The notes beneath the pieces were generated by a model. It was not told where the DNA came from. It did not search any database and worked only from the letters and a program-made list of their open reading frames with translations. A stretch of 64,000 nt of DNA from Polytrichum commune (taxonomy: Eukaryota; Streptophyta; Polytrichopsida; Polytrichales; Polytrichaceae): assembly GCA_950295325.1 (NCBI GenBank), contig OX485806.1:56417169-56481168 (forward strand), given 5' to 3'. Each line of letters begins with the position of its first letter. Position 1 is the first letter of the stretch. Positions 1 to 64,000 of the stretch are shown here, in pieces. A program made the translations under genes and the position numbers.

Positions 1-1440
1 TAGAGAGACCCGTGAATACAAACTTTTGTCCGAGAAACCAAAATCCAAACAAACTTTGTTTGAAAGAAAATTCTAGATTATTGGATGTCAACACACAATA
101 GAGGCGATGAGGGGATTGTTGAATGACCCAACTTTAACCAACCAAAATAATATTGTGATATGGTCATTAGACATAGAGAAAGTGATGTACATGTCCGAAG
201 TTTTGAACTTGAAAATTCACGACAAAGATGTGAAGCCTCCCTTTTTTGAGGATGTCATATAAGGTGATTTGTCCAACAAACACAAATTCAACATTTTTTC
301 ATGACCATGATGCAAAAGCTTGTGAGGGGAATTGACACATGAAAAGCTTGGCTGAAAAAAAGGAATTTATTAATGAAAATTTCCCAAGAACTAGCTCTTC
401 TAGCACTTGAATCTTACGTGTAGGGGTTGCGACTTAAGGAACTTGCAAATGATAGCATGAGGAGAAACCATAATATGGTCAGAACGAAGACTTTCACTAA
501 CGTTTTGGAGGCTATAAAAAAATGGGGTATTAGTGAGTCTCAAGATATAGTATCCACATCAAATTTCATTACTAGCATTGATGTGGTTTTTCTCTACCAA
601 ATCAATCGCAATTTCTTGAAAATGTTTGAAGACAAGGCTGTGGAAATATCTATACCAATGGGGATACACTATTCATTTTGCTCCCTATAGACTATCGTAG
701 AAAGCATATGATGGTTTCACAAACTTTGCGTCTGGGATTATCATGTCATAGTTGTCTTGCCTAGTAAAGAGCTAAAGACATTTGTTCTACCTGCTCGAGA
801 GGCCCAAGTCCTTGTGTATGTTGTTATGATTTTCCCGTAAGCATCCACAAAGGTTGAAAACAAAAAAACATTCAAAAAAATGCTCAAAGACAGTTGATTG
901 GTGAATTTTGTTGATATGAAGACGCTAACACAATCTTCTATGGGGAATTGGTCAACCATGGGTGCTTAGCTCAATATTATATCTTTTGATGCCCTTGTGG
1001 GGAGAGCACTTAAACCCAACACATTTCTTCTCAACATTCATTCACGTGCAAATATGATGTTATTGGATCTCCACAAACAAGTTTTTACTATTGACGTCAT
1101 TACAACCAAAACTTGGTACGCACTTTGTCATGAAGTAGCAAAAAAATCATAAACTTTTTGCAAAGCAATGAGCTTAGGATTTAAGAATAAATGAAATAGA
1201 GTTCCAATGGAGGTGGTTGAATACGAGACTCCCCATGCACTCAAGAAACTCAAAGATGTTGCCATGGAGGAGGTAGAAGATGTGTAGGCCCATGGTGCCG
1301 ATGAATCTAATGATGAGATGAAGATTTGCAATCTTGCTAATACAAAGAACGTGGGTGAGGAAGGAGGATTCAAACATTCACGAGGCATTGGGAGAGTTCA
1401 TAATGCCCCAAGCTAGATAACAATGCCCTACTCACATTCC
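1..1440 (+). pseudogene. decayed ORF stretch, possibly a methyltransferase-like relic
   Basis: Plus-strand reading frames stay open in short runs (about 107-262, 427-690, then pieces to 1430) separated by stops and frame changes, so this is a broken gene. I do not recognise it with confidence. A segment near 700-960 and another near 1000-1130 have the spacing of a small methyltransferase (an acidic strand, then a hydrophobic strand followed by an ID pair), and the next recognisable piece downstream is an FCP1-like relic. The same order, methyltransferase-like then FCP1-like on the plus strand, occurs in element A. That parallel is inference only; the piece could equally be another captured fragment. 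Confidence 0.25.
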
Positions 1441-1932
1441 AACACACTCATCTTTTGTTCCTACCTGTGAAATTATAGCCACACATTGTGCCTACCATGC
1501 ATTTTCTTCCCCCCCACCTCCATCTCATGCATTTGATATGGTGTAGAAAAACATTAATCCAATAGATATTCACCATGGAAATTATGAGGAAAACAAGTTT
1601 TTGGACGTTATTTCACCAACGTGGAACCTCTTCAATATGAGCATACCCTTTTTCGAACACATACCACTCATGCACCAAAGTCCCAAATGGTTGGGGGTCC
1701 CTTTCCTTGGATTTTTTTTGGACAAAGAATCTCAACATAAGGTGAGAACACGGCAACATGAGGGTTGAGAAATAAAAGATTGTTGAGTCTCTTGCTGTAA
1801 AAATAACAATTTTACAAGAGATGTCAACCACTCAAATGTCTCCTACATGTGTGTTTTATGTTTCTTATTGTATTTGAATGCTTAGTTCGAATGATGTGTT
1901 TGAGGACCAAGGAGGCCTTCTGATGCTCGGCC

Positions 1933-2817
1933 TTGCCTCCCCAATTTAGTAGTGTGTCATTGGTAAGACATATTCTTGTGTTTGATTTGAATGGGTTTTT
2001 GTGCTCCAAATTGGTTAATAAAATAACAAGGTTTTATTGTGAGCTTCTAGATTGGTGCCACAAAATGGTTGATGTTTTATTCTTGAATTGTACACATAAC
2101 TCAATATGTAGGCAAATGATTGAAGCCTTAATGGAAGAATGCAAATATTTCAAACTCAAATGAAGAAATTGAATTCAATTATGAAGATCACTACATTGTT
2201 TCCAAAACTCCATGATAAACAAAAACAACCAATTATGATGAAAAAACTGCAACTTGGAGTTTTAAAGAAGTTGAATGATACCATGTTGCATAATATTCTT
2301 CTCACAGATGATTTTCCATATCAAAATTGTCATAATCATTGGAGTCAAGAAATTCAACCTCCCATTTTCAAATTTGAGTTGGATTTGGATGACAAGTACC
2401 TCCTTAGTCATTTGCTTGAGTGGTCAAGATGCCTTGTGGCATCGAACATAGATGTCAAAAAGTTGTCAAGAACCCCCTCCCATCTAGGAAAATCCCCATT
2501 AAAAATTGTTATTGTTCCTTGGATTTTTACTAATGGATTGCTACTTGAAGAGGTATTACCCTCAAGATGTGAATTTGTGCCAAAATGATAACGAAAGGAG
2601 ATCTTCCAATGTATTTCCAAAGACATCACTATGCTATTCTTTTGGGTTGCAAAGGGAAGAATTTTACTATAAAAAAAGAAATGAAATGGTTGGCTTTTCT
2701 TTAGGTTGTATCGTGGAAAATTTCCAAATTCTTGCTCTAGCTCCAAAAGACATTGTGAAATTAACTAAAGAAGTTTTTGGATACTTTGAGTACTTTGGAA
2801 ATATCCACTTGGGCTAA
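1933..2817 (+). pseudogene. FCP1/NIF-like HAD phosphatase relic
   Basis: The first reading frame (1933-2163) carries ILVFDLNGFLC, the nucleophile motif of FCP1-like phosphatases in the DLNG form. The next frame (2139-2588) carries LTDDFPYQNC, the second acidic motif, followed by a 'DDKYLLSHLL' stretch typical of the C-terminal helix region of that family. A third frame (2506-2817) continues the tail. Frameshifts and lost sequence between the motifs mark a pseudogene. The intact relative in this window is at 29663-30430 inside element A, which suggests that this relic comes from a second, decayed element of the same kind. Family assignment is moderately sure; element membership is inference. 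Confidence 0.5.
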
Positions 2818-2820
2818 ATA

Positions 2821-4656
2821 CATTTAAAATATGGTTCGGCACATCGTCACCAAATGTCCATGTCCTCATGTTCCCATGAGAATGTCATGGAGGGGAGCTT
2901 GGGTTTACACATTTTATGGTTTTTTTGGGTTTTTAAAAAAAAATTTCATATAGGAGGCAATTTTGATCTATGATTTTGACATCTTATAGTCTTTTGATAT
3001 TCATCTTGGAACCGTATATTGTGAGTCGTATTTATGACTTTCATGTCTTTGTAAATGTTTTTATGTTTATTACCAACGATGTTTCAAGCTTCCAATAATG
3101 AATATTTAAGAATATTTTTTATTTTTGTTCTTGTTTTCCCAACAGATGTGTTTCTTGATACTACGATCTAGTGCTCTCTTGGTACATTTTTCTCCCCAAG
3201 ATTTTGAAGTTTTTATCACGCTTGTCCAGCCTAAATACCAACCCCAACCCAGACCCTTCAAATCGATCACAAGTTGTCAATGGTCTATTTTTATCTCATC
3301 TCGGTATTCTACATTTGAATATTTAACACAACAACAGAGGCCAACTTAAAAATAATTCAATTTAAACAACATTTTGCTCTACTTTAGGTGTTCGATCCAA
3401 AAAAATTATGGTTTTAAGATACTAGAGCATTTTTGGGTCCATTTTACCATGCTTACACCTTCTTATGAATATATATTTTTAATTTGAAACCAAGAATAAT
3501 TTGGGCATTAGAAGTCCCTGCGGTCCTATTTTTGTTTATTATTATTTTAGGGGTCTTATTCATTAATTTCTTGTTTAATTAAAATTTAATGGAATTTAAA
3601 ATTAGACTGCTTAATTGTTTAAATTTAATTAGATACTTGTTGTCTATAGATAAATAACCATGTTCACTTGATGTTCATAATATTTTCCAATTGTGGTTAA
3701 AAGAGTTAGGTGGGATCAATGTAGGCTCAAAATCATCCATCAACATAAAAATGGTTGCTTGGGAATTTAGGGGTTAAAGCCTTGTTACATATTGGCGTTA
3801 GATTCTTAAAATATTAGCCCATGCAAACACCAAAATATTGATGATCATATATGATTTAGGTAAGGGGGAAAACCTAGTTAATATTGGTATATTTATTTTG
3901 AATTTATGATTTATATTGTCAAATATGTATTCATCTAAATTTAAAAAATGAAATCATTTATGGGTTTTTCAGTTGAATGTTGATATGTACCATGGGATAG
4001 CAATGAAAATTGTTCCTTAGATGTTAACTTTGAAGAATCATTTTCATTATCAATTTTCATTATCATATTTCAAATTTTACCCTATATGAATTCAAATGAA
4101 AGAATTTAGGGGTAAATTGACCATTGAAAAGTGTGAGAATTCCAAGTCAAATAAGAGTTGTATTATAAACTATAATTAATCATTCAAATTATTGAGATGT
4201 ATAGAATATGCCCAGAAAAAATGGTTGAAATTTGAATGGTTGATTTTTTAAGTGTACATCACAAAGGGCACAAACCATGTAGACAAAAAATTTATCTCCA
4301 TCTTTTTATTTTATGTTTTTCTGTTTGTGTATATGCATGAATGGGCAACATCCAACTAGTCCCAACAATGGGCATTTCCGAATAATCCTTGTACAAGAAT
4401 ATAGCAAACATGACATGGCTAGATGGAGTTTCCTTAGTCATTCATTTTACATGCACACGTGGTTTTTGATGGGTTTGTTCCACGACTGTTGATTTGATCC
4501 TTGGTGTGGCTTTATGCATGTCATCCATAATTTTGCTTTAAATAGTTAAAATTTTAAATTTGGATGAATATTTAGCTAAATTCTTGTGTGTGAAGATTCA
4601 TGTAGTGGTGGAAACTCTCAAATTAACACTTACCAAGTATAAAGAGAGTTAGTAGC
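2821..4656. other. AT-rich stretch without recognisable gene
   Basis: Long A/T runs and only short reading frames (such as 3125-3349) with no recognisable motif. I see no inverted repeat or known element end here. Confidence 0.5.
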
Positions 4657-5292
4657 TGTGTCAGCCATAAACCCTCACTCCTATGCCACGGGTAGGTCAC
4701 TTAGTGCATTTTAAAAACGACGTGCGGCATAATATAGAGAGGATTAAAATCATTTGAAATAAAAATTATAAAGGAATTCCAAATAATGAAGGGGCCATTA
4801 AATGTAGACAATCCCATTATAAGTAAGTTAGTGGACATAAAATGTGGGCCATTATTTTTTTGTAAAATTAATATAGGGGCTGAAGATAAGGATCCTAGAA
4901 GGTGTGTTTAGTATGTTTGCTATGGTCTCCTATGTGTTTTCTTCATAACTTTGTTTGCAATGATATTACTGTTTGCACCCTTCTTTGTTTCCATGGTTTC
5001 CCTTAACACTCGTCAATGCATTAGGAAGTAGATTAGCTTTTATTACTTAAAAGGAATATAGAGTACAAAAAATTGGAGTGATTTGGACAATATAAGTAAT
5101 GGAAGGGTGCAAACAAATGGGCCATTTTTGAAATTTAAGTAATTATAGGGAGGCTTTAATTCAACCCTTGAAGGTAAATAGCCCCAAAACAAAAAACCCC
5201 CAGCCGCACGTGGTGCACAAGAATGCCTTAGAGTGACCTACCCGTGTCCTATGCGTCGTGGTCCGGGTGAAAGTTCATGACCGACATTCACT
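4657..5292. mobile_element. MITE-like inverted-repeat element
   Basis: The left arm (about 4657-4729) contains ACGGGTAGGTCACTTAG and ends in ACGTGCGGC. The right arm (about 5202-5292) contains the imperfect reverse complement, with GAGTGACCTACCCGTGTCC and GCCGCACGT. The inner ~470 bp is AT-rich with no coding potential. Short inverted arms around non-coding sequence fit a small non-autonomous DNA transposon. Exact ends and a target duplication were not resolved. Confidence 0.45.
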
Positions 5293-5559
5293 TAATTGAT
5301 CACACTTAACCTTCAGGTAGCATTCCCAATCATGATAGCAGTTCTTGATGTCACACTCAATGTTTTAATCCAAAGGAAGCATGGTTACAAGCATTAAAAA
5401 ATGTTCTTGTCTTCATGAGCATTGCTCATGGCTCAACCCCCAAATCCTCAATACACCACACCACCCCTTTTTACTTAGATCTACTGTCCCTCAACCATTA
5501 AATAGTCCTACATTCAAACTCACAACCCAACCTACTTCTGATTTCAATTAAGCCACACC
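5293..5559. other. no gene seen
   Basis: Non-coding sequence between the MITE-like element and the GC-rich leader region. Nothing recognisable. Confidence 0.4.
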
Positions 5560-5860
5560 CACCCCTGATTCATCCTATATTTATTAAATGAGTCTTCGGT
5601 GACCTACGTGGCTCCTTCTGTGTGCTCCTCCGCTCGGAGGCAGTTCCCAGTTACCCAAAGTCTTACCAGCACCTCGATCTGACGGCCCCATCTCACCAGA
5701 CTGTGCCCCTTTACTGTGCAGCTCCCCACGGGGAGGTCACTCCATTGTCAAGTTGAAAACCACCTGCGGACGACACTCCTATGTGAGCGGTGAGGGGAGA
5801 GCGGAGAGCGGAAAGCGGAAAGCGGAGAGGAAGTAAAAATAGCAAACTTGTCAGACTAAA
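5560..5860 (+). promoter_or_regulatory. GC-rich putative promoter/leader of ParB-methyltransferase gene B
   Basis: A GC-rich island in AT-rich surroundings ends in a purine-rich run of AGCGGA/AAGCGG repeats at 5790-5835. A similar GC-rich block ending in purine-rich GAGCGG/GAGCGAAG sequence (16080-16250) precedes the related gene in element A. In both cases palindrome-rich non-coding DNA lies between the block and the coding start. I infer promoter plus 5' leader, with the palindrome array as a first intron. No TATA box or transcript evidence is available. Confidence 0.3.
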
Positions 5861-5897
5861 TTTAGTAATATTTAGTAATAGAATAGAATATACCCAG

Positions 5898-7503
5898 AAT
5901 ATTTCTTGTTTGTTCTCAATCGGCCTAGTTGTAAATGGGCTGGAAGAGGACCCTCTCGGATCCGAGAGGGTCATGGTCTAGGCACATAAGGACCGGATTT
6001 TGAGTGGAATGTGTGTGAGGCTTGTATGTTTAACTAGATATTTCTTGTTTGTTCTGGTTCGGTCTAGTTGTAAATTGGCTGGATAGGACCCTCTCGGATC
6101 CGAGAGGGTCATGGTCTAGGCTCATAAGGACCACAATTTGAGTGGAATGTTGTGAGGCTTGTATGTTTAACTAGATATTTCTTGTTTGTTCTCGTTCGGC
6201 CTAGTTGTAAATGGCTTGGAAGAAGACCCTCTCGGATCCGAGAGGGTCATGGTCTAGACTCATAAGGGCCAAATTTTGAGTGGAATGTGTGTGAGGCATG
6301 TATGTTTACCTAGATATTTCTTGTTTGTTCTGGTTCGGCCTAGTTGTAAATGGGCTGGAAGAGGACCGTCTCAAATCCGAGAGGGTCATGGTCTAGGCTC
6401 ATAAGGACCAGATTTTGAGTGGAATGTGTGTAAGGCGGCATGTATGTTTACCTAGATATTTCTTGTTTGTTCTCGTTCAGCCTAGTTGTAAATGGGCTGG
6501 AAGACGACCGTCTCGGATCGGAGAGGGTCATGGTCTAGGCTCATAAGGACCAGATTTGGAGTGGAATGTGTGTAAGGCGGCATGTATGTTTACCTAGATA
6601 TTTCTTGTTTGTTCTCGTTCGGCCTAGTTGTAAATGGGCTGGAAGACGACCGTCTCGGATCGGAGAGGGTCATGGTCTAGGCTCATAAGGACCAGATTTG
6701 GAGTGGAATGTGTGTAAGGCGGCATGTATGTTTACCTAGATATTTCTTGTTTGTTCTCGTTCGGCCTAGTTGTAAATGGGCTGGAAGACGACCGTCTCGG
6801 ATCGGAGAGGGTCATGGTCTAGGCTCATAAGGACCAGATTTTGAGTGGACTGTGTGTGAGGCATGTATGTTTAACTAGATATTTCTTGTTTGTTCTCGTT
6901 CGGCCTAGTTGTAAATGGGCTGGAAGAGGACCCTCTCGGATCCGAGAGGGTCATGGGGTAGGGTCATAAGGGCCAGATTTTGAGTGGAATGTTTGTGACG
7001 CATGTATGTTTAATTACATATTTCTTGTTTGTTCTGGTTCGGCCTAGTTGTAAGTTGGCTGGAAGAGGACCCTCTCGGATCCGAGAGGGACATGGGGTAG
7101 GCTCATAAGGGCCAAATTTTGAGTGGAATGTGTGTGAGGCATGTATGTTTAATTACATATTTCTTGTTTGTTCTGGTTCGGCCCAGTTGTAAGTTGGCTG
7201 GAAGATGACCCTCTCGGATCCGAGAGGGTCATGGGGTAGGCTCATAAGGGCCAGATTTTGAGTGGAATGTGTGTGAGGCATGTATGTTTAACTAGAAATT
7301 TCTTGTTTGTTTTTGTTCGGCCTAGTTGTAAATGGGCTGGAAGAGGACCCTCTCGGATTTGAGAGGGTCATGGGGTATGCTCATAAGGGCCTGATTTTGA
7401 GTGGAACGTTGTGAGGCTTGTATGTTTAACTAGATATTTTTTGTTTGTTTTGGTTCGGCCTAGTTGTAAATGGGCTGGAAGAGGACCCTCTCGGATCCGA
7501 GAG
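5898..7503 (+). repeat. 12-unit tandem array carrying the B palindrome
   Basis: Twelve head-to-tail units of about 138-146 bp. Each contains a 24-bp palindrome made of the half-site GACCCTCTCGGA and its reverse complement, centred on GGATCC. Palindromes start near 5949, 6087, 6225, 6364, 6507, 6647, 6788, 6929, 7067, 7206, 7345 and 7484. The central units (6364, 6507, 6647, 6788) have mutated half-sites. Spacer text such as TCTTGTTTGTTCTCGTTCGG is also conserved. The last unit is interrupted at 7503/7504 by the gypsy-2 LTR, and the array resumes at 35327. It probably lies in the 5' intron of gene B. Confidence 0.9.
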
Positions 7504-8033
7504 TGTCGCGCACCTCTCCATGTGGAGTGCCTAAAACACCATGGGCACAATGGGGACCTCGGAGTGACACCCGGGACTTGTGGCGCCGTTGGTGAGAGGG
7601 CCCAAGTGATCCTAGTGTTGGTGAGGGCCCTAGGCGTTGGGAACGCCTCCCACCCACGGAGACTAGGAGTCACAAGGGTAAGGCCATAAGCCATGCGTAG
7701 CTCATGGCCTGGTGATTCTAGAATGACCAAGATCACCTCAATCGGAGGTGTGAGCTAGGAGTTATGGCAATTTGAGTGGGGCGTTGTCCTGGGACAGCGC
7801 CCTGGTACAGCAGTGCCTGGGAGTGATTCTCGGGATTGCCAAGGTTCAAACTGGCATAACTTCATTAATACTTGCCTAGATGGGGCAAGTGAGGAGTCCA
7901 TCGGCATCTACGTGAAACGTAGATGAAGATGAAGTGGTTTTGAGTTAGTATCAAACATCATACAAGGAAGTTATGATGGTCTGAAGCTGCTAGGGGCTTC
8001 GAGGCCCAGTGGCTAAAGGAAAATGTCTACTTG
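7504..8033 (+). mobile_element. gypsy-2 LTR, left half (split by element A)
   Basis: Starts with TGTCGCGCAC, the LTR start shared with gypsy-1 and the solo LTR at 48812, and follows that LTR for 530 bp to CTTG. The rest of the same LTR continues at 31855 in the same orientation, so the LTR (530 + 441 bp, close to the 976 bp of the intact copy) was split by insertion of element A. Short reading frames inside it are LTR shadows. Confidence 0.85.
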
Positions 8034-8069
8034 AACACTATATTCGTTAATCGGAGACTTTTGAAAGTC
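8034..8069 (+). repeat. element A left terminal inverted repeat
   Basis: AACACTATATTCGTTAATCG followed by GAGACTTTT matches the reverse complement of 31819-31854 with a few mismatches. Homology between the two ends fades after about 36 bp. The flanking 4-bp direct repeat CTTG lies at 8030-8033 and 31855-31858. Confidence 0.85.
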
Positions 8070-8438
8070 TCAAAATTAAATATGCCCATAGTTTGGGATG
8101 CCAATATTGTGGGCATATAGAATATTGGGAACATCAAGAACATGATGATTTATAAATTCGCATGCGCAGAATATTATCATTACTAAAAATAGAAAGTCTC
8201 AATTACAATGAAAACGTGTAGTCCATGTAAAAAATAACAATGGACTTTTAAAAACAAATTGTTTTTGTCATTTTAGAGTTTAGGGTGCCCATCCCAAAAG
8301 TAAGGGTCTTATAAAGTTGGATGACACATCCCAAACATATGCCACAATGGAATGTGACAAGTCTACTAAGTCTATTAAAAACCAAGCTTGCTAAGCTCAC
8401 ATGCCTCTCGCCATTAACTCCCACCTAGTATGTTATGT
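8070..8438. other. element A left subterminal region, no gene
   Basis: AT-rich non-coding DNA between the left terminal repeat and the end of the DUF7869-like gene. It does not resemble the right subterminal region. Confidence 0.5.
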
Positions 8439-11400
8439 TTACCCATCTCCATCTTCCGCTTCATATCCATTGTCCGAGTCATTTTCCGTAGCTGCAATAC
8501 GTGCCAAATTGTCCTTGGCAAAATCTATATGTTTTTGGGGGATGGTCATTGATTCTGTTTTGGAACCTTTGCGCGGCTTCCAAGCACAAAGTATAGTATC
8601 CGTGTTTATCCAAACCGGTTTGTACGCTGAGTCCATTGTCCACTTGAAATTCTTTTTGGTGTCCCAACCTAAATAAGTGCGAAACACGTTCTAGTCTTTA
8701 GTGCTTGGACAGCAATATTCCACCTCAATTTGACGAAAGTTGGGGCTAGTTCGAACAAAATTGGGTGAAGACAATGCTTTCACCAACCAAATTGGTTTGG
8801 GATGCTCCTCATCCCCAGCTCGTACGAGCACCATATAACCTTCGTGGCAATCAACCCCAACACGAAACGACGGTGCCGGTCGATTGCGGGCAGGGCCAAC
8901 GTAATGTTCATCCATTGCGAACTCTTCACGAACGTCTCCATTGCTGTAAAACATGGTGTCGGACTCGACAACCGTCAAACGACTTTGTGGCCAAAACCCT
9001 TGTGTCAAAGTCGTACGGGTGTCGCCATCAACTGTCACTAGTGCCGAGCGAATGCGATCCCAATATGAAATCAATGGTTCATGAGTATCTCTAACACGTC
9101 TAGTGATGTCCTCCTCACACAACTCCTTCCAATATTCAATGAATCCGGATATGCCTTTGATGATCTCCGGTCCATTCCTCATGGGGTCGGGTTTACAAGG
9201 CTTTGGATCCCCATCCGGGAGCAAACATTTCCCATCATTGTCTTAACGCCATACTAGTATACCATCATCCGGGCCCCAATTAGGAGATGTGCACAAAAGC
9301 TTGAATTGCATGGCCGGGAGACCATCATCCCTTATATAGAATCGGAATTGTTGTGCTTTGGTGTGTCCCACCAAACGGTCCCCTCCTTTCAACATGTATG
9401 GCTTGATGAAGGCCTTAAAATCTGATACTTCCTCAATCATGTGCGGAATCACCGGCATATGGTACAAATCCATATACGATTTCATAAGAAGTGGTATGGT
9501 TGGAAAATCTTCCTCATGCAACTTCATGCTCCACCATCCGAAGGACGCATCAATGTCGTCATGTGTGTGTCCCACCATCAAGAAAGACACAAACATCTCC
9601 TTGAAGATACCTTTTGCCACAAGCAAAGACCAAAAACAAAATACGTATCGACATTTGTTGTCCTTTGCGCAATTATTTAGTTGAGCGTGGAGAGTTGGAG
9701 GCAAAGGTTTTGCACAAATAGGCTCTCCGGATGCTTCCGGCAATGACGACATACAAACCTCCTTACCCGCAAGCACTGCCTCATAAAGGGGTATCGTTCC
9801 ACACCCATCAAACAATGCACGTGAAGACTGTATCGGCGGTTTCTCTAGATCGCGCAAGAGTTTTGCAAATGAACCCACCGTGTGGTTAGCATCGCCAGGG
9901 TAAAAATCCAAACCATAATGGGCATATTTTACGTCCCCATGGCCGTGGGCAATCATACCTATAAAAAACAAACGATGGGTTAATCTCCAAAAAAATGAAG
10001 AGACCACTAAAGTAGAACATTTGGAAAAACCACCCAATAAAATAGGATTTAGGGTGAATATAGGTTTGTTATGCCATACAAACCTGTTACAGATACGGGT
10101 AACTTGAAAAGACCATCCGTGGCCTTTATTTTGCGAGCATAACAAGGGCATGCGGTCTTCGAGTGGTCCATTTTATCATGGATAATTGTTAGAACCTCTG
10201 TAGGCCTCATTATGGACAGAGCACGGTTCTTGTAGTAATCTTGACGGTGAGCCTCTTGGTTGTTGACATGTTCAATATATTTTGCCTGATGCCTGGTATG
10301 AGACTCAGTACCTATGGGGTGGGCATCTCGAAGACCTTTGTATTTTTCACACGTCGTGCACCTCGCGAACTTGTCACCAGGTCTCTTCAAAATATATTCT
10401 GCAAATTGTTGGTTTTTAATGACACTCAACTTGGACAAAGAAATGGGTCCACAACCCGCTATGCGACCCACTTCGTTGATATCCGTTAATATGTTCTTCC
10501 ATTTTGTGCCCGTGGGCAACACCATTTGAACAACTTTCTCCCCTGTCGACAATGTCCTCGTCTTGTGGGGCATTGCATCGGCCAATGGCACTATGATTGT
10601 GGAGAGTGTGGCGGAGGCTTGGAGTGTAGACTCCCTAGGTTTCTTTGTGCCCGCATTGCCATGAAATCGAGAGCAACGACCCAATGATGAATACTTTCTA
10701 AACCTATAAAAGTCAGCCTTGGAGACGGCATGAATGGTATACCATGCGGTACAACACACTTCCACATTCTCGAGGGTCACCACCTTATGGCCATGCGCAT
10801 CAAGGTGCAAATTTCTATGGACCTCGAGTTTCTTTGCTGACCTCATACGAAAATCCGCAAGCCACATCTCCTGATGCAAAGACTTAATTTTTTCGCGGGG
10901 GAAAAATTGGCAACATCTTTTTGCACAACAGTCCTTGGCGGACACGAGACGGATAGAATCGTCTCCTATTATGCGATCCCGTCGACGCTCTTTATCATCA
11001 GGAGGCGCGCGGCTAGAATCATATCTACGAAGGCCTTTGCGAGGACGAGTGTTGGAAACCAAGGTTGATTGAATTTGCTCATGCCGTCGCCCATGATCCC
11101 ACAAGCTTACTTCTTCATGGAGAACCCGACGAAGGGGCCATCGGCGCAATGAAAACCTCCAAGTCACAGGGACCTCAAGCGGAAGCAAAGAATTCAAGAT
11201 GCACACCCCAACATCATGGAGACCAAGGGGATTGGCATCAACACATTCACGGGGATCGGAGTTTCTACATATGCCATTTGCCACCGGGACACCTAGATCA
11301 TTAAGTAGAACCACATCAAGGCCCACCCATTTCTCCCTACCATATCCTGCACACAAAGGAATGTCATCGTCGTCCACACCGAAATGTAGAGAACTGTCGT

Positions 11401-11560
11401 GCACTTGAAAAGAATCATAAGAGGATGTACGCAATGACACACCCTCCACGTTTGTGTCGTCAAAACTACCCGCGGATGAGGATGAAATTTCACATTCACG
11501 AACGGAGGACGACATGTCTGTTGACAACTCCAGAGAACTACCATCCACATGCATCGCCAT
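8439..11560 (-). pseudogene. DUF7869-like putative transposase with in-frame stops
   Basis: Two coding exons read from 11560 to 10084 and 9958 to 8439, with donor ACAG|GTTTGT and acceptor TATAG|GTATGA; the join keeps frame. ATG at 11560 lies just after a good acceptor (TTTTTGTAG), and an upstream in-frame ATG at 11659 is possible. The product has a charged, Cys/His-containing N-terminal part (KFARCTTCEKYKGLR), then IIHDKMDHSK, an AHGHGD strand and VGHTHDDID, the signature of DUF7869-type RNase-H-fold proteins. The C-terminal ~80 residues end in an acidic tail. TAA at 9243-9245 and TAG at 8691-8693 interrupt an otherwise continuous frame, with no frameshift. It is divergent from the ParB-methyltransferase gene and is the only transposase-like gene of the element. 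Family fairly sure; transposase role inferred. Confidence 0.7.
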
Positions 11561-11837
11561 CCCACCTACAAAAACCAGAGGCACCAGGAGACCCAAACGT
11601 AAACTAAAAAATGACAGCCAACATGGACGACATTCAACGCAGCATGTCAAATCAGTCAAGTTCTAAATACCAACGTCCATTCGTATACGACTGCAATAGT
11701 GAATGTGCCTATGTGTGGAAGTCAATAACTTAGAAAGCCTTTCAAAGTGCTATCATATTGATTGCTGATGGAATTTACGAAAGTGCGTTCGTTAATTACA
11801 GACCATCGACCTGCATGAGCAGAACGTACAAGTTTTT

Positions 11838-12966
11838 TATACGAACGTACGTTCGTATAGCATAGGATGAATGAGTTTGGGTATAAAGGTTTATAAACGA
11901 GGAGTTTTTTCTGGAAACCAGTACAGAACTCGCATGTTGTATTAACGACCAAAATTTGTAAACCACAACTATCCCGAATTTCGAAGAGTATATCGGGACA
12001 AAACAGATAGCATGTTTACGAACGCACGTTCGTAAAACCACAGAAATCACTATCTGCAGGTGTACACCAGGAAATCATAGATGGCGTACTTACGAACGCA
12101 TGTTCGTAAATGAACAACCATTATATTTATAATTGCACATACATAAAAGCGTAGATGCCACATTTACGAACGCACGTTCGTAAATGAACCACCATTCGCA
12201 TTGCAAATGATTGATATACATGTGTCACAACGTCGACTCTGGTATACTTTGGTAGTTACGAACGCACGTTCGTAAACCCAAAACATTGCGTCCGATCCAA
12301 CTGTGCTACTGATGGGACCTCATACTTACGAACGCACGTTCGTAAAACCACAGCAACCCCCATCTGAATGTATAAACTAGGAAATCATAGATGGCATACT
12401 TACGAACGCACGTTCGTAAATGAACAACCATTATATTTATAATTGCACATACATAAAAACGTAGATGCCACATTTACGAACGCACGTTCGTAAATGAACC
12501 ACCATTCGCATTGCAAATGATTGATATACATGTGTCACAACGTCGACTCTGGTATACTTTGGTAGTTACGAACGCACGTTCGTAAACCCACAACATTGCG
12601 TCTGATCCAACTGTGCTATTGATGGGACCTCATACTTACAAACGCGCGTTCGTAAAACCACAGCAACCCCCATCTAAATGTATACACTAGGAAATCATAG
12701 ATGGCGTACTTACGAACGCACGTTCGTAAATGAACAACCATTATATTTATAATTGTACATACATAAAAGTGTAGATGCCACATTTACGAACGCACGTTCG
12801 TAAATGAACCACCATTCGCATTGCAAATGATTGACATACATATGTCACAACGTCGACTCAGGTATACTTTGGTAGTTATGAACGCACGTTTGTAAACCCA
12901 CATCATTCGGTCCGATCCAACTGTGCTAGTGATGGGACCTCATACTTACGAACGCGCGTTCGTAGG
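11838..12966. repeat. palindrome cluster 1 (14 copies) with ~310-bp higher-order repeat
   Basis: About fourteen copies of the A palindrome (TTTACGAACG, two free bases, CGTTCGTAAA), at roughly 70-100-bp spacing, lie upstream of the DUF7869-like gene. Most are exact in CGAACG/CGTTCG while the two central bases vary; copies near 12637 and 12875 carry arm mutations. From about 12015 a block of four palindromes with its spacers recurs about every 310 bp, three times (12015, 12327, 12637). The spacers are conserved, so the block was duplicated in tandem. Confidence 0.9.
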
Positions 12967-13489
12967 TATCCGGTATTTGCGGCGGTATATGCTATGTCCT
13001 GTACCTGTGAGGAATATGGTTGGCGAACAGGAGGGTGGTTTGAGCGCGCTCCGACGACTCTCTAGAGCGCACACCTCCCGTCAGCCGCAGAAAAGAGCTC
13101 TCCCGTGGGGGGAAAAGCTTTAAGTACCTCCCCCCGGTGGTTCAAAATCTCTTGGATGCTCTTTAAAAAGCGGATTCCCGCCCCCTACCTAGACCTACCA
13201 ATATGCCATTCCCGCCATGCCATTCCCGCCATGACCAATTATATAAATAGCATTTTGTATGCAACATGTATTGCATGCACGCACATTATATTGGAAAAAA
13301 ATGTAAATCGGTCGCACACCTTAGATGTAACCAAGGTCTGAACCACCAAATCTATATATATATATATACATATATATGTTTCATGATATTTAAATATTAT
13401 GAATTTTGACATAGAAGATTAAATGATTTGCAACCAAGGTGTGAAGTCCAAGTTAATTAACAATTCGTATCTAATACAATAATGGTATA
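12967..13489. other. intergenic DNA in element A
   Basis: No gene. It holds a short imperfect direct repeat (CCATTCCCGCCATG twice near 13205-13230) and a TA-dinucleotide tract at about 13354-13378. Confidence 0.4.
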
Positions 13490-13850
13490 TTTGGTAATTG
13501 GAGTCATTTAGTTGATTTTGAGACTATTTAAGAACGCACTTTAAATTTCAAATATGGACTTGTAATTACAAACTAAAACTTCCATACGTATAGTTTCCAA
13601 ATCGGATACACCTTATATTAGACATAAAGGCATTGAAGGGAACGAAATTATGAAACATAGTTACATGAAAATATTTGCACATGAAATGAGAAATAGACCC
13701 CAAAGGAAGGGAACATACCGAGAATTAATGGAACTTGAATCAATTCAATGGAAATACCATCCATAACTCTTCTTAACCTTGATATATAAAAGAAACTAAA
13801 TATAGAAACTAAATTTATATCACTCAATAAGGTGGGAGTGGGACTCATGG
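13490..13850 (+). repeat. internal inverted copy of the element A right end
   Basis: This segment aligns along about 350 bp with the reverse complement of 31500-31854. The best stretch is GATTTTGAGACTATTTAAG followed by A(G)ACGCAC, and matches such as ATGAAATGAGAAAT follow. Its left edge resembles the terminal repeat (TATATT, TAATT, GGAGTC). It therefore looks like a second, older terminal region lying inside element A and facing right, perhaps from a smaller relative or an internal duplication. Confidence 0.6.
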
Positions 13851-14220
13851 ACCCATGAACAGAAAATCATTGACGCATGAATTAAGGGCCTAAGACATGC
13901 AAGTTATAATAATATTAAGTATGGATTGTGTGAACAAATTGTATAATAACTATTAAGTTATTATTTCATCAAAACTCTTAAGTTTCAAGTTTTATTAATC
14001 GCATAAACCAAATTTTTGTCTCAATTCAATTAATTTAGAATCTCCAAATGACAATCGGCATGATTCTCAATTATTACGATTGATATGAATCGAATAAAGC
14101 AATTTCCAATCCATCGAACATCGGTAGATCATTTTGACATGCCCATAGATCACAACATGGCCACATACAAGACTACCATGTAAGATACAAAGATGCAGGG
14201 ATGTAGAGTTTAGGGTTGGT
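13851..14220. other. no gene seen
   Basis: AT-rich intergenic DNA of element A without recognisable structure. Confidence 0.4.
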
Positions 14221-14255
14221 GATAGTGTTTAGGGTTTAGGGTTTAGGGTTTAGTG
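14221..14255. repeat. short telomere-type TTTAGGG tract
   Basis: Four consecutive or near-consecutive TTTAGGG units. A related CCCCTAAA run of four units lies at about 17125-17156. Both are far too short to be telomeres and sit inside element A. Confidence 0.8.
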
Positions 14256-14639
14256 TATTCGACCACGTGGCTGCAATGCACAAGTTCAATCTAAAATGTC
14301 CTCAAATGAATGACGATAAACAAAATTCAAGCATGTTTACTAAGTTATTGAAGTTAATGTGATAGACGCATCCATTACATGTAGGGTTTACAAATCATGA
14401 ATTTAATGTGAACTCATTACTTATACATTCAAGTCATTATAAGTGTTACATATTGTAGAATGTTTCATTCAATTAATACTTAAATTGAATTATATATACT
14501 ATCGTTTATGTTTTTTTTGTATTAAACCTTAGGGTCCTATTTTTAAAAACAATTAGTGTTAATTCTATAAATGTTCATGGTTTAGGGTTTTAGTTGTACA
14601 AGTGTTACTTGTACATTTTGTATAGTTGTTCTTTTTTAA

Positions 14640-14912
14640 ACCCCCCCACCGAAGACTGATTTTCACAAAGGTTTTGCCCGTCCACGTCCAAAAACCTTGA
14701 ATTGAAAGGCAAAAAAAATTGCAACCCGTCCCAAAACCGGTAATTATTTCTAAACCAACCCGTCCATGGAAAGGTTAAAGAAAAAACAACCCGTCCCAAA
14801 ACAAGTAATTTCTAAACCAACCCGTCCATGGAAAGGTTAAAGAAAAAACAACCCGTCCCAAAACAAGGAATTTCTAAACCAACCCGTCCATGAAAAGGTT
14901 AAAGAGAAAAAC
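14640..14912. repeat. AACCCGTCC tandem repeat
   Basis: About three units of roughly 65 bp with CAACCCGTCCCAAAACAAG and AACCCGTCCATGGAAAGG. Related AACCCGTCCA motifs recur at about 15775-15840, some 0.9 kb away in the same orientation. The DNA between (14913-15774) has no convincing gene. Confidence 0.6.
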
Positions 14913-16079
14913 CAATTAATAAAGATGAACCAAAAGATGTTGGCATGTGATTGGTTGCATTTGGAAACAATAGGATCTTGCTTCAATGCCATCAATACTA
15001 TGTCTTTTTGCTAATTTCAGCTGCCACCACCAGCATTCCCTCCACGACATTGCCCCCCCCCCCAATTTTTTCCATTTGAGTTTTGAAGCTCTTCCCATCG
15101 AGCAGGTATTGAAGCTCTTCCCATTAACAAATATGAGTTAGTTAGGTATCTCTTACACACATTCTTTCTATATCTTTTGGGCATGAGGGATTATGAGGTT
15201 TTGGGTGAAGGATTTGATTTTTTTTTTTTGGAACAAGAACTGGTAGGCTTCGCGGTCGAGGAGATTCAACCTACCTTTTTTGTCATGCACTGCAATATGT
15301 GAGAGGGGTTTTCCTAAACAAAACCTAATCAAAAATCATCTACGTACTAGTTTGAAGTTAGAAACTTTAGAAGCTTTGATGCGCATTTCATGTGCAAATA
15401 TTCCAGTTGAAAACATAAATTGGAATGCAGTGATGCTTGTTTGGAGAAACATGAAGGATAGGAGAATTCATCCACTTCTTTGAAGGGTAAGTAGGTATTT
15501 ATTTTAAATTTTTTGATCATATTCATATATAATGATTCTTATTCAATTGCTAAGTGTACCTTCAATTATAATCTTTGACATTATGTTAAAAAGGTTCTAA
15601 ATTTTGTGGTTGATGAATTAATGTATGCAGGTGAATCATGCACTTCAATTTGATATTTTGATTGGGTATTAGTGCTTTGATTGCATTATGCTTATATTCA
15701 CATGTCATATATGACATAATGATATTTATACCATTTATGTTTTTGAGACAAAAATTATAAAAACATTATTTTTAGAACCCGTCCAAAATAAATTTGAAAT
15801 GTCCAAAAACCGGTTCATTTTCTAAGAACCCGTCCACTGGAAATGATTTTTATTAATGAACCTGTCCCTAGACATGTTAGGGACCTTGTGAAAAACCACC
15901 ACTGCCCCTACCCCCCTTCATCTACCCATATCTACCCATCCCATCCCATCCCCACCCATGTCCCCTCCCCCCATCCTATCCCACCCATCCCCCTCACACC
16001 CTCCCATCCCCACCCATCTCCCCTCCCCATCCCCACCCATCCCCCTCTCCTCATCCCTTCCCATCTCCCATGCTCATCC
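14913..16079. other. non-coding DNA with C-rich low-complexity tract
   Basis: No gene supported. A C-run lies at about 15052-15063, and 15905-16095 is a pyrimidine-rich tract of CCCATCCCCACC-type repeats (G-runs on the minus strand). The ORF spanning that tract is low-complexity. Confidence 0.5.
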
Positions 16080-17576
16080 CTTCCCATCCCATCCATGTTA
16101 AGCGCGGTCCAGTGGAGGGATGCCACATGGCAGCCGCAGGGAAACCCTAGCGGTGCCGGCTACCTCCCCGCGCCCCTCCTCCTCATTCTCATTCCCAGCA
16201 GAGAGAGGAGGAGCGAAGTAGAGCGGAGCGAAGCTCTGGCGAAATTTAGAATGCTTTAGTTTATGTGTTTTAATTTTTCGCATCTTAGGAGTCGCATATT
16301 TCTCTTCAGTTTGGAACGAATCTGATTAAAGAGCTTCAGAGTTGTGCGCATCAGGAGTAGAGAGCTTGTGAGCTTGTGAGCTTGTGCAGGTTGCAAGCTT
16401 TCTTTTTTTTGTTGTTTTTGTGAGCTTCATAGTTGCAAGTTCGGAGAAGATAGCTTGCTCGGTGACAACTTGAAGTTTGTAGGCTTCAGAGTTGCAAGCT
16501 GTGTTTTAGTGGTTGTTTTTGTGAGCTTGATAGTTGCAAGCTTGGAAGAAGGAAGCTTGATGGTTGCAAGATTGCAATTTCAGTGCACATGAGTAGTTGC
16601 TAGGGTTTAGGTCTCATTCAATTGCATACAAGGAGTGTTCCAAAATTTTCAGCAAGAAGAAACAAGGTCAAGCACATTGCAATGTGAGTGAAGTAATCCT
16701 TCTAAACTCGCTTCCCAAACATTCTGAATTTCTGCATTGTTGAATTCCATGGGTTTTTTTTGTATTGTCAACTTCTTTAGCATGAGATCTGGCATGTTGT
16801 GTATGCTTTATGAATTCTGCACTGATTTGGTTTGAGCATCCTGGTTCTGATCCAGTGTTGCAGGCACGAACGCAAGCATTCTTCAGAGCTGAAGTGTATA
16901 CGTATAAGTATATGTATACATATCCATATACGTATAAGTACATGTACGGACAGAACGCTCTCAAGAAGTTCACATTTACGAACGAGCGTTCGTAAATGTG
17001 AACACAACCTGCAAACCAGAGCTGTTGTGACCCCTCCCAGTCCATATGTTTACAAACGCACGTTCGTAAACACGCAACCCATCCTCTTTTCATGTGTTTA
17101 CGAACGCGCGTTCGTAAACACCCACCCCTAAACCCCTAAACCCCTAAACCCCTAAATTTTACGAACGCACGTTCGTAAACAAGGAATACATAATAGTCCG
17201 AGTATTTACGAACGCACGTTCGTAAGCACATAATCCCTGCCCATACCTCATTATACGAACGAGCGTTCGTAAATGACTGCCTTGTGCCCGTCAAAAGATT
17301 TACGAACGTGCGTTCGTAAACACATGTTGAACAAATTGAAGATATAAATCAGTATAAGTCACAACAGAACAAAATAATATAAACACATTGGTATTTTAAA
17401 CACGCAAACATCTAAAGCCAAAAGAACAGCCTCTCAAACAGAACACATTTACGAACGTACGTTCGTAAATATCTCAACAACTATTGTTCAAAATATTTGA
17501 AAATTGTAGAACTCTGTCTGCTAAATACGAACGCTCGCTCGTAAATACGATCCTGACTACCTATGTTGTTTTGCAG
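16080..17576 (+). promoter_or_regulatory. putative promoter, leader and palindrome-bearing first intron of ParB-methyltransferase gene A
   Basis: A GC-rich block (16080-16250) is followed by a leader-like region with GAGCTTGTGA repeats (about 16355-16395). Nine A palindromes lie at 16975-17545, immediately before a strong acceptor (TTGCAG, 17571-17576) that abuts the first ATG. The layout of GC-rich block, palindrome-rich non-coding DNA, acceptor and ATG is repeated at gene B. Promoter and first intron are inferred; no transcript data are available. Confidence 0.45.
16975..17545. repeat. palindrome cluster 2 (nine copies, 5' intron)
   Basis: Nine A-type palindromes. The central dinucleotide varies between copies (AG, CA, GC, TG, TA, CT) while the arms stay constant. 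The last copy (17525-17545) has one arm altered. A CCCCTAAA run at 17125-17156 lies between copies. Confidence 0.9.
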
Positions 17577-18877
17577 ATGGCCATCCCTAACAGAAGCGCG
17601 ATAGAGATGTTCGGACAGAAGTTGGAGAGTGTCCCAGAGTCAGTGACAGACGACAATGGGAATGACAATTATGTCCCACAGGAGGACTTCATGAAAGAGT
17701 GGACGGCGCTTCCAGAGATGTTAGAGGATGGAACATTCGTCCTCCGCTTCGTCTACCAGCTCAATACCAACGACGATGAACCATAGCAGTGGGTGCAGAT
17801 GGCAACATGGGAGATAGATTCCGTGGAGGCACAGGGCAATTACGTAATCCTCAACATGAAGTACAACAATGACCACGTCAACGTGTTGCTGGACTACTTG
17901 GCATACACCTTCTCCCACAACTACGCGCAGATGCATGTTAAAGAGGAGGGAAAGCGTTTCGACCTGCCAAAACTCTTCACAAGATATAGCCTAAGTCAAC
18001 ATTGGACAGCAAGGAAATTGACCGCTTTGTGCTTGAACATCTCCAAGACCAACAGTGCTGTGTTGGAGGCCAACAAGAAGAAGAAGAGTCCTAAGAAACC
18101 AACGCAATCCGGTGCAAGCGGATCCAGAAGTGCTCCGCGGCCTGTTCCCACTGCGAGCAGATTGACCGAAGGTACGAGCAGACATTCCACTCCTTCGAAG
18201 AGAACGAGGGACGACATGGAGAAGTCTGGCGTAACTGAGGGCGCAGAGGTCAGTTCCCCGCTAGTCATGCCGGCTCCTTTGCAGAAAGGAGAGGTACCGG
18301 ACGGTGCGAAGGCCACGCGCATCCTTCGAGATTTTAACAGTTACTCGAAGGACTGCTGGCCAATGGGTCGATTTTTCACATTCAACGTCGACTGCTTCAA
18401 ATGTGAAAAATCTCCAAACAAGTGGGTAGTGAGGTCACGGGAGACCGGGGGTGTGAAGTGGCAGTTGAATAACCTCTACAACAACATCAAGTGGGACAGG
18501 CAAACAGTTTGTGTGATGCCAAAGGGCTTCACTACCCATCCCACGGAGAGGGATTGGCCACGAATCCTCAACGGAGATTTCTGGATCATCGACGGACAGC
18601 ACAGCTTGGAGGCTGCTAAGATCGTTCTGAATGACGACGCCTTCCAGCACGAGCTGAAGGGCGACTTGCGCTATTGGAAGTCGTTTCTGGTGTGGTCAGA
18701 CGACTGGGAGAAGCTCCGCAAAATATCAACGTATTTGAATAGCGGAAACAAGACGAAAGCTTTTGAGGCGTCCTGGGCTGCGAATATTGTTGCTGCAAGA
18801 GACGTCTGGGTGGCACACGGTAGCCCCCCTAAGGAGAGGGAGAACGCCAAGAAACCTTCTCCACAGTGGAAGGTAAG

Positions 18878-19007
18878 TTTACGAACGTGCGTTCGTAAAC
18901 ATCATCTCAATATTTCCTTTCTTGTTTGCATTTTACGAACGTGCGTTCGTAAACATCAGCTCAATATTTCCTTTCTTGTTTGCATTTTACGAACGTGCGT
19001 TCGTATT
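18878..19007. repeat. palindrome cluster 3 (three copies in an intron of gene A)
   Basis: Three identical palindromes, each followed by nearly the same ~32-bp spacer, fill the intron 18873-19040. The first starts only five bases after the donor GT. Confidence 0.9.
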
Positions 19008-20386
19008 TTACTCTTGACAGACATCCATTTTAATATGCAGGCGTTCTGCGACGCTATGGTGGACAAATTCTCCTCCATCGACATGAAGTCTATTTCAACC
19101 AAGTCGGTGCTGGAGTTGAAAGGTGAGCTCAGGCTCATATGCTGTACAACAGACACCTGGGATTTATGGACCCAGTTTTTTTTACTCCCACACGTCGGGA
19201 GATTTAACCAACCCCGACACGGAGGAGAAGTACAATGCCGTTGAGAACTTCGAGTGCCCCCCGCTGCTCAGGGAGTTCTTCAGACCCCTCCAAGGGCTGA
19301 CAAAATCGGAGTTGAAGCGATGCGCCGTGCACGCTCTAATGAAAACAAAGGGAAGGAAACTTCCCTATCCAAAAATATTTTTGAAGAGACCCAAGCACAA
19401 GCCCGGGACGTACTCCATCAAGGAGTGGTGCGAGCATCGAAAGCTGAAGACAGCAGCAATGAGGGAATTGAGCGCACTGGCACCTCAATACCAAATCTTC
19501 GACGTCGACGGCGACGTGAAGTGGAATCACTGGAAGGTGTTCAAGCAAGCCTTTAATATTAGAGGCCCCTCAATGCGAAGTCTGGTCAGGGAGCACGCCG
19601 CATCTTTGAAACTGAAGGGCAGCAAACGGACTAAGAAGTCCGAGACGGATGCCCAGGAGGTGGGCCTTTATAAAAAAAATTTGGAGAGGAAGAGGACAAC
19701 AACATTCGAAGGAGTGGCGAGGTTTTGCACTGTCACCACCGGCCTGGAGAGGACCACATTCTCTAAGTGGGATGGTAGCTTCACCAGGGCGGATGTTAGG
19801 GAGGACCGACGGGGATGCCCATTTGCCCTGATCGATTTCAGGAGCATCCCGGGTGCGTCGAGCCGCGGGACAAAGGACCTGCCATTCTACAACCCATTCA
19901 TGGCCAAGTTCATGGAGTACAAATCTCCTGCCATGAGGGAGCCCCACGTTTGGCTATGGATTGTCGAGCACAAGAGGCTGTCGGAAATTCTAGAACTGTA
20001 CGAGAAGACCATCAAGTTCGAGTACAGTATTTACCACAGCACCTATGTTCCCGCCAAGACAGAAGGGATCGTTGTAATCAACGAGGCCAGGGGAAACAAG
20101 CAGGTGGGAGCAGTCAGCCTCGTCTTCCTGACCTTCAACCAGCTAAGGGATGGGAGGGTCCCTATCAAGGCTAGCAATGTATTCAAGAAGATATACAACA
20201 TCCCGCACCCACCTCCCAAAGATCTATTCCAGGAGACGTTATTTACTGTCATTCCCGCAGTTGAACTCAGGCTGGAATTCTACATATCCATTCTCCAGAG
20301 TTTGACAACCCATGGAGAGACGGTGTACAGCGTATACGGGGGCAGCAAGTTTTTGTACGCGGCCATGGTAAGCCCACTCTCATTTG

Positions 20387-20560
20387 TTTACGAACGTTCG
20401 TTCGTAATGTTCATTGGTCTATTAGTCTTAGTAATACTAGTTATCATACTAAGCTTGACATTTACGAACGCACGTTCGTAAAGACCAAGGTCTGCACCTG
20501 AAATAATAGGTTAGACATGAAGTCATTGGGATTGCTGACTTTTACGAACGCACGTTCGTA
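20387..20560. repeat. palindrome cluster 4 (three copies in an intron of gene A)
   Basis: Palindromes at 20387-20408, about 20460-20481 and 20541-20560 lie within the intron that separates the cofactor-motif exon from the tail exon. Confidence 0.9.
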
Positions 20561-21533
20561 TTTGCTGACATGTTCTAGTTTATGCTACAGATGCTTGGCT
20601 TGGTCGTCAATTCCTATCTAGACGCAACCGACGAAAAGGAGTACAAGCGTCACAGGGCAAAGGCGTCAATGATGGACCTGGGTGGCCCCAGGACAGACTT
20701 CAGCTTGCCATCGGAGGAGGGAACGCCGGTAATTGACACGGATGATGACGAGCCCACCCCCTCAGCTAACCTTGCAGCGATCATCCAGTCGTTGGATGTC
20801 ACTCCTCTGCTGTTACTGCCGCCATCAAGACTGCCTTCAGACCCCCATGGGACTCCTGGGGGCTACACCGGGTCGTCTGCTGGGGCAACCCAAGATGTCG
20901 CCCCCGCAAGAGTATCTGGACTGGATCCCTTCGGCACACCTGGGGGATGCTCGACGTCGGGGTCTCCCAGGACCTCCTCGACCAACGGTCGCGTCCATCC
21001 TTGGACCTCTTCAGGAACACGAGGAGGAGGATGAAAAAGACGCCCTACGTGGAGCTGCCGCCGGGGGCAATTATCGATGTGTCCGACGAGAACGAGGGGG
21101 ACATGGACATCATGTCCGAGCTGGGGGTGGAGTACGACAGGAACAAGCGGGTGAAGGAGGAATCCCTCACAGTTGCCGAGCTCAACTCCAAGCTAGAGCA
21201 GAAGATGAAGGAGGAAATGGCGGCAGCGCAGGAGGAGAGCGCCAGACAAATGGCGAGGCTGGAGAAGGAGCTCAGGGATTCCGCCGCAAAGACAGACGCC
21301 ATCTTCGAGATGCTGAGAAGCATGCAGAGCATGTCTGCTCCGGTGCAACAGCCCTACCCCTATCCCCCTGTAGGACACCCCTCACAGTCCTCTTCGCCAG
21401 GAATGTACCAAGCAGGGCCATCCCACCCCCGAGCGCATCCAACACCGGCTGGAAGTCCCTTTCCACCTGAATTGGCAACAACGGCAGCGCCTTCGCACGA
21501 TGCGGTCTCTGCGGCGATAAGAGAGGACGAAGA

Positions 21534-22028
21534 TTTACGAATGCGCGTTTGTGAATCTTCAGGTGCGGCAGTCCTCACCCCTCCCCCATCAAGGGTAGGA
21601 CTGCCCTCAACTGCAGACAGGGTAGTTGCTAGGAGGGGCGATGACACTGCGGAACACACTGACATGCTCATTGTGGAGGACACGCAGGGGAGCCCCAATG
21701 ATGCGGCATGTATCGCGTGCATGGATGTGGAGAGCCCTGAGCATTGTTAGCATCCTTCTGCGCGGATGGAGGATGTCCGCATGGAGACTCTCGACCTGGG
21801 CGGGGACGAAGACGAAGCGGATCTCATCGAACAGACCCAGGCGTCCCAGGCTAGCCATGCACCAGAGGCCATGGAGGCAGAGGCAGCTGCTCTGATGGAG
21901 GTTACGAACGCGCGTTCGTTAATCGAAGAGGAGGGAACTGCTCGGTCCAGCGCCGCTGCCCCTCCCCCCGATGACGAGGTAACTCATCTCTGAGAATACC
22001 TCTCATTTTACGAACGCGCGTTCGTAAC
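21534..22028. repeat. palindrome copies in exon and 3' region of gene A
   Basis: A mutated copy (21534-21555) and a good copy (about 21902-21921) lie within open coding frame, the latter read as VTNARSL. A third copy (22007-22028) follows the last stop codon, about 80 bp before the gypsy-1 insertion. Confidence 0.85.
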
Positions 22029-22114
22029 CAACTAACCCCCTCGTTTGTTATTGGCGCTTCATGTCCGGCGGCATCAGGAGGCCCGCGCGAGCCTTTTCTG
22101 CATGGCACCCTAGG

Positions 22115-23090
22115 TGTCGCAACCCTTGCTAGTCCCCCTTGACCATCTTGCCAATTTTCAATTCTAGCAAAGGTTACGAGTGCCTAACCCTTCGCATACC
22201 GCCATGCTAATGGTTAGCTCCTTTAACCCCGGACCAATAGTTCATAGGAGGGAACCAACCCTCCTACTTTGCTTTCGGGACTCACCCCTTAATCGGTAAC
22301 CCATTTCCCCAATGTGGACTTCCATCCATGGAAGTCCAATCCTATGTTGATCATCGCGTTGCCGGAGCAACACTACAACAACCCGAACCATACTAGGCAA
22401 CTATGGCCTCACAATGGGCCAATGCCCATGGAGGCCTTGCCGTTCGGCCTCGGGTGGGTGAGGCCACACCACCTCACCCATATAAGCCTCTAGGACTCTA
22501 CACGGAGCCCCTACCCCACCGCCAACCAACCTCTTGTCTCTCTACCAAGAGTTGGGGCCAAGTGGACATTTTCCCTTAGCTGCTGGGCCTAGAACCCCCC
22601 CAGCAGCTTCAGACCATCATAACTTCCTTGTATGATGTCTGATCATAACAACCAACCACTCCATCCTCATCTACGCTTCACGTAGATGCCGATGGACTCC
22701 TCGCTTGCCCCATTCGGGCAAGTCTTGAGGAAGTTATGCCTGTTTGAACCTTGGCAGTCCCGGGAATCACTCCCAGGCACTGCTGTACCAGGGCGCTGTC
22801 CCGGGACAGCGCCCCACTCAAATGGCCATAACTCCTAGCTCCCACCTCCGCTTGAGGTGATCTTGAGCATTCTAGAATCACCACGCCATGAGCTACGCAT
22901 AGCTCATGGCCTTACCCTCATGCCTCCTAGTCTTTGTGGGTGGGGAGGCGTTCCCAACGCCCGGGGCCCTCACCCACACTAGGATCACTTGGGCCCTCTC
23001 ACCAACGGCGCCACAAGTCCCGGGTGTCACTCCGGGGTCCCCCTTGTGCCCATGGTGTTTCGGGCACTCCTCATGGAGAGGTGCGCGACA
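22115..23090 (-). repeat. gypsy-1 3' LTR
   Basis: 976 bp with TG...CA ends. It is the 3' LTR because the element reads on the minus strand. The pyrimidine-rich plus-strand sequence just inside (23091-23106; GGTGGGGGTGAG on the minus strand) fits a polypurine tract. Confidence 0.9.
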
Positions 23091-24335
23091 CTCACCCCCA
23101 CCAAACGGAGTCGATGCCCTCATCGACTATACTCGTAGTCGGCACACCAATTCTCAAGTTGCCATCCTCTATGGTGCGGCATTGTGTTTACCTTAGGGCG
23201 CGACCCCCACAATGCATCTTCAAATTTGGCATAGTCCCAAAGGTGTCGTTCCTAGGTGGTCCGTTAGCGACCTTGGATCTCTCCTCCAAGGACCTAACCT
23301 ACACTAGACCCACCTACTTTGGGACTCACTTGGGTTGCCCCTCCTTTGGGGCCTCCCCCGTTAGGCTCCACTAGCCTAACGTGACACATCTAGGCGAGAC
23401 CTCAACGCTTCCACTAAGTTGTCTCGGTTGCAACTCCGAGATGGCTTTCCATTGTTAAGCCACGCCTCGATCGCACGGGGGTGATGCCAAGTCCCGCCCG
23501 ACTCGGTTCCCACTTTGCTCTTTCGAGACATGGGTTCATGACTCCCATGCGCCAACTCTCGTTAGCTCGCGGGTAGCACTTTTATGAGCACGCGCCATCA
23601 CCTTGTCCCCGCCCGGACAAGCCCACAATTAAGAAGTTTCTTGGTTTTATCCAAGGCCCCTCCAAGCCATGGCCCCCAATTACTCGGCTTACCCAACCTA
23701 GTTTGGCATATCTATTCCCCCTCTTCCATTAACCAAGCACAAGTACAAGACTAGGACCTCATCTCATACTTTTCTCTTTGCACCACTAAAGTTTGGACTT
23801 TATTCCCTCAAGCCAAAGAACAAGTTCATGTTGTGGAGCAATTAGCCTCGAAGCTAAGTGTGCTACTAGCGTCTCTCCCCCACTAAAGGAGATTGATGTC
23901 CTCATCAATGCCTACGCTTCATTTTATTGGAATCCTTAGCCTTAGTTTCTTCAAAGTGCTTTACCAATTCCTTGCCGTTCATCATGTCTCTTGCCGCGAC
24001 CCAAACGGCTTCTTTCTCATGGTATCCTCACCATTTCACCAAGTACTCCTTTGTACATTTTCTTTCATTTTCACTTGGGCTTCCTACACTTGAGGATGCC
24101 CTCTTACCTCATGTTCCAAATGACCTCCACAAGGTCGGGACGTGGCCTAATCACTTGCTTGTGATCGGGCCACAAGGTGTCGTGCTAAAATGACTTTCGT
24201 AATGAGACATGAAATGTCGGATGCACTTTGATATCCGGCGGTAATTCCAACTTATACATGTCCTTGAACACTTGTTCCACAATGGAAAATGAAGCTCCAA
24301 TTTTGGACATGAACTTTTGGAGCGAGGCCTTCCGG

Positions 24336-24863
24336 CTAAGTGAAGTTGTTCACATTCAACAACACCTTATGGCCCACCTCATTCTCCACTTCGCGTCTTC
24401 CGGCATTTACTAGCACTCCGTAGCACCTTCGGGCTTTCTCCACCAACAACTTGGTCATCTCCAAGACTTGTTTACCATCCTTGGCCAAGTCCTCACCATC
24501 TTGGTTAACCTCTAGTGTTGAATGTGCCCCCTCGAGAGCTAGGTTAATAGGTTGGAGCGCATCCACTCCATAAGCCACCACCAAAGACCACCCCTTGGTA
24601 GCCAAGTGCGTGGCTACATTGCAATTACACTCCGCTCGACCCACATAGTCCGCCCAATCTCCTTGGTCCGCCCCCACCAAGTTCCTCAAGTATTGCTTCA
24701 AGTCTCCATTCACACGCTTTGTTTTCCCATCCATTTGGGAATACACGGCCGTGCTAAACCTTAGTTTCAATACAACCTCCTTAGAGAAATGCATTGAAAA
24801 TGCACTTGTGAACTTTGGATCTTGATCCCACACAATCACTCTTGGCAACCCGTGGTGCCTCAA
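24336..24863 (-). pseudogene. gypsy-1 integrase core fragment
   Basis: The protein contains VIVWDQDPKFTSAF (second catalytic Asp region) and a later 'ADYVGRAECNCN' segment, as in Ty3/gypsy integrases. The zinc-binding part of the same integrase is at 25104-25322 (QSRVYVPQGKLRL, AGHRG). The two are out of frame and separated by a stop-rich stretch. Confidence 0.75.
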
Positions 24864-25103
24864 CCATCCTTTGAGAAAAGGCTATGCGGTCTCCAACGCG
24901 GTGGCGGTTCCCACAATCGGCACCATGTGTGCCAACTTGGCAAACCGCTCTACCATCAACAAGATGGCATCATACCCATGTGACTCCGGCAAACTTGTGA
25001 TCAAGTCCATGCACATACTATGCCATGGCGCCGACGGGATAGGCAACGGTTGCAAGAAACCGCCTTGCTTTTGGTAAGAGGCTCGGTTCTCTTGGCACTT
25101 TAT

Positions 25104-25322
25104 TCACGCCTTCACAAAGTGGGTTATATCCTCCTTTATGCACCGCCAATGGTACCTCCATGACACCATTCTATGGCGGTTTTTTCTTTCTCCTCTATGG
25201 CCGGCAATAGGACTATCACATTTTTCCTTCAAAACCGATAGCCTCAACTTGCCTTGAGGCACATACACCCGACTTTGCTTACACTTGAACAATCCGTCCA
25301 CCAACTTAGCCTCTTTGAGCAC
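25104..25322 (-). pseudogene. gypsy-1 integrase zinc-binding fragment
   Basis: Contains the pre-integrase segment with VYVPQGKLRL and AGHRG, here altered and truncated. The equivalent piece in gypsy-2 lies at about 35050-35310 and ends at the truncation point of that copy. Confidence 0.65.
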
Positions 25323-25584
25323 CTTGCTCTTGCGAAGCTCACCTAAAAGCTTTTGTGCCTCGGGGTAGTTAATTTACCCCTCCCGTATCTTGCATCACAA
25401 GTTTCCTTCGCCGGCACACATTAGCCACAAGGTTTGGATGGTTCTCATTGCTTGGAACTCATCCGGTCTACTTAGCGCATCCGGCACGACATTTCCATGG
25501 TCCGGTTTGTGGACCAAATCCACCTTCATAAGCGCCAAACTATCATGCCAACGCAATGATTTGGCACTCACTTGCGCTTGTATG

Positions 25585-25839
25585 TCAAAATACTTTTAGG
25601 ACACATTGTCCTTGTAGACCTTTACTTTGTACGACCCCAACTAGTGTCGCCACATCTTCAAGTAATGCACTACCGCAAAGAAGTTCTTTGTCATGAGTTG
25701 GTTGTCTTCTTTGACAACCATCGAGCTTCATGCTCGCATATGCAATGGCCATCCATCTTACACATAATCCATAATTGGCAAAGTTACTCGCCCCCGTATG
25801 CACCTCAAAAGGTTTGTCAAACTCCATGAACTTGAGCAC
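25585..25839 (-). pseudogene. gypsy-1 RNase H fragment
   Basis: Contains FEVHTGASNFA at the first RNase H strand (D replaced by H/T in this family copy) and PTHDKELL, the HDKE motif of plant gypsy RNase H. The next region downstream reads out of frame. Confidence 0.7.
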
Positions 25840-25899
25840 GGGCGGTGAAGAGGACTTGCTCTTAAGCTCCCCAAAGACTTGGTGACAAGGCTAGTCCCA

Positions 25900-26510
25900 C
25901 TGTTGGGATAGCCATTTCTTTCACAAGTCGGACAAGGTCTTACAACCATCGAGCTTCATGTTCCCATATGCAATGGCCATTTTTTTTTTACATCCACATC
26001 CGCCAAATAAAATCTCTCGCCCCCGTATGCACCTCAAAAGGTATGTCAAACTCCGCGAACTTGAGCACGGGCGGCAAAGAGAACTTCGTCTTAAGCTCCT
26101 CAATGGCTTGGTGGCACGGCTCATCCCACTCTTGGGATAGCCATTTCTTGCACAAGCCGGACAAAGTTCGACAACCATGGAGCTTAATGCTCTCATAAGC
26201 AATGGTCATCCATCTTGGATCAACATCCGCCAATGATAAAGTCCTTCGTCTCCATGTGCACCTCAAAATGCTTATGAAAACCCGGAAACTTAACCACATC
26301 TTGTGAAGGGAACTTGCTCTTGAGCTTCCCAAGGGCTTGGTGACAAGGCTCATCCCACTCTTGGAATAGCCATTTCCTCAATAAGTCGAGTAAGGCCCTA
26401 GCAACCTTAAAACAAATCTAGAATGAAGTGGTGGTAGTAGTTGGCTAGGCCAACAAATGACCTAAGCTCTTTTTTTTGAGTCAAGGACCAATTCTCCTCT
26501 TGGATTGCCT
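25900..26510 (-). repeat. ~228-bp tandem repeats of the RT-RNase H junction in gypsy-1
   Basis: The segment encoding SQEWDEPCHQ...LKFAEFDKPFEVHTGA recurs three times at a spacing of about 228 bp (near 25908, 26137 and 26365). At 26400-26510 the minus strand reads LRSFVGLANYYHHFI, the C-terminal end of a gypsy reverse transcriptase. Gypsy-2 has four units of the same repeat (33815-34730). Confidence 0.75.
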
Positions 26511-26692
26511 TGAAATTCTTCATGTTTGTCCACCAACTTCCTTTGTCACCACATGCCTCAAGAACTCAATTTCTTCTTGAGCAAAGTTGCAATTCACTTC
26601 TTGGCGGTAACATTTTGAGCAACACATTGCTGAATACATCCTTGTATCTCACCAACATCCCACAAGTATGGTTTGGGGGAGGCCCATCTTTC

Positions 26693-27082
26693 CTAGCCTC
26701 CCCATGAGTTCCTTGGAGTTGCTTCAATTGAACCACGACCATTATGTTTACCATATTTCATTTGGTCCATTAATACCAAATTCAACTTGGGTCCTCCTAC
26801 CATAGGAGTCCTTGTCAATTTGAACTTCAATTCTTTGCCATTATGACACATCATAATGCACCGCAAGCACACCGGCTTGCACCTCACATCTATCATGTGA
26901 GTTTCAAAGAAGGCGGCCTTCACAATGACATGCATTTCATCTATTTCACATGGTGTGAAATTTTGACAAAATTCCAATGTCCCACATTGAAAGGTTACAT
27001 GCATCGCGGCCTCCTTTGTCTCATGCGGTTCGCCCTTTCCAAACCACACCTTGGTGGGCTTCACCACTCTACCAATCGGCAA
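26693..27082 (-). pseudogene. gypsy-1 protease-like segment
   Basis: 129 residues with HVTFQCGTLEFCQNFTPC and ETHMIDVRCKPVCL, resembling the C-terminal part of a retropepsin-like domain of plant gypsy polyproteins. No DSG/DTG active site is visible. Only about 180 bp separate this segment from the C-terminal end of the reverse transcriptase, so the catalytic core with YxDD is absent. Confidence 0.55.
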
Positions 27083-28188
27083 ACCCCAACTCCCTTGTGA
27101 GCTTTGGGGTCATGAAAGAATGCCTTAACTCTTTGTCAACCCATGAGACAAGCCTCCCATTCATTTGAGCCTCAAGGTACAAAATACTTGGCCTCGGCTT
27201 AAGGCTACTAGCCTTGGCCACAAAGCCATCGTCCAACATTTGGTCCTCGGCAACTTGGCTTGGCTTGGTCCGCAAAGCCAACTTTAAACATTTCGTCCGC
27301 GGGACAAATTGGTTTGGTGCCACAAAACCAATTTCTAATAATTTGTCCGCAAAACAAACATGTTTTGCCTTGGTAGCACAAAGCCACCTTCCCACACTCC
27401 GTCCGCGGCACGAACATGAATTGCCTTGGTAGGACAAACCCACCTCCCAACATTCCGTCCGTGGCACAAGTATGATTTGCTTTGGAAGCATAAATCCACC
27501 TTTCAACATTCCGTCCGCGGCACCAACATGTTTTCCCTAAGTAAATTGGACCAAACAATTTGCACTCATTTCTTTGGGACCTACTTTGGCTAAAGCCACT
27601 TGTGGTGATGCGCCGCCGAACTTCTCTTTGGGACCATCGGCTTCAATGCTCTTGCAAACTTGATGGTCCCCACCATGTCCTCAAGAAGCCTTGGGGACTT
27701 AAACAAGGCATCCACCACCCGCTTTTAAAACCCCACCTAAAAGGATGCATTTCTTAGAAAGCTCGTCCGTTTTAGGTGTATCCTTCATTTGTGAGTTTGA
27801 ATAGCGCACATAGGCCTTAAGAGGCCCCGGGTGCCTCATTAGCACCAAATTCATTCCAACATCAATACCTTCCAAGCATTTCGAATTGGAATTTCAATCC
27901 AACATTAATGCCCTCCAAGGTTTTGGGTGCTTTCGGTATTCTAGGCCCCAAATGTTTTTTGAGGTTTGCGGGAGCCCTTTTCAAAGCACTCCTCCATTTT
28001 CCTTACCAAATCCACCCTCATGCCCACCATTGTCATTAGAACCAATGGTATGGTCAAATTCCACTTGCACATGATCCTTGTTCCAATTTGAGCCTCACAA
28101 CCTTTTGGAAACCCCGGGCTCACCATCATTACCCGCATTTTTGATAGCCATGTTTCCCTCAAAGTGCGAGCTCAAAACTTGGAACCCT
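27083..28188 (-). pseudogene. gypsy-1 gag-like region with internal repeats
   Basis: Short minus-strand frames only. Between about 27200 and 27560 a motif family (minus strand, PRTECWEVG- and ADEMFKVGF-type) repeats about every 63 bp, giving a degenerate tandem array. The segment next to the primer-binding site (27941-28162) matches the start of gypsy-2 (32364 onward). Confidence 0.45.
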
Positions 28189-28200
28189 GCTCTGATACCA
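28189..28200 (-). other. gypsy-1 primer-binding site (initiator tRNA-Met type)
   Basis: The minus strand reads TGGTATCAGAGC two bases inside the 5' LTR, the usual plant initiator-tRNA-Met primer site. The same sequence follows the gypsy-2 LTR at 32302-32313. Confidence 0.9.
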
Positions 28201-28202
28201 CG

Positions 28203-29178
28203 TGTCGCAACCCTTGCTAGTCCCCCTTGACCATCTTGCCAATTTTCAATTCTAGCAAAGGTTACGAGTGCCTAACCCTTCGCATACCGCCATGCTAATG
28301 GTTAGCTCCTTTAACCCCGGACCAATAGTTCATAGGAGGGAACCAACCCTCCTACTTTGCTTTCGGGACTCACCCCTTAATCGGTAACCCATTTCCCCAA
28401 TGTGGACTTCCATCCATGGAAGTCCAATCCTATGTTGATCATCGCGTTGCCGGAGCAACACTACAACAACCCGAACCATACTAGGCAACTATGGCCTCAC
28501 AATGGGCCAATGCCCATGGAGGCCTTGCCGTTCGGCCTCGGGTGGGTGAGGCCACACCACCTCACCCATATAAGCCTCTAGGACTCTACACGGAGCCCCT
28601 ACCCCACCGCCAACCAACCTCTTGTCTCTCTACCAAGAGTTGGGGCCAAGTGGACATTTTCCCTTAGCTGCTGGGCCTAGAACCCCCCCAGCAGCTTCAG
28701 ACCATCATAACTTCCTTGTATGATGTCTGATCATAACAACCAACCACTCCATCCTCATCTACGCTTCACGTAGATGCCGATGGACTCCTCGCTTGCCCCA
28801 TTCGGGCAAGTCTTGAGGAAGTTATGCCTGTTTGAACCTTGGCAGTCCCGGGAATCACTCCCAGGCACTGCTGTACCAGGGCGCTGTCCCGGGACAGCGC
28901 CCCACTCAAATGGCCATAACTCCTAGCTCCCACCTCCGCTTGAGGTGATCTTGAGCATTCTAGAATCACCACGCCATGAGCTACGCATAGCTCATGGCCT
29001 TACCCTCATGCCTCCTAGTCTTTGTGGGTGGGGAGGCGTTCCCAACGCCCGGGGCCCTCACCCACACTAGGATCACTTGGGCCCTCTCACCAACGGCGCC
29101 ACAAGTCCCGGGTGTCACTCCGGGGTCCCCCTTGTGCCCATGGTGTTTCGGGCACTCCTCATGGAGAGGTGCGCGACA
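28203..29178 (-). repeat. gypsy-1 5' LTR
   Basis: Same length and, as far as I can read, same sequence as 22115-23090. Reading frames inside the two LTRs translate identically. Confidence 0.9.
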
Positions 29179-29387
29179 CTAGGCCTGCCAGTTTTGTAGG
29201 ACAATTTTGTAGGACACGGAAATTGTGATAGATTATCACGTGAGACATTTGTAAATATTCAACGGATTTAATATATGAGCAGTTTATCTCTGCATCGGAT
29301 TTTCCCAATTTTGTGCATCGTCTATTCAATCCCTGTGTTGTGAATGGTCTGGCGTCTCTATAAACTCTTGCATGCCCCTTCCTCAAT

Positions 29388-29541
29388 CACGAACGCTCGT
29401 TCGTAAATGTGTGCGACCCAGTGTCCACCTCCTTCACGAACGAGCGTTCGTAGATTATGCCTGTAATCTCACTCACTCACGAACGTTCGTAAATGACGCG
29501 CGCCGCCACCCGCAGCCCTCATTCACGAACGCGCGTTCGGA
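29388..29541. repeat. palindrome cluster 5 (upstream of the FCP1-like gene)
   Basis: Four A-type palindromes with CACGAACG...CGTTCGTA arms, at about 29388, 29434, 29479 and 29523. The third has lost its two central bases. The arms begin CAC rather than TTTAC, a local variant. They lie in the leader of the phosphatase gene, just before the acceptor at 29651-29662. Confidence 0.85.
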
Positions 29542-29662
29542 AGTGTGCCTCTGAGCGCATTCGCATTGCACTCTAAACCCTCGCTCCCTCGTCATTCCCT
29601 TAATGCAATTTTAATTTATTTATTGGACCATATCCTTGAACTAGTTAAATTGTTAATCACAG

Positions 29663-30430
29663 GACCCCACGAAGTTAAATCGCAACCCGTCGGCGAGTGG
29701 GCCTCAGACCCATCACAAGCCCTTCCTGGTTCTTGACCTTAACGGGGTGTTGTGTCACACCCAACACATCCCCAAGGTCCCCACCCGTTCCTTCCGCCAA
29801 CCCGACGAGATGGACTACGACGGCCAGCTCGACACTCTGATAAACCGCAAGGCCGTCCGCGCCCGTCCAGGCGTGCGGGACTTCCTTCGAGAGGTGCTCG
29901 ACCTCTTTCACGTGGTCGTCTGGAGCTCCATGATCATGGAGAACACGGAGGCCATCGTCGACTTCCTCTTTCGTGGCCTCCCGAGACCATGCCTCGTCCT
30001 CGGCCAAGATGCGTGTGACGATCTAGTCGACGAGAAGGGGTTTCCCATGCCCAAGTTCGGCGGTCGAGGAGGGGGACAACAGTTTCTCAAGGTCCTCCGG
30101 TCCAGGTTGTGGCAAGGCATCCCCATTCTCGAGGGGGTCCCCCACGGACACTGGCCTACGCCGGAGAACACCCTCCTCGTCGACGACAGCCCAACGAAGA
30201 GCGTCCTCAATCCCCCGGGCACCGTCGTCTTCCCCGACACTTGGACCGGCGATAGGAAAGATACCTTTTTGGTCGATAAGCTAGCACCTTATCTTAGAAT
30301 GCTAGTGCTCCACCCCGGGAGCATCCCCGATTTTGTTAGGTCCAACCCCATCGGCAACGCCGCGCTTAGTCCCCGCGACAATGTATATAAGAGCATCGTG
30401 CGGCTTGCAAAAATCAATAAATTAATTTGA
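29663..30430 (+). CDS. FCP1/NIF-like HAD-fold phosphatase (element A cargo)
   Basis: The frame is open from a good acceptor (TTAATCACAG, ending 29662) to TGA at 30428-30430, about 255 residues. KPFLVLDLNGVLCHT (from about 29717) is the FCP1/NIF nucleophile motif, with Asn in place of the second Asp of DxDx(T/V), as also seen in the relic at 1933. VVVWSSM and LLVDDSPTK then follow as the second and third HAD motifs, with an NPPGTVVFP stretch typical of the family. The family dephosphorylates phosphoserine, classically the RNA polymerase II tail; loss of the general-acid Asp may weaken catalysis. A first exon must lie upstream, perhaps with ATG near 29372, but I could not fix it. It is the only cargo gene with no internal stop. 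Confidence 0.7.
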   Translation, partial: DPTKLNRNPSASGPQTHHKPFLVLDLNGVLCHTQHIPKVPTRSFRQPDEMDYDGQLDTLINRKAVRARPGVRDFLREVLDLFHVVVWSSMIMENTEAIVDFLFRGLPRPCLVLGQDACDDLVDEKGFPMPKFGGRGGGQQFLKVLRSRLWQGIPILEGVPHGHWPTPENTLLVDDSPTKSVLNPPGTVVFPDTWTGDRKDTFLVDKLAPYLRMLVLHPGSIPDFVRSNPIGNAALSPRDNVYKSIVRLAKINKLI

Positions 30431-30567
30431 ATTGCCACCGTGTATTTGTTTGTTTCCATGTGGATCACATTTCTAATTCCTTTTTTGGATGCCTTTTGGT
30501 CGTGTTTGTTGTTGTTGTTGTTGTTGTTGTTGACAGTTTGCCCCGCCTTGCGACGCCCCCATCCTCG

Positions 30568-31502
30568 ATGGCCCTTTCATTCCCCGCTCGGCCCCTCCCT
30601 CCCCCTCGCGCGACGCGTCGAACTTCCGAATGCCATCCCTCTACTAATTCTCAGCGGTGGACGCGGCGTCGGCCGTGGATTACTCCCGTGACGTCGGGAT
30701 CGAAGACGGCGTCGTCAATAGTCCTCCCCCCAAACTCCACTTGCGCACGCGCGCACCCTCGCCCTCTCCCCTCTCCAAAGAGAAACGAACTCTCGTTCGT
30801 TTGGCTACGACGTCAAGGGAGGACGGTGTCCCTCGTCGCGGTCCGAGCCGGCGTCTCCGCATGGAAGCCGCCCCGCAGGAAGCCCTCCCCTCCGCCTCCA
30901 CTCCTCCCCCTGCCAACTCCTCCCCCTGCCAACTCCTCCCACGTCGCTCGTCCCCCTTGCATTGATCCCCCCGTCAACGGCCCGAAAGCCAAGGTGCAAT
31001 TTCTTTTACTCCCCTACCACATTTCCCGCCGTTGGTTTACTTGTCTCCCATGTTTACATTCCCTTGTGGCCGCGATGTTTACGAACATACATCCCAAACC
31101 GCCGTCGTTTCCCCCACTCCGTTCAAGCCTTTGATTTAATCCCACTAAATTTTCTTTCTTTCGCAGGTGGCTACTCGCTCGATGGGTGCCCATCCCTCCT
31201 CGACGTCGTCCTTGGATAGGCTGGCACCCAAGGCCACGTCCTCCGATTCCGATCGTTGTTTGGCCGTCCGGCGAACCACGAGACAATCTGTCTCCCAAAC
31301 GCAATCGTATTCCACTCACCATACCACTTCGTACAATTCGGGAGCGCGTCCGGATAATATTATATGGAAGAACGGCACATATTCCGGGTCCGTCAACAGT
31401 AATGGTTATAGCCGCGGGCCGGAGATTTTTAGGGCCATGGAGGCTGCCAAAAAAAAAAAGATGGCCGCGACAAAAAATAGTGGGACGGACTCCCTAAACT
31501 AA
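30568..31502 (+). CDS. small basic two-exon gene next to the right end
   Basis: Exon 1 30568-30993 (ATG to AAG|GTGCAA) and exon 2 31167-31502 (acceptor TTTCGCAG, stop TAA) join in phase and would encode about 253 residues. The first part is Pro/Arg/Ser-rich and low-complexity, which weakens the call. The second part is Ser/Thr-rich and ends in a Lys cluster (AAKKKKM). No known domain is recognised. A variant palindrome (AAACGAAC, TCTC, GTTCGTTT; 30783-30802) lies within exon 1. It sits between the phosphatase gene and the right terminal repeat. It could also be untranslated or alternative 3' sequence. Confidence 0.35.
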
Positions 31503-31818
31503 AAATAGGTTCAAGGCTATTAGATATTATCTATGACTTTAGATTTTATTTCGTGTTCTCCAAGACATTGATGGTTTTTCCATTATCCTTGTATTTCATT
31601 CCAATTGAATTCATTCAATTTCCATTCATCATCCGTATCTTGCCTTCCATTCATGACCATTTCTCATTTCATACGCCAATATTTTCATGTATGCTTCACA
31701 TTTTCGTTCAATTCCATGCTTTTATGTCTTATTATTGTTTCCAACCCTATACATTTCCGAGTTTTAGTTCGTAATTACTAGTTCTTATTTGAAATGTGCG
31801 TCCTTAAATAGTCTCAAA
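31503..31818. other. element A right subterminal region
   Basis: Non-coding, AT-rich. Its reverse complement aligns with 13490-13850, as described for that repeat. Confidence 0.55.
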
Positions 31819-31854
31819 ATCATCTAAAAGTCTCTAATTAATGAATATAGTGTT
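31819..31854 (-). repeat. element A right terminal inverted repeat
   Basis: Ends in GAATATAGTGTT, the reverse complement of the left end, and is followed directly by CTTG and the remainder of the split LTR. Confidence 0.85.
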
Positions 31855-33110
31855 CTTGGCCCCAACTCTTGGTAGAGAGACAAGAGGTTGGTTGACGGTG
31901 GGGTAGGGGCCCCGCGTAGAGTCCTGGAGGCTTATATGGGTGAGGTGGTGTGGCCTCACCACCCTGAGGCCGAACGGCAAGGCCTCCATGGGCTTTGGCC
32001 CATAGTGAGGCCATAATTGCCTAGTACGCTTCAGGTTGTTGTAGTGTTGCTCCGGCAACGCAATGATCAACATACGATTGGACTTCCATGGATGGAAGTC
32101 CACATTGAAGAAATGGGTTACTGATTAAGGGGCGAGTCCCGAAAGCAAAGTAGGAGGGTTGGTTCCCTCCTATGAACTATAGGTCCGGGGTAGGAGGAGC
32201 TAACCATTAGCATGGCTGATGTGAAGGGTTAGCACTCGTAACCTTTGCTAGAAATGAAAATGGGCAAGATTGTTAATGGGGATAGCAAGGGTTGGGACCC
32301 GTGGTATCAGAGCAGGGTTCCAATTTTTGAGCTAGCACTTTGAGGGAAACATGGCTATGAAATGTGCGGGTTATGATGGTTAGCCCAGGGTTTCCAAAAG
32401 GTTGTGAGGTTCAAATTGGAACAAGGATCATGTGCAAGTGGAGTTTGACCATACCATTGGTTCTAATGACAATGGCGGGCATGAGGATGGATTTGGTAAG
32501 GAAAATGGAGGAGTGCTTTGAAAGGGCTCCCGTAAACCTCAAAAAATATTTGGGGCCTAGAATACCGAATGCACCCAAATCCTTGGAGGGCATTTATGTT
32601 GGATTGAAATTCCAATTCGAAATGCTTGGAAGGTAGTGATGTTGGAATGAATTTGGTGGAAATGAGGCGTCCGGGCCTCTTCAGGCGTATATGCGCGAAT
32701 TTCACTCCCAAATGAATTGTACATCTTACATGAACGAGTTTTTAAGAAATACATCGTTTTAGGTGGGTTTCAAAAGCGGGTGGTGAATATTAAGTTCAAT
32801 GTTCCAAAGGTTATTGAGGTTGTGGCCGGGATCATCAAAATTGCCACGAGCATTAAAGCCGAAGACCCCGAGAAGAAATTTGGCGGTGCCTTACAACAAT
32901 GCACGTTGAGGGGAGATAGGTACCAAGCCAAATAATACTTGTGCCGCGGACCAAATGTTGGATGATGACTTTGTGGCCAAGGCTAGTAGCTTTAAGCCGA
33001 GGCCAAGTCTTTTGTACCTTGAGGCTCAAAAGAATGGGAGAAATGTCTCATGGGTTGACAAAGAGGCTACCACTCCTTCATGAGCCCAAAGCTCACAAAA
33101 GAGTTGGGGC

Positions 33111-33500
33111 TTGCCGATTGGTAGATCGGGCAAACCCACCAAGGTGCGGTTTGGAAAGGGCGAACCGCATGAGACAAAGGAGGCCGCGATGCATGTAACC
33201 TTTCAATGTGGGACATTGGATTTTTGTCAAAATTTCACACCATGTGAAATAGATGAAATGCATGTCATTGTGAAGGTCGTCTTCTTTGAGACTCACATGA
33301 TAGATGTGAGGTGCAAGCCGGTGTGCTTGGGGTGCATTATGATGTGTCATAATGGCAAAGAGTTAAAGTTTAAATTGACAAGGACTCCTATGATAGGAGG
33401 ATCCAACTTGAATTTGGTCTTAATGGACCAAATGAAAAATGGAAAACATAATAGTCGTGGTTCAATTGGAGCAACTCCAAGGAACGTATGGGGAGGCTAG
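33111..33500 (+). pseudogene. gypsy-2 protease-like segment
   Basis: 129 residues, close to the 26693-27082 product of gypsy-1 (same length and framing, a few substitutions). No protease active-site motif is visible. Confidence 0.55.
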
Positions 33501-34576
33501 GAAAGATGGACCTCCCCCAAACCACATGGGTGGGATGTTGGTGAGGTACAAGGAAGTATTCACCAATATGTTGCTCAAAAAGTTACCGCCAAGGAAGGAA
33601 AAACAATTTTGCTCCACGAAAGATTGAGTTCTTGGGTTATGTGGTGACAAATGAAGTTGGTGGACGAACATAATAAAGGTCAAGGCAATCCAAGAGGAGA
33701 AGTGGCCCTTGACTAAAAAAGGGCTTAAGTCATTGGTTGGCCTAGCACTTTATTCGAGATTTTTCTATGGTTGCTGGGATCTTAGTCAACTTGTTGAAAA
33801 ATAAGAATAAAAATGGCTATCCCAAGAGTGGAATGAGCCTTGTCACCCAGCCTTTGGGGAGCTTAAGAGCAAGTTCTCTTCACAAGATGCGGTCAAGTTC
33901 CCGGGTTTTCACAAGCATTTTGAGGTGCATAAGAAGGCGAAGGACTTTACCATTGGCGGATGTTGATCCAAGATGGATGACCATTGCATATGAGACCATT
34001 AGGCTCAATGGTTGTTGAACCTTGTGCAGCTTGTGCAAGAAATGGCTATCTCAAGAGTGGGATGAGCCTTGCCACCAAGTCTATGAGGAGCCTAAGAGCA
34101 AGTTGTCTTCGCCGCCCGTGCTTAAGTTTGCGGAATTTGCCAAACCTTTTGAGGTGCATATGGGGGCGAGTGACTTTGCCAATGGCGGATGTTCATCTAA
34201 GATGGATGACCATTGCATATGAGAGCATTAAGCTCAATGGTTGTCGAACCTTGTCCGACTTGTGAAAAAAATGGTTATCCCAAGAGTGGGATGATGCTTG
34301 TCACCAAATCTTTGGGGAAGCTTAAGACAAAGTTCTCTTTGTCGCCCGTGCTCAAGTTCGCGGAGTTTGACAAACCTTTTGAGGTGCTTATGGGAGGGAG
34401 TGACTTTACCATTGGCGGATGTTGATGTAAAATCGATGACCATTGCATATGGGAGCATGAAGCTCGATGGTTGTCGAACCTTGTCCGACTTGTGAAAAAA
34501 ATGGCTATCCCAATAGTGGGATGAACCTTGTCACCAAGTCTTTAGGGAACTTAAGACCAAATTTTCTTCACCGCCC

Positions 34577-34831
34577 GTGCTCAAGTTCGTGGAGCTTGAC
34601 AAACCTTTTGAGGTGCATACGGGGGTAAGTAACTTTGCCAATGGTGGATTATGTGTAAGATGGATGGCCATTGCATATGGGAGCATGAAGCTCGATGGTT
34701 GTCAAAGAAGACAACCAACTCATGACAAAGAACTTCTTTGTTGTAGTGCATTGCTTGAAGATGTGGCGACACTATTTGGGGTCGCACAAAGCAAAGGTCT
34801 ACATGGACAATGTGTCCTAAAAGAATTTTGA
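34577..34831 (+). pseudogene. gypsy-2 RNase H fragment
   Basis: Contains KPFEVHTGVSNFA and PTHDKELL, matching the gypsy-1 RNase H fragment almost residue for residue, and ends at a stop after 84 residues as that one does. Confidence 0.7.
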
Positions 34832-35326
34832 CATACAAGCGCAAGTGAGCGCCAAGTCATTGCGGTGGCATGATAGTTTGGCGCTTATGAAGGTGGATTT
34901 GATCCACAAACCGGACCATGGAAATGTGGTGCCGAATGCGCTAAGTAGACGGGAAGAGTTCCAAGCAATGAGAACCATCCAAACCTTGTGGCTAATGTGT
35001 GCCGGCAAAGGAAACTTGTGATGCAAGATACGGGAAGGGTAAATTAACTACCCCAAAGCACAAAAGCTTTTAGGTGAGCTTTGCAAGAGCAAGGTGCTCA
35101 AAGATGTTAAGTTGGTAGACGGATTGTTCAAGTGTAAGAAAAGTCGGGTGTATGTGCCACAAGGCAGGTTGAGGCTATCCATTTGGAAGGAAGAATGTGA
35201 TAGTCCTATTGCCGGCCATAGAAGAGAAACAAAAAAACCGCCATAGAATGGTGTCAAAGAGGTACCATTGGCGGTGCATAAAGGAGGATATAACCCACTT
35301 TGTGAAGGCGTGAATAAAGTGCCAAG

Positions 35327-35640
35327 TGGAATGTGTGTGAGGCTTGTATGTTTAACTAGATATTTCTTGTTTGTTCTGGTTTGGCCTAGTTGTAAATGGG
35401 CTGGAAGAGGACCCTCTCGGATCTGAGAGGGTCATGGTCTAGGCTCATAAGGACCAGATTTTGATTGAAATGCTGTGAGGCATGTATGTTCAACTAGATA
35501 TATCTTGTGTGTACTGGTTCGGCCTAGTTGTGTATGGGCTGGAATAGGATCCTCTCGGATTCGACAGTGTCATGGGGTAGGCTCATAATGGCATGATTTT
35601 GAGCGGAATGTGTGTGAGGCATGTATGTTTTATAGTCTCG
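35327..35640 (+). repeat. B palindrome array, continued
   Basis: About two further units of the 5898-7503 array, with palindromes near 35409 (one mismatch) and 35547 (several mismatches). The gypsy-2 plus element A block (7504-35326) therefore lies within one original array, although the exact right-hand target site has been lost. Confidence 0.85.
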
Positions 35641-35706
35641 GGATAGGACATTAGGATCAGATTATGACTTCAATGTTCTCTTGCATTTGTGTAGGAATCA
35701 CAATCC

Positions 35707-38700
35707 ATGGATCTCATTCTATCGGTGGATCCCTCAAGGGATGACGATAATGTTCAATTGGAGGTTCCTCTTGTATGATTATAAGCCATTGCCTCAATCC
35801 TTGAATTTTCGTCGTATCCCAAACATCACCTCGCTTTCATTGTATTTTCAATAATTTTGGCACTACCTAATGTTTTTATGGTTGCCCTTGTAGAATGATG
35901 CACCAGTTGCAACCGACTCTTTGTGTCCTCTTGATGAGTCCAACTGAGAGGAGACTGAGCTCTTGATTTGGAGATCGCGAAAAGAAGACTCTAATGTTGT
36001 GATTCACCGTGTTCGAATGAAACCTTTTCATAAGTCGCGTTTCTCTATCCCTTTGTGCCGCTTGCGATGTCTTCCACTTGTTTGTCCCATCAACGAGGTT
36101 GATATCGCTCGGTTGGAAAATGAGTTCGTCATGGGTTACCGTGACGGTGACCGAGCCTTGTATGTCTCTCCCTACAACAACCTCAATGAGGTACTCGATG
36201 TCTCCGATGACATCCACAATTCTTGGAGTTCATTATGGCAAGAAGCCAATGAGGAATTCGACGCCATGCTCCAAAATGACCCCGACCTTGCTCACCTTTC
36301 TGGCAAGATGTTCTACGTGTGGGAAGGGAACCACCGTTTGTCGGCTTGGTGGAGGCACATTAATAAGCATCATTCGCTGGATAAATATTGGCATATCTCT
36401 GTTAACTGTATTGTCGTGGATCCAAGAAGTTGCACTGTCGTCTTCTTGAATGCCATGAATGACATCAATTGGTAAGTTCACGTTTCTTTCCCTTATTTCT
36501 TTTTCTTTTCCGTTTTCCTTTTATGTTTCATTGTTTTTTGGACCCTCATTACTTTGTTTTTTAGGTCCACGGAGCACGATCATGTTAAGGACAAATTCCC
36601 TGCCAAATTGCTTCGCATTCATACATTTGGAAAAATGAAGCTTGAGAATTTCAAGGACCTCGTTTCCGTTGACGACTATCAGATGTGCGAGGCTAAGATG
36701 GAGAAGAGTCCTACTTGGTATCCCCTCACATTGGACGTCTTCGTCAAGTTCTTGTACAAGGTAATATTTCTCCTACCTCTAGTTTTTTTCTTTCTCATGT
36801 TTTGTGCATTAATCCTTACACACATTTCTGTTTGTTTTAGAGAAAGATCTCCAATTCGGCGGATACTGCTGCACGGTTATACTGTGAGGCCACTCCCGAG
36901 GCTCTTAGATCTGCACCTAGGATTTGGGATGCTATGACAAAAACCCAGGATAGATTGATCAAAAGTATTCGATCTCGGAGTTTTGAGAAGTTCATCTCCG
37001 TCGCCCACAAGGACAACGGCGATGACTTCTTCCAAGAGGTACTCCCTGCACCTCTTTAATTTTTGTTTGCTTGCACCTTCGTGTTTTCCTACTTGTGCTT
37101 TATGTATATTCCCTTACATTACACTATTCGTTTTTGCATATTGACCGTCATTTCTCTACCTTCCTCGTCCCGGATATGACTATTGAGAAACTGCAAAAGG
37201 TGGCAACTACACATATGAATGCTTCCTTTAAGGCTAGATGGCTTCGGTGGTGGAATTCCCCCGCCGAGGTCAAGACCATAAACAAGTTCCCGTCTTCTCT
37301 TCCTCTTCGCGAGAAAGCCCTCGATGACTGGCTTCACAAAGCTTCTTTTTGGGCACAGGTGCTCCAATACCTTATATTTTTTGCATTGTGATATTGGGTT
37401 GTGATGTTGAAATAGTTTGGTGTGCTCTAGAGGACGACCCTCTTGGATCCGAGAGGGTCTTTTGTTGAGGGCATGAGGACCAAGATTTTGCCTTCTGTGT
37501 TGGGTACTTTAATTTGTGTGTTTAGTTAGGCATTAGGACCAGATTTTGACCAGATTTTTAACTTCATGTTTTTTTCATCTTAGTTGGAGAAAGGGGTTGA
37601 GGGTGAAATTGCCTCATTTGAAAATGAATGCTCCATGGACATCGACTAGGTTTCTACGGAAGATCTTTTGCAACCTGCTCATTTTGCCGAGCATTGGAGG
37701 CTGATTTTGTGGGACAAGGCTTTTCGAGTGTATTTTGATGACAATGGAGTCTTGAAATTCACCAAAGGGCTCGATCTCATGGAGTTCGAGGAAGGTCCTA
37801 TAGCTATCAAGCGCGTTGCTTACCGGTAATCATCCTTGTTTTTCTTTTCTCCTTCATATCTTCGTTTGCTTTCATTATTTCAACTCCATGTCTTTGTTCT
37901 CATGTTCTTCGATGTGTAGGTACATTCACCGTGAGCTTGTCGTGAAGAATGCTCTTCCTTCTACGTCCTTGCCGTCATTCCTTGACGATTGGATCGATGA
38001 CAACTCAAATCTTTGTGTGTACACGCGCATGCAACTTGCAAAATTTCCACGCGTGCATTTGGTGGCTGGTGGTTGGTACTTGGATTGTTCTCGTGGATTC
38101 GTTCCCGATGTAGAAGAACCCCTCTACGACAACCTCGCTTTCTCTGCCCCTGAGGTAATTGAATTGGAGGAAGAGCCGGAAGAAGATGAGAATCCGGCTC
38201 CTCCCACGAATGACAAGGAGGTTGCACCGGTGAAGGCCAAGGGCAAAGGCAAGAGGGTGGCCTCCAGTCAAGTCTTCACCCGTTCTTTCACCAAGGCCTC
38301 CGTTCGAGGCACTGCAGCCCCAGCTACCACGGTTGTCGGAAGTCCAACGGCAACTCCTTCTGCCCCTTCTCGTAACCATGTTCCCGCTCCTTCCCATAGC
38401 GGTGTCACCATTCCCTCCATGCCGCGCAAGAGGAAGGTTGTTGCTCCGGATACCTCTGCAACTTCTTCGGAGAAGTCGTCTTCTCTCTCTTTGATTGAGA
38501 ATGTCGACATGGGGGACCTCATAGAGGATCTCATGCGGTCCAAGGTTCCCCCTTCCGCTTACTGCCGCATCCAAGAATTCCTTACTAAGGTCTGTGCGAC
38601 ATTCTCTTGTTTTTCCGTTCATTCATTCTAATTCAACACTTGTTTTCTTATATTTTTCTATGGATTTTTTATTTCCAGGTTGGAGTGGGTCGTACTCGTC

Positions 38701-39982
38701 CTAATACCAAGCCTAAGGTGCACACAGGGCTTGATCTACTCTTTGCAGATGTACCTGAAAACCTCCGTGTGTCAGGCATCTCGTCATCATCGTCGGATGT
38801 TCCTCAATGGAACAAGCGTTCTTCCACTTACTTTGAGGTTCTGTTTGCCTTCGCAAACGCCAACCTCCATGACGACGGCGTTCTTGTCTTTGCACACGCC
38901 GCTGATCCTAAGGTGTCTAGATTCATACATAACTGGGCACATACAGAGGACTTCTACGTTGCCGAAGACTGGTTTGGCATGAATGACCTCGATCTCCAAT
39001 CGCCCATTAATCCATCCGACTTGGTAAGTCATTTCTAGCCTCATCCTTTTGTATTCCTCATTCTACCATTTTAATGTCTTGAAGACTCGCAAGTTCTTCA
39101 TCAAGGTTCTCGTGCGTAATGATTATGTTTTGAATGTCCGGACCTCGGACTTCGAAGACATGGGTCACAATCTCAAGAGAGATGGTTGGTTCAATAGCTT
39201 CGCCGATTCGAAGAACCCGTTGATGAGGGAAGATGGGGTGCCTTGAAGAGGTGCTCGTGAAAAACGCCCCGAGTTCTTCTCCATCTTTTTCTCCGCCTTC
39301 ACTAACAAGGACGACATTATCATAGATTGGCAATGTGGCCTTGGTTGGTTTTTCTTCTCCTTGTTTTTCATATCTTTGTTTTTTGCTTGTTCCATTTCCC
39401 ATTCATTCCCTTATGCTCACCTTCTTGGATTTCATTCTTTCTAGGAGGTTTTATCATTGCATATCGATCCATTCAACGCCATACTGTGGCGCTTGAGTCG
39501 GATATCGACATCTTCAAGTCCATCCTCCTCCCCATACGTGAGACTGAGCAAGAACACACTACTCAGCATGCTGCCCCACAACGAGGGTTGGTTTTTGCTC
39601 TCCTTCCCCGGAAGATGGCAAACCGCAATTTCGATTTGCTGTGTGCGTAAGTTCGTTATTGGCTTCTAACTTGCTTGCTTGAATTTCTATCTTCTCGATT
39701 CCGGATTTTTTGTTATGTCCTAATTTTTTTGTTTTCTCATTCTATATTTTCAGAGTTTATATTGAGAGCCCGATTCGTATCCTTAATGCGGACATGTTTG
39801 CAACCCCTTCGACGACGTTTGAGCTCCCTTCATATCCTGCTAACATTACCCATCTTTTGGCGGAAGCACCGTCCCCACCTCCTAGTCGCACCCGCCCTTT
39901 CAACAAACTAATTTTGGATTTCCTAGATATAGAGGCCGACCAGGGCGAGGATAGTGATAGACATGGTACTCCAAATTCCTGA
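35707..39982 (+). pseudogene. ParB/sulfiredoxin-like plus DNA-methyltransferase-like fusion, gene B (in-frame stops)
   Basis: Coding exons: 35707-35772, 35894-36471, 36565-36760, 36841-37038, 37188-37358, 37584-37825, 37920-38589, 38679-39023, 39085-39343, 39445-39646 and 39754-39982, all with GT-AG borders and matching phase. A leader exon edge at 35694/35695 precedes the ATG. FYVWEGNHRLSAWW (from about 36312) is the ParB/Srx-like pocket. A Lys/Pro/Ser-rich linker (about 38180-38450) follows. The methyltransferase-like part has DLLFADVPEN in the DPPY position (about 38730) and KRPEFFSIFF, DDIIIDWQCGLGG, RHTVALESD (39265-39510), a well-kept cofactor-binding motif. TGA 35945-35947, TAG 37647-37649 and TGA 39244-39246 break an otherwise clean frame with no frameshift. 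Recently inactivated copy of the gene A type; base-modifying activity is inferred only from motifs. Confidence 0.7.
37436..37459. repeat. B palindrome in an intron of gene B
   Basis: One B palindrome (one mismatch) lies in the intron 37359-37583, accompanied by array-like text (GGACCAAGATTTTG). This mirrors the A palindromes within introns of gene A. Confidence 0.85.
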
Positions 39983-40645
39983 CTACGCCTCATGCGTTTG
40001 GAACCTTTATCTCCTATGTATTCTTTATGTTTAAGTTTTTTATAATTTCAATTGTTAAATTTCCATGTCCTTTTTTCAAACCACATTCAACTCCTCCTTC
40101 ATCTTATTTTGTTGTTTGATTTCAATTGCTCTTGTATTTGTTGACAGCTTGTATTCAAGGTTGTCAGCTTGTATTTGTACATATGTTCAACTAGTTGGTT
40201 GATAGGTTCAACTAGTTTGTTTTTTGGCTGGAATTTGACCCTCTCAAAACCGAGAGGGTCCAGGGGTTGGGGGTTTGCACCACATTTTTGGACCCTTTTG
40301 GATCCGAGAGGGTCTTTACTTGGAGGGCATTAGGACCAAATTTTGACTTCAAGTCTGGGTACTTTGTATGTGTAGGTGGGTAGAATTTGTTTGGACTGGT
40401 TTGGCCTAGTTGTGTACCAGGACCAGATTTTGATTGAAAAGTTGTGAGGCATGTATGTTCAACTATCTATTTCTTGTGTGTAGTGGTTCGGCCTAGTTGT
40501 GTATGGGCTGGAATAGGACCCTCTCGGATCCGAGAGGGTCATGGTCTAGGCTCATAAGGGCTAGATTTTTAGTGGAATGTTGTGAGGCATGTATGTTCAA
40601 CTAGATATTTCTTATGTGGAGTGGTTCGGCCTAATTGTCTATGGG
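39983..40645 (+). repeat. 3' flank of gene B with three B palindromes
   Basis: Palindromes at 40237-40260 (centre altered), 40291-40314 (one arm altered) and 40517-40540 (perfect) are set in array-type spacers. The array unit after the last one is cut off at 40645/40646 by the gypsy-3 LTR. The right-hand end of the element to which gene B belongs was not found. Confidence 0.85.
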
Positions 40646-43600
40646 TGTGAGCCCAAAATGGTGCCCACATGTGTTCTTAACCCTTTGAAACTATTAGAAG
40701 TTATGTTTTGATGTTTTATAATTATTCACAAAAATATAAAAAGAGTCAGGCTTGAGTGAAGTTATGTTTAGACCTTAGATTGATTAGAAGTTTAACGGTG
40801 TGAAGAAAGTTCCTTAGTAAGGTGAGCATAGTGTGTGGTGAACCAAGGGTGGCTCCTTGAGTTAAATGTTTGAATTAGGATCTATGTTGTTAGTTTAAGA
40901 TTTGAAGGTTTAAATGATAGGATGAGAGCCTACAAAGTAGGAAATGATCAAAATGTTTATCTTGAGCCTTGGGGGTGCTCACCTACTCCTTTGAAGGCTT
41001 AAAAGATAGGATGAAAGCCTACAAAGTAGGAAAAGATCAAAAGGTTTATTTTGAGCCTTGGGGGTGCTCACCTACTCACTTGAAGGCTTAAAGGATAGGA
41101 TGAGAGCCTACAAAGTAGGAAATGATCAAAAGGTTTATCTTGAGTGTTGGGGGTGCTCACCTACTCCCTTTCACCTGACTATATAATCTTCACTCTCCCC
41201 TCTCTCTCTCTCTTTCCTTTGTGCTCTTTGGCACCCCACGTGTTATGAGTGTGGGTGTGTGGGAAGCAAGAAAGGAGCACGTGTGTGTGCAAGGTCTCAA
41301 GGTGAAGAACCAAGACTAATTAGCTTTGAAGTTACTCGACCACCGAGAGGGAATGCCTAGCAATGTGTTCTCGGTAAAAAAATTTCGACACTACCTCTTG
41401 TGTAACTCGGTGGTCTTCTTTGTGGATCACATGGCCATTAAATATTTGGTGAACAAGGCGGAACTAAGTGGTAGATTAGCGAGGTGTGTTTTGCTATAAG
41501 AGGAATTCGATTACACGGTGGAATACAAACCGGACGCATGCACTTGCAAGCCGACCATTTGTCTAGATTGTCGGAAAAGATGGGAGAAAACGCGGTGGAC
41601 GATAGGCTAATGGATGATGATCTCTTTGTGGTTACCTCAAGACCGGATTGGTACGCGGCATCGTGGAATTCTTGACGACCCAAACATTGCCCGAGGAGTG
41701 GTCCAAGGAAGAGAGAAGGAAAGTGAAGGTTAATAGTAGACATTTCATGGTGTTGGGACATAGATTGTTTAGGAGGGGAACCGACGGCCTACTTAGGAGG
41801 TGTGTGTCCGCAATGGAGGTGCCCTTTATTTTATTGGCATGCCACGATAGCGCATGCGGCGGGCATTTCTTAGGGCAACTTACCGGCCAAAAAATACTTA
41901 GAGCCGGATACTTTTGGCCTACGTTGTTTATAGACTCACACGATTATGAGAAAAAAATTTATGCTTGCCAAAGGTACGCCAGAAATGATCTTAGGATGAA
42001 AATGCCACTACATGTCTCTTTACTATTAGTTTCTTTTGAAAAATGGGGAATAGATTATGTGGGACCGGTTCATCCTCATTCCTCAAGGGGAATGGTTTAC
42101 ATCGTAGTGGCCACGGAATATTTAACAAAGTGGGCAGAGGCCAAAGCAGTCAAAACGGATACGGCCACTCACGCGGCTACTTTCAAGTATGAGAACATTA
42201 TCACTAGGTTTGGATGTCCTAAAATCCTAGTTAGTGATAGAGGTACACATTTCTGAATGATCTCATTCGCGAGATGACTAGTAGGTTTCAAATAGATCAT
42301 AGGAAAACTACACCTTACCATCCGCAGACCAATGGTCAAACGGAGCGTGTCAACGGGATTTAGGTGAGCATTCTACGCAAAACAGTTATAGACTCGAAGC
42401 GAGATTGGGACGTCAAGTAGACAGCGACACTATGGGCATACCGGACAACCTATAAGGTGACTACCCATGCCACACCTTTTTCATTGGTGTATGGTTTGGA
42501 AGCCACACTTCCGATCGAATATGACGTAGAATCACTTAGGGTGGCCATAGGTTCGAGACTTACCGACAAACAATCCTTGAAGAATAGGCTCACCGACTTC
42601 GAGGAGCTTGACGAACGAAGACGGACGGCCGCTCAACATATCGAGGCGATTCAACGTCGAAGAAAAATCATCTTCGACAAAAGACATAAGAAAAGGGCAC
42701 TTCAACCGGGAATGATGGTAATGATACAAGACGCAAGGAAGCTTGAATTCCTGCAAAATTTGATGCGGTGTGGTTAGGGCCTTACCTTGTACAAGTAGTT
42801 TTTCCTAACAACTCACTCCAATTGGAGACTTTGAACGGCGAATTCTTTCCTACCTGCACTTCACGGAGTAGATGTAAGAAGTACAAAGCGTGAGTCGCCA
42901 CTTATCTTCGGAGCAAGAGATTCGGGATCTATCCCCCGATGGTCGCCAATAATATGAGCCCAAAATGGTGTCCACATCTATTCTTAACCCTTTGAACTAT
43001 TAGAAGTTATGTTTTGATGTTTTATGATTATTCACAAAAATATAAAAAGAGTCAAGCTTGAGTGAAGTTATGTTTAGACCTTAGATTGATTAGAAGTTTA
43101 GCGGTGTGAAAAAAAATCCTTAGTTAGGTGAGCATAGTGTGTGGTGAACCAAGGGTGGCTCCTTGAGTTAAATGTTTGAATTAGGATCTATGTTGTTAGT
43201 TTAAGAGTTAAAGGTTTAAATGATAGGATGAGAGCCTACAAAGTAGGAAATGATCAAAAGGTTTATCTTGAGTCTTGGGGGTGCTCACCTACTCCCTTGA
43301 AGGCTTAAAGGATAGGATGAAAGCCTACAAAGTAGGAAATGATCAAAAGGTTTATCTTGAGCCTTGGGGGTGCTCATCTACTCCCTTGAAGGCTTAAAAA
43401 ATAAGATGAGAGCCTACAAAGTAGGAAAGGATCAAAAGGTTTATCTTGAGCATTGGGAGTGCTCACCTACTCCCTTTCACCTCACTATATAATCTTCACT
43501 CTCCTCTCTCTCTCTCTTTGCTTTGTGCTCTTTGGCACCCCACGTGTTATGAGTGTGGGTGTGTGGGAAGCAAGAAAGGAGCACGTGTGTGTGCAAGATC

Positions 43601-44280
43601 TCAAGGTGAAGAACCAAGACTAATTAGTCTTGAAGTTAGTTGACACTTGTTAGGAGTAGTCTTTGGTTTAAGGCATTTAGAGTTTAGCTCGTTGTGTTCA
43701 ACTTATAGAATTTAGACTTATATCATTTAAATTTATAGTGTTTAGAATTATGACATTTAGAATTGTAGCATCTAGATTCATGTTAGATTTAAAGCATTCA
43801 ACCTTGTAGGCTTTAAGGCGGAGGCCACTTAGGCTAGCTGCTGGTTTGAAGTTGGAGGCAGTCGGCTTAGTTGCTGGTTTGAAGTTGGAGACAGTGGGCT
43901 TAGCTGCTGGTTTGAAGTTGGAGGCAGTCGGGCTTAGCTGCTGGTTTGAAGTTGGAGGCAGTTAGGCTTAGCGGCCGGGTTGAAGAGGGAGGCTAGTTAG
44001 GCCTAGCGGCTGGGTTAAGTAAAGCCAGTTAGATTCAGCGAATGAGTTAGGGAGGAATCTAGTTCCAACTAGTTGTGCACTCCCGAATTTGAGCTAGATC
44101 GACAAGCTAAGTTACTACTAGTTAGTGAGGATGGTTAATTAGACTAATTAGTTAGGCTAGAGGGTTAGGCTAGTTGGTTTAGTGGTTGCATTATGATATG
44201 AAGTTGGGAAGGATTTGTGAGGGACTTGTGGAAGAGGAGGTAATGTTAAGTTATATAAGTATTTTTCAACACTTGTATTA
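40646..44280 (+). mobile_element. gypsy-3: internally deleted Ty3/gypsy element
   Basis: The first LTR (40646 to about 41335, start TGTGAGCCCAAAATGG) is cut and joined directly to RNase H sequence at about 41340. The second LTR starts at about 42952-42954 and runs at least to about 44270, where its end is not clear. The PBS, gag, protease and RT are missing. Both LTRs share three tandem ~89-bp units (40905-41165 and 43205-43465) ending in GGGGGTGCTCACCTACTCC. The second LTR also has about five ~33-bp TAGCTGCTGGTTTGAAG-type units at 43836-43990. No target duplication found. Confidence 0.8.
41340..42900 (+). pseudogene. gypsy-3 RNase H and integrase, broken
   Basis: RNase H end (HMAIKYLVNKAELSGR, EEFDYTVEYKP) at about 41430-41530. 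The integrase is at 41648-42256, with a pre-integrase HHCC-type segment (CHDSACGGHF, ACQRYARND), then WGIDYVGPV and TKWAEAKAV, then ILVSDRGTHF (second Asp), where a one-base frameshift ends the frame at 42256. The region continues in other frames with YHPQTNGQTERVNG (third acidic residue) and the C-terminal domain at 42457-42777. Confidence 0.8.
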
Positions 44281-47280
44281 AAACTTATGTGCCTCATGGA
44301 ATCAACACATCATAGCCTCAGCGAGGTGTCATGCACCAATGAAGAATCGACAGCCAGAACCGAAGTTGCAAGGGGGAAATCATTGAAGGCATGCGTGGCA
44401 AAGGCAGTGGGGTGGACTCTGGAAAAAGCCAAGGATGTGTCTATGCACGAGGTTCATACTAATAAAATGTCATAATTTGAATCAAGTTAGAAACTCATCA
44501 AGGTGGAACGTACATCCCATGTTACCACAAATTATTATGTTACACATGTCCAAACCTATTAACCGGACTAGGACGCTTAAGGGTGATAGGTTTGGCCTCA
44601 CACTCCATGCTACCGTAAGAAGATGGAAGCGGGCACCAAGTGGACCGGGAAAAGAAGAAATTCTATAGGAAGGAGGTATCTCAGGTGAATCTATTCTATG
44701 GAGATTGTTCCATTTGTATGATTTTGACATCAGCTTGGACCTAGTATTTGATGTCATGCATATCACTAGTTTGAATCTCTTGAAGAAATATACTAGGAAG
44801 TTATTCTCTGAAATGAAAGAAGCTGGAGTGGATATGGAAGAGGTGAAACAGTCGTGTTTGGCAGTTTCTAGGGAACGGCCTTATGAGTTAAGACAGGGGA
44901 GATGGCCAAACAACCCCAATGAATTCCACGCATCGTACATGGCTGAAGAGAACCAACTGTTTGTCTTATGGGTCCTTCCACATGTTTTGAATTCGGTCCA
45001 TGGTTTGATCTCGTTCAAGAGACAACAAATGGGGCTCCTTTTGGTAGACATCTGCCATTACTTTTTTAATTATTCTAGGCTTCACGGTTGGTCAAGACAA
45101 GACATTCAAGTGGTGAAAGGGATGTTCCAGTCTTGGCGGGTGCTCTCGGAGGAATTAGACGGGCCTAATGGAGCCCCTTTGGAACATGTGGCTGGTAAGA
45201 CTTGTTTTTTTTGTAAGTTGTTGTAGTTTGGAATTTTGATGCATCTAGTGGCCTTCGCTGTCTGAAATTGCTGCGGCGTTTGTAAGTTCCAAGGGAAACT
45301 ACTTTGGTGAGTTTGACGAGCGTTTGAAGTCCGTGGCTTGCGTCATTGATTGCGTCTGCCGAGGTTGAGGGGGCTTTGGAGGAAATCTTTCTTGCAAGCG
45401 GTTTTTATGGTCAATATTGAGGTCAATATTTAGTTTGAATTTTTCTGCATGATGTAAATCTTAGCATTATCATAAGATCATCTTTCAGTAATAATTCTAT
45501 TGTACTCAGGGTTGTCGAAGGAAACATTGCTCACTTAACCAGTGTGCACTCTGTAGGCATGGAACCCTGCAATCTTCGTTATTGAATATCTTGTTGAGAA
45601 ATTTACTTCAATGCGCATTCAATGATCTGTGACTTAGTTGCCCACACATGATGTGCCATGGAGACCTTTGGCATGTGTAAGCATCGGCAGGTTAATTCTG
45701 TTGTATTTCATGACGTACTTAGCTCTGTTTGTTGAGCTAAAACCTTATTTCTAAGATCATGAGGCTTTCTTTACATATCACATGAAGAGGTACTAATCAA
45801 GTGTTTCTTCATTGATTAGTAAAATACTTGATTAAAACTAATCAAGTGCCTCTTCATGTGCAAGAGCCTCTCACATACTTGAGGACATTTTACGTTTCGG
45901 ACCTAGTGATATCTACTGGTGCTTTCCTTATGAAAGGATGGTATCGAAATTCCACAAAATCTCCACCAACAGCAAGGAGATGGAAATTTCATACATCCAG
46001 TATTTTTCAAGGGAGGTGTTCACATCAGTAAGGAATCAACTTCATATTGAGCAAGATGGACTCTCAGTCGGCCAAAGGAGGTTAATTTTCATCCACAGTT
46101 TTCTCATTGTTCCTGAGGGAATTCAACCTGATGTGGGGGATCAGGTCACGTGCATGAATTGGCATTTGAGGTGCGCAATTCAAGTGCCCAGCATCCAAAA
46201 GGCAATTGAGATTTGGGATTGCTCAAAAAAGATTCCTTCAAATGCATGTCATTCTATATGCATTTCGAAAGGCATACTCATAGGTCGAAAATATACAAAG
46301 CTGGAGATTATGCCTTGTGAATATGAGAAATATGTGAAAAGCTATTTGACCGAAAAAGGGATCCTTGGAGACTTGAACAACCATGAGTGGCATTCTCAAA
46401 TGAAAGAAGTGAAGTCCATTTTCTTCTCTGGAAATCTCTACAAATGTGGGTGTACAGTGGTTGTGAAGAGGGACTCGAGCAGTGCCACGGATTACAAGGC
46501 CAAAATCAAGAAACTTTTTACTCACAATTTTGGTGGCGAGATTCGAGTTTTTTTCTCTGCAAACTATTACCTGCATTTGCAAAATGAGGTGGACAATCAG
46601 CAAGTGGATCTTGTCGATAAGATTACTGGGATGAATGTCATATTGAATAATCGGATGTTTCCTTTCGATTTCATGTGCATTCGTCCAATAGAATCAATCA
46701 TCTGCAAATTTATGAAAGTCCCATGTTCGAGGCAAATTGGTGTTCAGTATAGCATTGCTTATACGATGGAGGACTTGGAGGCACGACAAAGGGTTCATTT
46801 TGCAATTGAAGGATAGCATCATGTAATTTGACAACATGCAGTGAGAGCACTAGTAGAGATAGAAATGTGTGTATGAATTCCCTTTAGAGGAGACCTCACT
46901 CATGGGAAAGCATTTATGTATTCCCTCTCAGATGCAATTTACCATGTGGCAAAGTCATTTTCCCATGTGACAGGAGGGAAAGTCATTGAGGATTTCCACT
47001 TGCCGGAAGTGGGAAAGCCTCCTATCTCCCCTGTGGTAGCTTTCTTTGACAGCAACAGCAACACCTTCCTGGTAACAGCAGAGATTCAATTGGTTTCACC
47101 AGCGTTCTTCGGCGGTAGGTGGCTTCTTCACGCTTGGCAACAACAAGTTCTCTTCAGTAACAACAACTTCTCTACACAGCTGATGTCAGGCTGCGCAGTA
47201 GTAGCAGTTTTTCTCCTCTTTGCGGTAGCTGATAACGGGCTTCGTGTTAGCAACAACTTCTCTCCTCTCTACGGTAACTA
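44281..47280 (+). pseudogene. CACTA-type tnp2-like transposase relic
   Basis: Fragmented plus-strand frames. About 44660-45226 reads SILWRLFHLYDF...LVFDVMHITSLNLLKKYTRK, the FD..xDxMHxxxLN signature of tnp2-type transposases, then WPNNPNEFHASYMAEENQLF and CHYFFNYSRLHGW, as in the DUF4218-type region. About 45828-46816 (292-residue frame 45938-46816) fits the C-terminal part, and 46916-47281 may be a further fragment. Stops and frame changes separate them. No CACTA ends were found; the left side merges with the gypsy-3 LTR. An imperfect inverted repeat (CATGAAGAGG ... CCTCTTCATG, 45783-45862) lies between two fragments. Superfamily fairly likely; individual domain limits unsure. Confidence 0.55.
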
Positions 47281-47361
47281 ATGTCGGGGGGGGGGCTTCA
47301 GAGGAAGTGAGGTGAATGTGGGGTGGGCTCGGGGGGTTTAATGTTGATGTGGGGGTGGGCC

Positions 47362-47640
47362 CCATGGCCCCAGGCCCAGATTCAACCTGGGCCATGGATG
47401 CGCCCCGGGCCCATCGACGGCTCATAATGAGCCGGGCAGCTACCCGGGCGGCCTCTAGGGCAGCCAGGTAAAGGGGGCCAGGGCAGCAGGCGGGCGCCAT
47501 GGCCCACGGAGCAGCCCCCAGGCTGCTGGCCACTTCACACACAAGACCTGGAGCGCGGGGTCCACTTCACACACAAGCCAGGCTGGGGGCCACTTCACGC
47601 ACAAGGTTGATCCCCTCTTTAGTATGACACATTTGGAAAA
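47362..47640 (+). repeat. MULE left terminal inverted repeat
   Basis: Reads CCATGGCCCCAGGCCCAG at the outer end and AGTATGACACATTTGGAAAA at the inner end. It pairs with 54421-54704 and contains three ~33-bp CCACTTCACACACAAG-type repeats. Confidence 0.8.
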
Positions 47641-48811
47641 CCCAATATCCCCTAATTTCCACCTTCCATTGAAAACAATCCAATGCAAGAAAACAGTGAG
47701 CAGGTTCAGTCACGTTTTCTGTAAGATGATATTATGGTATAGCATTCAGTTGAAACTCTCGCTCTAAAGCATCGAAAAATCCTCAATTTTAACAGATTCA
47801 CAACTTACAAGGCAGTGGGTTTAAGGCAGTGATAGATACTAAACCCACTCATCTCTACTAGTGAGAGTATGGATCAGTAGATCAACATCCCTTTACAAAT
47901 CTCTCAACTAATTCAATAGAATTTTTAAACGTTGCCCAGGTTGTTTTATACTTACTTGCAAGGTCACATGAAACCTGCAATTGAGTTTTGAGAGAAAAGC
48001 CTATATAATAATTACATGGTACACCTGATGGAGAGGTGGTTCAAACTTCTAGCAACTTCGTGCTAGAATCAATGTGGATGTTTAAAAGGGATCCCTGCAA
48101 TTGTAATGCTTGAACTGATGAGAATTCCCAGTAAGACTTCAAATTGTGGACAACGCTATATATGTAGAACCAAACCAGGTAACATCACAACAACGCACGT
48201 TTAGTATTATTAAGGTGTCATCTTTTCATTAGTATAACAAATGGCATAAAATTGTTGTATTATCATGGTCTTGTCTTTTCATTAATATGATAAATGTCGT
48301 AAAGTTCTCATATTATTGAGGGAATACAAAAACATATGTAAGATGAGAGTTAAAACATATACAACGAATTTAAGCAATATAGATGGTATGGAATAATATC
48401 TTATAGCTCCAAAAAAAATCAATTTCAATAATGCAAGGAATTCAATTACATAAGCATATGTCATGATATTCAATAATTAGATTACATTGATACTACAAGA
48501 TCAAGCAAATCTAATGTATTCATTTGGTAAGGTTATCCTAGATATGGATTCGCCATTGTGTTCTATAAGAAGGGTGTAGGATTGTGCATCTTTCCCATCT
48601 TTTGATAAGTTGTAGTTGACTAGTTTTCCTGGTTGCCAAATATTTGCATTCTCGTTGTAAAGCTCCACCAACTGCCCAACAAAAGAACCATCCATCCCAA
48701 TGGAACCAGTTTGAGACTCGCCTCGTACAATTGCATTCCCACAATTATGGCATTCCTTAATTTTCTCCCCTTCGCATAACAAATTGTGATCTCCACAAAC
48801 ATGACATTTTT

Positions 48812-50106
48812 TGTCGCGCACCTCTCCATGAGGAATGCCCGAAACACCATGGGCACAAGGGGGACCCCGGAGTGACACCCGGGACTTGTGGCGCCGTTGG
48901 TGAGAGGGCCCAAGTGATCCTAGTGTGGGTGACGGTCCCGGGCGTTGGGAACGCCTCCCACCCACGGAGACTAGGAGGCACAAGGGTAAGGCCAAGAGCT
49001 ATGCGTTGCTCATGGCGTGGTGATTCTAGAATGCTCAAGAACACCTCAATCGGAGGTGTGAGCTAGGAGTTATGGCAATTTGAGTGGGGCGCTGTCCCGG
49101 AACAGCGCCCTGGTACAGCAGTGCCTGGGAATGATTCCCGGGACTGCCAAGGTTCAAACAAGCATAACTTCCTCAAGACTTGCCCCCGAATGGGGCAAGT
49201 GAGGAGTCCATCGGCATCTACGTGAAGCATAGATGACGATGGAGTGGTTTTTTGTTAGCATCAGACATCATACAAGGAAGTTATGATGGTCTAAAGCTGT
49301 TGGGGGCTTCTAGGCCCAGCGGCTAAGGGAAAATGTCTACTTGACCCCAACTCTTGGTGGAGAGCAGAGCCCAACATTTTCTTTTTTAATTGCACCCATA
49401 CCCAGACCATGCCCTTCAGCAGTGACCTATGCCCACCCATAGCATGACATGTGCGCACCCATGCCCACCCATGCCCACACATAGCATGACATGTGCCCAC
49501 CCATGCCCACCCTTGCCTACCCATTATAATATCAAACCCATGCCCACCCATGAACAATAATATCGCAGCTATGCCCACCCATGAACAATAATATTGCACC
49601 CATGCCCACCCAAAACCCATGGGCATGGGTGGGTATGGGCATGGGCATGGGTATGGGCACCCAATGTAAGGCTCTGGTGTAGAGACAAGAGGTCTCTTGA
49701 CGGTGGGGTAGGGGCCCCGCATAGAGTCCTAGAGGCTTATATGGGTGAGGTGGTGTGGCCTCACCCACCCGAGGCCGAACGGCACAGCCTCCAGGGGCTT
49801 TGGCCCATTGTGAGGCCATAGTTGCCTAATATGCTTCGGGTTGTTGTAGTGTTGCCCCGGCAATGCGATGATCAACATAAGATGGGACTTCCATGGATGG
49901 AAGTCCACATCTAAGGATTGGTTACCGATTAAGGGGGTGAGTCCCGAAAGCAAAGTAAGAGGGTTGGTTCCCTCTTATGAACTATAAGGTCCGGGGTAGG
50001 AGGAGCTAACCATTAGCATGGCGGTATGCGATGGGTTAGCACTCGTAACCTTTGCTAGAAATGGAAATTGGCAAGATTTTTAAGGGGACTAGCGAGGGTT
50101 GCGACA
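48812..50106 (+). mobile_element. solo LTR of the gypsy-1/gypsy-2 family, with internal repeat insert
   Basis: Starts TGTCGCGCAC and ends GGTTGCGACA, the exact ends of the gypsy-1 LTR, and is flanked by TTTTT at 48807-48811 and 50107-50111. It is 1295 bp against 976 bp because 49370-49680 holds an array of CCCACCCATGCC-type repeats absent from the other copies. No internal retroelement sequence is present, so it arose by LTR-LTR recombination. Confidence 0.85.
49370..49680. repeat. CCCACCCATGCC minisatellite within the solo LTR
   Basis: Irregular repeats of CCCACCCATG and GAACAATAATATTGCACCC-type text. The expansion is specific to this LTR copy. Confidence 0.8.
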
Positions 50107-53100
50107 TTTTTGCTCATACAATTTAGGAAGTAGCATCCGCTTCCGCTTCCGAGCCATTGATTGTCGTTGCCGAGCCTCCATTGTTGTTTCAGGTCGTGCC
50201 AATGCAGTGGTTTTAATTATTGGTGGTCCTACATACCATAAGATTTGAAACAAGAAATCATGTAATTTAATAATTTAATAATAATTTAAATTTTTTTAAT
50301 AGCAATTTCAATAAATCATAGTGTAGTATGAATACCTGATGCTTGTGACGAGTTCGTGTCCCCACTTGAACCAACTAGATTTTTGTTTTTGGGATTCCAT
50401 AGCGTTCCATGTCCAAATCTTGTCCTCGATACATTCACTTGAATTGAAGCAATATTACTACCAACACGAGGTAAAGAAATACGTCTAGGAACTAATTGAG
50501 GGTTCAAGGCAAATTGAAGTTTTTTTTATTGCATTTAACCTCCTAATTGCATTTTCAATATGTTCTAAACCTACAGTTCTCATCTGATCTGTTGTGAAAA
50601 AATGTCGACCCAACTCAACATATAAATCATTTAGCTTCGCTAATCGGACTTGGATTTGAGGATTATCCTCCACTTCTGATGCTTCCCCTTGTACAATACC
50701 AAGACTATCGTCTTGTACACCAATATCATCCATGGATGGAGATACAGGGTTAAGTTCTGGGCTTTGTGCAGGAGAAACTACATCATCTTCTCCCACATCA
50801 TTCAAGTTGTTTACAAATCCATTTTCTTCAATAAATAATATACACTTTAAATATGTGAATTTTTCGTCCACAAACTTTTTCACAACAAGAAGGTGCTTGT
50901 AGATAGACATTCTATCCTTACACTCACAACACTCAGTGCCCAACGTTCATGTATTGTTTGGCTACGGATGAGGAATTCCATACCAACATCATCGATAACT
51001 TCAAGGTTACTTGGTGGATCAGCCTTTATCCTCTCTACTATGGCATTAGTTTTTTGCATGCGGATTGTATATTGTCTATCTCTTCCCCTTGTTGAATACT
51101 TTCGTGAATCGCTTAGTGCATTCACATGCATGTAGTGCTCTATCAATGTACCGCCACCAACCCTAAGGTCTGTCCCAGGTTGCCCTACACATCAAATACA
51201 ATAAAAAAACAAATATTAATATTATTTGATTTGATATTACATATAAATATTAAATATTTTAATAAAAAATCAATCAATTACATACCTATGAGTGCCCAAA
51301 TGAGCTTATCCAAACGCCGATTAACTTTCTTATCAAGCAAGGTATATTTTATAAAATGCCACAATCTTTCCACTAGATTTGATATATTCACAAATCCATG
51401 CTTGTATAGACGGTTAAATCTTGGCCACATATCACGCCACTTGCAATTTCCTGCCCATCTAGTCGCAACATTATTCAAAACTAGCTTCTCGATTGCCCAA
51501 GTGATTTTGAATTCATCATATTTTGAATTGAATTGGGCCTCTGTGAGGCATTCGAGAAGACCGCACATATCACGATAAAGTTGAGTTCTCTTGTCAACAC
51601 TGACATGAGACACAAGATGTTTCATCCACGTCTTTTTAACATGAAACCAACGCAACAATAATTTGCATTTTATTTGCTCACTACCTATGACGTTGTTCGT
51701 CCAACACCATGGATCATCATTGATCACTGCTGTGAAAGCGTTAAGCTTTGTTGCACTTTTGTCAATCACAATCGCATTGGGTCTAATAGGCCCCATTCTC
51801 TCAAAAACCGCCCGCAAAGTTAGCCTCAATGTTGTTGCCTCATGACCCTCTTGATAATCTTTAGAACAAAGCATAAAAAAAAATAGGCATATTATATCCG
51901 CGGTTATTGGGACAAATTGCATCATATAACAGTAACCCATATTAGTTGGTCTTGAATGTACTGTCAATTGCCCATGCCGAGTTAAGAGTAATTTGGATTG
52001 CTAGCTCGCGCATCCAATCGCTCTGTATGACTAGCACAAAAGGACATTTCTCCGGGTCTTCATTGTTAATATCGTAAGCTTGAAAATGGATAACTAGGCC
52101 GTTTTCCTTCCAACTGTCTAATTGGCTGTGTATGTTGGCCCAATTATCATCTTTCACTCGCCCACTTTTTTGCATAGAGTATGCCAAATTAGAAACCTCT
52201 TTTGGAGTAGGAAAAAACCTATAAGAAATCCTTTCATGAGGCTCAACTTGCTGTTGCAAAATTGGTGCCCTACTTCGAGCTGTAAGAACTGTTGAATTCA
52301 CTTTATTCATGTTATGGAAATTTTCTTGGATATGATGAATGGCCAAAGGATGAAGAGGCAAGAAAAATACATCATCCATTGAACCGGGAATATGTCCAGA
52401 GTGTCCTTTGTGAAGATGAATCTGCAATCAATTTCAATATCAAAATGTGCAAAAACAACTATCAAAATCAATAATAAACATATAAGTTTAGTTATACAAA
52501 TACGCTATGAGTACATTGAATATAAATGAAGTTAGCAATATTACCTCGGCATCTCTGTCGTTGTTTGTTGGATGCACAATCTTGATGTGGAACTCACATC
52601 CAGCATACCTTGTAGTACTATATTGTCGAATTTTTGTGGTAGGTGGCACTAGTGAAGTTGTATTTGTTTTTTGTTTTTTTCCATCCCGAAAATAGCCACC
52701 TCAGCTACAACGGTATACTGTAACTCTTGCAGGAAAAGGGGTGGCCGTAACGATATACTCATGATTGAGTTTTAAATGAATCTGATATTCAAAATACGCA
52801 AATATATAAGACTACAATATATTTGAATGAAATGATGATATAAAATCAAATACATAATGTATCCAGTATTGTATTAAATTGGAACTAAAAGAATATAAAT
52901 GATATTACCTTATGCTCCAAAATGAGGTCTTTCAATCTTTCGTCTAACTGATCAGTAGGCACACGGATAACCTCATCATAGCCATATTTTTTCCGCTTTA
53001 TTGGGCTTGGACGTTTCTTTGCAGAGCACATAGAACATTGAAGGCAAAATTCTCTAATATATTTGTGCGGGATTCCATAGTGGGGAGATCCTACGAGCCA

Positions 53101-54420
53101 CCCTTTCCCATTCATAATATTTTGGATAGCATTCATTCCATGATGTGGAATTTTACTTGTGTGGGCTTCAAACACAATACCCTCACACTCTTCAAGAAAA
53201 GGAATAACCAAGTGAAAGATGTTAGGATTCTTATGAAAGAGTCTCAGATGGTCATTATGTTGTGCTACACGTAAACTATTCTCTAGTTTCCTCCATTTTT
53301 TTAACGCCTCTTGGTGAGCAACAACTAATGACAAATTGGGTTTGGCAAATGATGGTTCTGCATCCAACACCCCCTCACCAGTGGCCTCGATTTCATGTTG
53401 AAGACATGAAATCATGTATGTATATGATTGCTCTGTAAAAAGATGGAAGGTTTGTGAAACAAATTGTGTGAGGGGTAGTTGAGTATCACCCTCTGGACTA
53501 CTGACATCCCCAAGCTCTTGAACATTACCGTCAACTACGTCTTCATCAATGAAGACATTGTAATCTATGTCAGTATCCTTGTTGTCAAGAATAGTTTCCT
53601 CAATTACCTCATTCATTTCTACATCAATGTCTTCAACAACATCGTAACCTACCAAACCCTCCATTGCAATAAAACAAAGTAATTGGACACCGAACAATGA
53701 GAATTCAAACAAAAAAAATTTGGAAGTTTGGAATTCTTGCAAGGCCTTCAAGCTCAAGCGGTTATGTTATCAAAATTATTTTCACATAGCTTTTATGTTT
53801 GGATTTTTATGTTTGCCTATCCTAACAGTAAAAGCTACTAAAGTTGACGGTCAAATTTGTTTGTGAAGTAATTGTTAAATCCGCTCATAAATTCCTCCTA
53901 TACTCCTTATTAGTTCATGGTAGCACTTAGTGGTCCAAGTTAACTTAACTACACCAAATATATACGTGCCTATCTCCAATATATCAATAATTGGGACACC
54001 TATATATTTGAGTGGTATGTGGTTCTAAGAACGGATATCAAATAGTGAACATTTAGACTATATTGAACATAATTGAGGGATCTATTTGACCATTTTACGA
54101 GTACGATAATTATTTTCATACATTCCCAATTGCCATAATTATTTTCACATAACTTTTATGTTCCTTCTTTTATGTTTGGACTTTTATGTGGGTCTAATTT
54201 AATCCTAAAAGCTTCTTAAGTTGGCGGTCTAATTATTTTGTGAAGTGATCGTTAAATATAATACCCCTCAAGAACCGGTTTCACGTGGCATTCCAAGTGT
54301 GAAATGGTCATGCCAAGGCTTAACCTTATATTAATGAAAAGATGAGACCACAATAATACAACAATTTTATGCTTTTTGTTATAGTAATGAAAAGATAACA
54401 CCTTAATAATACGACTTTTT

Positions 54421-54704
54421 TGATGTTTTCCAAATGTGTCATACTAAAGAGGGGATCAGCCTTGTGCGTGAAGTGGCCCCCAGCCTGGCTTGTGTGTGAA
54501 GTGGACCATGCGCTCCAGGTCTTGTGTGTGAAGTGGCCAGCAGCCTGGGGGTTGCTCCGTGGGCCCCGGCGCCCGCCTGCTACCCTGCCCCCCTTTACCT
54601 AGCTACCCCGGAGGCCGCCCGGGGTAGCTGCCCGCCTCATTATGAGCCGTCGATGGGCCCGAGGCGCATCCATGGCCCAGGTTGAGTCTGTGCCTGGGGC
54701 CATG
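54421..54704 (-). repeat. MULE right terminal inverted repeat
   Basis: Inverted counterpart of 47362-47640 with scattered substitutions and small indels. The copies are clearly diverged, so the element is not recent. Confidence 0.8.
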
Positions 54705-56903
54705 GAGCGCTCCAGTGACACGGGGGTGGGCCTCTCGTAGGGTCGCTCAGTGGTGCCCTTTCGGCTTCTGAAGAAGTGGGTGGATGGGAGGAGAGAGGCT
54801 CGAGGAGCAATAGGGTTGCTGCTTCGACTCTTGCCTCTTCCTTTTACCTCCAACAGCCTCTCGCAAAGAACGAAGACCGGGCTCAACCTAATTAAGCAAC
54901 TATTTCTTGTGAAGGTGTTTCCAATAACCAAATATCCAATGACAAAGAAGAGATGCTATGAAGTTGAACCTAAGGTCCATATAGAGATTCTTGGGGCTCA
55001 TCATAGTGTAGTTATTACGAAATTTGGTCATGCTCCACTCATCGATTTAAGTTTAATATACATGCTTTAAAAACTACTAAAATTTAACAAATGTTAGTTG
55101 GTAGATTGAGGCATATTTAGCATGTTGGACAAACTCCATGGAGCGATTTTTAAACATGCTTGGAACAAAATCCAAGCACAAGCTCCTAGTGAAACATCAT
55201 TAAAAAAGAAATAGAGAGAAAAAATTTAGAATGTTTTCACATGTGGATGAAACTTCTTTGTCATTGTGAGAAAACGTAGAGATGTGTGGACTGATCAATA
55301 ATTCTGTAAGCTGAATAAGTGGTTTATCGCTTTGCACATCCCAAATCTCAATTATTCCTATAGACGAGGCTCAAGAATCTTCTCCACAAAGATCTTGCAA
55401 GTGAAAATGTTTGACCAATAATTTCTAGAGTTTTTAGTGCATCACCATGTGTCATTTCCAAGCTTAAGTCCTTCATTTATTCGAGGTAAAGTCATTTCTT
55501 ATAATCTAGTGAAAATTATTTCATGGGGGGTACATTTAATATAATATGATGGATCCACACACAAAAAATGGTATTAATTGGGGGTATTATTTTTTGAAGA
55601 GAATTTATGGGACCATTCAATTATGTAAATTCCAACTTTTCTTTTTTTATTGTTTTAGTGGGGGTTAATTTTATTTTTAAACTTTTTATATCAATATCAT
55701 GTATTTGTGCATGTGCATTTGTAGTTTGCAGAAACAATTGCTTTACTCCTACTTCACCCGGCAATACTCTTGAGGTTATCACCCGATAACCTTCAATATT
55801 TTCTTTGCAACACATCCCCAACTTTATTTGTGACATGATCCTCAACACTTTGTATTGTCTCCCCACCTATATTAGTTTTCATAATTTCTACCACCCTCCA
55901 TTACTTGATACCTTAATATTTTATAAAGTCATGTTGCAAATTTTGTGTAGGTTCTTTAAGATCCCTTGTCATTATAAGTATTTTGATTTTTTTAGATATT
56001 TTGGATAAAGTGGACACTTTCTTTGCTCTCACATGGTTTACAAGATTTGCACTAGGTGGACCCCCTAAAAAATACTTGGAATGGAAGTATGTCGCCTAAC
56101 GTTGAGGGTCGTACCACAACAATATCTTGCATTTTGTCCTCCACCGCAACAACAATGTTTATTGACCCTTTTGTTTTCATATTTTTGTACCTCCGATTGG
56201 GACAAAGTGAATGTCAATTTCGTCGGTGTTGACCACCAATACATGTGGTACAATTTAGCATTTTACCAAACAAATGCCCGCTTTGACATTTGAAACCCTT
56301 GTACTTTCCGAGTTTTGGGGAGGGAGTTGAGAGGCTTACTATCAATTGTTGTATACTTTTGAAACATCTAGTTCAATACATTTTCAACGAATCTTCCCAC
56401 CTACCTGAGGGACATGGAAATGCATCTCTCATTTAGCAAAAAAAATCTAATGTTCTTTTTCTTAATGATTGTGATGAATAGATGCCTCACCTTCATTTTC
56501 ATCACTTGGAATTATGACTTGTTTTATCATAGGACGTTTGGAAAGGATAGTACCATTTTAGGTTTCTCATTGAAAATGAAACGAACATTCCTCAACAAAT
56601 TCTTTGCACCCATCTTTGTCGACACCAGCAAAGGTAAACCATTTATATGTACAAAATCTACAATCGATCTCATAAACACCTTTTGGTTACTCATATTGTT
56701 TGAAATTTGTCTTTGAATGTCTCAAAACATAACAAATATTTTGTCTATGTTGTGTATGCTACATAAATGAAATTCCAAAAAAAAAGATTCAAACCAATTT
56801 GTGTGACATTTTATTTTCACCTTTGTGTTGAGACCTCCACTTTTGGAAGCATCTTCCACCTTTGGAATCAACAATAGTGCATTATATTCACAAGCTTGGA
56901 AGG
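54705..56903. other. no gene identified
   Basis: AT-rich, with short reading frames only. A minus-strand frame at 56065-56253 has a Cys-rich patch (HCCCGGGQNARYCC) that could be a zinc-finger scrap of a transposase, but nothing around it supports a gene. Confidence 0.4.
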
Positions 56904-59900
56904 TGTGAGCCCGAAATCGTACTCACATTAATCCTTAATCGCAAAAACATGGCTAATACGTTGGTTTCACGCTTGATGGAATTAGCAAGTGATGAGAAAG
57001 GTGAGGCATTAAATATCTCAGTAGAATTAGGCTAAGAGGTAATTAGGAGCTAGAAGTGAAATTAACCGTAGAGGAGAAAGGGGTGTGAAGACATAAGCGT
57101 TTAATGGAGAGTCTAGTAAAAACGTACTTAGAAAGACCAAGAAAAGCCAATAGAATAAAGGAAGGGTCATAATGATGACCGTTATTTATTGAACGATAGT
57201 TACATGAATAGCTCAGGAGGATGGGTAAGCGTTGGTTGGTTGGGTACTAATTTCCTGCCTAGAAATCACTAGCAGCACCAAGTCATGTATAACACCTTAA
57301 ACGGTCAAACGGAGTCTATGGGGATCGAACCCGGACCGCTTAAGTGTTGTACAAATTCCCTCCCTCAACCAACCGAGGAGACATGACTTGGCGACCTCCA
57401 AGGCAACAAACCGCAATTTATACCATTAACCGAGCGTAAGGAGTTGCTAACGATTTCGGTGGGTTATTCTTAATTAACCTCGCTTCTTAGTTTTATCTTG
57501 AGTTATCTATCTATGAGTCTAGGGGGAGAAGAAGTCAAGTGAAGAATAAGGAAAGTGGGTTTGAAAAGGGGAGAGGCCAAAAGAAAAGGTCTTAACCCGT
57601 TTTTTCTCTTGGGCGGCCCGAAAGATGCCGGGCAACCCGGGGAAAAAAGGAGAGGTTGGAGGGGTCTCGGGAGGTAGGAGGTAGAGAGCTCATTATGGAG
57701 GCATGTGGTAGAGAAAGAGAAGGTGAGAGAGGGCGAAGCCCTGTCCGGTTGAGTATTGATGCATGTAGGTGAGGTTATGCATGTTAGGGGGTAGAGGAAA
57801 AGGGAGAAGGAGAGAGGGAGGGCGAAGCCCTGCCTCATGGAGGATCGACACAAGTAGAAGGGGAGAGGAGGGGAAGCAAGAGGCGACCATGCGGAAGCTC
57901 TGCCTCTGTGGGAAGCAGGGAGGAAGCCGTATGGGAAGGCCATCACAAAGGGAGGAATACGTAGAGAAGTAAGTAGCGAACCATGGATGCTATTGTGCAT
58001 GGCAACAGGGTGGTTCTCCGATGGCTAAGCAGTGGTCTGGACGAAGAGGAGGAGCCGTGACGATCCTTGACGCCAAGGCCCTAAGCATCCGGATCCGATT
58101 ACTCGGCCCAGAAGTGAGCGGACTTGATCGAGAGCGAGCCAATGAAGGGTGAAACATGGGTGTGTGACAACCACCGAGGAGCTAGGACAACGGGTCAAGG
58201 CCAGGAGAAGCTGCTTCAAGGGTAGACACAAGTGGTCAAAACCCTCTTGCGCTTCGCAACTAAACGATCAAGCGGAAGGAAGGAACTACGGACTGAGGTG
58301 GGGCTGTCGGCGCGGCCAAGTGGGCGCATCATGAAGGACAGGGGGTTTCCTTTCCTCTTCTTCTCTTTTCTTTGGTGAACAAATTTGATGTAACAATTTA
58401 GGCGCAAGTGATCGGTGTCGGTAGGGTAGAGGCGAGAATGCTCCCGCTGTGTGCGTGGTCTGCCGCTTCTCATGGAGGCGAGAAGAGTAAGCAGGGAGGG
58501 AGAGAATTAGCTAGATTGCATGTCAAGGAAGTAAAATAGATTTCGCCATCCATTCAAGTTGGGAGGCTCATTCTGGCCATTGGCTGGATTCGTGACTACC
58601 CATGCACTACAAGTGTGGGTTCCTGGAATTGTGTCGAAGCTTAAATCTAGGAACAAGAGGAAAGGTGGGATAGGAGGGGAGCTGTGAAGAAGGCCGTGGT
58701 GAATACGTAGGAGGGGATTGGCCTTTGGTTGTGTGGATCTTGCCTTCTTGAACTTGTGTGCACGCCTCTGCAACCCACCGGATAGGTAGATTGAACGGAC
58801 GATTTGCGGTGAATTCAATTGTAGCTAGGCTCTAGGCACCCATGCGAAGTCGAGTTGTGAAGGAGGTAAGGGGATTCCAGAGGGAGTTGTCTTCTGTTTG
58901 TGTGGATCTCTCCGCTTCCGCCACTTTGGTGTGTGCAACCAACCTGCATTGGAAGCCATTGAAGGTTATTGGCAGGTTTGATTCTGGCGACGAATCGGCG
59001 GCTGGTCCTCCCCACTCATCGACGATAAGGAATGCAGTGGTGAGCACGGAGAAACAAGAAGGATGTGGTTACCGGGGGGCGCAGGGTGACAGAAGATTTG
59101 GAGAGAAGTGCACTCGGAGAGCCGCGAAGGGCAGCAGCTGAGCGCTGTGCTGAGTTAGAATTGGGTGTTCTTATTTTCCTTCTGAATCGACGGACGAGGA
59201 ACGCACCAAGTGTCCAGAGACTACCACGTTGGAACCTGCTATTGGGGTGGGATACTCAGCTCCTTGATTACCTCACTCCTCCTACTCGGTGTGAGTTGAG
59301 CAGGGAATCTGGGGCAACTGCTTGTGTGGTGGGGTTGTAGGTATCCTCGCAGCAGGTTGGGGTTGGTATGGTCAAAACTAAGTTACCAGCATACTACGCG
59401 ACTTCTATCCGAATCCTCATCGTCGTCTTCTCCTGCTGTTGAGGTGCACTGTCTTGCTCATCATCTGTACTGTCATCATCACCAACAGGAGCCAGCAGCT
59501 ACCGCAAATTGAGTTGGAAGAGGACACTCGGAAGAGCGGTGGTGGATTGAGTAATTGAGGTTGGGTGCAATGTGTTGGCTGTCTTTGCTGGGATTTTAGA
59601 AGTAAAGAGGGGAATATTGTGGACTTGAAAGCGGTGGCTACTATGTGGGGAGGAGGTGTTGTAATGTGCATTTTCTTAGTGGGGTGATAAGTTCTGTCAG
59701 TAGGGGTCCGGCCAGGGGAATGGTCGTGGTGGTAATGTAGTTAACAGAGGGGAGAAAAGAAATGCATTGGCTTGAGCTTGGGTAAGCTGGAGAAGAAGGT
59801 TGCCTCGGAGGGGCAGTGCTACGGTGGTAGGCTACATTAGGCTTGTAGGAAGAAGTCAAGGCAATTAGTTGGGGTGAAGGGAATGTAATGAACTAGCGAA

Positions 59901-60093
59901 GGGTTGACATTGTATGGTGGCAAGCGTTTGTGAATGCTTGCACGAATTAATAAGAAAAGAAAAAGGTGCTATATACACCACTTCTCTCAATCTTTTCCTT
60001 GCTTGCACTTGTGAATTGCGTAATTGAATGTAGCTCATGAACCCTCACCCGGACTAGGACGCAATCGAAGGGTGAGGGGGATTTGGGCTTACA
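56904..60093. mobile_element. 3.2-kb solo LTR (gypsy-3-like ends)
   Basis: Starts TGTGAGCCC and ends GGGCTTACA, a TG...CA pair with short inverted repeats. The start is like the gypsy-3 LTR (TGTGAGCCC, then (A/G)AAAT). The flanks are GAAGG and AAAGG, a target duplication with one mismatch. No retroelement coding sequence lies inside; 57480-59990 has many short frames with none recognisable. The element appears to interrupt an older reading frame (60094-60251, minus strand). Boundaries are fairly good; family inferred from the ends. Confidence 0.6.
57311..57386 (-). tRNA. degenerate tRNA-like sequence in the solo LTR
   Basis: The minus strand reads CTCCTCGGTTGGTTGAGG (A-box-like) and, about 30 bases on, GGTTCGATCCCCATAG (B-box). 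The spacing fits a tRNA with a variable loop, but I cannot draw a sound acceptor stem or anticodon arm. It is probably a tRNA-derived scrap or SINE head, not a working gene. Confidence 0.35.
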
Positions 60094-60720
60094 AAAGGCC
60101 ACCCAGCATGCCACTTCATCACCTCCGCCACTAAAGCTTGCACCTCATCCATGGTCATCTTCAAGAGTGCATAATCACGTTGAACAATATCCCACATTTC
60201 TTTACTAATTGACACAAAGATGTTGCTTAAACCCTTGACTTCACTATTCATATAGATAACTTACATACCCATGCAAAATCCATGCAAAAGTCATTCAATA
60301 CAGATGCAACCTTCAAGTACCAAAAATGTTGCTTATTGAGATCATAGTATGGAGAGATCCCAGAAGCCTCTACTCTAAGTGACATTAGAGTGTCTAATTC
60401 AATTTCAAAAGAGTTGCAACTTGTTGCACCAATTCCATTCCAATTAATAAGTTAAGGAGGACGCTAAACACCCCCCCACGAACTTCTAGGGATTCCATAT
60501 TCGGGCGGGGGCAGCCCTCCCACGAAATTTCTGGCCCCGCCCGGATTTTCTCCAAACCCGCCCGAATATAGCTGCCCGCCCCGCCCGAAAACGAAAAAAG
60601 CATTGCTCTTCCATTCTTGAAGGCCGCCTGACTACAAATCCCATATTGAGTGCACTTCACCTTCAAGGTCTCAAATCCAATATATATGTGCACTTCCACC
60701 TAGTAAATAAGGCATTAAAT
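60094..60720 (-). pseudogene. unrecognised gene fragments next to the solo LTR
   Basis: The minus-strand frame 60251-60094 begins MNSEVKGLSNIFVSISKEMW and runs into the LTR. A second frame (60699-60394) holds MEVHIYIGFETLKVKCTQYG and, after a G/C-rich insert (60460-60600, with repeated CGGGCGGGG-type text), LIGMELVQQVATLLKLN. They may be exons of one old transposase-like gene split by insertions. I do not recognise the family. Confidence 0.3.
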
Positions 60721-63700
60721 GGGATTTCATTCCAGGAGTGAAACCATCAACCAAGAATGTAATTAACTTGGAAGTCAAAAAATTAGAAAATCCTCATCAA
60801 CATTGAGGTTATAATTTTTATGACTTACCATTTGAAATTGTCTTCGTCATTCTTAAATGACACTTAAATTTAGTGTGCTGATGTGGTATGTATATTTTAT
60901 GATATTTTAGATAATTCTGGCTACTTTCAAGAATATTCATACGCACTTATTTATAAAATATACTTAATGGAACTAATTAATCAATTATTTTAATTACCGG
61001 ATTTGATTGGAGTTAATTCCATTAATTAAATTTTAGGGTTAATTAGGCTTACTGGATATAAAAATTGAGTATTGTAATTAAATTGATTGGACTAATTGGA
61101 CTAATTGGATTAATTAAATCCAGATCCATAAATATGTGGGAAATATCCGGAAAAGTACTGTGGAATACTGTCAGTGTTTCAGATCGCTGTTGTGGAGCTG
61201 AATAATGTTATATTATGTTACTTTAATGTAGCTTCAACACACATTTGCAATCTCCCCTATTTTTTGTATTTTTTTCCTCGCTTGGTAAATCCTCCAAATT
61301 TCGCACAAATGATTCCAATATCTTGGAATTATGTCAAGATTGATTCTGAAACAAGGTTCCTTCACAAATAACTTCATTTAGGTCATACCTCAGCTGGATG
61401 TGATGAACTGCATAAACAATAGTTGAAGCAACATTTTTTTTCCACAAATAAAAGCCTTGGGTATTCATTTACAAAACCTGAAAGACCAAACTAATTCAGT
61501 CCTTATGTAACATCGCCCAGAAATCTAAAAACATCAAACATTGAACTTGCATGCTTTTCTGAATCCTCAGGCTATCCGGACAGATCTTCATACTGTGAGG
61601 CCTCATGGGCAATATACATCTTCAGATCTGTCCACAACAATCCATCGCTTCAGTTTGAAGAACATACAGAAATCACATTTTTAAGAAATTGTTCCCAACC
61701 TGGATTCTTGATTGTAATGAGTAGTTCTTGATATCACAATTTAAAGGAGATACCAAGACATCCACTTCTAAAGGCAACAAACTTTCATGTACATAGAGCC
61801 TAAAAAGCCAGGCCTGTGGCTGAGGGAGTCAAGAAATTTCGTATAAAATTTGAATTTGCTTTGAACCTAGAGACCACTACAATTGTGTTCATTTTCACAA
61901 AACACCTACCAGTGTTCATGGTTCACGACATAAACACCAGACTATTCGAAGACAATCACAATAAATGAAATTACACAAAACATCCAGCAGTTTTGGATTT
62001 GAACTGCTTAGTTGATTTGTTGAAAGTAACCAAGCAAAACACACAGATGCAGTACTTGACCCATAAGATTCATTAGCCACTGCCAGGTACCATTGCCATT
62101 CTGTTCATCCGTTGCCTCAATCAAATAAATACAAATCCCAGATAGGACTAGTAGAGGCAATATAAACTACCCAGTCAATGTATAAACCACCTCAAAGCAG
62201 ATGCAGTTTTCCCAGGATACTGATATACCTATAAATTATAGAATCGCAATAGAAGATTCAAATTTGAAGTAATTATGACTAGGCAACTATGTCCGTTTTA
62301 AAATTCAGAAGTCTTATCATTATCAGCAATTGTGGGTGAATTGAGCTCAGGTAGTAGGTACAACTAGGACCTAGTTGGACCAATCAATGGCACTGCTGAA
62401 GATATTCAATATGACACTTGCATTCTTGGCTCATTTGACACATAGATCTTATTCATTGAACTACAGAGGTATATTTTGACAAGTGGATAATTTAAGATAA
62501 CTTCAATCCATTGAATTTACAAGGAATGAAATAGAGATGCCATCTCAGGGAGAGGGTGCTAAAACCAACACCCACCCAATTGTCAACGCTCCACTACCTT
62601 GCACCGTGCCCATGGTGTAGGAGTGTCAGGAAGTGACAACGTAGGTGCCATTAGTGGCATCATCTCATGGGGGCCTCCACTACCTCCATGTAGAATAAAA
62701 AATGAGCTCCACTTTATCCCATGTTGGTTCGAGGTGGGTTTAAGGTGTTTGCCTATTCTAGCCATTCTATACATGGGGGGGACAATTCTAGACATTCTAT
62801 ACACAAAGCCAAGGAGGTGGCCCACAAAGTAGAAAGGGAGTCAATTCCAAGCATATAGGGGGTAAATTCCCAAGATGCAAGGGGCTTGATACCCAGCATA
62901 CAAGGTAACAATTTTGCAAGCAAACCAAATGGGATCATGGAGGTGGCCATGTGGCTTTGCATGCCATTACTAATTTGGCTTCGATTTAGCTTGGGTCTAG
63001 TTTACTATGTTATGTTGGTTCTAGGCAATGAACATGGGGACTTCATCATATGCAAGGTTGTCATACACAGACCTATGGATTGGTTTAAAGAAGCTAGCGG
63101 TTCTTGACTTTGCATATTCATCAAAATATCCAATTGAGGCTAAAATAATATCTTTAAACCTATGTTAAGCCCAAAGGCTAAAATGAATATATATTTTTTC
63201 CATCAACCATGAAGCCTTAGGTATGCACAATGGCTTTTAGGGTTGGTTTAAGCACCCTCTACTTGATACAGTCAACGTGATATGACACTTAAATAACATC
63301 CATACTTAAGACATACACATCCATGCTACTACACTAGATAGTCCTATTAGTGTGGGTGGAAAATTAGAGTGGAAAAAATTAACGTTGGCCACTCTAATTA
63401 TCCAGTCGGGTGGAAATAATGTGGGTCCAAGACCCTGAATCTTCAATCTTCCTTGAGATTGTGATCAAGATATTGAGGTCGACAAACCCAATTCCGAGGA
63501 AGCTCCTTGATACCGAGCTTAAGAAACAAATTAGAAAAATAGGTTCATTGGGTTCAGGTTCCCAAAGCTCCCAATGCGATGAACAGATGAGGAAGGTACT
63601 GTGTCAAAGTTTGGTGGAGCCCATCTCCATTGAGTAAATCTAAAAGGCACTTACATGGGAGAGGCTAGTGAAAATAAGAACACAATCTCCCTAATTATTA

Positions 63701-64000
63701 GGGCGTATGGATGTTTCAAGGGACACGATACACACAATTTAAGGATAAGAAAATCCCTAACTATTCCTTTGCTCTGATTGGTTGCTAAGGTGTTAGTTTC
63801 AAGGCACATGGTGATAGTGTTTAAATATCTCATTAGGTGTTGGTTTTAAGACACTTAACGTGTGAGAATATTTGAACCCGTTATTCTTTCAAAACCAATT
63901 GTATTGTAGTAATCAGGAGAGTAGAATAGATACAATGCCTCAATTAAGCTAGGACCAAAGTTTGCAAATAAAGATACACCAAAGGTAGGTGTAAATGCAG
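60721..64000. other. no gene identified
   Basis: AT-rich DNA. At 60960-61130 there are TTAATTxAATTGG-type short repeats, and around 62740-62810 two near-copies of CTAGxCATTCTATACA. The frame 63410-63637 (75 residues, ending IEPISIE-like) could be the last exon of something outside the window but shows no known domain. Confidence 0.4.

Follow-up and report, generated by a model that had tools for sequence, protein, structure and literature searches.

Repeated palindromic sites within the element that encodes the protein are characteristic of the ParB-parS and KorB operator systems of bacteria. The moss element described here shares with them a predicted ParB N-terminal fold and repeated palindromes in cis, whereas its protein differs in having a DGQHS box and an attached methyltransferase-like domain, and in being encoded by a eukaryotic transposon. 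With respect to transposons, the Sola superfamily is described as having a DDD transposase, 4-bp target site duplications and variable terminal inverted repeats (TIRs), with elements that mostly measure 2-9 kb, in some cases exceed 15 kb, and are present in the moss Physcomitrella (PMC10741241). These three features, the transposase by predicted fold, are common to Sola and our element, although the usual Sola size is smaller. Sola2 elements with Fanzor1, reported to have 4-bp duplications, TIRs of 12-13 bp and a transposase together with an accessory protein (PMC3627910), resemble it in duplications and layout but differ in the accessory protein. In fungi, DNA transposons with TET/JBP dioxygenases likewise encode a protein involved in DNA modification (PMC12730594), although both the enzyme and the transposon superfamilies are different.

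A ParB-methyltransferase cargo in a giant Sola transposon is already known from the brown alga Ectocarpus. The 21.5-kb Sola-1 transposon Sola1-1_Ec32 encodes, on the other strand from its transposase, an accessory protein with ParB-like and DNA methyltransferase parts, similar proteins are cited for green and red algae, and the ParB-methyltransferases of giant algal transposons have been proposed to bind and modify their own element (PMC12477816). Compared by description, Sola1-1_Ec32 and the moss element share giant size and an opposite-strand ParB-methyltransferase gene, whereas the consulted portion of the Ectocarpus account names no phosphatase, palindromic arrays, accessory-gene exchange or binding sites for the algal protein (PMC12477816). 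The original prediction knew of no described plant transposon with this gene set; the set is not wholly new, in that a ParB-methyltransferase in a giant Sola-1 transposon is already published.

Ends, target site and related copies

The window, by which we mean the whole 64,000-nucleotide stretch of Polytrichum commune DNA that was analysed, contains a DNA transposon at 8034-31854. Its start and end match in inverted orientation over 29 bp, 26 of them identical (left TIR, 8034..8062, plus strand; right TIR, 31826..31854, minus strand), and are bordered by a 4-bp duplication, CTTG, at 8030..8033 and 31855..31858. The target was an LTR, whose left half (7501..8033) and right half (31859..32298) both lie on the plus strand. 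With the flanks joined by a single CTTG, comparison with a complete LTR of the window gives 892 identities over 974 aligned bases (979 columns and 91.3% by blastn), and the alignment runs unbroken across the junction between ...acttg and gccccaactc. A young LTR retrotransposon of 7.06 kb, foreign to the transposon, is nested at 22115..29178 on the minus strand; its two identical LTRs fall within a 979-bp identical match, and it is flanked by the 5-bp duplication CTAGG. The exact inverted ends, the CTTG repeat and the two LTR halves were all noted in the original prediction and are borne out, an origin of the halves from different LTR copies being rejected, while the predicted 24-kb size describes the interval between the ends and includes the nested retrotransposon, the native transposon measuring about 16.75 kb.

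Other loci with the same ends and gene order, named in the original prediction as what would support it, were found among the 12 elements that we compared (letters such as A, C, D, E, H and L name copies). The initial 12 bp of the TIR are common to the ends of 11 further elements. Genome-wide, this 12-bp end occurs 873 + 899 times as against 152 + 171 times for a reversed control, which argues that these ends are not due to chance. Exact 4-bp duplications border 10 of the 12 elements, and in ten the genes follow one order, with DUF7869 first, then the ParB-methyltransferase and then the FCP1-like phosphatase; the nine besides the window copy span 14.4-18.1 kb, each thus exceeding 10 kb. Element D has lost most of its methyltransferase exon as well as intron 2. 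Among pairs with measurable dS, the genes of these elements show low dN/dS.

Predicted transposase and accessory genes

The DUF7869 (DDD transposase-like) gene lies on the minus strand, with exon 1 at 10082..11560 and exon 2 at 8442..9959 (85.6% and 92.9%, respectively, by tblastn with relative H), and matches Pfam DUF7869 (PF25273) at 134 bits against a curated cut-off of 26. The window copy is decayed, with in-frame stops at 9243-9245 and 8691-8693. From its modelled fold and conserved residues, the protein is predicted to be a DDD transposase with an RNase H fold; fold statements throughout derive mainly from VIA-align, Foldseek having given no match at E <= 0.001. Searching PDB sequences with a profile of the transposase gave nothing significant, and a literature search on the name DUF7869 found no paper. 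The element fits the Sola superfamily by its features, namely the predicted fold, the 4-bp duplications in 10 of 12 elements and TIRs of about 29 bp, which fall within the range of 11-1124 bp given for Sola (PMC10741241). The DUF7869 protein would act on the TIRs and generate the 4-bp duplications.

When bacterial and archaeal genomes were scanned, a single frame matching DUF7869 turned up; it lies in a cyanobacterial MAG, on a contig of 4.3 kb, and we took it for contamination. Among the 103 homologs listed, the only organisms named were the mosses Ceratodon and Physcomitrium. A viral origin was rejected, as searches of IMG/VR turned up relatives neither of the transposase nor of the ParB-methyltransferase homolog P0105, the latter search covering close relatives only.

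The ParB-methyltransferase gene occupies three plus-strand exons: one with the ParB-fold domain and DGQHS motif (17577..18872; 75.7% to H), a methyltransferase-like exon (19041..20367) and a C-terminal exon (20591..21990). The gene runs in the opposite direction to the transposase gene. In the window copy the frame breaks near 19177-19181 and 20971. Folds were assigned on P0105, in which ParB-like and methyltransferase domains occupy one open frame, with motifs as further evidence for the second exon. Modelling of P0105 gave a ParB N-terminal fold that matched ParB, Noc and KorB structures, and a moderate fold match of the methyltransferase part to beta-class DNA methyltransferases. Neither part has a Pfam match over cut-off, recognition coming from fold alone; the sub-threshold matches, to DUF6551 at E 0.03 and to DUF1015 at E 0.043, coincide with the DGQH box of P0105. 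Searches of PHROGs, NCBIfam and PDB sequences with pieces of the protein gave nothing significant (best PDB E 0.29). ParB proteins usually carry a CTP-binding motif. The usual form is absent here, and DGQHS occurs in six pattern-matched fragments and in the ParB exons of A and E.

The catalytic motif of beta-class N6-adenine methyltransferases is DPPY/DPPW. At the corresponding place, taken from the structural model, this motif is absent from 15 of 15 covering fragments, which read (D/Y)FRxxP instead. This replacement makes it more likely that the domain binds nucleic acid or SAM than that it serves as an ordinary N6-adenine methylase, and the protein probably acts without ordinary DPPY catalysis. 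We regard it as unlikely, if deserving of consideration, that it actively methylates adenine or cytosine in DNA and marks the element in this way, an activity that would be compatible with palindrome binding: the moderate fold match, the low dN/dS and the same proposal made for Ectocarpus (PMC12477816) speak for it, but the consistent replacement of DPPY/W speaks against it.

Downstream, an NIF/FCP1-like phosphatase gene (29651..30427, plus strand) matches PF03031 at 58.8 bits against a curated cut-off of 21.8. The phosphatase motif is DxDx; here all 10 of the copies compared have DLNGVL, so that the second aspartate is an asparagine. A small basic reading frame (30536..31490, plus strand) is weakly conserved, at 53-67% to H in pieces lying in different frames. 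Of the original assignments, the FCP1-like phosphatase is confirmed and the DUF7869 transposase gains support from its predicted fold; the ParB-methyltransferase fusion stands in that both predicted folds share one frame, with the reservation that the methyltransferase match is moderate and its catalytic motif missing.

Palindromic sites and their possible readers

The element also contains arrays of palindromic sites, which lay outside the original prediction and appear to be a new aspect. The sites are perfect palindromes around a 2-nt centre that is free to vary, TTTACGAACG-NN-CGTTCGTAAA, present in dozens per element; other clades have TTTACGGACG-NN-CGTCCGTAAA or TTTGGGTCG-NN-CGACCCAAA. 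Most of them precede the transposase or the ParB-methyltransferase gene or fall within introns of the latter, clustered in cis as in ParB-parS systems. In the window, 15 sites lie upstream of the transposase gene (11774..12966), some multiplied by a 310-bp tandem repeat (12016-12964), and nine upstream of the ParB-methyltransferase gene (16975..17545). Introns 1 and 2 of that gene hold three each (18878..19007 and 20387..20562), and two weak sites lie in its C-terminal exon (21534 and 21901). Three more precede the phosphatase gene (29386..29543), and a single site before the nested retrotransposon (22007-22028) was grouped with these. Across the genome, two of the three words together account for 12,640 exact sites, as against 0 for reversed controls. 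The word shifts as ParB diverges.

Based on these patterns, the element may recognize and control its own DNA. The accessory ParB-methyltransferase would bind its own palindromes upstream of genes and in the introns of its own gene, would load there in the manner of ParB at parS and of KorB at its operators, and could then regulate transposase expression or mark the element as self. Furthermore, sequence comparison suggests that elements which are otherwise alike have swapped the ParB-methyltransferase gene and its sites as one block; this block comprises the gene and most of its sites without transposase exons, and we propose that the protein can travel with its sites from element to element as a single cassette.

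It is rather improbable that the palindromes of this same transposon are instead bound by the DUF7869 transposase or a host factor, with the ParB-methyltransferase acting elsewhere. The largest group of sites, 137 of 326, does lie within 1.5 kb directly upstream of the transposase gene, and transposase clades also correlate with site words; yet the 60-bp element ends lack the words, the right-end compartment holds just 7 of 326 sites, and both ParB-methyltransferase introns carry sites in all ten elements except D, which lacks intron 2. The composition of the exchanged block likewise favors the ParB-methyltransferase. We give equally little weight to the palindromes being self-spreading hairpin repeats or by-products of tandem arrays, with no protein partner. 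Several arrays are indeed tandem (the window has repeat units of 310 bp and 54 bp, and in element E the spacing is a regular 40 bp and 36 bp) and centre dinucleotides are biased by subfamily, but the arms are near-identical while the flanks vary, clades with different words fill the same compartments, the L word is changed symmetrically in both arms, and none of the 36 matches in the window falls outside the element. Moreover, of the first 100 places listed for the TTTGGGTCG word, elements A and C contain 63 and a further 18 sit 5.7-16 kb downstream of a listed TIR, with 19 unplaced. Finally, an accidental composite, in which one element's TIRs enclose unrelated genes, was rejected as highly implausible: it would accord with the nested LTR element and decayed frames of the window copy, but not with ten elements of identical gene order inside the same ends, nor with low dN/dS.

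Taken together, we consider it reasonably probable that the unit at 8034-31854 represents, in decayed form, a giant cut-and-paste transposon of Sola type that has both a DUF7869 transposase and a ParB-methyltransferase working through palindromes. More tentatively, and with slightly less than even confidence, we suggest plasmid-like self-recognition in eukaryotic transposons, in which an exchangeable cassette, made up of the ParB-methyltransferase and the palindromes specific to its clade, determines which elements are co-regulated, the methyltransferase domain having turned from catalysis to reading or clamping. Such a cassette would be comparable to plasmid incompatibility groups or restriction-modification specificity. 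The analysis provides thousands of candidate sites and predictions of which protein binds which word, and since these sites are visible and the predictions clear, function can be tested by simple binding assays. If true, this model would extend to plant transposons a logic of plasmid control known from bacteria, and would suggest how large multi-gene elements coordinate expression or separate self from non-self.

Ends, insertion site and relatives of the window element

Overall, the window element runs from 8034, where its left end reads AACACTATATTC, to 31854; the two ends are inverted copies over 29 bp with 26 identical, and CTTG adjoins both, which bears out the original prediction of inverted ends with a CTTG direct repeat. 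The LTR halves said to add up to a single LTR also proved correct: the two flanks, minus one CTTG, align through the junction with a complete window LTR (892 of 974 aligned bases identical), and because the joined flanks form one complete LTR, the pre-insertion site can be read. Adjoining this target LTR are 11.5 tandem copies of a 139-bp unit (window 5899-7507); a shorter array with a similar unit lies at 35330-35629, and 48812-50105 holds a further LTR of the same family, interrupted by some 300 bp of different sequence. At the left terminal inverted repeat (TIR; window 8034-8100) and just inside it, several subfamilies carry a GAGACTTT...AAAGTCTC-type inverted repeat, in place of which the right end has repeated GAGAC. 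These are possible transposase-binding sites.

With respect to size, the proposed 24-kb transposon retains its exact ends but not its length, which includes a nested 7064-bp LTR retrotransposon (window 22115-29178) flanked by 5-bp duplications of CTAGG; without it the element measures about 16.75 kb, near the size of its relatives. The insert is very young, as its LTRs lie within a 979-bp identical match, and it shares its LTR family with the insertion target. At 41621-42256 lies part of the integrase of a different LTR retrotransposon, scoring below the Pfam cut-off. The window copy itself is broken: its DUF7869 (transposase) gene has two in-frame stops, and the reading frame of its ParB-methyltransferase gene is broken twice; in elements E and H, for example, both transposase exons are in open frames.

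Across the 408 Mb and 64 contigs of the host genome, the 12-bp end is present 873 + 899 times, versus 152 + 171 for a reversed control. Eleven inward-facing end pairs, 7.5-18 kb apart, were picked from 100 listed ends on contig 1 and, with the window copy, give 12 elements. Further loci with the same ends, gene order and 4-bp duplications, which the original prediction had proposed to look for, were thus found: ten of the 12 share a common order, with the DUF7869 gene on one strand followed by the ParB-methyltransferase and FCP1-like phosphatase genes on the other (element D is counted here, though most of its methyltransferase exon is lost), and M and B are shorter derivatives. Exact duplications flank ten of the 12 (CTTG, AAGT, CATA, ATAA, GAAG, CTAT, TCAT, GTAA, TAAA and TATA), and H and M have none. 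DUF7869 exceeded the cut-off at all 150 places scored, out of 1491 candidates, and for the methyltransferase exon 93 of 1130 candidate places were scored. Seven of the nine scored contig 1 DUF7869 places below 31.3 Mb have a listed TIR at a distance of 1.3-1.5 kb, six of these belonging to elements already among the 12; those at 2,412,879 and 19,880,422 have no such listed TIR.

A second large DUF7869 family (L018-L038), mostly with open frames of 677-692 aa, was also observed. Its 3.4-kb loci, which may stop short of their ends, contain neither the repeated palindromes nor, allowing up to 2 mismatches, the AACACTATATTC end, and each has two other conserved palindromes. One cyanobacterial MAG has, on a contig of 4.3 kb, an open DUF7869 frame of 947 aa (L059:595-3438; 48% identical to the query, P0049 first), which is probably eukaryotic contamination.

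This kind of element is already known, since one report describes an Ectocarpus 21.5-kb Sola-1 transposon with a 1104-aa ParB-methyltransferase, which, as in the moss element, is encoded on the other strand from the transposase (PMC12477816). For the site arrays, the phosphatase partner and cassette exchange, searches not aimed at palindromic arrays returned no report from the portions of the open-licence literature seen.

Clade-specific palindromic words

Perfect palindromes exceed the shuffled level in every element, with 34 versus 2-4 in the window element (nested insert left out), 16 versus 0-4 in L and, as the smallest count, 8 versus 0-1 in M. They belong to a single word in each clade, with two free nucleotides at the centre: TTTACGAACG-NN-CGTTCGTAAA in the window element, H, M and B; TTTACGGACG-NN-CGTCCGTAAA in L; and TTTGGGTCG-NN-CGACCCAAA in A, C, D, E, F, G and I. 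At up to 3 mismatches, each element has 6-43 matches to its own word, the TTTGGGTCG word has none in the window element, H, M, B or L, and the TTTACGAACG and TTTACGGACG words have none in the other seven; these two words are two bases apart, so their matches overlap at this tolerance. The window holds 36 sites inside the element and none outside (0.00 expected, 100 shuffles). Genome-wide, exact counts are 2909 for the TTTACGAACG word and 9731 for the TTTGGGTCG word, with 0 and 0 for reversed controls. Among the first 100 listed TTTGGGTCG-word places, 63 fall within elements A and C, 18 more lie 5.7-16 kb downstream of a TIR at 1,174,918, and the other 19 are unplaced.

ParB exons that are at least 73% identical go with a constant word; at 42-43% identity (L versus H and the window element) the word is one base off per half-site, and at 32-38% it is different. 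Because the transposase clades show the same split, the introns, the exchange block and the ParB fold also underlie the pairing of word with ParB.

Placement of the sites

Placement was counted for 326 sites in ten elements with mapped genes, with expectations from compartment length and compartments defined only after the site lists of the window element, H, E and L had been inspected. Sites are concentrated in the 1.5 kb upstream of the transposase gene (137; 29.6 expected), the 1 kb upstream of the ParB-methyltransferase gene (79; 19.7 expected, with none in element F), introns 1 (37; 4.9 expected) and 2 (29; 3.9 expected) of that gene, and the interval between it and the phosphatase gene (29; 18.4 expected). 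They are sparse in the middle spacer (3; 61.4 expected), the combined exons of ParB, methyltransferase, tail and phosphatase (4; 85.2 expected), the right end (7; 28.7 expected), and the left end plus the transposase gene (1; 74.1 expected). Many sites are tandem duplicates, and keeping one per flank type leaves 130 of 252 in eight of the ten elements, of which 118 lie in the five non-coding compartments versus 30 expected. Among sites chosen at up to 3 mismatches, arms deviate from the word by 0.7-6.8% per base, and flanks of 12 bp are 29-45% alike. Clades whose words differ use much the same places.

The short derivatives B (L041) and M (L058) lack the full gene set but still have their sites, 43 in 9.5 kb and 6 in 7.6 kb, respectively. 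A cis role of the sites would account for this retention.

Selection and apparent exchange of the ParB-methyltransferase block

Among pairs with measurable dS, dN/dS is mostly 0.02-0.40 for all genes, no ratio being given for saturated or zero dS; between H and the window element it is 0.09 for transposase exon 1, 0.06 for ParB, 0.20 for the methyltransferase and 0.19 for the phosphatase. Twelve pairs, mostly close and with few changes, give 0.43-1.59.

Between the A/D/F and E/G subfamilies, the transposases (exon 1 dS 0.16-0.17) and phosphatases (dS about 0.2) are close, whereas ParB exons are saturated and methyltransferase exons have a dS of about 2.5. Along D versus E, identity is 89-99% over the first 3.5 kb and 58-79% for the next 8.5 kb, followed by a single 500-bp step at 85% and a final ~1.9 kb at 93-95%. 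Taken together, the close outer genes, the diverged ParB-methyltransferase and this identity profile suggest, as a reading of the pattern that leaves mechanism aside, that the ParB-methyltransferase block was exchanged together with its site arrays.
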